Below, piece by piece: positions 1-64,000 of a stretch of DNA of 64,000 nt; the first letter of the stretch is position 1; every line of letters begins with the position of its first letter. The stretch lies in contig JAMXDE010000061.1 of the NCBI GenBank assembly GCA_026770025.1, positions 248,001 to 312,000 of the forward strand, in the 5' to 3' direction. This DNA is from Craspedostauros australis (lineage: Eukaryota > Bacillariophyta > Bacillariophyceae > Mastogloiales > Achnanthaceae). A program made the translations under genes and the position numbers. The notes below the pieces were generated by a model that did no database searches, had not been told where the DNA came from, and saw nothing but the letters and a program-made list of their open reading frames with translations.

Positions 1-927
1 CCGCGCATGCGCCATGTAATAGGCGCTGATGGCGTCGGCCATGAGCTCCATGCGCATGCGGGTTGCAGGATCGATCTGTCCGAAGGCGTTGAAGTTGAAC
101 ATGCCGAACTCCATCTGGAAGGCGTGGGCGTACTCGTGGGCCAGGAGGAAGCCGATGTCGTGCTGCGATTGCGCGGATGACGTTTCCATGTACTGCAGGA
201 TGCCATCCCCGACGAGGATGGTGGGTTTCGGTGGTTGCGTGGTCGGTTTGAGTCTGGGAAATGTGTAGCTGTTGACGAAGTTGGCGTTGAAGGTGAGGAG
301 GGGATTGCTGTAGGCGTCGGGCATGCGTCGGATGTAGACATCGACGTCGTCGGCGTAGACGGAGCAGTCGAAGGTGGGATCCGACTTGATGTACTCGCAC
401 ACCTGGAAGCGGGTATTCCTGTCGTCAAGGTCCGCACCATGCATGGCCATGAGCGTGACGGGCTGCCGCGTCGCCAGTTCGGTGTCTGGATCGGAGGCAT
501 TGAAGAAGCGCTCCAGCTTGTCCATCTGGGTGAGGACCTTCGTGGTCTGATGTCCATCGGCGCCGAAGTACTCATCCTTCTCGCTGCGATCGATCAAGGA
601 CTTGTAGACGAGGGCGAGGATGTCGGCGTTGTACGTGTCGAAGAGCGCCCGGAGGGTGGCGACGCTGAGCTGATCCAAGAGTTCGCCACGGTACGCAGTG
701 ATCTCCGCCGTGCACATGCCATCTCCAGCATCCCACAATGACCGTCTCTGCCGTCTCGCTCTGTGTCGGACGTGGGTCACTTCGGATGATGCTGATGCTG
801 ATGCTGATATGGGCGCAGATGGAGAGGCATCACGACTCATGAGGAGGTCGTGTGCCTGTTGCTGCAGCGCCGTCTTGTGACATGGCTGACCTTGGCTAGT
901 GCATCGCAGTAACTGAATAGAGTCCAT
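1..927 (-). CDS. Putative zinc metallopeptidase with HEXXH motif, N-terminal part (runs off left edge)
   Basis: The minus strand is open from position 1011 to the window edge. The first in-frame ATG is at 925-927 and a second is at 838-840, so the start is uncertain. About 309 residues are visible. The key motif is HEYAH at 138-124, inside FLLAHEYAHAFQ, and about 25 residues later comes ELMADA (Glu at 48-46). HEXXH followed by Glu in an E-x-x-AD context is the zinc site of gluzincin-like neutral metallopeptidases. The two His and the downstream Glu would bind zinc and the first Glu would be catalytic. Residues 30-50 are Ser/Ala-rich and of low complexity. The middle part (about 70-240) resembles no family I can name. 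Activity is inferred from the motif only. The protein could also be a degenerate, non-catalytic relative. The remaining C-terminal part lies outside the window. Confidence 0.72.
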   Translation of the reverse strand, partial: MDSIQLLRCTSQGQPCHKTALQQQAHDLLMSRDASPSAPISASASASSEVTHVRHRARRQRRSLWDAGDGMCTAEITAYRGELLDQLSVATLRALFDTYNADILALVYKSLIDRSEKDEYFGADGHQTTKVLTQMDKLERFFNASDPDTELATRQPVTLMAMHGADLDDRNTRFQVCEYIKSDPTFDCSVYADDVDVYIRRMPDAYSNPLLTFNANFVNSYTFPRLKPTTQPPKPTILVGDGILQYMETSSAQSQHDIGFLLAHEYAHAFQMEFGMFNFNAFGQIDPATRMRMELMADAISAYYMAHAR

Positions 928-1067
928 GATATTATAGATGATTGTAATGTTGCATGTACTCAAGCAGTATAATACAATATATATTACACTAATGGAACAG
1001 TGCTGGTGATCTTATTTGGTCTCTTCTGTTGAGAGGTTGTGAAAGTGTTCACTCTGCCATACTCGCA

Positions 1068-1083
1068 GGGAGCAGGGGAAATA
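1068..1083 (+). repeat. Left arm of a distant inverted-repeat pair
   Basis: The 16-base word GGGAGCAGGGGAAATA here occurs as its exact reverse complement at 6076-6091. A second shared word, GGACTAAAA, lies 67 bases inside this arm (1151-1159). Its reverse complement lies 62 bases inside the other arm (6005-6013). The sequence between the anchors is only loosely similar. Confidence 0.45.
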
Positions 1084-2474
1084 GTGGAAGCATTGACCGA
1101 TGCTGGGAAAATTCACTCATTTACCGCAATTTTATGCCGCACATTTCCCAGGACTAAAAACGAGTCCCATTGCATTTGTCAGGTATGATGCGTAGCGCTT
1201 TGTAAGAACTTCACATGTACTCTGTTGACTACTCCATGTATTGTACAATGATACCATCAGCTTTGTGTATCGCTATTTCCGAGACACGTCCAAGTCGTGT
1301 TGTCTTCGTTGTTCCAACAATGACGTCGACAACCAACTTGTCCGAGCAGCCGCCGGTCGAGGCGCTTGCGTTTCATGCGCGTGTGCTGCCATTCTCCTCG
1401 TATTTGCGAAGAGCGTTTTTGGATTGTTCTCACCTAGTCGCTCCGCCCATGCACGTTTCTTCGCAAATCGGATTGCTGTTGTTGTCTGACGTGAACTTTG
1501 CCTCCAAACCGCTTCTGGCGAAAGGCAACGGAGCGTTTTGTCGACTTGTTGCTTCGATTGTTCGCCGCTTCCACATGGTCTTCGCGGAGGCTTCTTCGTT
1601 TGTGCTGGCATCCCTCTCATCTGATCCGAACTCCCAGCAATGATCACATCAATGCAGGTCTTCATCGCGGTTGTTGCCTCCCTCCTGTAATCGGATACTG
1701 CCTGCATCGTCGCGCCACCAACTGCTACAAATGCTGCGACGACTATTGAGATGGTAGCGATAACTCGTGTGATTTGAAGTCGTCACTATTGTATTATATC
1801 TACTGTTACTGTTGCCAATGTCGTGGCTGCTTCGTGATGGTGGCTTGAAGTCCTGCTGTTGCTGCGATTGCTGTCGTTGTCGTCGATGCCGTGGTTGATT
1901 TGGGTTGGCAATCCTTTGGCTTCTGTTGTTGATGCCACGCTTTTCCGTGAACGACCGCATCCTCCGTGCTCTGCATGCCACTACGATCACTCCTCCTTGC
2001 GCGTTTCGCTCCCGCGCTGTGGATCATGTACTAATTGGCAATGACGATGCGGTGGCTATTTGGCACGTGTGCATGATCGCCCAGCGTTCCTTCACACTCA
2101 TGAGCAAACAATGCAATTGAGCCCATCACAGGGCATGTAATCATAATATTCATCCTGTTGCGCGATACACAGATGAAGCCCATTGGTGAATTACTGCGAA
2201 TAGAGTAAGTGTGCGCGTTCAAGTGCATCATGCGAAGAACAGAGCAGGTGTGATTCAATGATGGCAAAGCAGCCTATTTGCACTCATGACTGATACCACT
2301 GGTTGCCTGATCTGCGCACTGAATGAAGCAACACTGGCATGGCTGGAAAAGAGGTGACGCGAAGAAGTGTCGACAGCGTATGAGCACGAACAGAAGCACC
2401 AAACAAGACTTGTGGTTGTTTTGCATGTATTCATAAGGGGGGCAGACACAAAGTATTCTATTGTATAATATGCT

Positions 2475-2505
2475 GGAGTAGAGCAGAGCCGAGTAGTGCA
2501 GAGTC
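2475..2505 (+). repeat. Degenerate AGAGT/AGAGC pentamer tract
   Basis: Imperfect runs of GAGTA, GAGCA and GAGCC words. Comparable tracts lie at 5041-5083, 57764-57788 and 59602-59631, all between genes. Confidence 0.5.
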
Positions 2506-3743
2506 TTTGTTCTGATATGAGCAAGAGCGTGAAGAGTACCAGCCAAAGCATTCATCATGCCATGCGTCGGTTTTGGGGTTGGTGCCAACACATCGCCACA
2601 CACCAAACTTGCGCTGTGTGCTCAAGTCGGCATACGAAGAAATGTGCTGTTTGATTGCATTGCCACGTCTCCAGGACTGTTGCAATGCGTGTGGTGAAGT
2701 GCTGGCACGCTCTTCTCCTTCCACCACGCAGAGAACGTTCTGGCATTCCGTTCTCAGCCTCAACATGACATCCTGGCGAAAGGCGAGAACCGATACAGAG
2801 CATGTGAACGTAGAACACTATTGTTACAGATGTGGCAAAAAGGAACAATGCCCCTTGCATACTTATCCTGAGGGGAAGAGAACAACATGCTTGTGTAATT
2901 GTGGTGTTGTTCTTCTCCATGTCGTGCCTGCATGTGTTGTTGCAAGCAAAGCAGTGGCGCAACATCCGATGTCCACGTTCGCTCCGGATGAGCGCCACAC
3001 GTCTGGAGGACAGGATGCAATGATCCTCACATGGGAGCATGCGTTTGTTCCGAACACAATTTTCAATGTGTTTCGAAAACTGGTTGGTCACGATGCAGCA
3101 ACAAACACGATTGTTGATGTGCTTCAAAAGTGCGCGACAGACCTGCGTTGGTGCCCAAGTTGCTGCCCGCACACCGCTTTGTGCACCTGATTGCTTGCGT
3201 CATTGCGCATGCGCAGTAAATGCACGACGTGTGTACCTGTGCAAGTGCGGGGGAAGTACATGCGCACGGAAAGCACACGTGCAGTGTGTGGCGCAGAAAT
3301 CCCCAACACGTCTCCTGATGTGTGCATCGCGGTGTATTTCCCCAACTCCATGCATCTTCGCTTCATCCACGCAATTCCCGACGATGGCCATTCATCGGTG
3401 CATCCGCACAATTCCCACGACATCACTGCGACACTATTCGGTCATGACTATGACATAAGTTGTATTCTGTATCTAGACAATACTGAATAGACTAACATCA
3501 TTGATCACTCAAAAGAATCATAAAACGAAGAAAAGAATGATCTTATTCAATTTCATCGCTATCTAATGGCCAAGAACACTAGTAATTTATTTGATCCTCT
3601 GTTGTTTATTGCTTAACAGCATTGAAAGTTAAAGTGGAAGTGACACTGTGATGGCAAGAGGCGGGATCGGATTCATGTCGTATCGGACTTATACAAGACA
3701 TGTAAAAGACATATTTTTGCATCAAAATGCGAGACGACCCGGA

Positions 3744-3890
3744 TGTGCAGAGAATGTGCAAATTGAAGGGAAGGTGTTGGCAAATGTGGGGATGCGCGGA
3801 AAATGTGCAGATCGCAGGAAAGATGTCAACACATGCGCGGATGCGCGGAGAATGTGCATGATGTGCAGTGCATGCGCGAGGAATGATGTG
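3744..3890 (+). repeat. 49-bp tandem repeat, about three diverged units
   Basis: The core TGYGCRGARAATGTGCA starts at 3744, 3793 and 3842, exactly 49 bases apart. Units one and two align along their whole length at roughly 70 per cent identity by eye. Unit three keeps mainly the core. A near-identical core recurs at 57644-57660, far away. Confidence 0.65.
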
Positions 3891-5040
3891 TGGAGGATGT
3901 TGTTGTAACGAACATGCACTGGCACCATCCGCATGCAAATAGCCTGCACTGCGCAGCGCGTTCGATGACAACCACACATGCGGAGAGGCGCATGACGTCG
4001 AACACGTGCATGCGAATGCGTGAAGTGTTGCTGACAACCGAGTTGTACAGAGCAAGAGTCGATTCACGTTGTGCAGAGACGCATCACTCTTTTCGCAGGA
4101 CGCGTCGACGTCTTCATCGAATGTGCACGTCCTGCGCCTGTTCTGCAAAAAGGTCATGAAGTGCCGGTTCGCATCTCTTTTTCCTCCCCCATGACACAAT
4201 CACTAATTGGTAATTCTGCAATGGCGTTTCGATTGAGATGCTTTTCTCCACAGAAACAGAGAATACGATCAGCTCAATCGCGCACCATTGCCACATCCAC
4301 GCCTTGAAGAAGGAGGATCCGTCTTCGATGCACATGTCCGCGCTTCCCATGCAGTCATCACAGATGCAGTCACAAAAATACAGAAGTGCAACACACTCCT
4401 CTTTTGCGATGCCGTGCTGGTGATGATTTAACTTCTGTGATTGCCGCCTGCAGCGACTCCCCATTGTCCAAGCCCGACACCGCTGTGTTTCTCGCGAAAA
4501 GAGGGAGAATTGTTCAGGCGCATGTTCGATCGGAGGGGAAGAACGAGATCACAATGATGTTGATGTGGTTGGACTTGTTGTGTTTGGCCGAATTCTTCCC
4601 CCATTCCTCATGTGCGTGTCAGCTCCAATGCAGCCGTCGCCACCACCCACGTCATACCATCAGAATGCGTTGAAGGACGACTAACGTAGAAACTCCTCAT
4701 GTCTGGCCATTGGCGCCTTTGTCGCTGATCGCCAGTATCGTAAGTGTACGAGTATCGCGCCAGCACACACTGCCACACAGAGCAAAACAGGGGAGAGCCA
4801 AAGCTGACAGTGGCATGAGCCTATTGCGTGTGGAGTTCTGTACGCGACGCGTTGGCACCCTGTGCTCTGCAGCGATACGTGAACAATCACGTCCTCGCAA
4901 CCATACCAGTACAACACGATGCGAGATGATCAGTGCTATTCGAATGACAATCATCTTGCTGCTGCAACACACAAGTGCGGAAGTGTCTCAACGAAACACT
5001 ACATCGATGGCAACTGGTTTGTAACCTGAATAGAGTGCAA

Positions 5041-5083
5041 GCAGAGCAGGGTGGAGTAGAGTATTGGAGGAGGAGAGGAGTAG
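5041..5083 (+). repeat. Degenerate AGAGT/GGAGG pentamer tract
   Basis: Purine-rich run with GCAGAGCAGG, GGAGTAGAGT and GGAGGAGGAG blocks. Same style as the tracts at 2475, 57764 and 59602. Confidence 0.45.
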
Positions 5084-6075
5084 CTATCAGTGCGACAATG
5101 CACAAATGCACCTCTCCTGGCTTGTGACTGTCGCAGTGGTTTGTTGGCGACGTGGCAGTGGCCAACACCAATGATTCGCTTCTATTTTGTGACGACAGCG
5201 GGAGCATGTGCTGTGTGTGAGAGAAGGTTGGCGGAGTTGTGTGTTTGTGTGATTCTGCTCCTCGTGGGGTGTTGTGTGGTGTGTTGTTTGGGGCACAGAG
5301 ATGGACAAACTCGTACCACGGAGAACACATGCTCTGTCGCCTCTCCGAAATCGAAGAACACTGCCCGCGACCAATGAACTTGTGTTCAAGGAGGCATAAT
5401 TGAAGTTCGCCAAACACTGTCGTTGGCGCAAAATGTACCGCAACCGGACGCGGCGAATGACACAGAAACGAGACAACAAGCACATGCTTTTGACTCTGCG
5501 CCAGGATGCTGTATGAGGCCAGCGCACAACAGAAATGGCTCAAAACCACCACCAAATCATGCATGACGAAAGCCATGGCAACGCAGTGGAGTCGGCATCG
5601 GTGGTGTATTGCTTCAAAACATGCATCACAATGTATTCGTTGACAGGAGGATGATCAGGAACCACGAGCAGTTGATTCCTCTATTTGTGTTGGCGATTTG
5701 CGTGGATGGAACAGAGACACCAAATGCATGAGTGTGTGTATCGTGCCTGCCGGATGGCAACGCAAGCGAGTCCAACACCGAGAACCATTCGGCGCTGTGT
5801 GAAGGACACGAACGACGCAGAAATCAGCGACGAACCAAGCCGCCACAACAGGCGCCACCAAAACCAAGGAGCACAAACGCCGACAAAAGGAAGAAGGACG
5901 ACAAACGCGAGCTCTGCTTGTTCGAAATCAGCTGTGTGGAACTCGCGTAGAAATACTATCGATACTACTTGCGTTGAACTGCATTTTCGCAATAGTGTTG
6001 GTCATTTTAGTCCGACGTTGGGGAAGAAATCCGTGAACAAATGAAGAAAATACGCTCTTTTTTTTGAGGTCCGCA

Positions 6076-6091
6076 TATTTCCCCTGCTCCC
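6076..6091 (-). repeat. Right arm of the distant inverted-repeat pair
   Basis: Exact reverse complement of 1068-1083. Together the arms bracket about 5 kb of the gene-poor spacer. Confidence 0.45.
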
Positions 6092-6664
6092 AGGTGCGAT
6101 GAATGACGATGTTGATGTTGATGTTCCGCTTTCGCTCTTGGGTCTTTCACACATTGTTGGTTTCTCCACCATGTGTTGAGATCGTGGAAGAAATTCTTCG
6201 CGGGTCTTCGCTGAAAATATGGGAGTCGTGGTGAATTGACAAAAAGAGTCATCGCATGATCGCTATGGACTCCATTGATCACAGTGCCAAAACGACGATT
6301 TATATGTTTTCGCCCCAACTTACAGTTGTCACAGAAGTCTTGATCCACACGATCACGATGTCCACGATTGGACTTGAAGGACCGCAGTGTGTTGGAAGGC
6401 ATCGTCTGACATGCTGTACGTCTTCATCCTCTGTGGTTGCGGCTTCGTCTTGTGAACCACAGCCGAAGCGACACAGAGCCGATGTTGCGAGCGGCAAGAT
6501 GAAACAACAAGCGGGCACCATGGCGCCGCTGTTGTTGTTGTGGCTGCGCTTGGATCCATCGGTTGTTTTGTTTCTTGTCTGCCGCATCCAACCATTCAAC
6601 CACTCAAGCACTCAAGAAACCAAGGACTCAACCACTTGGCCACACCTGTGTGCAAGCTGATCTG

Positions 6665-6775
6665 CATCTGTATCCTCACCCAGTCCAAGGTAACAACCCA
6701 ACTAAAGGCAAGGCCAACTGAAGACAAGCCAAGCCAACAAGCCAAGACAGCAAGCCAAGAAAGAAAGACAGCAAG
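6665..6775 (+). promoter_or_regulatory. A/C-rich 5' leader of eIF3a with AAGCCAA repeats
   Basis: The bases just before the eIF3a ATG are poor in T and contain repeated CAAGCCAA words (about 6721-6760), ending in GACAGCAAGATG. The A at -3 gives a favourable start context. Such a leader should be weakly structured. A transcription start cannot be placed by eye. Confidence 0.4.
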
Positions 6776-9700
6776 ATGTCATCATCCGCGTTCGTGAACC
6801 GACCGGAACTGGCGCTGCGGCGCGCGATGGAGCTGCAGGGCATCCAGCAGCACGACGCCGCTCTGGTGCTGCTGCACGACGTGCTGAGCAACCGGCGCCT
6901 GCGCACGTGGTCGCTGGGGCTGGAGCAGGTCATGATGGCCTACCTGCAGCTGTGCATCGCCACCAACAAGGCGCGCGAGGCCAAGGACGGGCTGCACCAG
7001 TACCGCAACCTGAGCCAGACGCAGGCCCCGGGATCGCTGGAGAAGGTGGTGCGCTACCTCATGGACCAGGCAGAGCTCAAGTGCACCAAGGCCAAGGCCC
7101 TGGCCGACCGCATGGCCGCCGCGGAGAGCGCCGTCGACGACGACCTGGACATCGACGGCGGCGAGATGTCCTCCGCCATGTGGCTGGCCTCGCTGTCCAC
7201 GGATCCCTCCGCGCAGCGCAGAGACGCCGTGCTGCTGCTGCCGGCGCTCAAGTTCCTCTGGGAGACCTACCGCGCCGTGCTAGACATCCTGCGCTCAAAC
7301 TCAAAGCTAGAGCATGTCTACCATGCCGCGGCCATGGGGGCCCTGCGCTTCTGTCGCGACTACCAGAGACGCAACGAGTTCCGTCGCCTCTGTGACATGC
7401 TGCGTGTGCACTTTGGCCTTCTCCAGAAGTACGGAAACATCGCTCCAGTTGATGGAGAGGACGTCAAGCCGAACAACAAGGTCAGTATGTGTTGTACATT
7501 GCGTTGTCCATTGCTTTGTCCATTGCTTTGTCCATTGCGTGCATTGTCCGGTCTTGACTCCTTGTGAGTTGTGGTGTACTGAGACTTGGACAGCATTCTC
7601 ATCCATTCCATATCCTGCCATGGTAACCCATTCTCACAACCAAATCAACATCCACCCACTCACACCACACACACACAATCAACACATAATACAATCCATT
7701 GTAGGTCCGAGGATGGGAAGGATGGACCATCGAGGCCGTCGAGCTGCACCTGCAAACTCGCTTTGCGCAGCTGGACACGGCATCCACCCTGCACCTCTAC
7801 ACGGAGGGATTTCGCACGGTGGAGGACATCTACAACATCCTGCAGATCTCGCACGAACGTCGCAAGGTCGACCCCACCGTCCCACCGCCAAAGGCAAAGC
7901 TCATGGCCACCTACTACGAAAAGCTCAGCACGCTCTTCTGGGTCTCGGAGAACTACCTCTTCCATGCCTTCGCCGCCTACAAGTACTACGCCCTGCGCAA
8001 GGAGTTCAACAAGACCATGTCCTCCGAGACTGCCATGGAACAGGCCTCCGCCGTCCTCCTCGCGGCCCTCTGCATCCCAAGCTCCAAGAAGATCAAGTCG
8101 CTCTTGGGATCCAGCGGAACCGCGCAGTTCAAACAGGCCGACATCCACGACAGCGTCATGGAGGATCCAGATGACTCGCAGGCGCAGATCGAAAAGAGGG
8201 CGCGCATGGCCACCCTCCTCGGATTCCAAACGCGCAACCCAAGCCGCGAATCCCTCCTCGAGGACATCCAGAACCGCAACCTTCTCAGCCAGGTACCGCC
8301 CTACCTCCAGTCCCTCTACCAGCTTCTCGAGGAGGACAGCGACCCACTCATGCTCGTCTCCACGGCCACCCCCTTCCTGGCAGAGCTTGAGAAATCCGCG
8401 CTCCTGGCGCAGTACGTGCCGCAGCTGCGTTCCGTCATCCTCCTCAAGCTACTCATGAAGCTAGCGGATTGCTACCAGACCGTCTCCATGGCGCAGTGGG
8501 AGAAGCTCGTGTCTGGACTCGGCATGTCCCTGGAGCAGGTGGAGAAGCAGGTCGTGCTCTTCGCATCGTCCCATTCCTCACACCTCTCCGTCAAGATCGA
8601 CCACAGGGCAGGATGTCTGCGTTTCGGAGGATTCGCCAAACCGCGCGTCAACTCCATGCAGTCCCAGCTCAGCATGCTCGCAGCCCAGCTCGACAACGTC
8701 TGCGCCGCACTCACGGCCAACGAACCAAATACCAAGGCAGCAGCCGCCCAACGTGCCGCTGCCCGTGCTGCGGTCTACGCCGCTCTGCGCGCCGAAGGAA
8801 TGGAGGAACATGCCGCCGTCCTCGAGCGTAAGATGAACATCGAGAAGCGCAAGGAGGAGGCGGAACGTCTGGCTCAGGAGAAGGCGCGTCAGGCAGAAGC
8901 GCTCAAGAAGCGCGAGGAAGCCATGCGCAAGGCGGAGGAAGAACGCCGCATCGCCCACGAACTCCAGCTGCGCGAGAAGGAGAAGCAGCGCAAGATCGAG
9001 GAGGAGATGGAGAACCGCAGAAAGGTCCAGCTCCTGCAGGCCATGGGGCGCAAGACGGACGGTCTCACCGACGATCAGCTCTCGCAGATGAGCGCCGACA
9101 AGCTGCAGAAGGAACACCTCGAACAGCAGCAGAAGAAGAAGGACGAGGCCGATCGCAAGACCCGCGAGGTCGCCAAGCGTCTCGATTACCTCGTGCGCGC
9201 CGTCCGCATCGAAGAGCTATCCATCATCCGAACCAGGTACGAAGAGAAGGTCGCCAAGGAACGTCAGCATTACGAGGAGGTCACCAAGGAAAAGGCCAAG
9301 CGCGCCAAGCAGGTCTGGGAGGAAGAGAAGATCGCCAAGGAGAAGCTGCGCAAGCTCGATGCCTACGTCAATGCCGTCAAGTTCCAGGAGAAGGTCATGG
9401 AAACCCGCCGTCTGCAGCACATCGTGCTGTGTGAGGAGGCCGACAAGCAGGCCGAGATCGATGCCGAACGCGCCAAGATGGACCGAGCCCGCAAACGCAA
9501 GATCGCCGAAGAGAAGCGTCAGGCTGCAGAGGAAGAACGCATCCGACGTGAGGAAGAGGAACGCATCGCCGCAGAAGAACAGCGCAAGAAGGAAGAAGCC
9601 AAACGCCAGAAGCAGCTCGAAGAAGAAGAACGCCGCAAGGCAGAGGCCGCCCGCATGGAAGAGGAGCGGCAGCGCAGAGACAAGGAAACCGCATCGCGTG

Positions 9701-10176
9701 GACGCGGTGGCGGATCGTCCCTGTCCCAGATGTCCGGCAGAGGCGGCGGCGGCGGCCGTTACATGCCACCCAGTCGACGTGATGAAGGTGACCAACGTGG
9801 CAGAGGCGGCGGAGGCAACCGCTACGTCCCACCAGGCGGTGGTGGCGGCAGCCGTTTCCCAGACTCTGGCGGCAACAGGTACGCTGGAGGTGGTCGTTAT
9901 GAAGGTCGCCGTGACAACCGTGATGACCGTCGCGGTGGATACGGCGACAACCGTGATGATCGCCGTGGCGGATATGGTGGCGACCGTGACGATCGTCGTG
10001 GTGGATATGGCGACAACCGTGATGATCGTCGCGGTGGATATGGTGGCGACCGTGATGACCGTCGCGGTGGATATGGCGACAACCGTGATGATCGCCGTGG
10101 TGGATATGGTGGCGACCGTGACCGTGATGACCGCCGTGGCGGCAGCAGCGGCGGTGGTGGCGGATGGAGACGCTAA
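6776..10176 (+). CDS. EIF3A: Eukaryotic translation initiation factor 3 subunit a (eIF3a), two exons
   Basis: Exon 1 is 6776-7480, the intron 7481-7704 and exon 2 7705-10176, which gives 1,058 residues. Family marks include RPELALRRA at the N terminus, AKDGLHQYR, and FWVSENYLFHAFAAYKYY, which closely matches the eIF3a block of animals and plants. The PCI region lies at about residues 350-550. A long, very charged Lys/Glu/Arg coiled coil follows (about 590-920). The C terminus is Gly/Arg-rich and ends in 11-residue DDRRGGYG repeats. eIF3a is the scaffold of the eIF3 complex on the 40S ribosomal subunit in the cytosol and helps mRNA recruitment and scanning. The ATG at 6776 begins the first family-like residues and no ATG lies closely upstream in frame. 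The gene is convergent with the GT8 gene. Identification is secure from family-wide conservation. Confidence 0.96.
7481..7704 (+). other. Intron of eIF3a
   Basis: The donor is AAG|GTCAGT and the acceptor TTGTAG|GTCC. The phase is 0 and the frame continues from NNK into VRGWEGW. It contains three exact or near-exact 12-bp units (TTGTCCATTGCT) at 7504-7539. Confidence 0.9.
9904..10137 (+). repeat. 33-bp coding repeats in the eIF3a C terminus
   Basis: About six copies encode an 11-residue unit that alternates between DDRRGGYGDNR and DDRRGGYGGDR, so the higher-order period is 66 bp. Third-position changes between units show that the repeats are not brand new. Confidence 0.85.
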
Positions 10177-10521
10177 GTGCGTCGGTGTCTGCGAAGTACT
10201 ACTCGTATTGCGTCTTGGCAATGCCAGCAGCAGCAACAACAGCCATAACCACAACAACAACAACAACAATGCCATTAAGCAAAGCAAAACAAATTGAACA
10301 CAACAACTCTCGGAGTGGAGTTGGGTGGTTGGGCTGTGTTGTGAGTATTGCTTCGTCTCGAGAGAGTCGAGTCACACAATAGCCTCAATTGCTCTCATCA
10401 ATACCAAGACCTGGTCTCTCTAGAATATGCACTATTATTCCACTCTGGATCAGCATACGTATGTGTAATTCCACCGAACAATTCGATTCAATCCAATCCA
10501 ATCCAGTTGGCATCACCTTTC
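10177..10521. other. Spacer between convergent eIF3a and GT8 genes
   Basis: It must hold both 3' UTRs. A CAACAACAA-rich run lies at about 10228-10268. No gene is seen. Confidence 0.6.
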
Positions 10522-12258
10522 TCATGCACCCTTGTCATGCAACTTGCTCATGCGCGAACTCATGTCACCCCACTGCGGCACGCCTCCCAACGGCGGATGC
10601 CCGATCTTATCCTTCTCGGCCGTCCAGTTGTCCATGTCCATGCCCATCTTGAACTTCTCGTTGGCCTTGCACAGCGTGTGGAACCAGTAGTTCTTGGGCG
10701 AGTGCTTCGCGTACCTGGGAGACAGGCAATCTCCTGGTGGCATGGGACCCAACCACGGCTTCGTCTTGCCCGTGAAGTGGCTGTAGCTGACGTAGGGACG
10801 GTTGTCGCTGATGGTGTGGCGGCGCCATTTGGGTTCGTTGTAGGGTGGCGGCAGGGAGTTGAGGGCCTTGTGCATCTGCGTCTGCATGTACTTGATGCCG
10901 TCGCTGTTGGTGGACCAGTTCTGAATGCGCTGGCCGATGACGAGGCTGGCCTCGCGCTTGGCGTACTTGGCCCAGTAGTAGAGCAGTCCCTGATCGGCGT
11001 GGCTGCTCCAGTACCGCCACTGCGTGCCGTTCTGCTGGATGGCCTCCCACTTGTCGCCGGCCTCGCGGAAGTTGTGACCCCAGCCGTTGATCCAGTCGAA
11101 CTTGGGGTGCTTGAAGTCGCGCACGGACTCGATCTGGCGCTCGCGGATGTCCTGGCACTCCTCGTACTCGCCGTAGCCGGGGCGCATGAGCATGAAGCCG
11201 GCGTTGGCGGGTTCGCCGCGCGTCGCGACGATGAGGGTGTCCTTGAGGGTGCTGTTGGGTCCCTGGTCGGACAGCTCGAATATGTAGTCGAGATTCTCGA
11301 GCGGGATGACGTCGGAGTCGAGGAAGAGGACGCGGCGGTACTGCACGAGGAGGAGAATCTGGAACTTCTCGAAGATGACGTCGTAGAAGGAGGTGGTCTC
11401 GCCCGGTGGGATCTTGGGGAGGTAATGGATGTGCACGTCGAGCTGCTCCAGGGTGCGCATGTCTTCCTCGGGCAGCACCTCGAGGTCCGATTCCGCGACG
11501 AACTGGCAGAAGAGGACGATGTCCGCCTTCGAGTTCTCCAACCGCAGCGCCTCCGTGGCCACGACGACGTTGAGCAAGAAGCCGCGATACCTGGGGTCCT
11601 TCTCGTTGATGCCGCCCACCAAGAAGACGTAGGCGTAGGGAGACTTGGCTCCCGGGATGATGATGCTGTCGTACTTGGTGCTGTCGGGGTTAGGTGGAAC
11701 GCCGATGGTGGGCCTCGTATCGACCTTAACATTGGCATGGCCATTGGCGTTCCCGTTGCTGATGGCACGCACCTGAACGACAGCATCAGAATGGGCATTC
11801 GAAATTGAATGCACGGCAGCTGACTGCACGGCAGATGACCTGAGATTGCCCGTGGCGTCCATCTTCGCAGCAGTAAGAGCAGCGTTTGTGGGGGAATCAC
11901 CTCCGACGAAAGCCTCGAAGGTGACCATCTGAATGGAAGTCTGGTTGACGACATGATCCATGGATCTCGAGGCCGAATACGCAAAGATGACAATGGCCGT
12001 GCCCATGGCCAGCGCGGCGAACTGCAGGGCCGTGTCGCTCCTCTTGCGCTTGTTCTTCTTGGACTTCATCCTTGCCTTCGTTCTTGTCTTGGCTTTGGAT
12101 GCTTCTTTGCTGTTGCCGCTTTTGCTGTTCTTGCTACTGCTGATACTGCTCCCCATATTGCTACTACTGCCTATATTGCCAATATTGCCAATACTGCCTC
12201 TAGTGCTATCCGTCGCCTTTGATGATCCATCCTCTAACATGATCACGCCCGATTTCAT
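10522..12258 (-). CDS. GT8 (glycogenin-like) glycosyltransferase, type II membrane protein
   Basis: This is one exon of 578 residues. Residues 1-75 are a Ser/Asn/Gly-rich then Lys/Arg-rich cytosolic tail. A single membrane segment lies at about 77-95 (ALQFAALAMGTAIVIFAYSA). A stem follows and the catalytic domain begins near 205. It has the GT8 pattern: FLVGG...RYRGFLLNVVVA, a metal-binding DxD (VLFLDSD, 314-316), and the C-terminal HFTGKTKPW motif (HxxGxxKPW) that binds the nucleotide sugar. The layout predicts a Golgi-lumen enzyme using a UDP-sugar with Mn2+. Acceptor and sugar cannot be told from sequence. The start at 12258 is ATG, and another Met six codons later is possible. The transposon array begins about 310 bp upstream of this start. 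Confidence 0.88.
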   Translation of the reverse strand: MKSGVIMLEDGSSKATDSTRGSIGNIGNIGSSSNMGSSISSSKNSKSGNSKEASKAKTRTKARMKSKKNKRKRSDTALQFAALAMGTAIVIFAYSASRSMDHVVNQTSIQMVTFEAFVGGDSPTNAALTAAKMDATGNLRSSAVQSAAVHSISNAHSDAVVQVRAISNGNANGHANVKVDTRPTIGVPPNPDSTKYDSIIIPGAKSPYAYVFLVGGINEKDPRYRGFLLNVVVATEALRLENSKADIVLFCQFVAESDLEVLPEEDMRTLEQLDVHIHYLPKIPPGETTSFYDVIFEKFQILLLVQYRRVLFLDSDVIPLENLDYIFELSDQGPNSTLKDTLIVATRGEPANAGFMLMRPGYGEYEECQDIRERQIESVRDFKHPKFDWINGWGHNFREAGDKWEAIQQNGTQWRYWSSHADQGLLYYWAKYAKREASLVIGQRIQNWSTNSDGIKYMQTQMHKALNSLPPPYNEPKWRRHTISDNRPYVSYSHFTGKTKPWLGPMPPGDCLSPRYAKHSPKNYWFHTLCKANEKFKMGMDMDNWTAEKDKIGHPPLGGVPQWGDMSSRMSKLHDKGA

Positions 12259-12346
12259 CGATTGGTCACTTATTGATTGCTGAGGAGTGGCTGTGCTGTA
12301 AACGATCTACTCTGCGTTATCACCCAGCGAGCATAATACTTGCCAG

Positions 12347-12365
12347 TCTCTCTCTCTCTCTCTCT
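12347..12365 (-). repeat. GA microsatellite upstream of the GT8 start
   Basis: About nine TC dinucleotides on the plus strand. Comparable in sense and distance to the AG tract before the ATPase gene (59846). Confidence 0.7.
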
Positions 12366-12563
12366 GACATCCCTCGCACAAAGTTAGTGCTCATGGATTT
12401 GTGAACAATGCCATCAACCAGTGAGAATGGAGACAATGGCACCGACCGCCATGGTCAACGCCAATTTTCTCACGTTCTGTGTTGCGAAGTCTTGTCAACG
12501 GTCAAGCACGTTTCGAGCAACAAAGGGCTTTTTCAGTGCCTTGCTATGCAAGAACAAAGCTAG

Positions 12564-12568
12564 AAACC
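12564..12568 (+). repeat. Target-site duplication, left (AAACC)
   Basis: AAACC directly precedes LTR1. The same five bases directly follow LTR3 at 45520-45524. Five bases is the normal Copia duplication length, so the whole array sits in one insertion site. Confidence 0.85.
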
Positions 12569-13111
12569 AGTTGGGACAGACTAGCTCCGGGACTGACTCG
12601 GGAATTGACTGTCCATTCCGCGTACACGGTACTCGGTACCCAATACCGATACTGTGATGAAAGGCTACCACACCCACGATGTGTAGTTGAACTGCAATCC
12701 TTGCGTTGCTCGCCCTCCAGCTCATGCACCCCTGCCACCTGTCCACCTCGTCACCCTGCCGAACATGCATTTGTATTGAAGCATATCCATGCGGATGGAT
12801 CAGCTACTGCTCTACGGGTGATGATACTGGAAGACTGTGTGTGTGGAGGATCACCACGGCATGCTGCTGCGCAACAAAGAACGGCTGAAGTACGACAGCA
12901 CGAACCCCACCTTTTTACTCGATCGTCCTATCAATAGTAAGCTTAACACATAAAACAAGCAATCAGAAACAATCTTCACAGCTTACTTCCAAGTTTACTA
13001 CAGTTATACCATCGTCTGATACAGCTTTGCTTTCAACATCAAACGGCGTCAAAGCCGGTTGAAGGACAGATCATCCTCCTGACAACGTGCAGAAGACACG
13101 GAATACTAACT
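12569..13111 (+). repeat. Outer element LTR1 (543 bp)
   Basis: Begins AGTTGGGACAG and ends ATACTAACT, so the termini form the inverted repeat AGTT...AACT instead of the usual TG...CA. Differs from LTR2 and LTR3 at one base, about 240 bp in. Contains a small hairpin, ATCCAT-GCGG-ATGGAT, at 12785-12800. Confidence 0.9.
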
Positions 13112-13123
13112 GGTAGCTGCGAG
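13111..13123 (+). other. Probable primer-binding site of outer element, unit 1
   Basis: TGGTAGCTGCGAG at the LTR1 edge starts with the TGG that pairs with a tRNA CCA end. The T overlaps the last LTR base. The tRNA identity is not certain. Confidence 0.45.
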
Positions 13124-13461
13124 TGGTTCTCGCTTACATCCACCTTCCTCACTCTCAAAGAGACTTCCTCAAGTGCGCAGACCGCTGTGTCCAACGACAC
13201 TGAGCCCAAAGGCTCCAAGCCTCTCAGGACCAACGACCCTGACTAGCAATCTATGACGTTAGCCCGAAGGCAACTCATCAAACCAAGCCCTTGCTAAGCA
13301 AGCGCATCCACCAACACCTGCAAACCAGGTGTACGTCTCAAGAGCACTCCTGCCAACACCCCGTGCACACCTTCATCATCGAAGGGGGAAGCGCAGCCAA
13401 GCCCGAGACAACCGTCGACACCAAGCGAAGACCAACAACTTCGACACCTCCACCGCCAACC

Positions 13462-16080
13462 ATGAGCGTCCAAGGAGAAGACACGAGCATCAGCAGCGAA
13501 GAACGCAGGCTGGAGGCCTTCGTGGAGCGGCTCAACCAACAAGCCGCTCAAGCCCTTCGAGATCTCAACGAATCACGAATCTCGCGAGGAGCTAACCCCA
13601 TCCCAGCCCGGCAAGGAAACCAAACGGCCACCGGGCAAGAAGAAGGCGACCTCGCCCAAGACAACATCGGGGATGCCAACAACCCACCGAACCCGGGTGA
13701 AACCGAGGGAACCGCAGGACGCGAAGGGAACGCAGGCAACCAAACTGGATCCACTGGAGGTGCCTTTCCCTTTGATGCCGACGAAGACCCCATCGGACCC
13801 GAAACCACGTACGTGGCGTACGAAAGCGAAGACAAGCCAGAGAAACCCATCATGGGTGGTCTCACCAAGGCCGGTCGCCACTGGGTACCATGGACGGGAG
13901 GGAAACCGAACGTCGAATGGACAGGCCTCGCTGAAGACGCAGCCCTGTCCTACGACAGCTCCCAACAGCAGCGCGTCCTCCACAACGGCTCGGACTCCAA
14001 GAACCAACCGGAGCGGGAGAAAGGCATCCGCCCACGCTTCCGAATCGGGGACAACCGCCAGCGCATGCTGCGCCTCCTCAAGGACCATATGTCCACCGCA
14101 GGTCTCATCTCGATGACCTACATGAGGAGCAACGAACACCCTGATGAGATGGTGTGTGTCCTCGACGCCCCAGGCAGCACCACCATCAGCCAAGCCACTG
14201 ACCACCACGACGCCTATCGCCACTTGTGGGATCGATACGACAAGCAGAACAACGCATCTGCCGCTCGATTCCTACGCGACAGCCTTGACCCCGACCTCGA
14301 AGACCGCCTGATGAACCGCATCAAGCCGAAGTATCAACAAGACTTCAACGTGATCTTCACCGAACTCATCAAGAGTATCACCTCGAGCTCGCTGGACAAG
14401 TACGCACGGCTCCAAGAGAAGGTCAGAAAGACCACGCCCCAGAAGTTCCAGGGAGAGAACATCCAAGCCATGGCTGACGCTCTTCGCATCATGTGCAAGG
14501 AACTTCAAGACGCCGACCAGTTCGAGATTTCGCTCCTCCGTACCATGACAGACAACTTCTTCATGGCAGGAGGCAGAACCACGTCAGGAGAACGATACCG
14601 TCATCGAATCCTCGACATCAGCGACCGACTCAGACGACTGATCGAAGACAAGTCCCTCAAGACCTACGAGCGAGCGGAACCCCACCTTCTCCGCGAGGAC
14701 CTCACGTGGATGGACATCTGCAGCGTAGCCGAGGATGCCTATCTCGACGAACTGCAGGGAAACTCCTGGCACGCCAACAGGCACTCTCGTGACCGCAACA
14801 CCCCGCGCATGCATGCAAACCACTCCTCAACTACAAAGGAAGCTCGTCTTCTGGAACAGAACAAAGGAGGCAAACGCATGAACGCCAAGGGCAAACAGGC
14901 CAACAAGAAAACACAGCAAAAGAAGGACCCTTGGATCACAACACCCCCACGGAAGGGTGAGCCACAACAAAAGCTCATGAACAACAAGACCTTCCACTGG
15001 TGCGCGAAGTGCCGCCACTGGCGCATCTCCCACGGCACAGCCGGCCACATCGACGACTTCAAGCACAAGCCAAACAGCCCACAGCTCGAAATCGACCATG
15101 CAGCATGGACCTGCCTCTCCGCCGAAGCTCACGCAAACGAACGCTCCTGGTGGGCCGCCGTGTGGAACGTGTTCACTGCCTTTGAAACCATCAACATCGT
15201 CACCGGCACCTTTCTCCTCTTTTGTGCAGCACAAATCTCTCTACTCGGCATCGAGTGTGGATGGCATGTAGTGAGTATCATGATGTGGATGACGACAGCC
15301 ATTGTGCTATTCGCCCTTCACACCAACGTCCCACGCCAGTACCAGCCAACTCCAATGCGAACCATCCGCCAGGTCAACACGTGGAGGAAGAAACAAAACA
15401 AGTCAAATAGAGCAAGACCACGCTTCTATCACTACCCGGCAACGCCCTCGAACGATCTCTACGACTCTCTGTTCGGGAACGACGACTTCAAACATTTTCT
15501 CCTTCACAAGCGCACCAACGCGAAACATCACGCCCCACGTCACGCCCCAAGTGCGAACCACCAAAACAAAACTCGCCGCGCTCGCCGGTTCCCAAAACAC
15601 CAAAACTCCTGTCGCGCGCGAAACCAAATGAATCCCGCTCGTCCACCGAACCGGCACACGAAACATCACTGCGACTTTTACCACTTAAGGACTTCCACTC
15701 GCTTCAAGCGGGGGTCTCACACAGATCCAAGTGAACATCAGAGTCTCCGCCACAACGGTAACACAAGCGAAGCACAGCCTCATGGACACACAGGCACCAG
15801 TCTAATTACCAACGCCTACCACACCCTCGCAACAACCTTCGGTTTCCAACATGCCTTCGCCGCACCCCACAAGGTGGAAGGCATCATCCCTCAAGACGGC
15901 TCCTTCGATGTGGTATGGGACACCGGCGCCTCCATCTGCGTGACCAACGATATTAACGACTTCGTGGGCCCTACGTCTGCTCCAGCCTCGCAAACCTTCC
16001 TCAACGGGTTTCTTCGCCGCACCAAGGTAAAGACGAAAGGCAGGGTTGAATGGTCCATCCTCGACGTCAACGGCAACCCT
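13462..16080 (+). CDS. Outer Copia element unit 1: Gag and protease region
   Basis: The first good ATG is at 13462 (CCAACCATGAG). The frame is open to the inner element junction. The N-terminal part is acidic and Gly/Asn-rich. The Gag-like helical core follows (about 14220-14760), then a Lys-rich segment and a CxxC...H...H cluster near 14998-15060 that may be a zinc-binding knuckle. About 15130-15330 encodes two strongly hydrophobic stretches, unusual for Copia Gag. The aspartic-protease motif DTGA is at about 15919-15930. The reading frame nominally runs 120 bases into the inner LTR, but that is host-element sequence ending, not coding design. Confidence 0.8.
16075..16080 (+). repeat. Inner element target-site duplication, unit 1 left (AACCCT)
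   Basis: AACCCT directly precedes the inner 5' LTR and recurs at 24010-24015 directly after its 3' LTR. Six bases is one more than typical for Copia. Confidence 0.85.
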
Positions 16081-16873
16081 TGTCGAGATGTACATGTGAG
16101 TATATATCAAGATGTACGTGTATATGTGCATCGTTCACCCGCTATTCTCTCATACGCACTTGGACGGTATAACTATACTCGTGTCGATAGTATGCTGTGA
16201 TTCGTCAGAATTACAGGGGAAATGGAACACACAAAAAGGGGCAAGATTTCTGGAGGAAATTTGCAAATAACGATTTCTGGAAGAATCAGAAAATCGTCCG
16301 TCCATGCATCAATGGTACCAAGAGAATCTCGAGGTACTTCCCAACTAAACCTCAGATGACGATATCATCTGACAGACTACTGCATCACCAATGGAACGTG
16401 ACATCTGGAGAGCAGAAGGACGCCTACTGACGTCGACAGGATGTCAACATGTCACCACGTCGACAGATGTCTCCAAGTCAGAGCAGGAGGCGAAGATACG
16501 ATGACCCATGAAGATCATGGATACTGAAGGTGAACTTCAAATGGTAAGTACTCATGGAGTAGAAGCCAGTACTGAATGAACAGAGTGTCGAATACGGAGC
16601 ACGCATCAAACACGGAGGATCGTGTAGCACGAGCACACGATGTTGAGAGAGAGAGAGAGAGAATACAGAGAGGAGCGAGAGAGGATCTCGCGTACCGACT
16701 CATAGTCGGAGACCGAATCTACGAAACAGATTGAAGCGCCGAGAGCATCGGGCAAGAGAACGGGCGTACACCGAGAGCATCGGAGTAGCCAAGTAATGAA
16801 ATAGCAAACAGACGACTATCAACCAACACCATCTTCCACGATCGTAGGTTACCGTGCGCGGAACTTGCCAACA
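16081..16873 (+). repeat. Inner element 5' LTR, copy 1 (793 bp)
   Basis: TG...CA termini. Contains CCAAT (16388-16392), a CRE-like TGACGTCG (16428-16435) and a nine-unit GA tract near 16644-16661, followed by the leader palindrome CGTTTATAAACG right after the LTR edge (16872-16883). CRE/AP-1-like sites in diatom Copia LTRs have been tied to stress response in Phaeodactylum. Any such role here is inference. Confidence 0.88.
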
Positions 16874-16955
16874 CGTTTATAAACGATAGATCAGGGCGAG
16901 CCCGCGAATCGTATCGTGCGAGGAAGACGAACATCATTCAAGAGCAGCAGGCTGA

Positions 16956-19900
16956 ATGAGCGAGGAAGAGGAATTGAAAGACATCCCTCTGTCCAATCCG
17001 ACTATCAAGAGAGAAGAAGGTGCGAGTGAGACTCCACCACGAGAAGAGAAGGAAGCAGCCGCGGCTACTGTCCTATCAAGCGCAGACGCAAGCGCGATCG
17101 ACGAGACCGAAGAAGAACGGTCTGCAAGACTACATCGTAAGGAGAAGAGGATTCTCAAGGCGATCAAGCAAGAGGAGACTGGTGTGACGAAGAGCATTCG
17201 CACAGCCAAACAGGGTGGGAAAAGTGAGACACCACCAGGAGGAGAATTTGTGACGAAAACAATCTCCGCGCAACAACAGGCGAAAATCGAAGAATCGACA
17301 ACACAGAAACAGACGAAAATCAAGGGCGCGAGCGCACCAACGACGAAACAACGAATCAACATGGCGACATCAGCCAACGTGAACAAGCGACGCATCAAGG
17401 CGCCGATGTTCAGCGGTGAACAGGAAGACTACAGCGCATGGGAGTCCCAAGCGAAGGCATACGCTCGTGCACAGAAGACGAGAGACGTGATGTTGGGCAA
17501 GACCAAGGTGCCAACAGTGAGCGAGATCGCGGCAGCCGCCGATGAAGACAAGGAAGCGATGGAGGAGATCTACGAGCTGGGATGCGATTGCTTCAGCGAT
17601 CTGATCCTCATGATGGATGCAGAGAAAGGAAAGGGCAAGCAAGCCATCCAGTACATCAACCAATGCATCTCCGTCGACTACCCCGAAGGAGACGCACACG
17701 GAGCGTGGAACGTTCTCGCGGAGAAGTTCCGACCATCCGACGCAGTAACGAAGATCAAACTCAAGCGCCAATTCAACAACGAAAAGATGAAGAGAGACAC
17801 GGACCCCGACATCTACATCACGCAACTCGAGAGTCTACGATCGCGTCTCCACGATGTCAAGTACGAGATCACAGACGAGGAAATGATCATGCAGATCCTC
17901 AGCACGGTGAGCGTGGAATACAAAACCCATGTCGTGAACTTCCAACACCAACTCACGTTCAATCCGGAACTGGTTACCATCAACGCGATCAGAGGAGTAC
18001 TCCGTACTGCATACGCCACCCACAGAGGAGGCAAGGCATACGTCGACGACTTCCAAGACAGCAACACGAAGAGCAACGACACCGGCTTCACAAGCACCGG
18101 TAACTTCAAGGGTACTTGCCACAACTGTGGCGTGTATGGCCATAGATCCGCCGATTGCCCAGAACGCAAGAAACCGAACAACAAGAAAAACAACAACAAC
18201 AACAACAAGATGAACGGAAAGCGCAACAAGGGAAGCGGCTTCAAGGGCAAGTGCAACTACTGCGGCATCTTCGGACATCGCGAGGCGGAATGTCGAAAGA
18301 AGAAGTTCAACGAGAAGAAGAACAACGAACAAGCCAACGCGGCTACGGAAGGACACGACAAGAGCGGGCACGAGATGGTACTCTCTGCAAAGGACATGCC
18401 GCTCTGCATGTTGGTGTCCGACGACTACATCGAAGACTCCTTCTTCGATAACTTCGAATACGTCGGGAGTGACGACGAAGTGCAGGATGATGAGATCATC
18501 CCGGAGTGGCTCAGTGAGGAGCCAATCATCCACGAGGTGGATCCAAGACGCGAAGTGAGCTACGAATGCTGCTTCAACGCGCACGACCTGATCGGTTCAT
18601 ACGGCGACGAAGCTGAGATGGACGAGGCCAACGATAGCGACATCGAAGAGGCCATGAGCGATGACGACGACGACGACGCCGACGAGGACGGCGCAGATGA
18701 AGACGACGAGGCGAACCGTGACGAGTTGCCTCCTCCTCAAGCTGGGAGATACGAGAGAACGGGAACCTTCATCAATCAAGGCGAAACGCGCCGCGCCGCG
18801 GCGCCGCCTCCTCCAGCGGCGGGGAACAATAGATCGGGCATCTTCGACGAGGATGACAGCGACGAATCCGAGGACGGCAATCATCCAGACGACAGCTTCA
18901 ATCCAAACGAGCGTGTCGTCTATCCATCGAATATCGACTTCCCGGATATTGAGAATCCCAATAGCGTCGACTACCTCCTCCGTCACAGCACCATCCCGAA
19001 TGCAACAGCAACAGCATTGATAATCCAAAAGCAGCTCATCTTTGACGCCGTGATGGAAGCGGGAATGCGAGTATTCCCAGGAACGACACGAGGAGCACTC
19101 ATGCCAATATGGGTGAACATGATGGGATCCATCCTATCCGAGCACTTCGACTCAATCGAAGAGATCCTCGCCAATGCAATCATCGTCAACCGCATACTGG
19201 AAGGGAACGACTCGGAAACGATCCCAGATACGGATCTGCATTACATCCTTGGAGGATGCATGCGCGTGCTCTTGCGAGAGCGATCACGCGTCTACCCATA
19301 CGATCCAGCCACAGGATCTCATCGGAACACTACGATTCCATCGGACTACGCGCAACTACCCGACGACATGGATGACGGAGACCATCATCATCCATACAAC
19401 GAAGATGGAGTCCACGAAGACAACGACGACGGCAGCTTCGACGACGAGATAGCTGCGGCAGCTGTGGAGCAACTCCACGAACTGAGCACCAAGTACAAGG
19501 ACAAGGTCAACAAAGACACCTGGCTCGCCGATGGCGGAGCTTCGTGTCACATCGTCAACTCGGACGCCGCTCTCTTCAACGTGCGGCACATCAAGTCCTT
19601 CGTCCAAGTGGGAGACAGCACGAAGCTGGACTCTCCCAAGATGGGATCCATTCGTTTGAAAGTCAAACAGCGAGACAACACTGGCCACGTCATCCGGCTC
19701 GATGATGTGAAGTACACACCCAAGATGGCGGTGAACCTTTTCTCCACGAACAAGGCTCTGTACAACGGTTACCAGCTTGGTAACAACGGCATTCTGATGG
19801 ACATCATCAACGGATCCGGAACGAAGATCGTGTTCGATCGAGTCTTCCCCACATCCAACGGATTCATCACGGGAGTGCAGATGCATCCCATCATGCCAAC

Positions 19901-22900
19901 AGACGACGACAAGGCTTGCACAGCCATCGTCAAGAATCCATCCAAGGAGATCAGCGCGGTGAACTTGCACCGAATGCTCGGCCACGCGCCACTCGAGACC
20001 ATGAAGCGGACGGCCGCTCAATACGGATGGAAAATCATCGGCGAGATGCCGGTGTGTCGTGACTGCGCGGTCGCGAACGCAAGAGTGAAGAATATTCCGA
20101 AGGCAACTATTCCAAGAGCTACTCGCCGCGGCGAACGGTTCTTCATTGACATTAGTTACACTAAACACATAAGCTTCGGAGATAAACGCTACTGGACCCT
20201 GATCGTGGACGACTGCACGGATCACTGCTGGAGTTTCTTTCTCAAGAACAAGAGTGATCAACCAGGATACATCAAACGATTCATCCAGACGATCAAGTCA
20301 CAGACTGGTGACCAACAGATCATCTTCCGAGGTGACAACAGCGGAGAGAACAAATCCACGGAGGATATTCTCATCGATGCAGGACTCAACGTGAAATTCG
20401 AATACACGGCATCGAACACGCCGCAACAGAACGGAAGAGTGGAACGCAAGTTCGCGTACCTCTACACCAAGATTCGCTCCATGCTCAACGGAGCACAGCT
20501 CGATGAAGAGTATAGGCATGGCCTGTGGGCAGCAGCTGCTAGCACTGCCACCGCCATCGCCAACATCACCGTAGCGAAGAATCAGAGAAAGTCACCACAT
20601 CGACAATTCTTCGGCAACGATCCACCATATGCGGACGCGCTCCGCACATTTGGAGAGGTGGGTGTTGTGAAGACTACCTACGGCGGGATTACCGCGAAAC
20701 TCAAGAACAGAGGAGAAGAGATGGTGTTCATCGGATATGCACACCAACATGCATCAGGGGTCTACAACATGTACAGACCATCGACCAAGTCACTCATCTG
20801 TTCACGCGACATCAAGTGGCTCAACCAATCATACGGACAGTTCCGTGGTTGGGCACCAGCACCGAACATATCCAACGAAACAGGAACAACGGACGCAGAC
20901 GGCTTCACAACCATCGGACGAAAGGGAGCAACGCCAAGGACGGCAACGCGTCAAACATCGGAAGCGAAGAGAGTATCTTTCGCTGACAGCAACAGGTACT
21001 ACATTCTATCAGACAGTGATGACGAGGATAATGAGGACGACGGAGTAGTGACTCAACTAATCCAGAATGACGAGGAAGATCGGAGCGAATCCAATCATGA
21101 GGATGACGAAATCCTACCCTCCGGCGACGAAGCCGATGACGAGACAGGTGTCACTCCTCCGAACACACCAGCAAGGTCTACACATGACACACCATCTAGA
21201 TCTCCACCAAGCAAACCAAACAAGCGTGACATAGCTAGAAAGGAGAGGATCCGACGTCACGAAGCACGAGGCAGGAAGGGAGAAGCTAATCCCAAGCCAA
21301 CCACAGGGAAGAGTATTCCCAGAGCTCTGCGCGAGCTCGAAGACTTCAACGAACGAGGTCGAAAGGAAGAAGGCTATGAGAGCGATCCATCATCCAGTGA
21401 GGCGAGTGACGAACTCAGCGACGAGATGATCGACGATTCCAACAACGAAACTACAGATGATGAAGAAATCGAAGACGAAAATGAAGAGATCGAGATCACT
21501 CATCATAGCACAACAGGACTATACGGAATGAATGCAATCATCACCGAGAAACCAGCGATCGACATCGGATTGTCGATGCAGGACGAGAACAAGGAACCAG
21601 AGAAGCACATCGAACCTACAACGTTCGACGGAGCCTTCAATCACCCAGATCCTATCCATCGGAAGGGATATCGAGCAGCCATCAAGAAGGAGTTCGACTC
21701 CATGGATACACGCAAGGTGTATAGCAAGATCAAACGAGACGCCATCCCACGCGGCCGCAGATGCTGCAAGTGCAAATGGGTCTTCAAACTGAAGCGTGAC
21801 GGCACACATCGAGCACGGCTCGTTGCATGTGGCTATTCACAAGTTGCAGGAGTAGACTTCCAAGAGCATTACTCACCCGTCATCCATGACGTGACCTATC
21901 GGGTCATGATGGTGATCATGCTAATCAAGAAGATGGACTGCGCACTCGTCGATGTCGTAACGGCATTCCTACATGGAGACCTCGACGAGGAGATCTACAT
22001 GAACTGTCCCAATGGGATGGATCATCAACCAGACGAAGCCCTGACCCTACACAAGCCAATCTACGGACTTGTGCAGAGCGCCAGGCAATGGTTCAAGATG
22101 TTGGTATCGACCCTCAAGAATATCAACTTCGAACAGAGCGCAGCAGACCCGTGCCTGTTCTACAGGAAGACGAACGAAGGAAGCATGATCGTGGCCATCT
22201 ACGTGGACGATTGCTTCTGTTGCGGAGACTCCAAGGCACTGGAGACATTCCTGAAGGACATCCAAGGCAGCAAATTCAAGGTGACAATCGAGCGCGGACT
22301 CGGAGACTACCTCAGCTGCAACATCGAATTGAACCATGACAAGACTAGAGCGACATTGCGTCAACCACATCTCATCCGACACCTCATCGAAGAGTTCGGA
22401 GCCAAAGTTGAGAAGATGCAACGTTATGGGACACCGGGAACCCCGGGTCAAATCATCGTACGACCATCCGAAGATAACGGACTGCAGAAGGTCGGACCGG
22501 AAGAACATGCCGAATACCGCCGAGGCGTCGGTATGCTACTCTTCCTCATCAAGCACTCGCGACCAGATATCGCGAACCCTGTGAGGGAACTCTCCAAGGT
22601 ATTGATCGGGCCCACCAAGGCCGCAATGAAGGAGATGTATCGGATCATCAAGTATGTGATCGATACAAAGGACTATGGATTGAAGATCCATCCAGCGCGT
22701 CCAGATGACGACGGCTGGGACATGGAGCTCTTCTGCGATAGCGAATATGCAGGAGACAAGAATACAAGAATCAGCGTAGGGGGATTCATCCTATACCTGT
22801 GCAAGGTACCAATCCTTTGGCGATCCAAGGCACAGAAGGCCGTCACACTCAGCTCATCCGAAGCAGAATACGTTGCCCTTTCCGAAGCGGCAAAGGAGAT

Positions 22901-23198
22901 CTTCTTCGTCATGCAGCTACTCGAAAGTGTGGGCGTCCCAGTGAAGACACCGATCAAGGTCCGCGTGGACAACATCGGGGCGATCTTCATCGCCAAGAAC
23001 CCATCAACATCCCAACGATCGCGGCACATCGACGTGCGCCATCACTACGTGAGGAACATGGTAATCAACAAAACCATCGAAATCATTTTCGTCAAATCCG
23101 AGCAGAACACAAGCGACGGATTCACCAAGAACATCAAGGCCGACTTGCAACGTGAACATGAGAAGTCGTACCTTGACACATCGAGAACATTCGAATGA
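16956..23198 (+). CDS. Inner Copia element copy 1: Gag-Pol polyprotein (2,080 residues)
   Basis: A single open frame starts at ATG 16956. An acidic N terminus is followed by a Gag core (about residues 145-370) and two CCHC zinc knuckles, CxxCxxxxHxxxxC (about 18118-18160 and 18250-18292). An acidic insert holding a short helical block (about residues 660-800) precedes the protease. The protease motif is DGGAS rather than DTGA or DSGA (about 19530). The HHCC integrase zinc finger lies near 19966-20060, and the integrase core has D, D and E in the usual spacing (about 20147-20445). Reverse transcriptase has YVDD at 22201-22212. The RNase H region follows to the end. Gag and Pol share one frame, so no frameshift is needed. 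Codon use is regular and the frame looks whole. Confidence 0.93.
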   Translation: MSEEEELKDIPLSNPTIKREEGASETPPREEKEAAAATVLSSADASAIDETEEERSARLHRKEKRILKAIKQEETGVTKSIRTAKQGGKSETPPGGEFVTKTISAQQQAKIEESTTQKQTKIKGASAPTTKQRINMATSANVNKRRIKAPMFSGEQEDYSAWESQAKAYARAQKTRDVMLGKTKVPTVSEIAAAADEDKEAMEEIYELGCDCFSDLILMMDAEKGKGKQAIQYINQCISVDYPEGDAHGAWNVLAEKFRPSDAVTKIKLKRQFNNEKMKRDTDPDIYITQLESLRSRLHDVKYEITDEEMIMQILSTVSVEYKTHVVNFQHQLTFNPELVTINAIRGVLRTAYATHRGGKAYVDDFQDSNTKSNDTGFTSTGNFKGTCHNCGVYGHRSADCPERKKPNNKKNNNNNNKMNGKRNKGSGFKGKCNYCGIFGHREAECRKKKFNEKKNNEQANAATEGHDKSGHEMVLSAKDMPLCMLVSDDYIEDSFFDNFEYVGSDDEVQDDEIIPEWLSEEPIIHEVDPRREVSYECCFNAHDLIGSYGDEAEMDEANDSDIEEAMSDDDDDDADEDGADEDDEANRDELPPPQAGRYERTGTFINQGETRRAAAPPPPAAGNNRSGIFDEDDSDESEDGNHPDDSFNPNERVVYPSNIDFPDIENPNSVDYLLRHSTIPNATATALIIQKQLIFDAVMEAGMRVFPGTTRGALMPIWVNMMGSILSEHFDSIEEILANAIIVNRILEGNDSETIPDTDLHYILGGCMRVLLRERSRVYPYDPATGSHRNTTIPSDYAQLPDDMDDGDHHHPYNEDGVHEDNDDGSFDDEIAAAAVEQLHELSTKYKDKVNKDTWLADGGASCHIVNSDAALFNVRHIKSFVQVGDSTKLDSPKMGSIRLKVKQRDNTGHVIRLDDVKYTPKMAVNLFSTNKALYNGYQLGNNGILMDIINGSGTKIVFDRVFPTSNGFITGVQMHPIMPTDDDKACTAIVKNPSKEISAVNLHRMLGHAPLETMKRTAAQYGWKIIGEMPVCRDCAVANARVKNIPKATIPRATRRGERFFIDISYTKHISFGDKRYWTLIVDDCTDHCWSFFLKNKSDQPGYIKRFIQTIKSQTGDQQIIFRGDNSGENKSTEDILIDAGLNVKFEYTASNTPQQNGRVERKFAYLYTKIRSMLNGAQLDEEYRHGLWAAAASTATAIANITVAKNQRKSPHRQFFGNDPPYADALRTFGEVGVVKTTYGGITAKLKNRGEEMVFIGYAHQHASGVYNMYRPSTKSLICSRDIKWLNQSYGQFRGWAPAPNISNETGTTDADGFTTIGRKGATPRTATRQTSEAKRVSFADSNRYYILSDSDDEDNEDDGVVTQLIQNDEEDRSESNHEDDEILPSGDEADDETGVTPPNTPARSTHDTPSRSPPSKPNKRDIARKERIRRHEARGRKGEANPKPTTGKSIPRALRELEDFNERGRKEEGYESDPSSSEASDELSDEMIDDSNNETTDDEEIEDENEEIEITHHSTTGLYGMNAIITEKPAIDIGLSMQDENKEPEKHIEPTTFDGAFNHPDPIHRKGYRAAIKKEFDSMDTRKVYSKIKRDAIPRGRRCCKCKWVFKLKRDGTHRARLVACGYSQVAGVDFQEHYSPVIHDVTYRVMMVIMLIKKMDCALVDVVTAFLHGDLDEEIYMNCPNGMDHQPDEALTLHKPIYGLVQSARQWFKMLVSTLKNINFEQSAADPCLFYRKTNEGSMIVAIYVDDCFCCGDSKALETFLKDIQGSKFKVTIERGLGDYLSCNIELNHDKTRATLRQPHLIRHLIEEFGAKVEKMQRYGTPGTPGQIIVRPSEDNGLQKVGPEEHAEYRRGVGMLLFLIKHSRPDIANPVRELSKVLIGPTKAAMKEMYRIIKYVIDTKDYGLKIHPARPDDDGWDMELFCDSEYAGDKNTRISVGGFILYLCKVPILWRSKAQKAVTLSSSEAEYVALSEAAKEIFFVMQLLESVGVPVKTPIKVRVDNIGAIFIAKNPSTSQRSRHIDVRHHYVRNMVINKTIEIIFVKSEQNTSDGFTKNIKADLQREHEKSYLDTSRTFE

Positions 23199-23210
23199 CC
23201 GAATGCACAC

Positions 23211-23218
23211 AGGAAGGG
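23211..23218 (+). other. Polypurine tract of inner element, copy 1
   Basis: AGGAAGGG lies directly before the 3' LTR, the standard place for the plus-strand primer. Confidence 0.7.
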
Positions 23219-24009
23219 TGTCGAGATGTACATGTGAGTATATATCAAGATGTACGTGTATATGTGCATCGTTCACCCGCTATTCTCTCATACGCACTTG
23301 GACGGTATAACTATACTCGTGTCGATAGTATGCTGTGATTCGTCAGAATTACAGGGGAAATGGAACACACAAAAAGGGGCAAGATTTCTGGAGGAAATTT
23401 GCAAATAACGATTTCTGGAAGAATCAGAAAATCGTCCGTCCATGCATCAATGGTACCAAGAGAATCTCGAGGTACTTCCCAACTAAACCTCAGATGACGA
23501 TATCATCTGACAGACTACTGCATCACCAATGGAACGTGACATCTGGAGAGCAGAAGGACGCCTACTGACGTCGACAGGATGTCAACATGTCACCACGTCG
23601 ACAGATGTCTCCAAGTCAGAGCAGGAGGCGAAGATACGATGACCCATGAAGATCATGGATACTGAAGGTGAACTTCAAATGGTAAGTACTCATGGAGTAG
23701 AAGCCAGTACTGAATGAACAGAGTGTCGAATACGGAGCACGCATCAAACACGGAGGATCGTGTAGCACGAGCACACGATGTTGAGAGAGAGAGAGAGAAT
23801 ACAGAGAGGAGCGAGAGAGGATCTCGCGTACCGACTCATAGTCGGAGACCGAATCTACGAAACAGATTGAAGCGCCGAGAGCATCGGGCAAGAGAACGGG
23901 CGTACACCGAGAGCATCGGAGTAGCCAAGTAATGAAATAGCAAACAGACGACTATCAACCAACACCATCTTCCACGATCGTAGGTTACCGTGCGCGGAAC
24001 TTGCCAACA
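23219..24009 (+). repeat. Inner element 3' LTR, copy 1 (791 bp)
   Basis: Matches the 5' LTR except for one missing GA unit in the tract near 23782-23797. Confidence 0.9.
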
Positions 24010-24015
24010 AACCCT
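24010..24015 (+). repeat. Inner element target-site duplication, unit 1 right (AACCCT)
   Basis: Same six bases as 16075-16080. They mark the point where the outer element resumes. Confidence 0.85.
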
Positions 24016-27000
24016 CGATCCTTGTCTCTCCCGGCTTTCTATGTACCGGAGTCCTCAGTCAAGCTCATCAGCACCGCATGCCTCCTCAATGAATACAAAG
24101 GGGAGAATATTGTCGTGGAAGCGAACAACATCCAGCTGAGCGGCATCCCTGGAAACAACGAACGAGGTCCCATCATCGCCCACAACAAGAAATCGAACAA
24201 CCTTCCGACCTCACGTGCATATCGCACTGGCGACCTCATCGAACTCCCAGCGGCGCTCGCCACAACTGTAACTTCCGTGGCAGAGCAGAACCAAAACCTG
24301 TCTCAACCGCAAAAGGAGCTGCTCAAGTGGCACTATCGACTCGGGCACCTCTCCTTCAGACGAGTGCAGTTCCTACTCCGATCCGGCGCCCTTGTCAACA
24401 CTGAGGCATCACGGAAGATGCAAACAGCTGCCGCCCGCGTACAAGAATGCCCGTTGTGTGCGGCGTGCCAATTTGGCAAACAACACCGCAGAACCACACC
24501 AGGCACAACGCAACACGCCGTACAAGACCGACAGGGTGTGATCAAAACGGATCACCTCTTCCCGGGTCAGCAGGTCTCAGTGGACCACTTCGTGGGACGC
24601 ACTTTGGGCCGCCTCTTCACAGGAAGAGGCAAGTCCGATGCGTCGGAGATGTACAAGGGTGGCGCAATGTTCGTGGACCACGCGTCCGGCTACATACACG
24701 TGGAGCCAGTCGCATCCCTCACGACCCACGCTACGTTGGAAGCAAAGGAACGCTTCGAATCCATGTGCCGCGATGTGGGTGTGCCTGTGCGCTCGTACCT
24801 CTCGGACAACGCCACCACCTTTACATCGCCAGACTACGCCGAACACCTCAAACGGTTTCATCAAGTGCACCGCTTTGCTGGAGTCGGCGCCCACCATCAC
24901 AACGGAGTGGCCGAGCGCAGCATCCGCACGATCATCTCTATGGCACGAACAATGATGATGCATCAAAGCATTCATTGGCCTACGATGTTCGATGCCCAGC
25001 ACTGGCCCATGGCCGTCGTCCATGCCGCTTACGTACACAACCGCGTACCAAGCGCAGCAACAGGACTCACGCCTTTGGATATTCTCTCGCGCACGCGCAT
25101 GCCCCTGAAACAGCTACACAACCTACATGTGTGGGGCAGCCCCGTCTACGTCTTGAACAAGGCGCTCGGCGATGGCCGCAAGATACCAAGATGGGAACCA
25201 CGTGGGGAGCGCTATGTAAACATGGGACTCTCCGCTCGCCACGCATCCACGGTTCCGCTGGTCCTCTCACCGAGGACAGGGTCAATCACACCACAATTTC
25301 ACGTTGTGTTTGACGATTGGTTCGCGACGATAGCGACTGATCTGGCTAATCTCCCAGACTACAATTCAACGGAATGGACGCACATGTTTGGCGACACTAC
25401 GTATCAAATACCATTCGATGACGACGATGTCATTGCTATGGAAGAGCGGGACATCGAGCAAGAGGATGAAGCCGATCATCAGCGATTCCTTCCCTCACAC
25501 GATGACGATCCACCAACAAAATTGTTGCCAGAAACGCCAAACACAAGAACCCCGATTGTGAATGAACAAAATGCACCAACTCACATTTTGAGGCAACCCG
25601 TGACATCACACACGAAAACTGATGCCACTCCAATCGACCAAGTACAACCACCTCAGCAAATCAGCCGCTCGCCAACAACCATCGATATCAACAAGCCGAT
25701 ACCACCGATGCCGTCGACAGAGGGAGCCGGAGAAGATCCAGCAAGTCACGCTGAACCGTTGCCGCCAACAGAGGGAGTTGTCAACGACAACAGTAACGAC
25801 GACGTACAACCACCAATCGACTCTCCTCCGACTTCACCGCTGCGCAAACCCATCACCGCACAGACAGAGCAACCCACGACGAAGAAGGTAAAGCTACCTC
25901 CACTGCGCCGCTCTGAACGCATCAACAAGCGCACACCACGAGAGCGACGGACCGTTGAGCGCCTCACCTACGACACCTTGGGCGGAAAAGTGGTTTGGGC
26001 CGACGACATCACACAACCATCCGAAACCAGCGCAAACGTAACCACTATCGCGACAAGTGAACCTAGCAAGGACCAAGCCGTGAAAGACATGAAGCACGCT
26101 CTCCAAACCTGCCGCGCGACCCTTCAGCGCCACACAGCCCACACAGATGAGATAGTAACACAGAAGGCCCACGATCTGGTGCGCGACGCTGACTCCATGC
26201 TCCGAAATCTGGCGACAATCGACACCACCGAATTGACCTGGGAGGAACGACGTTGGGCGCAGGGCGACCTCGAGATGGAAAGGATGCTTCGCATCCAGCA
26301 ACTTGAAATCCGAGCCAGGATGCGCAAGGAACAAGAAGAAGCGGCAGCCAGCAACGAGCACCACATCCTCATGATGAGCAATCACTCCGACTCGTCCTCG
26401 GAGGATGACGATCCACTTCCGGGCACCACAATGCGCCCCATCGACATCGGCCACCTTTGGCCACACCATGTCAACATCACTCGACACATCGGCCATTACT
26501 TCGACCATGTAGTGCAATTTCGATTCCCGACGGAAGCCGCAAGGAGCCAGTGCGTTTACTACGCCATTCGCCGATTCGTCGATGCCGTCGAAGAAATGCT
26601 CGAAACAGGCGAATACCACCTCCCCGTCTCATACTTCGGCTTCATACCAAGAACGCAAGGTCAGCGATACACTCTAGAACGGGCCATCGCCGCCATGGAA
26701 AATGGCCTACGACCACCGGACGAAGACGAACGGGTGCAGGACTTCATGCGACGAGCGGGTTTCGCCTGGCACCTTATTACGCACGACGAGCGTTTTGAAA
26801 TCGGCATACTGCACCTGCACATCCAACTCGGCGTCGCGCCGGAGGTACCACCGACAATCATGGCTCCGCCAAGCGAATTCGAACCGGCCGAACACCGTGC
26901 CTCAGCTCCGACAAACGCTCATCTCCCACGACAACATGAAAATGACGAATCCGACGAACACTACGCGATGGCAGCAACCCTTGAGCACGATGGTGACGAC

Positions 27001-28689
27001 CACACCGACCACCACCGCGCCTTCATCACGTACGACTTGCTCAACTTCTTCACGACCGGGGGCGATCTCAGTATCTCGGATCGACACGTCAGCTACAAGG
27101 CATCCAAGACCGATCCCGACACCCTCTCCTTCAGCGAGGCGATGAACGACGACAACAAACAAGAATGGATGGCGGCCGCACACAAAGAAATCCATGACCT
27201 TACCAAAAAGGGGACTTGGATTGAGGTGCCAAAATCCACCGCTACTGACCGCATCTTCCCTGGCACGTGGGTGTTTCGGCGCAAGCGGATGCCCGACGGC
27301 ACGGTAAAGAAGTACAAGGGACGGTGGTGCTGCAGAGGCGACATGATGACTGAAACGGAAGCAACTTACGCCCCGGTCGTTGCCTGGTCCTCTGTTCGCG
27401 TCTTTCTCATCCTTTCCATTTTGCTTCGCTGGGTCACGACGTCAATTGATTTCTCAAACGCCTTCGTACAAGCCGACATCCATCGTCCGGTATACCTACA
27501 CCTTCCACGCGGATTCCGATCAACCAACGGACCCGATACATGCCTCAAGCTGATCAAAAGCCTCTACGGGTTAACTATAGCTCCCAAGCTATGGTACCAA
27601 CACCTTGTGCGTGCTCTCCTCGCGGAAGGATTCCACGCGTGTGATCAAGAACGGTGCCTGTTCATGCGCGATGGGATGATGATCGTCCTCTATGTGGACG
27701 ATGCCGGCATTGCTTCGCGCACGGAAGAAGAAGCAGACGCATTCATTAAGTCCATGCGTAAGCGCGGATTTGATCTCACACGAGAAGGCACCTTCACGGA
27801 GTTTCTGGGAATATCGCTACACAGAGATCCCAAGAACAACACCATCCACCTCAAACAAACCGGCCTCATCAACAAAATCATCGACGCCACAGGCATGCAG
27901 AACTGCAAACCCAACGTGACACCCACAACACAACTTGCCCTTGGAACATCAATTGATCAACCTCCGATGAAGGAGGCATGGAACTACCGCTCCGTCGTTG
28001 GCATGCTACTCTACTTGACTACGAATACACGCCCCGACCTGGCCTTCGCCGTCTCTCAAGTGGCGCGATTCAGCAACGACCCTCGCCAGCCACACGCAAA
28101 GGCAATCAAAATGATAGTACGCTACCTTCGCCACACCAACACCATGGGAACCATCGTGCGACCGACGGGTCAACTCAACCTGGAATGCTACGTTGACGCC
28201 GATTTCGCAGGCCTGTACAAGCGCGAGGCCGACGACTCCCCAAACGCAGTACGCTCCCGCACAGGGTATGTTATCATCCTCGGCGGCTGCCCACTTGTGT
28301 GGAAATCGAAGCTGCAGACGGAAATTGCCTTGTCCACAATGGAATCGGAGTACGCCGCGCTGTCTCTCGCTATGCGCGCCCTCATCCCGATGCAACAACT
28401 CATCAACGAAGTGAAAGCATCAACCAACCTCAACCAATCGCTGCAAACCAATATCCAATGCACAGTGTTTGAGGACAACGAGGCGTGTATCTCATTGGCA
28501 ACGAATCACAAGGTGACGGCACGAACCAAGCATTTCCTAACCAAATGGCACTTCTTCTGGCACTGGGTCAAGGAAGGTTTCATTCGGATCCTTCACGTGC
28601 CGACACCCAACCAAATTGCCGACATCTTCACCAAGGGCCTCGCGCGGGACGCATTTGAGCATCTGCGCCGTATGCTCATGGGGTGGTGA
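24010..28689 (+). CDS. Outer Copia element unit 1: integrase, reverse transcriptase and RNase H region
   Basis: Open from the inner junction to a stop at 28689. It begins with a Copia Gag-pre-integrase HHCC finger (HYRLGH...CPLCAAC, about 24330-24460). The integrase core follows with D, D and E (VSVDHF near 24570, YLSDNA near 24800, GVAERS near 24907). A long Pro/Thr-rich linker comes next, then about 400 residues that match no usual Copia domain (near 25900-27000): a basic patch, a coiled stretch and a mixed helical block. Reverse transcriptase starts near 27150 with YVDD at 27691-27702. The RNase H region covers about 28180-28640 (YVDADFAG, ESEYAA, FEDNEA). Confidence 0.88.
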   Translation, partial: NPRSLSLPAFYVPESSVKLISTACLLNEYKGENIVVEANNIQLSGIPGNNERGPIIAHNKKSNNLPTSRAYRTGDLIELPAALATTVTSVAEQNQNLSQPQKELLKWHYRLGHLSFRRVQFLLRSGALVNTEASRKMQTAAARVQECPLCAACQFGKQHRRTTPGTTQHAVQDRQGVIKTDHLFPGQQVSVDHFVGRTLGRLFTGRGKSDASEMYKGGAMFVDHASGYIHVEPVASLTTHATLEAKERFESMCRDVGVPVRSYLSDNATTFTSPDYAEHLKRFHQVHRFAGVGAHHHNGVAERSIRTIISMARTMMMHQSIHWPTMFDAQHWPMAVVHAAYVHNRVPSAATGLTPLDILSRTRMPLKQLHNLHVWGSPVYVLNKALGDGRKIPRWEPRGERYVNMGLSARHASTVPLVLSPRTGSITPQFHVVFDDWFATIATDLANLPDYNSTEWTHMFGDTTYQIPFDDDDVIAMEERDIEQEDEADHQRFLPSHDDDPPTKLLPETPNTRTPIVNEQNAPTHILRQPVTSHTKTDATPIDQVQPPQQISRSPTTIDINKPIPPMPSTEGAGEDPASHAEPLPPTEGVVNDNSNDDVQPPIDSPPTSPLRKPITAQTEQPTTKKVKLPPLRRSERINKRTPRERRTVERLTYDTLGGKVVWADDITQPSETSANVTTIATSEPSKDQAVKDMKHALQTCRATLQRHTAHTDEIVTQKAHDLVRDADSMLRNLATIDTTELTWEERRWAQGDLEMERMLRIQQLEIRARMRKEQEEAAASNEHHILMMSNHSDSSSEDDDPLPGTTMRPIDIGHLWPHHVNITRHIGHYFDHVVQFRFPTEAARSQCVYYAIRRFVDAVEEMLETGEYHLPVSYFGFIPRTQGQRYTLERAIAAMENGLRPPDEDERVQDFMRRAGFAWHLITHDERFEIGILHLHIQLGVAPEVPPTIMAPPSEFEPAEHRASAPTNAHLPRQHENDESDEHYAMAATLEHDGDDHTDHHRAFITYDLLNFFTTGGDLSISDRHVSYKASKTDPDTLSFSEAMNDDNKQEWMAAAHKEIHDLTKKGTWIEVPKSTATDRIFPGTWVFRRKRMPDGTVKKYKGRWCCRGDMMTETEATYAPVVAWSSVRVFLILSILLRWVTTSIDFSNAFVQADIHRPVYLHLPRGFRSTNGPDTCLKLIKSLYGLTIAPKLWYQHLVRALLAEGFHACDQERCLFMRDGMMIVLYVDDAGIASRTEEEADAFIKSMRKRGFDLTREGTFTEFLGISLHRDPKNNTIHLKQTGLINKIIDATGMQNCKPNVTPTTQLALGTSIDQPPMKEAWNYRSVVGMLLYLTTNTRPDLAFAVSQVARFSNDPRQPHAKAIKMIVRYLRHTNTMGTIVRPTGQLNLECYVDADFAGLYKREADDSPNAVRSRTGYVIILGGCPLVWKSKLQTEIALSTMESEYAALSLAMRALIPMQQLINEVKASTNLNQSLQTNIQCTVFEDNEACISLATNHKVTARTKHFLTKWHFFWHWVKEGFIRILHVPTPNQIADIFTKGLARDAFEHLRRMLMGW

Positions 28690-28762
28690 GGGCATCACAA
28701 ATTGTGAACTGTTGATCGAACGATGGAGGTTTTTACACCGGGGACATGCTTCGCACTACGCC

Positions 28763-28771
28763 GAGAGGGAG
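28763..28771 (+). other. Polypurine tract of outer element, unit 1
   Basis: GAGAGGGAG lies directly before LTR2 and supports placing the LTR start at AGTTGGG. Confidence 0.65.
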
Positions 28772-29314
28772 AGTTGGGACAGACTAGCTCCGGGACTGAC
28801 TCGGGAATTGACTGTCCATTCCGCGTACACGGTACTCGGTACCCAATACCGATACTGTGATGAAAGGCTACCACACCCACGATGTGTAGTTGAACTGCAA
28901 TCCTTGCGTTGCTCGCCCTCCAGCTCATGCACCCCTGCCACCTGTCCACCTCGTCACCCTGCCGAACATGCATTTGTATTGAAGCATATCCATGCGGATG
29001 GATCAGCTACCGCTCTACGGGTGATGATACTGGAAGACTGTGTGTGTGGAGGATCACCACGGCATGCTGCTGCGCAACAAAGAACGGCTGAAGTACGACA
29101 GCACGAACCCCACCTTTTTACTCGATCGTCCTATCAATAGTAAGCTTAACACATAAAACAAGCAATCAGAAACAATCTTCACAGCTTACTTCCAAGTTTA
29201 CTACAGTTATACCATCGTCTGATACAGCTTTGCTTTCAACATCAAACGGCGTCAAAGCCGGTTGAAGGACAGATCATCCTCCTGACAACGTGCAGAAGAC
29301 ACGGAATACTAACT
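28772..29314 (+). repeat. Outer element LTR2, shared by both units (543 bp)
   Basis: Serves as 3' LTR of unit 1 and 5' LTR of unit 2. Identical by eye to LTR3 and one base different from LTR1. No target-site duplication flanks it, as expected when two units share an LTR after recombination. Confidence 0.9.
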
Positions 29315-29664
29315 GGTAGCTGCGAGTGGTTCTCGCTTACATCCACCTTCCTCACTCTCAAAGAGACTTCCTCAAGTGCGCAGACCGCTGTGTCCAACGA
29401 CACTGAGCCCAAAGGCTCCAAGCCTCTCAGGACCAACGACCCTGACTAGCAATCTATGACGTTAGCCCGAAGGCAACTCATCAAACCAAGCCCTTGCTAA
29501 GCAAGCGCATCCACCAACACCTGCAAACCAGGTGTACGTCTCAAGAGCACTCCTGCCAACACCCCGTGCACACCTTCATCATCGAAGGGGGAAGCGCAGC
29601 CAAGCCCGAGACAACCGTCGACACCAAGCGAAGACCAACAACTTCGACACCTCCACCGCCAACC

Positions 29665-32283
29665 ATGAGCGTCCAAGGAGAAGACACGAGCATCAGCAGC
29701 GAAGAACGCAGGCTGGAGGCCTTCGTGGAGCGGCTCAACCAACAAGCCGCTCAAGCCCTTCGAGATCTCAACGAATCACGAATCTCGCGAGGAGCTAACC
29801 CCATCCCAGCCCGGCAAGGAAACCAAACGGCCACCGGGCAAGAAGAAGGCGACCTCGCCCAAGACAACATCGGGGATGCCAACAACCCACCGAACCCGGG
29901 TGAAACCGAGGGAACCGCAGGACGCGAAGGGAACGCAGGCAACCAAACTGGATCCACTGGAGGTGCCTTTCCCTTTGATGCCGACGAAGACCCCATCGGA
30001 CCCGAAACCACGTACGTGGCGTACGAAAGCGAAGACAAGCCAGAGAAACCCATCATGGGTGGTCTCACCAAGGCCGGTCGCCACTGGGTACCATGGACGG
30101 GAGGGAAACCGAACGTCGAATGGACAGGCCTCGCTGAAGACGCAGCCCTGTCCTACGACAGCTCCCAACAGCAGCGCGTCCTCCACAACGGCTCGGACTC
30201 CAAGAACCAACCGGAGCGGGAGAAAGGCATCCGCCCACGCTTCCGAATCGGGGACAACCGCCAGCGCATGCTGCGCCTCCTCAAGGACCATATGTCCACC
30301 GCAGGTCTCATCTCGATGACCTACATGAGGAGCAACGAACACCCTGATGAGATGGTGTGTGTCCTCGACGCCCCAGGCAGCACCACCATCAGCCAAGCCA
30401 CTGACCACCACGACGCCTATCGCCACTTGTGGGATCGATACGACAAGCAGAACAACGCATCTGCCGCTCGATTCCTACGCGACAGCCTTGACCCCGACCT
30501 CGAAGACCGCCTGATGAACCGCATCAAGCCGAAGTATCAACAAGACTTCAACGTGATCTTCACCGAACTCATCAAGAGTATCACCTCGAGCTCGCTGGAC
30601 AAGTACGCACGGCTCCAAGAGAAGGTCAGAAAGACCACGCCCCAGAAGTTCCAGGGAGAGAACATCCAAGCCATGGCTGACGCTCTTCGCATCATGTGCA
30701 AGGAACTTCAAGACGCCGACCAGTTCGAGATTTCGCTCCTCCGTACCATGACAGACAACTTCTTCATGGCAGGAGGCAGAACCACGTCAGGAGAACGATA
30801 CCGTCATCGAATCCTCGACATCAGCGACCGACTCAGACGACTGATCGAAGACAAGTCCCTCAAGACCTACGAGCGAGCGGAACCCCACCTTCTCCGCGAG
30901 GACCTCACGTGGATGGACATCTGCAGCGTAGCCGAGGATGCCTATCTCGACGAACTGCAGGGAAACTCCTGGCACGCCAACAGGCACTCTCGTGACCGCA
31001 ACACCCCGCGCATGCATGCAAACCACTCCTCAACTACAAAGGAAGCTCGTCTTCTGGAACAGAACAAAGGAGGCAAACGCATGAACGCCAAGGGCAAACA
31101 GGCCAACAAGAAAACACAGCAAAAGAAGGACCCTTGGATCACAACACCCCCACGGAAGGGTGAGCCACAACAAAAGCTCATGAACAACAAGACCTTCCAC
31201 TGGTGCGCGAAGTGCCGCCACTGGCGCATCTCCCACGGCACAGCCGGCCACATCGACGACTTCAAGCACAAGCCAAACAGCCCACAGCTCGAAATCGACC
31301 ATGCAGCATGGACCTGCCTCTCCGCCGAAGCTCACGCAAACGAACGCTCCTGGTGGGCCGCCGTGTGGAACGTGTTCACTGCCTTTGAAACCATCAACAT
31401 CGTCACCGGCACCTTTCTCCTCTTTTGTGCAGCACAAATCTCTCTACTCGGCATCGAGTGTGGATGGCATGTAGTGAGTATCATGATGTGGATGACGACA
31501 GCCATTGTGCTATTCGCCCTTCACACCAACGTCCCACGCCAGTACCAGCCAACTCCAATGCGAACCATCCGCCAGGTCAACACGTGGAGGAAGAAACAAA
31601 ACAAGTCAAATAGAGCAAGACCACGCTTCTATCACTACCCGGCAACGCCCTCGAACGATCTCTACGACTCTCTGTTCGGGAACGACGACTTCAAACATTT
31701 TCTCCTTCACAAGCGCACCAACGCGAAACATCACGCCCCACGTCACGCCCCAAGTGCGAACCACCAAAACAAAACTCGCCGCGCTCGCCGGTTCCCAAAA
31801 CACCAAAACTCCTGTCGCGCGCGAAACCAAATGAATCCCGCTCGTCCACCGAACCGGCACACGAAACATCACTGCGACTTTTACCACTTAAGGACTTCCA
31901 CTCGCTTCAAGCGGGGGTCTCACACAGATCCAAGTGAACATCAGAGTCTCCGCCACAACGGTAACACAAGCGAAGCACAGCCTCATGGACACACAGGCAC
32001 CAGTCTAATTACCAACGCCTACCACACCCTCGCAACAACCTTCGGTTTCCAACATGCCTTCGCCGCACCCCACAAGGTGGAAGGCATCATCCCTCAAGAC
32101 GGCTCCTTCGATGTGGTATGGGACACCGGCGCCTCCATCTGCGTGACCAACGATATTAACGACTTCGTGGGCCCTACGTCTGCTCCAGCCTCGCAAACCT
32201 TCCTCAACGGGTTTCTTCGCCGCACCAAGGTAAAGACGAAAGGCAGGGTTGAATGGTCCATCCTCGACGTCAACGGCAACCCT
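29665..32283 (+). CDS. Outer Copia element unit 2: Gag and protease region
   Basis: Translation is identical to 13462-16080, including the hydrophobic pair, the CxxC cluster and the DTGA protease motif. It lies exactly 16,203 bases further on. Confidence 0.8.
32278..32283 (+). repeat. Inner element target-site duplication, unit 2 left (AACCCT)
   Basis: Same site and same six bases as in unit 1, showing that the inner insertion came before the unit duplication. Confidence 0.85.
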
Positions 32284-33076
32284 TGTCGAGATGTACATGT
32301 GAGTATATATCAAGATGTACGTGTATATGTGCATCGTTCACCCGCTATTCTCTCATACGCACTTGGACGGTATAACTATACTCGTGTCGATAGTATGCTG
32401 TGATTCGTCAGAATTACAGGGGAAATGGAACACACAAAAAGGGGCAAGATTTCTGGAGGAAATTTGCAAATAACGATTTCTGGAAGAATCAGAAAATCGT
32501 CCGTCCATGCATCAATGGTACCAAGAGAATCTCGAGGTACTTCCCAACTAAACCTCAGATGACGATATCATCTGACAGACTACTGCATCACCAATGGAAC
32601 GTGACATCTGGAGAGCAGAAGGACGCCTACTGACGTCGACAGGATGTCAACATGTCACCACGTCGACAGATGTCTCCAAGTCAGAGCAGGAGGCGAAGAT
32701 ACGATGACCCATGAAGATCATGGATACTGAAGGTGAACTTCAAATGGTAAGTACTCATGGAGTAGAAGCCAGTACTGAATGAACAGAGTGTCGAATACGG
32801 AGCACGCATCAAACACGGAGGATCGTGTAGCACGAGCACACGATGTTGAGAGAGAGAGAGAGAGAATACAGAGAGGAGCGAGAGAGGATCTCGCGTACCG
32901 ACTCATAGTCGGAGACCGAATCTACGAAACAGATTGAAGCGCCGAGAGCATCGGGCAAGAGAACGGGCGTACACCGAGAGCATCGGAGTAGCCAAGTAAT
33001 GAAATAGCAAACAGACGACTATCAACCAACACCATCTTCCACGATCGTAGGTTACCGTGCGCGGAACTTGCCAACA
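32284..33076 (+). repeat. Inner element 5' LTR, copy 2 (793 bp)
   Basis: Same as the copy 1 5' LTR, with nine GA units. Confidence 0.9.
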
Positions 33077-33158
33077 CGTTTATAAACGATAGATCAGGGC
33101 GAGCCCGCGAATCGTATCGTGCGAGGAAGACGAACATCATTCAAGAGCAGCAGGCTGA

Positions 33159-36100
33159 ATGAGCGAGGAAGAGGAATTGAAAGACATCCCTCTGTCCAAT
33201 CCGACTATCAAGAGAGAAGAAGGTGCGAGTGAGACTCCACCACGAGAAGAGAAGGAAGCAGCCGCGGCTACTGTCCTATCAAGCGCAGACGCAAGCGCGA
33301 TCGACGAGACCGAAGAAGAACGGTCTGCAAGACTACATCGTAAGGAGAAGAGGATTCTCAAGGCGATCAAGCAAGAGGAGACTGGTGTGACGAAGAGCAT
33401 TCGCACAGCCAAACAGGGTGGGAAAAGTGAGACACCACCAGGAGGAGAATTTGTGACGAAAACAATCTCCGCGCAACAACAGGCGAAAATCGAAGAATCG
33501 ACAACACAGAAACAGACGAAAATCAAGGGCGCGAGCGCACCAACGACGAAACAACGAATCAACATGGCGACATCAGCCAACGTGAACAAGCGACGCATCA
33601 AGGCGCCGATGTTCAGCGGTGAACAGGAAGACTACAGCGCATGGGAGTCCCAAGCGAAGGCATACGCTCGTGCACAGAAGACGAGAGACGTGATGTTGGG
33701 CAAGACCAAGGTGCCAACAGTGAGCGAGATCGCGGCAGCCGCCGATGAAGACAAGGAAGCGATGGAGGAGATCTACGAGCTGGGATGCGATTGCTTCAGC
33801 GATCTGATCCTCATGATGGATGCAGAGAAAGGAAAGGGCAAGCAAGCCATCCAGTACATCAACCAATGCATCTCCGTCGACTACCCCGAAGGAGACGCAC
33901 ACGGAGCGTGGAACGTTCTCGCGGAGAAGTTCCGACCATCCGACGCAGTAACGAAGATCAAACTCAAGCGCCAATTCAACAACGAAAAGATGAAGAGAGA
34001 CACGGACCCCGACATCTACATCACGCAACTCGAGAGTCTACGATCGCGTCTCCACGATGTCAAGTACGAGATCACAGACGAGGAAATGATCATGCAGATC
34101 CTCAGCACGGTGAGCGTGGAATACAAAACCCATGTCGTGAACTTCCAACACCAACTCACGTTCAATCCGGAACTGGTTACCATCAACGCGATCAGAGGAG
34201 TACTCCGTACTGCATACGCCACCCACAGAGGAGGCAAGGCATACGTCGACGACTTCCAAGACAGCAACACGAAGAGCAACGACACCGGCTTCACAAGCAC
34301 CGGTAACTTCAAGGGTACTTGCCACAACTGTGGCGTGTATGGCCATAGATCCGCCGATTGCCCAGAACGCAAGAAACCGAACAACAAGAAAAACAACAAC
34401 AACAACAACAAGATGAACGGAAAGCGCAACAAGGGAAGCGGCTTCAAGGGCAAGTGCAACTACTGCGGCATCTTCGGACATCGCGAGGCGGAATGTCGAA
34501 AGAAGAAGTTCAACGAGAAGAAGAACAACGAACAAGCCAACGCGGCTACGGAAGGACACGACAAGAGCGGGCACGAGATGGTACTCTCTGCAAAGGACAT
34601 GCCGCTCTGCATGTTGGTGTCCGACGACTACATCGAAGACTCCTTCTTCGATAACTTCGAATACGTCGGGAGTGACGACGAAGTGCAGGATGATGAGATC
34701 ATCCCGGAGTGGCTCAGTGAGGAGCCAATCATCCACGAGGTGGATCCAAGACGCGAAGTGAGCTACGAATGCTGCTTCAACGCGCACGACCTGATCGGTT
34801 CATACGGCGACGAAGCTGAGATGGACGAGGCCAACGATAGCGACATCGAAGAGGCCATGAGCGATGACGACGACGACGACGCCGACGAGGACGGCGCAGA
34901 TGAAGACGACGAGGCGAACCGTGACGAGTTGCCTCCTCCTCAAGCTGGGAGATACGAGAGAACGGGAACCTTCATCAATCAAGGCGAAACGCGCCGCGCC
35001 GCGGCGCCGCCTCCTCCAGCGGCGGGGAACAATAGATCGGGCATCTTCGACGAGGATGACAGCGACGAATCCGAGGACGGCAATCATCCAGACGACAGCT
35101 TCAATCCAAACGAGCGTGTCGTCTATCCATCGAATATCGACTTCCCGGATATTGAGAATCCCAATAGCGTCGACTACCTCCTCCGTCACAGCACCATCCC
35201 GAATGCAACAGCAACAGCATTGATAATCCAAAAGCAGCTCATCTTTGACGCCGTGATGGAAGCGGGAATGCGAGTATTCCCAGGAACGACACGAGGAGCA
35301 CTCATGCCAATATGGGTGAACATGATGGGATCCATCCTATCCGAGCACTTCGACTCAATCGAAGAGATCCTCGCCAATGCAATCATCGTCAACCGCATAC
35401 TGGAAGGGAACGACTCGGAAACGATCCCAGATACGGATCTGCATTACATCCTTGGAGGATGCATGCGCGTGCTCTTGCGAGAGCGATCACGCGTCTACCC
35501 ATACGATCCAGCCACAGGATCTCATCGGAACACTACGATTCCATCGGACTACGCGCAACTACCCGACGACATGGATGACGGAGACCATCATCATCCATAC
35601 AACGAAGATGGAGTCCACGAAGACAACGACGACGGCAGCTTCGACGACGAGATAGCTGCGGCAGCTGTGGAGCAACTCCACGAACTGAGCACCAAGTACA
35701 AGGACAAGGTCAACAAAGACACCTGGCTCGCCGATGGCGGAGCTTCGTGTCACATCGTCAACTCGGACGCCGCTCTCTTCAACGTGCGGCACATCAAGTC
35801 CTTCGTCCAAGTGGGAGACAGCACGAAGCTGGACTCTCCCAAGATGGGATCCATTCGTTTGAAAGTCAAACAGCGAGACAACACTGGCCACGTCATCCGG
35901 CTCGATGATGTGAAGTACACACCCAAGATGGCGGTGAACCTTTTCTCCACGAACAAGGCTCTGTACAACGGTTACCAGCTTGGTAACAACGGCATTCTGA
36001 TGGACATCATCAACGGATCCGGAACGAAGATCGTGTTCGATCGAGTCTTCCCCACATCCAACGGATTCATCACGGGAGTGCAGATGCATCCCATCATGCC

Positions 36101-39100
36101 AACAGACGACGACAAGGCTTGCACAGCCATCGTCAAGAATCCATCCAAGGAGATCAGCGCGGTGAACTTGCACCGAATGCTCGGCCACGCGCCACTCGAG
36201 ACCATGAAGCGGACGGCCGCTCAATACGGATGGAAAATCATCGGCGAGATGCCGGTGTGTCGTGACTGCGCGGTCGCGAACGCAAGAGTGAAGAATATTC
36301 CGAAGGCAACTATTCCAAGAGCTACTCGCCGCGGCGAACGGTTCTTCATTGACATTAGTTACACTAAACACATAAGCTTCGGAGATAAACGCTACTGGAC
36401 CCTGATCGTGGACGACTGCACGGATCACTGCTGGAGTTTCTTTCTCAAGAACAAGAGTGATCAACCAGGATACATCAAACGATTCATCCAGACGATCAAG
36501 TCACAGACTGGTGACCAACAGATCATCTTCCGAGGTGACAACAGCGGAGAGAACAAATCCACGGAGGATATTCTCATCGATGCAGGACTCAACGTGAAAT
36601 TCGAATACACGGCATCGAACACGCCGCAACAGAACGGAAGAGTGGAACGCAAGTTCGCGTACCTCTACACCAAGATTCGCTCCATGCTCAACGGAGCACA
36701 GCTCGATGAAGAGTATAGGCATGGCCTGTGGGCAGCAGCTGCTAGCACTGCCACCGCCATCGCCAACATCACCGTAGCGAAGAATCAGAGAAAGTCACCA
36801 CATCGACAATTCTTCGGCAACGATCCACCATATGCGGACGCGCTCCGCACATTTGGAGAGGTGGGTGTTGTGAAGACTACCTACGGCGGGATTACCGCGA
36901 AACTCAAGAACAGAGGAGAAGAGATGGTGTTCATCGGATATGCACACCAACATGCATCAGGGGTCTACAACATGTACAGACCATCGACCAAGTCACTCAT
37001 CTGTTCACGCGACATCAAGTGGCTCAACCAATCATACGGACAGTTCCGTGGTTGGGCACCAGCACCGAACATATCCAACGAAACAGGAACAACGGACGCA
37101 GACGGCTTCACAACCATCGGACGAAAGGGAGCAACGCCAAGGACGGCAACGCGTCAAACATCGGAAGCGAAGAGAGTATCTTTCGCTGACAGCAACAGGT
37201 ACTACATTCTATCAGACAGTGATGACGAGGATAATGAGGACGACGGAGTAGTGACTCAACTAATCCAGAATGACGAGGAAGATCGGAGCGAATCCAATCA
37301 TGAGGATGACGAAATCCTACCCTCCGGCGACGAAGCCGATGACGAGACAGGTGTCACTCCTCCGAACACACCAGCAAGGTCTACACATGACACACCATCT
37401 AGATCTCCACCAAGCAAACCAAACAAGCGTGACATAGCTAGAAAGGAGAGGATCCGACGTCACGAAGCACGAGGCAGGAAGGGAGAAGCTAATCCCAAGC
37501 CAACCACAGGGAAGAGTATTCCCAGAGCTCTGCGCGAGCTCGAAGACTTCAACGAACGAGGTCGAAAGGAAGAAGGCTATGAGAGCGATCCATCATCCAG
37601 TGAGGCGAGTGACGAACTCAGCGACGAGATGATCGACGATTCCAACAACGAAACTACAGATGATGAAGAAATCGAAGACGAAAATGAAGAGATCGAGATC
37701 ACTCATCATAGCACAACAGGACTATACGGAATGAATGCAATCATCACCGAGAAACCAGCGATCGACATCGGATTGTCGATGCAGGACGAGAACAAGGAAC
37801 CAGAGAAGCACATCGAACCTACAACGTTCGACGGAGCCTTCAATCACCCAGATCCTATCCATCGGAAGGGATATCGAGCAGCCATCAAGAAGGAGTTCGA
37901 CTCCATGGATACACGCAAGGTGTATAGCAAGATCAAACGAGACGCCATCCCACGCGGCCGCAGATGCTGCAAGTGCAAATGGGTCTTCAAACTGAAGCGT
38001 GACGGCACACATCGAGCACGGCTCGTTGCATGTGGCTATTCACAAGTTGCAGGAGTAGACTTCCAAGAGCATTACTCACCCGTCATCCATGACGTGACCT
38101 ATCGGGTCATGATGGTGATCATGCTAATCAAGAAGATGGACTGCGCACTCGTCGATGTCGTAACGGCATTCCTACATGGAGACCTCGACGAGGAGATCTA
38201 CATGAACTGTCCCAATGGGATGGATCATCAACCAGACGAAGCCCTGACCCTACACAAGCCAATCTACGGACTTGTGCAGAGCGCCAGGCAATGGTTCAAG
38301 ATGTTGGTATCGACCCTCAAGAATATCAACTTCGAACAGAGCGCAGCAGACCCGTGCCTGTTATACAGGAAGACGAACGAAGGAAGCATGATCGTGGCCA
38401 TCTACGTGGACGATTGCTTCTGTTGCGGAGACTCCAAGGCACTGGAGACATTCCTGAAGGACATCCAAGGCAGCAAATTCAAGGTGACAATCGAGCGCGG
38501 ACTCGGAGACTACCTCAGCTGCAACATCGAATTGAACCATGACAAGACTAGAGCGACATTGCGTCAACCACATCTCATCCGACACCTCATCGAAGAGTTC
38601 GGAGCCAAAGTTGAGAAGATGCAACGTTATGGGACACCGGGAACCCCGGGTCAAATCATCGTACGACCATCCGAAGATAACGGACTGCAGAAGGTCGGAC
38701 CGGAAGAACATGCCGAATACCGCCGAGGCGTCGGTATGCTACTCTTCCTCATCAAGCACTCGCGACCAGATATCGCGAACCCTGTGAGGGAACTCTCCAA
38801 GGTATTGATCGGGCCCACCAAGGCCGCAATGAAGGAGATGTATCGGATCATCAAGTATGTGATCGATACAAAGGACTATGGATTGAAGATCCATCCAGCG
38901 CGTCCAGATGACGACGGCTGGGACATGGAGCTCTTCTGCGATAGCGAATATGCAGGAGACAAGAATACAAGAATCAGCGTAGGGGGATTCATCCTATACC
39001 TGTGCAAGGTACCAATCCTTTGGCGATCCAAGGCACAGAAGGCCGTCACACTCAGCTCATCCGAAGCAGAATACGTTGCCCTTTCCGAAGCGGCAAAGGA

Positions 39101-39401
39101 GATCTTCTTCGTCATGCAGCTACTCGAAAGTGTGGGCGTCCCAGTGAAGACACCGATCAAGGTCCGCGTGGACAACATCGGGGCGATCTTCATCGCCAAG
39201 AACCCATCAACATCCCAACGATCGCGGCACATCGACGTGCGCCATCACTACGTGAGGAACATGGTAATCAACAAAACCATCGAAATCATTTTCGTCAAAT
39301 CCGAGCAGAACACAAGCGACGGATTCACCAAGAACATCAAGGCCGACTTGCAACGTGAACATGAGAAGTCGTACCTTGACACATCGAGAACATTCGAATG
39401 A
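33159..39401 (+). CDS. Inner Copia element copy 2: Gag-Pol polyprotein (2,080 residues)
   Basis: Same length and domain order as 16956-23198. Its translation differs from copy 1 at one residue in the reverse transcriptase region. The YVDD motif and all integrase and RNase H marks are kept. Confidence 0.93.
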   Translation: MSEEEELKDIPLSNPTIKREEGASETPPREEKEAAAATVLSSADASAIDETEEERSARLHRKEKRILKAIKQEETGVTKSIRTAKQGGKSETPPGGEFVTKTISAQQQAKIEESTTQKQTKIKGASAPTTKQRINMATSANVNKRRIKAPMFSGEQEDYSAWESQAKAYARAQKTRDVMLGKTKVPTVSEIAAAADEDKEAMEEIYELGCDCFSDLILMMDAEKGKGKQAIQYINQCISVDYPEGDAHGAWNVLAEKFRPSDAVTKIKLKRQFNNEKMKRDTDPDIYITQLESLRSRLHDVKYEITDEEMIMQILSTVSVEYKTHVVNFQHQLTFNPELVTINAIRGVLRTAYATHRGGKAYVDDFQDSNTKSNDTGFTSTGNFKGTCHNCGVYGHRSADCPERKKPNNKKNNNNNNKMNGKRNKGSGFKGKCNYCGIFGHREAECRKKKFNEKKNNEQANAATEGHDKSGHEMVLSAKDMPLCMLVSDDYIEDSFFDNFEYVGSDDEVQDDEIIPEWLSEEPIIHEVDPRREVSYECCFNAHDLIGSYGDEAEMDEANDSDIEEAMSDDDDDDADEDGADEDDEANRDELPPPQAGRYERTGTFINQGETRRAAAPPPPAAGNNRSGIFDEDDSDESEDGNHPDDSFNPNERVVYPSNIDFPDIENPNSVDYLLRHSTIPNATATALIIQKQLIFDAVMEAGMRVFPGTTRGALMPIWVNMMGSILSEHFDSIEEILANAIIVNRILEGNDSETIPDTDLHYILGGCMRVLLRERSRVYPYDPATGSHRNTTIPSDYAQLPDDMDDGDHHHPYNEDGVHEDNDDGSFDDEIAAAAVEQLHELSTKYKDKVNKDTWLADGGASCHIVNSDAALFNVRHIKSFVQVGDSTKLDSPKMGSIRLKVKQRDNTGHVIRLDDVKYTPKMAVNLFSTNKALYNGYQLGNNGILMDIINGSGTKIVFDRVFPTSNGFITGVQMHPIMPTDDDKACTAIVKNPSKEISAVNLHRMLGHAPLETMKRTAAQYGWKIIGEMPVCRDCAVANARVKNIPKATIPRATRRGERFFIDISYTKHISFGDKRYWTLIVDDCTDHCWSFFLKNKSDQPGYIKRFIQTIKSQTGDQQIIFRGDNSGENKSTEDILIDAGLNVKFEYTASNTPQQNGRVERKFAYLYTKIRSMLNGAQLDEEYRHGLWAAAASTATAIANITVAKNQRKSPHRQFFGNDPPYADALRTFGEVGVVKTTYGGITAKLKNRGEEMVFIGYAHQHASGVYNMYRPSTKSLICSRDIKWLNQSYGQFRGWAPAPNISNETGTTDADGFTTIGRKGATPRTATRQTSEAKRVSFADSNRYYILSDSDDEDNEDDGVVTQLIQNDEEDRSESNHEDDEILPSGDEADDETGVTPPNTPARSTHDTPSRSPPSKPNKRDIARKERIRRHEARGRKGEANPKPTTGKSIPRALRELEDFNERGRKEEGYESDPSSSEASDELSDEMIDDSNNETTDDEEIEDENEEIEITHHSTTGLYGMNAIITEKPAIDIGLSMQDENKEPEKHIEPTTFDGAFNHPDPIHRKGYRAAIKKEFDSMDTRKVYSKIKRDAIPRGRRCCKCKWVFKLKRDGTHRARLVACGYSQVAGVDFQEHYSPVIHDVTYRVMMVIMLIKKMDCALVDVVTAFLHGDLDEEIYMNCPNGMDHQPDEALTLHKPIYGLVQSARQWFKMLVSTLKNINFEQSAADPCLLYRKTNEGSMIVAIYVDDCFCCGDSKALETFLKDIQGSKFKVTIERGLGDYLSCNIELNHDKTRATLRQPHLIRHLIEEFGAKVEKMQRYGTPGTPGQIIVRPSEDNGLQKVGPEEHAEYRRGVGMLLFLIKHSRPDIANPVRELSKVLIGPTKAAMKEMYRIIKYVIDTKDYGLKIHPARPDDDGWDMELFCDSEYAGDKNTRISVGGFILYLCKVPILWRSKAQKAVTLSSSEAEYVALSEAAKEIFFVMQLLESVGVPVKTPIKVRVDNIGAIFIAKNPSTSQRSRHIDVRHHYVRNMVINKTIEIIFVKSEQNTSDGFTKNIKADLQREHEKSYLDTSRTFE

Positions 39402-39421
39402 CCGAATGCACACAGGAAGGG

Positions 39422-40214
39422 TGTCGAGATGTACATGTGAGTATATATCAAGATGTACGTGTATATGTGCATCGTTCACCCGCTATTCTCTCATACGCAC
39501 TTGGACGGTATAACTATACTCGTGTCGATAGTATGCTGTGATTCGTCAGAATTACAGGGGAAATGGAACACACAAAAAGGGGCAAGATTTCTGGAGGAAA
39601 TTTGCAAATAACGATTTCTGGAAGAATCAGAAAATCGTCCGTCCATGCATCAATGGTACCAAGAGAATCTCGAGGTACTTCCCAACTAAACCTCAGATGA
39701 CGATATCATCTGACAGACTACTGCATCACCAATGGAACGTGACATCTGGAGAGCAGAAGGACGCCTACTGACGTCGACAGGATGTCAACATGTCACCACG
39801 TCGACAGATGTCTCCAAGTCAGAGCAGGAGGCGAAGATACGATGACCCATGAAGATCATGGATACTGAAGGTGAACTTCAAATGGTAAGTACTCATGGAG
39901 TAGAAGCCAGTACTGAATGAACAGAGTGTCGAATACGGAGCACGCATCAAACACGGAGGATCGTGTAGCACGAGCACACGATGTTGAGAGAGAGAGAGAG
40001 AGAATACAGAGAGGAGCGAGAGAGGATCTCGCGTACCGACTCATAGTCGGAGACCGAATCTACGAAACAGATTGAAGCGCCGAGAGCATCGGGCAAGAGA
40101 ACGGGCGTACACCGAGAGCATCGGAGTAGCCAAGTAATGAAATAGCAAACAGACGACTATCAACCAACACCATCTTCCACGATCGTAGGTTACCGTGCGC
40201 GGAACTTGCCAACA
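39422..40214 (+). repeat. Inner element 3' LTR, copy 2 (793 bp)
   Basis: Nine GA units, unlike the eight of copy 1. Preceded by the same AGGAAGGG polypurine tract. Confidence 0.9.
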
Positions 40215-40220
40215 AACCCT
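40215..40220 (+). repeat. Inner element target-site duplication, unit 2 right (AACCCT)
   Basis: Partner of 32278-32283. Confidence 0.85.
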
Positions 40221-43200
40221 CGATCCTTGTCTCTCCCGGCTTTCTATGTACCGGAGTCCTCAGTCAAGCTCATCAGCACCGCATGCCTCCTCAATGAATA
40301 CAAAGGGGAGAATATTGTCGTGGAAGCGAACAACATCCAGCTGAGCGGCATCCCTGGAAACAACGAACGAGGTCCCATCATCGCCCACAACAAGAAATCG
40401 AACAACCTTCCGACCTCACGTGCATATCGCACTGGCGACCTCATCGAACTCCCAGCGGCGCTCGCCACAACTGTAACTTCCGTGGCAGAGCAGAACCAAA
40501 ACCTGTCTCAACCGCAAAAGGAGCTGCTCAAGTGGCACTATCGACTCGGGCACCTCTCCTTCAGACGAGTGCAGTTCCTACTCCGATCCGGCGCCCTTGT
40601 CAACACTGAGGCATCACGGAAGATGCAAACAGCTGCCGCCCGCGTACAAGAATGCCCGTTGTGTGCGGCGTGCCAATTTGGCAAACAACACCGCAGAACC
40701 ACACCAGGCACAACGCAACACGCCGTACAAGACCGACAGGGTGTGATCAAAACGGATCACCTCTTCCCGGGTCAGCAGGTCTCAGTGGACCACTTCGTGG
40801 GACGCACTTTGGGCCGCCTCTTCACAGGAAGAGGCAAGTCCGATGCGTCGGAGATGTACAAGGGTGGCGCAATGTTCGTGGACCACGCGTCCGGCTACAT
40901 ACACGTGGAGCCAGTCGCATCCCTCACGACCCACGCTACGTTGGAAGCAAAGGAACGCTTCGAATCCATGTGCCGCGATGTGGGTGTGCCTGTGCGCTCG
41001 TACCTCTCGGACAACGCCACCACCTTTACATCGCCAGACTACGCCGAACACCTCAAACGGTTTCATCAAGTGCACCGCTTTGCTGGAGTCGGCGCCCACC
41101 ATCACAACGGAGTGGCCGAGCGCAGCATCCGCACGATCATCTCTATGGCACGAACAATGATGATGCATCAAAGCATTCATTGGCCTACGATGTTCGATGC
41201 CCAGCACTGGCCCATGGCCGTCGTCCATGCCGCTTACGTACACAACCGCGTACCAAGCGCAGCAACAGGACTCACGCCTTTGGATATTCTCTCGCGCACG
41301 CGCATGCCCCTGAAACAGCTACACAACCTACATGTGTGGGGCAGCCCCGTCTACGTCTTGAACAAGGCGCTCGGCGATGGCCGCAAGATACCAAGATGGG
41401 AACCACGTGGGGAGCGCTATGTAAACATGGGACTCTCCGCTCGCCACGCATCCACGGTTCCGCTGGTCCTCTCACCGAGGACAGGGTCAATCACACCACA
41501 ATTTCACGTTGTGTTTGACGATTGGTTCGCGACGATAGCGACTGATCTGGCTAATCTCCCAGACTACAATTCAACGGAATGGACGCACATGTTTGGCGAC
41601 ACTACGTATCAAATACCATTCGATGACGACGATGTCATTGCTATGGAAGAGCGGGACATCGAGCAAGAGGATGAAGCCGATCATCAGCGATTCCTTCCCT
41701 CACACGATGACGATCCACCAACAAAATTGTTGCCAGAAACGCCAAACACAAGAACCCCGATTGTGAATGAACAAAATGCACCAACTCACATTTTGAGGCA
41801 ACCCGTGACATCACACACGAAAACTGATGCCACTCCAATCGACCAAGTACAACCACCTCAGCAAATCAGCCGCTCGCCAACAACCATCGATATCAACAAG
41901 CCGATACCACCGATGCCGTCGACAGAGGGAGCCGGAGAAGATCCAGCAAGTCACGCTGAACCGTTGCCGCCAACAGAGGGAGTTGTCAACGACAACAGTA
42001 ACGACGACGTACAACCACCAATCGACTCTCCTCCGACTTCACCGCTGCGCAAACCCATCACCGCACAGACAGAGCAACCCACGACGAAGAAGGTAAAGCT
42101 ACCTCCACTGCGCCGCTCTGAACGCATCAACAAGCGCACACCACGAGAGCGACGGACCGTTGAGCGCCTCACCTACGACACCTTGGGCGGAAAAGTGGTT
42201 TGGGCCGACGACATCACACAACCATCCGAAACCAGCGCAAACGTAACCACTATCGCGACAAGTGAACCTAGCAAGGACCAAGCCGTGAAAGACATGAAGC
42301 ACGCTCTCCAAACCTGCCGCGCGACCCTTCAGCGCCACACAGCCCACACAGATGAGATAGTAACACAGAAGGCCCACGATCTGGTGCGCGACGCTGACTC
42401 CATGCTCCGAAATCTGGCGACAATCGACACCACCGAATTGACCTGGGAGGAACGACGTTGGGCGCAGGGCGACCTCGAGATGGAAAGGATGCTTCGCATC
42501 CAGCAACTTGAAATCCGAGCCAGGATGCGCAAGGAACAAGAAGAAGCGGCAGCCAGCAACGAGCACCACATCCTCATGATGAGCAATCACTCCGACTCGT
42601 CCTCGGAGGATGACGATCCACTTCCGGGCACCACAATGCGCCCCATCGACATCGGCCACCTTTGGCCACACCATGTCAACATCACTCGACACATCGGCCA
42701 TTACTTCGACCATGTAGTGCAATTTCGATTCCCGACGGAAGCCGCAAGGAGCCAGTGCGTTTACTACGCCATTCGCCGATTCGTCGATGCCGTCGAAGAA
42801 ATGCTCGAAACAGGCGAATACCACCTCCCCGTCTCATACTTCGGCTTCATACCAAGAACGCAAGGTCAGCGATACACTCTAGAACGGGCCATCGCCGCCA
42901 TGGAAAATGGCCTACGACCACCGGACGAAGACGAACGGGTGCAGGACTTCATGCGACGAGCGGGTTTCGCCTGGCACCTTATTACGCACGACGAGCGTTT
43001 TGAAATCGGCATACTGCACCTGCACATCCAACTCGGCGTCGCGCCGGAGGTACCACCGACAATCATGGCTCCGCCAAGCGAATTCGAACCGGCCGAACAC
43101 CGTGCCTCAGCTCCGACAAACGCTCATCTCCCACGACAACATGAAAATGACGAATCCGACGAACACTACGCGATGGCAGCAACCCTTGAGCACGATGGTG

Positions 43201-44894
43201 ACGACCACACCGACCACCACCGCGCCTTCATCACGTACGACTTGCTCAACTTCTTCACGACCGGGGGCGATCTCAGTATCTCGGATCGACACGTCAGCTA
43301 CAAGGCATCCAAGACCGATCCCGACACCCTCTCCTTCAGCGAGGCGATGAACGACGACAACAAACAAGAATGGATGGCGGCCGCACACAAAGAAATCCAT
43401 GACCTTACCAAAAAGGGGACTTGGATTGAGGTGCCAAAATCCACCGCTACTGACCGCATCTTCCCTGGCACGTGGGTGTTTCGGCGCAAGCGGATGCCCG
43501 ACGGCACGGTAAAGAAGTACAAGGGACGGTGGTGCTGCAGAGGCGACATGATGACTGAAACGGAAGCAACTTACGCCCCGGTCGTTGCCTGGTCCTCTGT
43601 TCGCGTCTTTCTCATCCTTTCCATTTTGCTTCGCTGGGTCACGACGTCAATTGATTTCTCAAACGCCTTCGTACAAGCCGACATCCATCGTCCGGTATAC
43701 CTACACCTTCCACGCGGATTCCGATCAACCAACGGACCCGATACATGCCTCAAGCTGATCAAAAGCCTCTACGGGTTAACTATAGCTCCCAAGCTATGGT
43801 ACCAACACCTTGTGCGTGCTCTCCTCGCGGAAGGATTCCACGCGTGTGATCAAGAACGGTGCCTGTTCATGCGCGATGGGATGATGATCGTCCTCTATGT
43901 GGACGATGCCGGCATTGCTTCGCGCACGGAAGAAGAAGCAGACGCATTCATTAAGTCCATGCGTAAGCGCGGATTTGATCTCACACGAGAAGGCACCTTC
44001 ACGGAGTTTCTGGGAATATCGCTACACAGAGATCCCAAGAACAACACCATCCACCTCAAACAAACCGGCCTCATCAACAAAATCATCGACGCCACAGGCA
44101 TGCAGAACTGCAAACCCAACGTGACACCCACAACACAACTTGCCCTTGGAACATCAATTGATCAACCTCCGATGAAGGAGGCATGGAACTACCGCTCCGT
44201 CGTTGGCATGCTACTCTACTTGACTACGAATACACGCCCCGACCTGGCCTTCGCCGTCTCTCAAGTGGCGCGATTCAGCAACGACCCTCGCCAGCCACAC
44301 GCAAAGGCAATCAAAATGATAGTACGCTACCTTCGCCACACCAACACCATGGGAACCATCGTGCGACCGACGGGTCAACTCAACCTGGAATGCTACGTTG
44401 ACGCCGATTTCGCAGGCCTGTACAAGCGCGAGGCCGACGACTCCCCAAACGCAGTACGCTCCCGCACAGGGTATGTTATCATCCTCGGCGGCTGCCCACT
44501 TGTGTGGAAATCGAAGCTGCAGACGGAAATTGCCTTGTCCACAATGGAATCGGAGTACGCCGCGCTGTCTCTCGCTATGCGCGCCCTCATCCCGATGCAA
44601 CAACTCATCAACGAAGTGAAAGCATCAACCAACCTCAACCAATCGCTGCAAACCAATATCCAATGCACAGTGTTTGAGGACAACGAGGCGTGTATCTCAT
44701 TGGCAACGAATCACAAGGTGACGGCACGAACCAAGCATTTCCTAACCAAATGGCACTTCTTCTGGCACTGGGTCAAGGAAGGTTTCATTCGGATCCTTCA
44801 CGTGCCGACACCCAACCAAATTGCCGACATCTTCACCAAGGGCCTCGCGCGGGACGCATTTGAGCATCTGCGCCGTATGCTCATGGGGTGGTGA
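40215..44894 (+). CDS. Outer Copia element unit 2: integrase, reverse transcriptase and RNase H region
   Basis: Translation is identical to 24010-28689, with the same HHCC finger, D-D-E core, extra domain before reverse transcriptase, YVDD and RNase H. Confidence 0.88.
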   Translation, partial: NPRSLSLPAFYVPESSVKLISTACLLNEYKGENIVVEANNIQLSGIPGNNERGPIIAHNKKSNNLPTSRAYRTGDLIELPAALATTVTSVAEQNQNLSQPQKELLKWHYRLGHLSFRRVQFLLRSGALVNTEASRKMQTAAARVQECPLCAACQFGKQHRRTTPGTTQHAVQDRQGVIKTDHLFPGQQVSVDHFVGRTLGRLFTGRGKSDASEMYKGGAMFVDHASGYIHVEPVASLTTHATLEAKERFESMCRDVGVPVRSYLSDNATTFTSPDYAEHLKRFHQVHRFAGVGAHHHNGVAERSIRTIISMARTMMMHQSIHWPTMFDAQHWPMAVVHAAYVHNRVPSAATGLTPLDILSRTRMPLKQLHNLHVWGSPVYVLNKALGDGRKIPRWEPRGERYVNMGLSARHASTVPLVLSPRTGSITPQFHVVFDDWFATIATDLANLPDYNSTEWTHMFGDTTYQIPFDDDDVIAMEERDIEQEDEADHQRFLPSHDDDPPTKLLPETPNTRTPIVNEQNAPTHILRQPVTSHTKTDATPIDQVQPPQQISRSPTTIDINKPIPPMPSTEGAGEDPASHAEPLPPTEGVVNDNSNDDVQPPIDSPPTSPLRKPITAQTEQPTTKKVKLPPLRRSERINKRTPRERRTVERLTYDTLGGKVVWADDITQPSETSANVTTIATSEPSKDQAVKDMKHALQTCRATLQRHTAHTDEIVTQKAHDLVRDADSMLRNLATIDTTELTWEERRWAQGDLEMERMLRIQQLEIRARMRKEQEEAAASNEHHILMMSNHSDSSSEDDDPLPGTTMRPIDIGHLWPHHVNITRHIGHYFDHVVQFRFPTEAARSQCVYYAIRRFVDAVEEMLETGEYHLPVSYFGFIPRTQGQRYTLERAIAAMENGLRPPDEDERVQDFMRRAGFAWHLITHDERFEIGILHLHIQLGVAPEVPPTIMAPPSEFEPAEHRASAPTNAHLPRQHENDESDEHYAMAATLEHDGDDHTDHHRAFITYDLLNFFTTGGDLSISDRHVSYKASKTDPDTLSFSEAMNDDNKQEWMAAAHKEIHDLTKKGTWIEVPKSTATDRIFPGTWVFRRKRMPDGTVKKYKGRWCCRGDMMTETEATYAPVVAWSSVRVFLILSILLRWVTTSIDFSNAFVQADIHRPVYLHLPRGFRSTNGPDTCLKLIKSLYGLTIAPKLWYQHLVRALLAEGFHACDQERCLFMRDGMMIVLYVDDAGIASRTEEEADAFIKSMRKRGFDLTREGTFTEFLGISLHRDPKNNTIHLKQTGLINKIIDATGMQNCKPNVTPTTQLALGTSIDQPPMKEAWNYRSVVGMLLYLTTNTRPDLAFAVSQVARFSNDPRQPHAKAIKMIVRYLRHTNTMGTIVRPTGQLNLECYVDADFAGLYKREADDSPNAVRSRTGYVIILGGCPLVWKSKLQTEIALSTMESEYAALSLAMRALIPMQQLINEVKASTNLNQSLQTNIQCTVFEDNEACISLATNHKVTARTKHFLTKWHFFWHWVKEGFIRILHVPTPNQIADIFTKGLARDAFEHLRRMLMGW

Positions 44895-44976
44895 GGGCAT
44901 CACAAATTGTGAACTGTTGATCGAACGATGGAGGTTTTTACACCGGGGACATGCTTCGCACTACGCCGAGAGGGAG

Positions 44977-45519
44977 AGTTGGGACAGACTAGCTCCGGGA
45001 CTGACTCGGGAATTGACTGTCCATTCCGCGTACACGGTACTCGGTACCCAATACCGATACTGTGATGAAAGGCTACCACACCCACGATGTGTAGTTGAAC
45101 TGCAATCCTTGCGTTGCTCGCCCTCCAGCTCATGCACCCCTGCCACCTGTCCACCTCGTCACCCTGCCGAACATGCATTTGTATTGAAGCATATCCATGC
45201 GGATGGATCAGCTACCGCTCTACGGGTGATGATACTGGAAGACTGTGTGTGTGGAGGATCACCACGGCATGCTGCTGCGCAACAAAGAACGGCTGAAGTA
45301 CGACAGCACGAACCCCACCTTTTTACTCGATCGTCCTATCAATAGTAAGCTTAACACATAAAACAAGCAATCAGAAACAATCTTCACAGCTTACTTCCAA
45401 GTTTACTACAGTTATACCATCGTCTGATACAGCTTTGCTTTCAACATCAAACGGCGTCAAAGCCGGTTGAAGGACAGATCATCCTCCTGACAACGTGCAG
45501 AAGACACGGAATACTAACT
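44977..45519 (+). repeat. Outer element LTR3 (543 bp)
   Basis: Right end of the array. Ends CTAACT and is followed at once by AAACC, the partner of 12564-12568. Confidence 0.9.
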
Positions 45520-45524
45520 AAACC
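45520..45524 (+). repeat. Target-site duplication, right (AAACC)
   Basis: Matches 12564-12568 and closes the array. Confidence 0.85.
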
Positions 45525-45916
45525 TTTGTGATGTTTCGCGTGCTTTGTCTCGTTGGCTCACCAATGCACAGCTCACTTGGACGACTACTAATACGACTAT
45601 CACTACTAATACTCTACGCGCATGCTCAACTATCTACATCCACTCACAAATACTCACAAATACACAGAGTCAGTACAAGAATAGCATACTGTTTCAGCAT
45701 TATCCTGCAAGACGTTTTAGTAGTACCATACCTCCCCTTTCAGCATCCCTGGCTGCGTGCTTCTCCCCCATTCCCCTTGATGCCATGCCAGCTGCGAATC
45801 CTGTCGTCGGTGTTATCTCCATACTTTTCTTCGTCCACTTTCACCTCCTCCGTGCCTTCTTCCATCAGTTTACCCAACGCTCTTTCTCAATCTACCCTCC
45901 CATTGTATCATGCCAA
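45525..45916. other. Spacer between array and the 3' end of the cyclase gene
   Basis: 392 bases of host DNA that were once joined to 12259-12563. It should hold the cyclase/PDE 3' UTR on the minus strand. Two short open frames on the plus strand have no recognisable content. Confidence 0.55.
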
Positions 45917-48900
45917 TTAAGTTAGCACACCATCAGCCTTGCTATCGCCGTTGCTATCATCGTTCTTGTCGTTGGTATCCACGGTGCTGCTGCTAGTGAT
46001 CATGTTCGCGCCAACACCGCCAGGAGACTCTTCGTCCTCCCGGATCCACCGTTCCACGATGCTTCGTCCTTTCTGCTTCCATTCCAATCGATTGTCGAAC
46101 GCATAGTCCAAGGCCTCGTCGCATGACACGCCGAACACACCGCATTCCTTCAGCTTCTGCGCGAGGGGGATGATGTTGTTGTCGAAGAACCAGAGCTCGC
46201 CTTCGTACCACTTCTCTGCCGGGTCCACGCTCGTTCTGCCGGCCCGGAACGCGGCTCGCATCTCACGGAACAGCCGATGGTTCCATTTCTGGTACACTGT
46301 CCAGTGCTGCATGGTGTGGGCGACGTCGGACGCCTGGATGAGATGCTCGATCACGATGGTGGCTCTCAGGTTAGCCGCCTCTTCATGCACCTCTCTCTGC
46401 GCCTCTTCGGTCAATGCCGCACCACCGATCGGAGACAGCAGCGACGTCGAGAACGCCTTCTCCCATCGTGAATCGCGGAAGCTCTTCAGCTCGGGATCGA
46501 ACACGTCCGTGGCCATCACGGCGTTCACCACCAGCTGGCGGAAACGCTGTATCTGGAGGTCCGACTTGAACATGCACCGTCGCAAGTCCTCGTAGTCGTG
46601 CGACATGAGCAGGTCCCAGGCGACGGAGATGGAGTTTTGCTCCGCCACGCTCTTGTTGTCGTAGAGGGAAGCCAGCTTCGCCTTCTCCTTCACCAGAACG
46701 CCGTTGGGCACGCCTGGGTGATCCACATCATGGATCAACGCGGAGAACACGAGCGCGAATTGAATCAAAGGGTCCGATGTCACGGCGTACGTGCAGCGGT
46801 TGATCGACATGGACACCGCGTCGTGGCTGGAACGGCTTTGGATGCTGCTTCTACCTGTGGAGTCATCGGGCGACAGCGGGCTGAGGACGCGTGACAGCAA
46901 CTTTCGCGTGGACATGGCCACGTGCGTTGCATGCTCGAAGTTGTGGAATGGGTTGGACTGGTGGAGGGATGCGAGCTGTCCCACGAACTGGCGCAGCTGC
47001 TGTTGCGCCTTGGCTGATATGCTGCCGGCCTGAGCGGAGGCGGACGGCGCCTTCTTGGATGACGAAAATGAGGCTCGTGGCGCTTTCGGAACAGCGATCT
47101 TGTCCACGATCTCGTTTCTTGGCATCGCCGTGATGGTTGAAAGTGGTGGCGGCGTCGGTGTCGGTGTCAGGGCTGGCGTCATTGCTGATGCCGGTGACCA
47201 TGTCTTTGACCGTCTTCCATGTCCGCTGCCAGACATGTGATCGATCGATCTGGATCCGCCTTGTGCATTATCGACAACGAGATCCTTCAGGAGCAGCAAC
47301 AGCAAATCAGCGTTCCAGTCGACCAACCGCTTGATCCTCGATTGCTCCCTTGCCTGTTGAGCCGATCCAGGAGTACCTTGTGCCTTCGCGCGCCGTTGCG
47401 ACGGTTGGTTCTGGTTCGCCCCCAACAAGCTGCCTTCAACGTTGGCGTTGCTGCCATCCTTGCCACTGTGCTTCGAAGAACCAACGCTGATGTCATCGCT
47501 TGCTCTTCCTCCAGTTGATGAGGCCACGTCATCGCCTCCCTGCAACCCGTCCGATGCAGCACCTAATGATGCCGCCGATGATATCACGGATCCCGCACCT
47601 CGAGGGTCCACCCAGTACGTCTGGATGTCACCCTTGCCCTTCGCCGTGACGATTTCCTCTCTCGGTGTGACCCATGATCCCTTCCCGCCGTCGACAATGA
47701 GATCTGCCGTCTTCTGCGTCACATGGATCCTGTTGGGCTTGCCCGTGCTTTCCATGCGGGCCGCTGTGTTGATCGTGTCACCAAATAGCTGGAAACGCGA
47801 CTTGTCTCCACGCAGCACACCAGCCGTCGTCGGACCGCTGTTGAGGCCGAACCTCATGCACAGATCGTTGGTGCCGGGGCCCAACGTCGTTGACAGCACC
47901 TTCGTCAGCTGGCTCATCTTCGATCTGCAGTCGTGGGCAAAACGGACCATCACGACGGCGTGGAATTTGCGTTCCGTCGGCAAACCGCAGACCGCGACGT
48001 AGGAATCCCCGATCGTCTCCACCTTGAAAACGCCGCGTTGACGAGCGATCTTGTCGAACGCGCCGTAGATGGCCTCCAAGAGAGTGAAGACTTGCTCCGG
48101 TTCTCTCGTCGAGCTCCAGGCCGTGAAGCCGACGATGTCGGCAATCATGACGGTTGTCGACGTGTAGAGTTCCGCAATTGGTCTGCCTTCGTAGCCGTGG
48201 TTGATGTCATCCATTGCATTCGAACCGTTCGTATTATCCGCCTCTCTCGCTGCGGAGGAGATCAACGAGGATGATCGATCATTGGTGGTGCTGCGTCTGC
48301 CTTGTGCTTGTATGCTGTCCCTCCTTTTCGTGCCATACGCAACGTCTTGGACAAGGTTCGAAAAGTTACGTGGTCGACTGCGCTTCTTGCCACTCTCCGC
48401 GTACAACCGGTCACGGACGTTGGCAGGGAAGAGCGATGATACCACCGCATTCGACTTTTCGGCCGAGGTGAGGATGGCGTTCTGCCGTTTGGCGACGAAG
48501 AAGTCGTACAGCATGAACGTCATGGATGTGATGAGGAAGATCGCTACAGCCATGACGGTGAACACGATGGGAAGGCTGGTGATGTGCTGATCCTGTAGCT
48601 CGTTTGTGGGGTAGATGCGGAATGTGTACGGGCAGAAGTCTTCGTCCAACGGCGGACCCGTGTAGGTGGAGTTGCGAATGCGGAAGGAGTCGAGGCTGGA
48701 GATCTGCGCCGAAAGTTCGAGGTCATCAAACTCGCGGCTGTGATGATCACCTCTTCCCAGGTACTTCACGTCTGGTCCAATGATCTCGTACGTGAATGTT
48801 GGTGCTGTTGCGAGTGGATGTAAATGTGCATGTGATGGACGAAGTGTAGAAGGCGAGACGAGACGATGAGTTGCTATACGTCGCTTTGCGAACAAGATGT

Positions 48901-50750
48901 GATACGCGCAATACGAGGAGAACCACAGATCCATTCATTCCTCCATTGCATGCCTGCATTCATTGCATGACGTACCACAATCATTGTCAATGACCACTGC
49001 GATGCCTGGTGATCCTTTTGGAAGAATATCACGCATCATGTCACGCCAGTAGAAGCTGGAGGCAAACGTTGCCACCAGTTCATCATTCTCTGGATCCGCC
49101 TGAATCTTATCGAAGGAGTTGAAGATGGGGAAGTAAATCTCAGCAGCAGGCTCCAACGGTTCCTCGTCCGGTGGGATGCGGTCCTTGTACCAAGATGCCA
49201 GATCTTGTGCGTCTTTGAGATCGGTCGCATTGTTACTGCAATACCAACGGGATGGCCAAAGAGAATGGTGTATGGAGTATCAGAGACAGTAAGAGAGAGA
49301 GAGAGAGAGTAGAAAGGCGTGTGTGAGTATGAGTCCAAATGAGCATGAAGGAAGGCAAACTTCAGTCCGACTGTACAAGACACGGTACTTACACGTCCGG
49401 TACCATGTACGGTTCGGTGATGGTGACTTTCCCGCTGTTGACCATGCTGTAATGAGCCTTCGTGTAATCCAACGTGAAATAATCGAAATTGTACGGTGGG
49501 TAGAATGGAACGATGGGATATGCATGCCAGGATGGCAGCATCAGTAGGCTGTGGCATGGAATACGCGGTGGTTGCAGAGAACAAGTGGCGCAGCGTGGTA
49601 CCATACGGATAGGATTGACATGCACAGCATTGGAATGTTAGACATTGGAACAATGCGCGTAGAACATATCATACCCGTAGAGCGAAGAGATGAGATGGAA
49701 AAAGATGTAGCAAAGCATGTGGATGAGTGGGTGAGCGAATGTCTGGAGTCAAATGGACAGAGTATCGAAACAAAAAGGTTCTTCTGGCGCCATTCCCAAA
49801 CGTGTACCCATCATCGTGGCTCCACGAACAGGAAGTCCTTGTTGTCACTGGATGAGCAGTTTGCTTCCTGAGTTGGACTGGAACTTCCCACAGAGTTGAC
49901 CAACTTACAGATCTTCGGGCCGGGGCACCCCGCCACCCTTATGAATTTCGTTGTTGGTGAAGTACTCAGTGTTGAGCGGGCCGTAGTAGTTGGTATCGGT
50001 CGCCATGATGCTGACAGTGTTGTCGACCCATTGGCGACCGGAAATCGCCGTGAAATTCTCCCACTTGGCACGCGTCTGACTCGTGATGAGCACGCACATG
50101 ACGAGGACCTTGATTCTCGAGGCACCGATGGTCTTTGCAGCCCGCACACCAAAGTCGCTGACGACGACGTTGGGCCATTCCTGGCTGGAGGAGTGCGCGG
50201 ACGCGACGACGTCTATGCTGAGCAGATCGACGGCTCCAAACGTCTGCTCCAAAATGTCACCCACATCCTCCAAGATCTTGCCACCATACTCGTCGAACTG
50301 TTCTTCGAAGTTGTTGCGTTCCTGCGAGCTGGTGTAGAAGTACACCAAGACAGCAAGGACCGTTGTGAGGACCACCAGGATGCCAACGACGATGCACTTG
50401 CATCCCTTGAGGGCGTTCGTCTCGTTCGTCGCTATGCCATCGTCCTGCGTTTGCTGTTGGAAGCCTGAAGCCATGGAGTCCGTGTCGTTGCGGCTTCCGC
50501 CAGAGCTGCTGACGCCGTCAGATCCCAGCATGGTGTTCGACTGCTTGTGCTTGTGGTTATGATTGTGGTTCGAGTCGTTCGGGGCATCGTCGGAGGTGCT
50601 GTCGTCATCGTGGGCCTTTCTGTGTGCAGACACCTCTTCATCGCTTGTGCTTTCCGCTGCGCCTGCTACACGGCTAGAAGATACCTGCTGCGGCGCCAGA
50701 GGAGATCCGAGTGGTGGATTCATACCGGTGACATTGCTTGGACTCATCAT
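45917..50750 (-). CDS. Receptor-type nucleotide cyclase fused to class I cyclic-nucleotide phosphodiesterase, four exons
   Basis: Exons in reading order are 50750-49909, 49548-49393, 49235-48976 and 48804-45917. Phases fit at all three junctions and give 1,381 residues. Residues 1-115 are a low-complexity cytosolic tail, with membrane segments at about 118-139 and 497-522. Between them lies a sensor domain resembling the extracellular parts of other diatom receptor cyclases (YPPYNFDYF, AEIYFPIF, FTYEIIGPDVKYLG). The class III cyclase domain (about 630-815) has metal Asp in IADIVGFT, VETIGDSYV, and NTAAR. The Glu of VETIGD favours GTP, but the second purine position is Gln (RFQLFGD), so cGMP is likely, not proven. 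The class I PDE domain (about 1010-1360) has HNFEHATH and ALIHDVDHPG metal motifs. The protein would make and destroy a cyclic nucleotide at a membrane. Confidence 0.92.
48805..48975 (-). other. Intron 3 of the cyclase/PDE gene
   Basis: 171 bases, donor TGTG|GTACGT and acceptor CAACAG|CACC on the minus strand, phase 1. It has no in-frame stop, so it can be mistaken for coding sequence. Confidence 0.8.
49236..49392 (-). other. Intron 2 of the cyclase/PDE gene
   Basis: 157 bases, donor GACGT|GTAAGT and acceptor TTGCAG|TAAC on the minus strand, phase 2. Contains a GA/CT microsatellite near 49291-49308. Confidence 0.85.
49549..49908 (-). other. Intron 1 of the cyclase/PDE gene
   Basis: 360 bases, donor GATCT|GTAAGT and acceptor CCACAG|CCTA on the minus strand, phase 2. 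The joined protein reads RPEDLLLMLPSWH. Confidence 0.82.
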
Positions 50751-52326
50751 GGTGTGTTGTTCTGTTTCGCTGATCTTCGTTGTGCGTGAGTCTCCTTGTC
50801 TGCAACGCTACCAGTACAGCACAATGCAATGCAATGCAAGACAAGACAAGACAAGACAATGCGTCTCCCTATGTTCGTTGGCTACTCTCGTGTTGCTTTT
50901 TGACCTCTTTCGCGGATTATGGCAGATCTGGGCGAAATGGCATTCGTTCGGTCTTGCCTCTTGTTCCCTTCGCTGCGCCGCCACAAACAGGCCGAAGTCC
51001 TTTTTCGGGCGTTGGATTGATCCCGTTGATACAATGTCCAGAGTGCTGCTTCAGTGCCACGTGTTCTTCGTTCAGTCACAAGGGGCGTGCATGCATTCAC
51101 CGTGCTCGATTAGCGCCTTCGGGGCACGTTCCGCCGCGTTCCGTTTTGCAACCGAGCAACCATCATGTGCGTGTCTCCAAATGGCGCAACAACAAGACGC
51201 ATCCAGTACGCTGTTTTCGGCACGAACAGTGAAGAAGGGGTTCCACACCAAGCACCCGTACAGTACGACCGCTACGAATGCCGACGGTGCTGCGCGCACG
51301 ATCCACATGACGAGCTGGCTGCGCGCAACGCGCAATTCACGACCTGACGCAGAATCATGCCCAATCATAAGACCAAAACGTGAAGGCAATTGCAGTGGAC
51401 TGTTATTGGGACCTTTCCTCGCGCGGTCGGCTGAGATCAGTGCGCCTGCGAGTCTCTCCCTGTCACGCATACCGTCAACACTCGCACCCAAGTGACACCT
51501 TTTCTTTCCTGTGAAGAACTCCATTTCAATCTCTTTACCTGAACAAGCCCAAAGAGAAACAGAAGTAGCTCATTCGCGGCAACATTTGTACTTGCAACAG
51601 AAAAGGACAAGTCATATGCCTTGCATGGACAAAACGATCACAATTTTCTGCATGCAAGCGCAACGGTTCTTCGCCGACGTCTTTTGACGGGCTGATCATC
51701 ACCTGTACTACTATGTGTATTGCGTGGAAGAATCCACAACTGAGAAATGCATGTTCCTGCGGACCAAGTCTCGCGAGAAGACGAAGCCACAAACGATATT
51801 TGATGTCCTTGTCCGCATTTTGGCCATTGTTCATCTCCGAACGATAGTGCAACGGAGCAGCCCGGCCAACGATGTCGTGCTCACTTCGGGGCGGAGAAAT
51901 GAAGCGATACAACGAGGCGAAAGAAGCACTCCTCTGTGGTGCCACCAACTCTCTCTCTCCGGAGAGCCGTGTCATCACACGCGACTTGGAGCGGCGCATC
52001 GACGACCTGCCTCAGGGAGAACAACAACGACAACCGAACACAACGGGGTAGAGAAGATAAGACCACAGCAGAAGCAATGGCATCATCAATCATCTCAGCC
52101 GCCGCCACACCCGCTGCCAATCGTTCTCGCAACAAATAGTAATAATATCTTGCATTGGCGTAGCTCGTACTACGTAATACGCACAGCGAAGCAGCCCTCT
52201 ACATGAGCTACGTACTCGTACGTACTTGTGACGTGATGGAGAAGAGGAGACGAACTTCCTCTCCGCACCCGTTGCTCGTATAATATTACTCTACTCTATA
52301 ATCCCATGCACGCTCATACCGAAGCG
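50751..52326. other. Spacer upstream of the cyclase gene and downstream of the UPF0301 gene
   Basis: No gene recognised. It contains a pentamer run (AATGC then AAGAC words) at about 50821-50860, just before the cyclase gene on its 5' side. A possible stem has GTAGCTC at 52160-52166 and GAGCTAC at 52205-52211, with more GTAC words inside. Overlapping open frames of about 150 codons on both strands look random. Confidence 0.5.
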
Positions 52327-54708
52327 CTATGACATGCTGACGTACGGCACGTCTCCGAGGAGGAATATCTCAACCCACGCCCGCAACGCACTGTCCGCGA
52401 GATGTTCCACATCCACATCGGTACCGAAAACGCGCCTGCGTCTGTCTCCATCTTGGCTGCTGTTGATGATGACACCACCGCCGTTTCTGGATTCAGCGGA
52501 TGTCGCTGTTGGTCTTGGTGATGCCGAAGCTTCAGCAGCTGGCATACTCGTTGGAACCGGACTCCGATCATCAGCGCAACCATGCTGAATCGCAGAGGTC
52601 CACGCGTTGTCAGAAATTCGGATGTTATGCTCCATCGTCAATTCGTCCTTCAATGTCGTCTGAGTTCGAAGTTTGCTCCAGACTCTCATGGTTCTGGAGG
52701 ATGTTGATGGCGCCTGCGGTGGTTGCGGCAATGACCCATCACTTTCGTCCACCACCGCAGCAAAGTTGCCATTGATGATTTGGCCCATGATGCCGCCAGC
52801 GCCGCTGTTTGGGTCTTTCTCCCAAACGCAAAAGCCTTGTACGACCATGAAATCGCTTGGTTTGGCGATCCCACCTTCGATGGCCGTCATGACTTGATCG
52901 AATGAACACGACCACACTTGGCAGTCAGTATCAACCTCTCGCGAGTTATCTCGCTTGTTCACTTCGTTCTCGCTCTCGTCGTTGTTTCTATCGCCATCGC
53001 CACCGTCTACCACCGGGATTAGAGATTGACCCACATTCAGCTGCTTCAGCAGGGTGTTGCAATGGAACCACAACAACGCGGAGGGATCGTGTTCCTCTCC
53101 ATCGTCGTTGCTGGACCCGTCACCTTGAGCAGAAGAGTCTCGCGATTCCGGACCAGCACGGCCGTTCGGGCCACCGTAGCGAATTGGAAATTGGACGGCA
53201 TTCGGGCCGATTTGACATTCGTACAATTCGATGGTCGGCAGATTGAGCACGACGCCGACTGATGCATCGTCCGTCTCCTGCACCAACAGGATGATGGCTT
53301 TGTGCAGGAACTGGTCACGCAACATAAATCGTGTGGGATCGGTGCCGCATGAGTGCAGCAGCATTCCTGGTCGGATGGTTCCACGGCTTTGCGCAGCTTC
53401 CAGAGCACGATGGATGTCTTCATCGCACAACCTCGCCACTTCTTCGCCTTGCTGTGGTTGCTCTTCCATTCGCAATGTGCCAGCGTTTGGTCGGTTGGGA
53501 ATTTGATTCGCATCTGCATCGACAATAGCATCTGGATCGCCTTCCTGATACGCAACCAGCAGCATCTCCGCCACCCATTCCTTGAGCATGAGTTCGGGGA
53601 ACGCATTCGGATCGCCCATCTCATCTTGCTTGCCCAGCTTCTTCATGATTTGCTCCCACATTTCCAGCCCGGCAGACCGCGGATCGTACTGCGGCTGTCG
53701 CAACCGGCTCAGCTCATCCCAAAGCGTCGACGGATCCGTCGACACCATGTACCACGATTTGCGCTCCACTTCACGCTGCAGCTGACCGGGATCCCAACCG
53801 CAGAATCCGTAGAATGTGTAGAACGAATCTTGTGTGGCCAATCCCGCCTCAACCAGACCTCGCGCGCTGAGATGGCTTGTGAGATAGACGCCCGGCAGGA
53901 TTTCATCCGATACGCTGTGCGCCAACGGCGACGAGATGTTGTGCAGGCACACGAGCAACGGATCTTCGTCGTAGAGTCCCGCGAGATCACCGCCGAACGA
54001 CATTCTCCATGAGTTGGCGTTGCTGGTGACGGCGTTGCCATGCGGCTGTTCGTCGGCATCTGCCAAATCCGAACTATCATCGCCACGTTGCTCATCGTCG
54101 TCCGTACCAACCGAATTCAGCACTTCGTCATCCATGCCAATGTACTGAATATCGTCATCCGTCAAGTAAAAGTTGGACGGCCGATTGAGGATGATGCCCT
54201 GCGTGAATTCGTGCTCGTCATGATCCACGATGAGGACGACGCATTTGCAAAAGTAGGGCTGCCTTAAATCATGGCACCCCAACGTCGTCTCGACCTGGCT
54301 CACCACGATGGATCCCTTCTCGATCATGAGGCCGGAATCGTAGGTCCACGTCGTGTCGTCGTCATACGTGGCGGATTCGTGGCGCACGAGTTTGGCCCGG
54401 AATGCTCTCCAGTCGACGTCGTTGTGGGGTGATGAATCTTCCGATTGCTGGTTGTCGTCGTTGTCGTTGTCGTTCCAGAACGGAAAGTCGTCGAAACTGT
54501 CATTGTCGTTGCTGTTTGCGCGAACAATGATACCAGCACGTTGAGAGTCGGATGGGCGTACCAACGTCGTTGGATCTATTGCAACACCATGATGATGTCT
54601 TCGCCGCGACGCAGCGCGCAGCTGGAAGGCATGCACGCCGAATGAAGGATGCTGCTGCCACGATCCGAGCAGCGCAACGAAAACACAGCACGACCACGTT
54701 GCCACCAT
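52327..54708 (-). CDS. Two-domain UPF0301 (AlgH/YqgE, DUF179) protein with probable plastid presequence
   Basis: The frame opens at 54942, with in-frame Met at 54798 and 54708. I favour 54708 because a signal peptide begins there: a hydrophobic stretch after MVATWSCC and then GVHA|FQLRAASRRR. Ala followed by Phe and a basic Ser/Ala/Arg stretch resembles the diatom ASAFAP plastid signal. The mature part holds two copies of the UPF0301 fold. Copy one has CKCVVLIVDHDEHEFTQGIILNRP...FGGDLAG. Copy two has FLHKAIILLVQETDDASVGVVLNLP...RYGGPNG. Both follow the family pattern of a hydrophobic strand, G-hhLN-P and GGP. The length (793 residues) far exceeds the roughly 190 of bacterial members because of the doubling and acidic inserts rich in Asp. 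The biochemical role of the family is not known. Plants have plastid members. Confidence 0.85.
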   Translation of the reverse strand: MVATWSCCVFVALLGSWQQHPSFGVHAFQLRAASRRRHHHGVAIDPTTLVRPSDSQRAGIIVRANSNDNDSFDDFPFWNDNDNDDNQQSEDSSPHNDVDWRAFRAKLVRHESATYDDDTTWTYDSGLMIEKGSIVVSQVETTLGCHDLRQPYFCKCVVLIVDHDEHEFTQGIILNRPSNFYLTDDDIQYIGMDDEVLNSVGTDDDEQRGDDSSDLADADEQPHGNAVTSNANSWRMSFGGDLAGLYDEDPLLVCLHNISSPLAHSVSDEILPGVYLTSHLSARGLVEAGLATQDSFYTFYGFCGWDPGQLQREVERKSWYMVSTDPSTLWDELSRLRQPQYDPRSAGLEMWEQIMKKLGKQDEMGDPNAFPELMLKEWVAEMLLVAYQEGDPDAIVDADANQIPNRPNAGTLRMEEQPQQGEEVARLCDEDIHRALEAAQSRGTIRPGMLLHSCGTDPTRFMLRDQFLHKAIILLVQETDDASVGVVLNLPTIELYECQIGPNAVQFPIRYGGPNGRAGPESRDSSAQGDGSSNDDGEEHDPSALLWFHCNTLLKQLNVGQSLIPVVDGGDGDRNNDESENEVNKRDNSREVDTDCQVWSCSFDQVMTAIEGGIAKPSDFMVVQGFCVWEKDPNSGAGGIMGQIINGNFAAVVDESDGSLPQPPQAPSTSSRTMRVWSKLRTQTTLKDELTMEHNIRISDNAWTSAIQHGCADDRSPVPTSMPAAEASASPRPTATSAESRNGGGVIINSSQDGDRRRRVFGTDVDVEHLADSALRAWVEIFLLGDVPYVSMS

Positions 54709-55559
54709 GATGCATAAGAAGCGATGTGCGGGGATGCCCGTTCGAAGTGGTTCCCACGATTCTGGTAGTATGGTTTGGATGATCGTTGCTGCATCCATTG
54801 AAGGAATGCGGATGTGAGTGTATCCGTTGGTGGTGTCGTGCGAGCCATCGTCCTGTCGTTGGTATTGCACGGAACAACGCAGCGTACTGTGGTGATGGCT
54901 CTTTACGCGTTCTTGTTGTGGCGCCAAAGCATTGATGGACATGAGTCCGGTCCAACTCGTGAATCAAACCGAATTAATCATATCAGTCGTATTTTAACGG
55001 TCGACAGTTATTGTCTGTGCGAGAAGCATGCGCAAATGGTCGCGCGTCCCGAAACCAGCGTACCGAAAAGAACAAGAATGAACAAAATCCGCACCTGCCA
55101 ACCGGCAAGCAACCAAGGAGTGAGAGACGGAGGGATGTCACCACTCGAAACGCAATCCCGTTCACGGGAACAAACAGGACCAACAACCACCACAACAGAA
55201 GAGAGGGAGAGAGAGGGAGAGAGAGGGAGAAGACACAAAAGCTCCATCTCTCCGCACATCTCCTTCCTTGATTCCGGAAACCGCAACGGATGCGACCGCG
55301 GAAACGACATCATTGCGTTCCAAGGCAATCCCATACTACTACACGTGTTATACTTTCCCCTTCTTCATACTCCTGCGCATCGAAGAGAACCAAGAAGCGG
55401 AGGCAGAAGCAGTCCAGAACCATCAAGTGATCAATTGCATTGCGCTCCAAGATCGTGGACATCATTGGCATCCAGTCTCGACTTGTGGATCGTCCGAGCA
55501 TTGTTCCTCTGCAAGACCTGCTCCTCACAACCACAGCTATTCAGTAGCACTCCTGAACC
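54709..55559. promoter_or_regulatory. Divergent promoter region, UPF0301 (-) and LtrA (+)
   Basis: Divergent starts are 850 bases apart (617 if the UPF0301 protein starts at 54942). It contains three exact 10-bp copies of GAGAGGGAGA at 55201-55230. No clear TATA box was placed. Confidence 0.4.
55201..55230 (+). repeat. Three tandem 10-bp purine units
   Basis: GAGAGGGAGA three times, GA-rich on the LtrA coding strand about 330-360 bases before its ATG. Confidence 0.75.
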
Positions 55560-57507
55560 ATGACGAACGATCACGAGCATGGACAAGTCCATGAGCAAGT
55601 CCATGAACATGAGCATGGCCATGACTCGCAGGAACACGACTCGAATGCAGGAGACTACGGCAGTCTGCGATTCCCTCTCTTCACAAAGCCAATCCAGAGG
55701 CAGAAATGGGGAGAGAAGCAGAGCCATCCGCACACCAACTGGGGCGACACCTTCTTCGATGTCTTCTACGTCGCCGCCGCCTACAACCTGGGCAACCTCA
55801 TCCGTCTGGAGCCTTCCCCCAGAGGCCTCTTCTACTTCGCCGGCTGCTTCTGGCCCATCCTCATGATCTGGAACTTCAAGACCTACTTTGACAGTCGCTA
55901 CTACACGAAGGATGATCTCTGGCACCGTGTTTACGATCTCGCCGTGCTCCTCACCTTGGGCGCCGCCGTGCTGCACATCCGACCGGTCGACATCCTTGCC
56001 AACAGCGAGGACAACATCGACATGTTCTCCTTCGCCCTGTCGGCCACGTTGGGACTCCTGCTGTCCATCGGTCGGCTTGTCGAGGTCGTGATTGGTGTGG
56101 AGGGGCAGCCGGTTGCCAAGGTGGCGGCCAAGCGCGATGTGTGGGCCATGCTGCTGCCCTTCTTCTCCTTGTTGGCGGCCACCGTCGTTGCGGGCGTCAA
56201 GTACTACGGTACGGACAATGATGAATATGATGATGGCAGCGACAAGGATTATGACAAAGACACTGGCAGCAGCAGCAGCTACGGTGACTACAATGTAACC
56301 AGCGACGGGTATGGCAGATATCTGGCAGCGGCCGATGCTTCCAAATCGTCGGCGTCATCTTATGATGCCAATGAGACCGATGCTCCCATCTCGTTATGCG
56401 TCGCTGGGGGGATACTGTGGAACATTCTCCTCGTCGTTCTGGTCATGTTCCTCCTTCCTGGCGGTGGCCGGCACAAGGAGTGAGTCGTTTCCTGGTGTCC
56501 TTTTGTTTGCAATCGGTGTGGGCCTAAGTCACTACTCGCACCATGCTCTGCGCATACAGTCTCTGTCGTATTCATTGCCCATTTCCACCCACGTAACTCA
56601 CGGAATTCCATTGCTTCCGTCACCCGCATCCCTCCGCCTCTTTCACGCATCCACGTTCAGAGTCACCGTCCCCATGAATGTGTCCTTCACCATCCATCGG
56701 TACGGAGAATTCGTCATGCTCATGCTGGGAGAGACTGTCCTGTCGTTGCTCATCGTCACGCCATCCGGTACCCTCGACTATTTCAAGGCCTTCTTCGCGG
56801 GCATCGTCTCCATCACGCTCCTCGAGTACCTGCACTTCCGTTCCCAACCCAATCGGCCGGACGCTCACGCCATGCGACGTAGCAAGGAGGCCGGTATCGC
56901 CTACAGCTTCCTCATGCAGATCTACTGCGGCGCCCTCGTCGTCTTGGGCACCACCTACAAGATGATACTCTACGAATTCATCTACGAAGATGACAGCGAT
57001 AGTGACAAAGGCCGGCGAACGCTCTTCTCCGCCTTGTCCAGAATGCTGGCAGGCGCGACTGATTCCTCTTCCGACCTCTCCACGGACGAGCGTCGCCAAC
57101 GCATCGCCAACCTCTTCTGCGGCAGCATGGCCCTCGTCTGGCTGTGCTCCGACATCATGATCCTCGTGCACCGCGGCCTCCGCGATAACCTCGGTCGCTG
57201 TCGCATGCAGCGTGACGACAACAAGCGCACGATCGCGATCATGCTCGTCGTGCTGCGCGTCGCCCTCATCGGCTTCATCGTCTCGCTGAGCCAGTACGTC
57301 ACGGAACCCAAGTTCCTGGCAGCGACCGGTCTCATCGGGATCCTGTGTCAGGTCATCCTGCGCTTCATCGGCACGGCCACGTTTGGTGATCAGGATGAAG
57401 ATGTCGTCATCCCGGAAGGCGTCGATCCGGATTCGTACCGGGCGGCCCGCGCGTGGCCCAACACGACGCAAGGCAGGGTGCAGCGGCGCAAGAGTGTTCA
57501 GGATTAG
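55560..57507 (+). CDS. LtrA-family (low temperature requirement A) multi-pass membrane protein, two exons
   Basis: Exon 1 is 55560-56479, the intron 56480-56660 and exon 2 56661-57507; phases fit and give 588 residues. The N-terminal 30 residues are rich in His and Glu (EHEHGHD), a possible metal-binding tail. The family signature follows: NWGDTFFDVFYVAAAYNLG, then several hydrophobic segments (WPILMIW, DLAVLLTLGAAVL, LSATLGLLLSIGRLVEVVIG, AMLLPFFSLLAATVVAG). After an acidic Ser/Tyr-rich loop comes the second signature HRYGEFVMLMLGETVLSLLIV, followed by more membrane segments. About eight to nine helices are expected. The family was named from a Listeria cold-growth gene; its transport or sensing role is not settled, and no substrate can be given. 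The ATG at 55560 (GAACCATGACG) has A at -3 counting from the ATG, a good context. Confidence 0.9.
56480..56660 (+). other. Intron of the LtrA-family gene
   Basis: 181 bases, donor AAGGA|GTGAGT and acceptor GTTCAG|AGTC, phase 2. The joined protein reads GGGRHKEVTVPMN. Confidence 0.88.
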
Positions 57508-57643
57508 AGGGCTCGCAGTGGCATGTGCTCGCAGTAGCATGTGCTTGAAGGTGGATCGCTCACTGAATGGGAACAGGATCGCTCCTAGATTAGGAACAGA
57601 TATTCTTCTCTTCGTTGCGTAAGTTGATCTCATGTGCGGAGCC

Positions 57644-57660
57644 TGTGCGGAGAATGTACA
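57644..57660 (+). repeat. Dispersed copy of the 49-bp repeat core
   Basis: TGTGCGGAGAATGTACA differs from the 3842 core at two positions. A partial second copy precedes it and GTGTGTACAGAG follows. Confidence 0.5.
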
Positions 57661-57763
57661 GAGTGTGTACAGAGAAGTGTGCGAACACCGAGTGGAACAG
57701 ACTAGAGTGAAGCATGGTATTCCAATGGTACTTTTGCAACTTCGACTATGACCAGTATTACGT

Positions 57764-57788
57764 TGAGTAGAGTAGAGTGGAGCAGAGG
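57764..57788 (+). repeat. AGAGT/AGAGC pentamer tract
   Basis: GAGTAGAGTAGAGTGGAGC just beyond the 3' end of the RING gene. Confidence 0.55.
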
Positions 57789-57807
57789 ACTCGGATAGTT
57801 GAGAGAC

Positions 57808-58581
57808 TCAGCGTCCATTGCAATCGTTGGAACAGTGCTCCTTGTAGGATATCATCGTGCCGGTCCAGTCGCATCCATCTCGTGGACACCTGACTGCAAC
57901 GTTACCCCAAACGCGTCGCGCCATGCCGCTCAAATCCTCCACGCTCGCGATCTCCTTACGATCCAGAGGACACAGTGGACAACCGTCGCTGTACGTGCGC
58001 AGCTGATGAAAACACGCGCGGCACATGATATGATCGCAGGATGTGACAATGGGATCGTCATGCGGGACGCTGCAGCAGATGGGGCAGATCATGGTGAGCA
58101 TGATGTCGCTCTTCATCTCGTTCTCATCGAGTTCGGGTGGAGGGAGTTCGCGAGTGGTTTCTTCTTCAGGCGCGGACGCTTGCGTTGCGGCCGTCAGCAG
58201 GGCGTCGATGATCGCCTCGAAGCGGGTTGCATCGCTTTGGACGACGCTGCTGCTGGTCTCTTCGTCCGGTGATTCGACGATATCTGTGAGCACGGCATCA
58301 ATGATAGCGTCAAGGATTGGCTCGTCTCCATCTTCCTGTTGGGCCTCAAGAAGGCACTCCAACAATATGGTTCCTGCCAAGGCCTCCAAGGCCCCCTGCA
58401 ATCCGGCTCGGGCGTGACGAATCTGCTCCTGCGATCTCCGATTGGACATGCGATGCAAGTCTTCCGCCACAACGAGACTGGCGATCTCTTGCGCCACGAC
58501 GAGACTGGCGGGCTCTTCCGCGAGGGCGTCGAGAGATCTGGCAAGCTCCTCCGCGAGGGCATCGAGAGGATCTTGCGCCAT
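57808..58581 (-). CDS. RING finger plus TRAF-type zinc-finger protein (possible E3 ubiquitin ligase)
   Basis: One exon, 257 residues. The first 50 residues hold two internal repeats, LDALAEE-type and SLVVA-type, likely helical. A long acidic helical region follows (about 55-155). The RING-HC domain starts near 163: CPICC, then CDHIMCRACF, then CPLC, giving the C3HC4 spacing of a two-zinc RING. A TRAF-type finger closes the protein (VRCPRDGCDWTG...HCSNDC). RING plus TRAF fingers is the layout of ubiquitin ligases that bind a partner through the second finger. Ligase activity is inferred from the RING only. The direct repeats at the N terminus are also visible in the DNA at 58455-58570. The gene is convergent with the LtrA gene. 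Confidence 0.88.
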   Translation of the reverse strand: MAQDPLDALAEELARSLDALAEEPASLVVAQEIASLVVAEDLHRMSNRRSQEQIRHARAGLQGALEALAGTILLECLLEAQQEDGDEPILDAIIDAVLTDIVESPDEETSSSVVQSDATRFEAIIDALLTAATQASAPEEETTRELPPPELDENEMKSDIMLTMICPICCSVPHDDPIVTSCDHIMCRACFHQLRTYSDGCPLCPLDRKEIASVEDLSGMARRVWGNVAVRCPRDGCDWTGTMISYKEHCSNDCNGR

Positions 58582-59601
58582 GATGCTGATGCTGACGTGC
58601 TATCTGTTCAAATTGTGCGCAACAGACGCAATCACTTGGCAATTCAGATGATCGCACGGCACAACCGCACGAATGGAACAGTCCGAAACACGCAGCCTCT
58701 ATTCTGGCACACGCATTCTCATCTGCCATCGCAGAAGCGGTGAGCCTTTACGCCTATCAACAGCATCGCACCCTTCCACATCCCACAGAGTGCTCTCTTT
58801 GCAGAGAGTAATGAAGTGGGCGCGACCAACATTCTATGAGAACTTCGTTGACTGCGATCAACGCATGCTCGCACCATCTCGCGTTTGGTTGCATGCGCTT
58901 GGACCGCGACGAAGGAAAGTGTTGAACGACTGCCGGGAGCGAAGAACGGCGGGAAGTTTTCATTTCATGAGAAACGTCATATCAAGTACTATATATATGG
59001 TATATATAACGTATAGTACCACGATGAGTATCGATTGTTTATTCGCTCATCTCACGTCATGTCACCCCAAACCCTTGTTGCCACGCAGCGTCACGTCCAC
59101 GATAGACGAACCGTTGATGTTCGTAAATGTGAATGTCGCTATGACATGCCATGGATTAGCGTAATTATGATCGCGGTCTTGGGATAGTCGCTGCAATGTC
59201 GATGAAGGTGATCGTTTTGCGAACTGTTGCACATCAAGATGGCGGAAGAAAAAAGAGACGGTCACAACGAACCGACGAGCGACAAGCACAGACCCGTCGA
59301 GGAGGTCCATGGAGGCAAGGTGACTGGTCACCCTTGGCGCGCAAGAGAAAGAAGATGGCAAGAAGACGGCAATCAGTGATAAAGCCTCACCATTGTGATC
59401 GGAGAGTGGGCGAACAGCTGCAGTGTTCAGGGAGAGGAGAAAAGCTTGCCACAATCCAGCCACGGCATCGCCATCTCTCTCATACCGCTCACCAGTGTGC
59501 AAGCAAGAACGGCTTCAACCCATACGGAGTGCGACTGTTACTCCTCTGCTCTGAGCGTTCCTTGGACTTAATAGTCGTACGGCCCACAGCACCATTGATC
59601 A

Positions 59602-59631
59602 TAGAGCAGAGCAGAGCAGAGCAGAGCAGAG
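59602..59631 (+). repeat. AGAGC pentamer tract, six units
   Basis: Five exact AGAGC units then AGAGT. The most regular member of the dispersed pentamer tracts. Confidence 0.8.
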
Positions 59632-59845
59632 TAGTACTGGAACAGACGGCCCAAGCGAAGCTGCAGAGACGAAAGCTCCCTCCAGAGAGGCTACTTACGA
59701 ACACGACCTGCGAACACCAACACAAACACCAATACTAATACCAATAGTAGTAGGCTCGCGCGGATGCTGCGTGATCGATTGCCTTCCGAACTGCATCATC
59801 CACATCGCAGCACTCTCCGCCTTTGATTCATTCTATTTCCATTCC

Positions 59846-59867
59846 AGAGAGAGAGAGAGAGAGAGAG
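59846..59867 (+). repeat. AG microsatellite upstream of the ATPase start
   Basis: Eleven AG units ending about 75 bases before the ATG at 59942, in the same sense as the coding strand. Confidence 0.8.
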
Positions 59868-59941
59868 CAGGCTTGTGAACAACATCACAATACCATCAAC
59901 ACAATCAATAGGAGCAAGATCGATACCATTGTTGAGAGAAG

Positions 59942-62900
59942 ATGGTGGAACACGACACCCTCAGTTCAGCGGCAACACCATTGACTGCCGCAATGGCAAC
60001 ATCATCCACAGCACCGTTGGCATCTCCTGCGCACCGCAGACCGCGTCCATCTTCCTCCAAGATGCTCAATAGCAACAGCAATGGCAACGGCAATGACTGG
60101 CAATCCACTGTTTCCTCCATTCGGACTGCGACGACGGCTCCAACGCAAAGAACGGAGGATACCTCCCAAGTCATGTCCAGAGCAACTGCTGCTTCCAACT
60201 CAGTCAACCTGGGAGGCAACGGAAGCCCCCGCTTCCACCATCGAACGGTTCGAGGGTCTTCCACGAGCACCTCGTCTCATATGCCATCGCAACACTCGCA
60301 ACAACCAAGGAGAGCCTACGACCGCATGAAGAGCAACGCCAGCAACGACAGCGAACGCGCCTCCGGAGACAACTCGTTCCGCACCTCCGCCTCATCAGCG
60401 AGGAGGATGCACACGTCCGGCGTGGACTTTTACGACACCGGCTACACGAAAGAGGAATGCAACGCCGAGGAGCCGCCCATCACCAAGTTCCAGCACAAGG
60501 ACGAGGCTCTGGCCTCCTTTCTGCAGCGCACGCAGGAGTATGGGACGTTGCATGCTCTCAAGGATCAGATTCTCTTTCGCGATGTTAACACTGTTGACAA
60601 TGTTGACAATGTTAACAGTGTTAACAGTAAGCAATCAAGTGCAGTGGTTGATTCGGAAGCGCCAACGTCCACTCCATCAGTGCAGCAACAACCACAACAG
60701 CCACATCCACAGCCACAGAAACAACAGAACATTGCTTCTTCGTCAGCCTCGCAGAACACATCGGATGCCGACCTCCTGCCAGGCGTCCTGGTCTGGGGTC
60801 TCAGCGGCACGGGCAAATCCAAGCTCGTCCAAACCTTCTGCAAGGACGTGCAGGACCAAACCAACACGAACCAGGTCTACCTCCTGCAGGGACAGTACGA
60901 CGAGAACACGAGCGTCAATGTCAGCAGCGCCAGCACGATGCGCAGCACCGCGACGCGTCATCGCACCAAGAAACATCAGCAGTCGGATCCCTTCTCCGCC
61001 ATCATCCAGGCCTTCACGGATTTTGCGCATCAGCTCGGCAAGGATGAGGTCGATCTCGAGCGGATTCGTCGTGTCGTGCGTGAGACGATGGGGGAGAGCA
61101 CCGCGGTCGGTTCGGCTTATGGCGGCAGTCAGCAGCAACGTGGAGGATCGACGGTCAGGTCCGCGTCGCCGTCCAGGCGGGAGTGTGATGCCAACACCAC
61201 GGTCGGGAGCACCACCAGCGCCACGGATATGATGGATCCATTGCATCATCATCGCAATCAACAACAACAATCACAGTCACAGTCACAATCACATAACAAC
61301 AACAACAAGCACATTCCGCAACAGGAGGACTCCGAATATGAGGACACCCTCACGGCCTTGGAGGATTACCATTACGACCGCGAGATCGTGTCGGCCCTCA
61401 CATCCCTCGTCCCATCGCTCTCCATCATCTTCTCCAATCGTGCCGGCGGAAGCAGCATGGCCGACAACAGCAGCCTGCGCAGCGGCTCCATCCGATCCTC
61501 CGGCACCATCGTCTCCAACGAACAATCATTCTCGCATCTATCCTCGCCCGAAACCGCAAACCGACGTGCCAACAAGACCATGTTCGGGATCGAAAGTCGT
61601 TCCGCCAATGCCTGGAATCGGTTGCAGTACGTCTTCCTGCAGTTCGTCAAGGCCATCTCCACGAAGGAACGACCCATCATCCTATTTCTGGATAATCTCC
61701 AGTGGGCATCGTCGCTCAGTCTAGAGCTCTTGGCCAGTCTACTGTCCGATCCGGAGTTGAAGCATTTTCTATTCATAGGCGTCATCCGTGAGGAGCATTC
61801 GGCATCGGCCATGTCCACGACGTCCTCCTTGTCGCAACCGCGAGGTGTCAGCCATTCGCGTACAGCAACCGCTCGCAACAGCAACAATGACAATGAGATC
61901 CTGCCGTACACTGGTGCTGGTTCCAACAACAACAGCAATGACAACCTCAGTGCGGACGACTCTCACACCCCCATCCAACAGTTCCTGGATCGGTTGGATG
62001 AAACTGGCAAACCCCTGGAGCAACTCACCATGCACAACCTCTCCTTAGCGGGAACCGTCCAGCTCGTCGCGGACATCATCGAACGCACGCAGGAGGATTG
62101 CGAATCATTGACGCAGCAGATCTACGCCAAGACGAAGGGCAACATCCTCTTCACCATGCAGGCGCTCGAGGAGCTCGTGCGACATCACGTATTGATGTAC
62201 AGCCGCATATCATTCCAGTGGGAATGGAATATCCCCTCAACGAACTCACTCTTGTCGGATCGCAATGCATCGTCCAACAATCCCAACAACATGATCCTCA
62301 TTCAGCAGCGATCCACGACCTTGCCCATCAGCGAACTGCCCATCAGCGACAACGTCCTCAAATCAATCACGTCCAAGGTCAAGAACCTGCCGCAGCCATT
62401 GCAAAAGGCCTTGGCCGTCGCATCCTACATCCGCTCCAACTTTGATGTCCGCATCTTGGAATACATCCTGCGCAAGGAGACGCTCTACGGGTCCGACACG
62501 ATGGGTTTGCTCACCACGAGCCCGCCCTCCAAGTCTTTGTCGCCGTCGTCGCAACTCAACGCGAGAGGCAACGTCGACACCAACACCACTCCGCCCCTGA
62601 TGCAGTGGTTGGAAGAGGCCGTGCTCGAAGGGTTGCTCTTGAATCCCGTCGGTGGTACCAAGTACCGCTTCGCGCATGGTCGCATCCATCAGGCCGCGTC
62701 GAGTCTCGTGCCATTCGGTGAAGAGCGTGATAAGCTGCGCGCCAGGATTGGCAAATGTTTGTTCCAGCTGTGGAAGTGCGATTTTGATGATATGAACGAC
62801 ATGGATATTGTGAATCAAGATGGCGGCGGTAACAACCACAACGGCGACGCAGCAGCAGCGACGAAGAGACGGCAGGAATTGCAAGCCCTGCAGGAATTGG

Positions 62901-64000
62901 TCGAACTGGAAGGCCTGCTGTTTGTTGCAGCGGATCATCTCAACTGCGCTCCCAGCCGCGATCATCTATTCTCGCTGACGGTCAATCTGGATGTCGGCGA
63001 GAAGGCCTTGCAGATGGCCGCCATCGCACCAGCCTCGACCTACCTGCATCGTGCCGGCATGTACTTCCGAAAGCTGCGCGCACCATGGCAGGACCATTAC
63101 GACATGTGCCTGCGATTGTGCCGCGCGAGGTGCGCCGTGGAACTGTCGCTGGGACACATCGGAATGGGCCGCGAGATTGGACAGGAGCTGTTCGAGAATG
63201 CACAATCTCTCGATGACAAGCTGCCGTCCTACCTGGCCATCATGCAGGCGCTGGGACGCCAGGACCAGCACATGGATTCGAGGTCCATGGCGCGGTCCGT
63301 CGCACAGCTCATGGGCATCTTCCCAAAGCGCAAATGGTCGCTGATGTTCCACATCGCGAGGGACCTACGATACCTCAAGCGCTATCTACGACGTCACACC
63401 ATCGAGGAAATCGTCATGCACAAGCCCATCCTGAACAACGAACGCATCGAAATGGAATTCAAGATCATGAGCGAATTCGCCATCCGATCATTCCTCACGA
63501 AGGGCATCGTGGAATGGCTGGTCGCGACCTGCAAGCTCTTGCGGGGTTCCATCATCCATGGCCCAGTCGCGGAAGCCGCAGGATTGTGGCCGGCACTTGG
63601 ACTGTTCTTCCTGTTCAACGGCGATCTGGAGCTCGGGGTGAAGTGCGCGGACATCGCCCATGGCCTCATGAGCCGCCTCCATGACAACAGCTGCGCCGGC
63701 TGGGTGTACTTCCTCACCACCAACTACATCTACGCCTTCACGTACCCTGTCTCCGACATCATCCGCAACTTCCAGAAAGGCTACATCGCCGGCATGGAAG
63801 CCGGTGAATTCGAAATTGGCTTCGTGAACTGGCATCTGTGCAACATCACGGCGTTCTGCACGGGGTACGAACTGGGCCCGCTCATCAAAACGTTCGAATC
63901 GGCCAAGCGCCATTCGTCCATCTACCGCGTGGAGTCCATGTCGTCGATCTCCATCGAGTACTTGTACCTGATGAGGACACTGACAGGAGAGCTGCCGTTG
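59942..64000 (+). CDS. Large COG3899/AAA_16-type signalling ATPase, N-terminal part (runs off right edge)
   Basis: The frame is open from a stop at 59933-59935 to the window end, 1,353 residues without a stop. The ATG at 59942 (GAGAAGATGG) has a strong context. Residues 1-270 are Ser/Thr/Asn-rich, probably disordered. The P-loop ATPase follows: Walker A GLSGTGKS (about 286) and Walker B PIILFLDNLQWA (about 579), the DxLQWA form typical of COG3899/AAA_16 proteins. The ATPase domain is split by Gln/Asn/His-rich inserts. After it come helical repeats (about 900 to the edge), as in the TPR-like region of this class. Family members commonly continue into GAF, histidine-kinase or nucleotide-cyclase domains, which would lie beyond 64000, so the output function cannot be read here. 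It is most likely a cytosolic signalling or regulatory ATPase. Confidence 0.85.
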   Translation, partial: MVEHDTLSSAATPLTAAMATSSTAPLASPAHRRPRPSSSKMLNSNSNGNGNDWQSTVSSIRTATTAPTQRTEDTSQVMSRATAASNSVNLGGNGSPRFHHRTVRGSSTSTSSHMPSQHSQQPRRAYDRMKSNASNDSERASGDNSFRTSASSARRMHTSGVDFYDTGYTKEECNAEEPPITKFQHKDEALASFLQRTQEYGTLHALKDQILFRDVNTVDNVDNVNSVNSKQSSAVVDSEAPTSTPSVQQQPQQPHPQPQKQQNIASSSASQNTSDADLLPGVLVWGLSGTGKSKLVQTFCKDVQDQTNTNQVYLLQGQYDENTSVNVSSASTMRSTATRHRTKKHQQSDPFSAIIQAFTDFAHQLGKDEVDLERIRRVVRETMGESTAVGSAYGGSQQQRGGSTVRSASPSRRECDANTTVGSTTSATDMMDPLHHHRNQQQQSQSQSQSHNNNNKHIPQQEDSEYEDTLTALEDYHYDREIVSALTSLVPSLSIIFSNRAGGSSMADNSSLRSGSIRSSGTIVSNEQSFSHLSSPETANRRANKTMFGIESRSANAWNRLQYVFLQFVKAISTKERPIILFLDNLQWASSLSLELLASLLSDPELKHFLFIGVIREEHSASAMSTTSSLSQPRGVSHSRTATARNSNNDNEILPYTGAGSNNNSNDNLSADDSHTPIQQFLDRLDETGKPLEQLTMHNLSLAGTVQLVADIIERTQEDCESLTQQIYAKTKGNILFTMQALEELVRHHVLMYSRISFQWEWNIPSTNSLLSDRNASSNNPNNMILIQQRSTTLPISELPISDNVLKSITSKVKNLPQPLQKALAVASYIRSNFDVRILEYILRKETLYGSDTMGLLTTSPPSKSLSPSSQLNARGNVDTNTTPPLMQWLEEAVLEGLLLNPVGGTKYRFAHGRIHQAASSLVPFGEERDKLRARIGKCLFQLWKCDFDDMNDMDIVNQDGGGNNHNGDAAAATKRRQELQALQELVELEGLLFVAADHLNCAPSRDHLFSLTVNLDVGEKALQMAAIAPASTYLHRAGMYFRKLRAPWQDHYDMCLRLCRARCAVELSLGHIGMGREIGQELFENAQSLDDKLPSYLAIMQALGRQDQHMDSRSMARSVAQLMGIFPKRKWSLMFHIARDLRYLKRYLRRHTIEEIVMHKPILNNERIEMEFKIMSEFAIRSFLTKGIVEWLVATCKLLRGSIIHGPVAEAAGLWPALGLFFLFNGDLELGVKCADIAHGLMSRLHDNSCAGWVYFLTTNYIYAFTYPVSDIIRNFQKGYIAGMEAGEFEIGFVNWHLCNITAFCTGYELGPLIKTFESAKRHSSIYRVESMSSISIEYLYLMRTLTGELPL
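60584..60625 (+). repeat. Inverted repeat within the ATPase coding region
   Basis: Arms GTTAACACTGTT and AACAGTGTTAAC pair perfectly over 12 bases around an 18-base spacer. The stretch encodes Val/Asn/Asp repeats (VNTVDNVDNVNSVNS) and looks like an expanded short repeat. Confidence 0.7.

Follow-up and report, generated by a model that had tools for sequence, protein, structure and literature searches.

A Copia element that carries a second Copia element is present twice, head to tail and with one long terminal repeat (LTR) shared between the two units, in a 64,000-nucleotide window of Craspedostauros australis contig JAMXDE010000061.1 (the window being the whole stretch of DNA analysed). The nested composite was probably doubled by unequal exchange between LTRs after both insertions had taken place, a reading that was given a probability of roughly 0.66.

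Self-BLAST of the window returned 12569-29314 against 28772-45519 as one large direct repeat (16,748 columns, 99.976% identity, two mismatches and one 2-base gap). A match of 16.7 kb is far beyond chance. Three outer LTRs of 543 bp, with start-to-start spacings of 16,203 and 16,205 bp, alternated in direct order with two internal regions (LTR-IN-LTR-IN-LTR; Table 1). LTR2 and LTR3 were the same and LTR1 was off by one base. This order and a 16.2-kb period had been claimed in an earlier sequence-only reading, whose limits of 12564-45524 proved right to the base. The single AAACC target site duplication (TSD) pair claimed there was found at both outer ends. None adjoined the middle LTR, which was bordered by body sequence (GGGAG on the left, GGTAG on the right). 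AAACC was common in the window (71 occurrences on the + strand and 24 on the - strand), so its weight rests on its position directly at both outermost LTR ends. The matching pair across the array fits one outer insertion. The array structure was read directly from the assembled bases, and the order of events set out below is its simplest reading.

Table 1. Coordinates of the array features and of neighbouring host open reading frames (ORFs) in the window
Feature	Position	Strand
Two ORFs with eIF3a matches	6722-7567 and 7705-10176	+
Glycosyltransferase-8-like ORF	10522-12306	-
Outer TSD AAACC, left	12564..12568	.
Outer LTR 1, 543 bp, AGTT..AACT, T at 12808	12569..13111	+
Outer element ORF, 5' part, unit 1, 946 codons, broken by inner element; gag by position only	13243..16080	+
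Inner TSD AACCCT, left, unit 1	16075..16080	.
Unit 1 inner Copia (7,929 bp), with LTRs at 16081-16873 and 23219-24009	16081..24009	+
Unit 1 ORF of the inner element, open over 2080 aa: gag, zinc knuckle, Pol_BBD, integrase (under cut-off), SH3-like, RVT_2	16956..23198	+
Inner TSD AACCCT, right, unit 1	24010..24015	.
Outer element ORF, 3' part, unit 1: gag_pre-integrase, integrase (under cut-off), RVT_2	24010..28689	+
Outer LTR 2, in the middle and shared by both units, no adjoining TSD, C at 29011	28772..29314	+
Outer element ORF, 5' part, unit 2	29446..32283	+
Inner TSD AACCCT, left, unit 2	32278..32283	.
Unit 2 inner Copia (7,931 bp), with LTRs at 32284-33076 and 39422-40214	32284..40214	+
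Unit 2 ORF of the inner element, open over 2080 aa; F1735L in the reverse transcriptase, owing to A38363	33159..39401	+
Inner TSD AACCCT, right, unit 2	40215..40220	.
Outer element ORF, 3' part, unit 2	40215..44894	+
Outer LTR 3, same sequence as LTR 2	44977..45519	+
Outer TSD AAACC, right	45520..45524	.
Guanylate cyclase and 3'5'-cyclic nucleotide phosphodiesterase fusion ORF, one frame	45917-48934	-
AlgH-like ORF	52327-54963	-

The outer element was classified as Copia (Ty1/copia) by its predicted RVT_2 reverse transcriptase (RT), matched in the 3' part of the ORF (3.8e-39) and preceded by gag_pre-integrs (4.4e-09). An rve match ahead of the RT was weak (E 0.021) and under the curated cut-off, and the 5' part gave two weak Pfam matches only, both under the curated cut-off. 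The outer RT region matched three stretches of a genome contig collection, none of which was confirmed, and no stretch of a viral contig collection. Outer LTR ends were AGTT..AACT and not the usual TG..CA. These ends are no bar to Copia membership, because 3 of 26 diatom Ty1/copia families also lack TG/CA ends in the available text of PMC2806351. The final T of the outer LTR together with the 15 bases after it (13111-13126, GGTAGCTGCGAGTGG) looks like a putative tRNA primer-binding site, perhaps for initiator Met tRNA; a search of the window for tRNA genes to match this site found none.

The inner element was likewise assigned to Copia (Ty1/copia), on the basis of a predicted RVT_2 reverse transcriptase (7.8e-42) and a Copia gag (Retrotran_gag_2, 7.4e-14). 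Its ORF also matched a zinc knuckle, Pol_BBD and an SH3-like domain, and an rve match at residues 1056-1148, ahead of the RT at 1597-1815, was weak (E 0.014) and under the curated cut-off. The inner LTRs were 793, 791, 793 and 793 bp in order along the window, with ends of the TG..CA type. The bases directly 3' of the inner 5' LTR do not start with TGG. A pattern search with the inner RT region matched 24 stretches of the viral contig collection, with none confirmed. From the RT onward, inner and outer C-terminal regions were alike in 137 of 520 aligned columns (26%), which places the two elements in different families.

Each inner element lies within the outer reading frame and is oriented like the outer element, with the 6-bp target duplication AACCCT on both sides (16075, 24010, 32278 and 40215). 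The insert including this duplication measured 7,935 bp, which is divisible by three, and the outer ORF keeps one frame in its two parts. The claim that the two bodies have an inner Copia in common was thus borne out, with the same site and the same AACCCT repeat in both.

A unit-to-unit walk over about 16.7 kb found differences at three places only: T12808/C29011 in the outer LTR (LTR position 240 of 543), C22160/A38363 in the body of the inner element, and a single GA unit (2 bases) in an inner LTR at 23799/40002. The near-perfect identity that had been claimed was found, at 99.976%. Body against body, there was one substitution in 15,660 bp; LTR1 against LTR3, there was one in 543 bp. In unit 2, F1735L is probably the derived state, given that the RT of the outer element carries F at the aligned residue. 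Three of the four inner LTRs had a (GA)n run of equal length, the run at 23219-24009 being 2 bases shorter. With one of four short, the difference is read most simply as a change that came after the duplication, or else as a sequencing error.

Both bodies contain one and the same guest, inserted at the identical base and flanked by the identical TSD, which indicates that the guest predates the doubling, unless gene conversion has spread it over at least 7.9 kb. The duplication is then most simply the third event. Under this simplest order, the guest in both bodies speaks strongly against two independent outer insertions that lay next to each other and were joined via their near LTRs with loss of the intervening DNA. 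Such a history would give three LTRs and two bodies, and recombination of neighbouring insertions via near LTRs is discussed for Cassandra in the accessible part of PMC7215508. It was rejected as extremely improbable: AAACC matches on both sides and the guest is common to both bodies at one base and TSD.

The shared guest also speaks against an outer element that arrived as a ready-made tandem, from a tandem transcript or joined cDNA, with the guest already in the RNA or spread later by insertion and conversion. A single TSD pair encloses the tandem, as such an arrival would have it, and this route is kept open for rice tandems in the portion of PMC11899658 available. Yet it would require either that an RNA of about 33 kb, reading through the inner LTRs, was packaged or that conversion extended over at least 7.9 kb, and the identical inner TSD is present in both bodies. 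If the outer insertion and the duplication were of one age, the chance that at least one of the two substitutions fell in the LTRs would be 0.096. With two substitutions in all, this is a weak hint that the outer insertion may be older than the duplication, and it argues weakly against arrival as a tandem, which is judged quite improbable. Very improbable is a history in which the composite was transcribed, reverse transcribed and integrated at AAACC as a joined double cDNA, the two Copia elements moving as one compound retrotransposon.

In the preferred reading of unequal exchange, a Copia element would have entered first at AAACC between two host ORFs. A distantly related second Copia would then have inserted in the outer reading frame with a 6-bp target duplication. 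Third, the 3' LTR of the nested composite would have recombined with the 5' LTR on a sister chromatid or homologue. One product would have become longer by a complete 16.2-kb unit, with a hybrid LTR in the middle, and its reciprocal would have been reduced to a solo LTR. We infer the exchange itself, the sister chromatid or homologue as its partner, and its date from the features described here.

The duplication begins and ends at LTR ends, as it must if the outer LTRs underwent homologous exchange. The hybrid middle LTR would then have taken its left portion from the 3' LTR and its right portion from the 5' LTR. At position 240 of 543 the middle LTR has the LTR3 base C and not the LTR1 base T, which fits the expectation for a break 3' of this site; 56% of the LTR lies 3' of position 240. 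Alternatively, the T/C difference could stem from a later mutation of LTR1 or from gene conversion. At 543 bp, the outer LTRs would offer only a modest substrate for recombination. The unequal exchange between outer LTRs claimed in the sequence-only reading hence agrees with the single TSD pair, the shared middle LTR, the common guest and inner TSD, and the base in the hybrid LTR.

A one-LTR circle, excised from the composite and returned by homologous recombination to an allelic element, would leave the same product as chromatid or homologue exchange, alike in sequence. One-LTR circles arising in retrotransposition are mentioned in the available text of the rice work (PMC11899658). However, a circle of the outer element made in that way would be expected to lack the inner element, so a chromosomally excised circle would be required, and two steps are needed, excision and re-entry. 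This route is regarded as improbable.

The foremost alternative to exchange, although an unlikely one, is an assembly duplication, in which the real locus has a single composite and the assembly program went round the LTR loop a second time or linked two haplotypes via the LTR. The joint sits in a repeat, and a contig joined at the LTR would yield exactly the order of the array. In addition, one of the three differences is the length of a GA run, a type prone to sequencing error. Against this, the two single-base differences indicate that the units are not copies of one consensus, allelic differences being possible. One substitution in 15,660 bp is also low for two haplotypes, although a young insertion could match it; in an outcrossing alga, two haplotypes are expected to differ by more. 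Long reads easily cross 543-bp repeats, though not always a 16.2-kb unit.

Taking 4.77e-10 mutations per site and generation as the rate for a diatom, the divergence of the bodies corresponds to about 67,000 generations (95% interval 1,700-373,000) and that of the outer LTRs to about 1.9 million generations (49,000-10.8 million). Within the inner LTR pair no substitution was seen over 791 bp, which allows up to 4.9 million generations. These intervals overlap, and no date is given weight for that reason.

LTR-IN-LTR-IN-LTR is a named type in plants for which exchange between LTRs is already a proposed origin, and the kind is not new. Ten such "complex" elements, three of them with nested guests, were found in Arabidopsis by LTRtype (PMC5379124, as far as its text was available), and 266 tandem LTR retrotransposons are given for a rice pangenome in the corresponding part of PMC11899658. 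The claim that such arrays are rarely seen in full was thus too strong for three-LTR elements as such. The present array resembles the Arabidopsis elements in its three LTRs and two internal regions. It differs from the three that bear guests, described there as younger insertions, since here the guest is in both bodies and most simply precedes the duplication. Rice TLI1 and TLI2 likewise consist of two elements with a common inner LTR, 5-nt TSDs and a single insertion, and the bodies of TLI2 are 99% identical (PMC11899658, available text). TLI1 was confirmed by four spanning long reads in that account. TLI2 as a whole sits in a MULE, while here the guest inside each body indicates the order of events. 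For the rice tandems, recombination and insertion as a tandem are both held possible in the same text.

Tandem Cassandra elements of plants also form arrays of LTRs and internal domains, ascribed to recombination or concatenated cDNA (PMC7215508, accessible part). Cassandra is small, without gag or pol, and forms long arrays, whereas two units with two coding Copia elements are present here. The diatom CoDi Ty1/copia elements described in the available text of PMC2806351 are of Copia type, as here, with LTRs of 153-844 bp and with inter-element recombination. Compared by description, CoDi full-length elements measure 5,182-8,062 bp, against about 8.8 kb for the outer element minus the guest and its TSD. 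Putatively autonomous LTR elements in two diatom genomes were mostly Ty1/copia in the same text (42 of 42 selected and 11 of 13). A non-exhaustive literature search, covering sources in part, found no published tandem with a guest in both bodies among the matches listed.

The locus is ordinary in kind, well preserved and modestly useful, the useful point being the guest in both bodies. The guest serves as a clock, or time stamp, and argues for duplication at the DNA level after insertion. It bears on the origin of shared-LTR tandems, a question stated as open in the available text of the rice work (PMC11899658). Provided that the locus is real, the frequency of each route could be measured by surveying guest-marked tandems, and the diatom array would add an algal case to the like structures mentioned there for plants, kangaroo centromeres and Drosophila.

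The array is 257 bp from the ORF on its left and 392 bp from the ORF on its right, measured from stop-to-stop ORF limits. The guanylate cyclase/phosphodiesterase architecture of the right-hand ORF is reported, in the part of the literature available, for genes of the pennate diatom Seminavis robusta that respond to pheromone, and it points to a pennate diatom as host. Further right, an LtrA-like match under the curated cut-off (55557-57507) was split over the overlapping ORFs 55557-56483 and 56299-57507, perhaps by an intron or a frame error. A direct repeat with a 66-bp period and 90% identity was found at 9911-10121, near the 3' end of an eIF3a-matching ORF.
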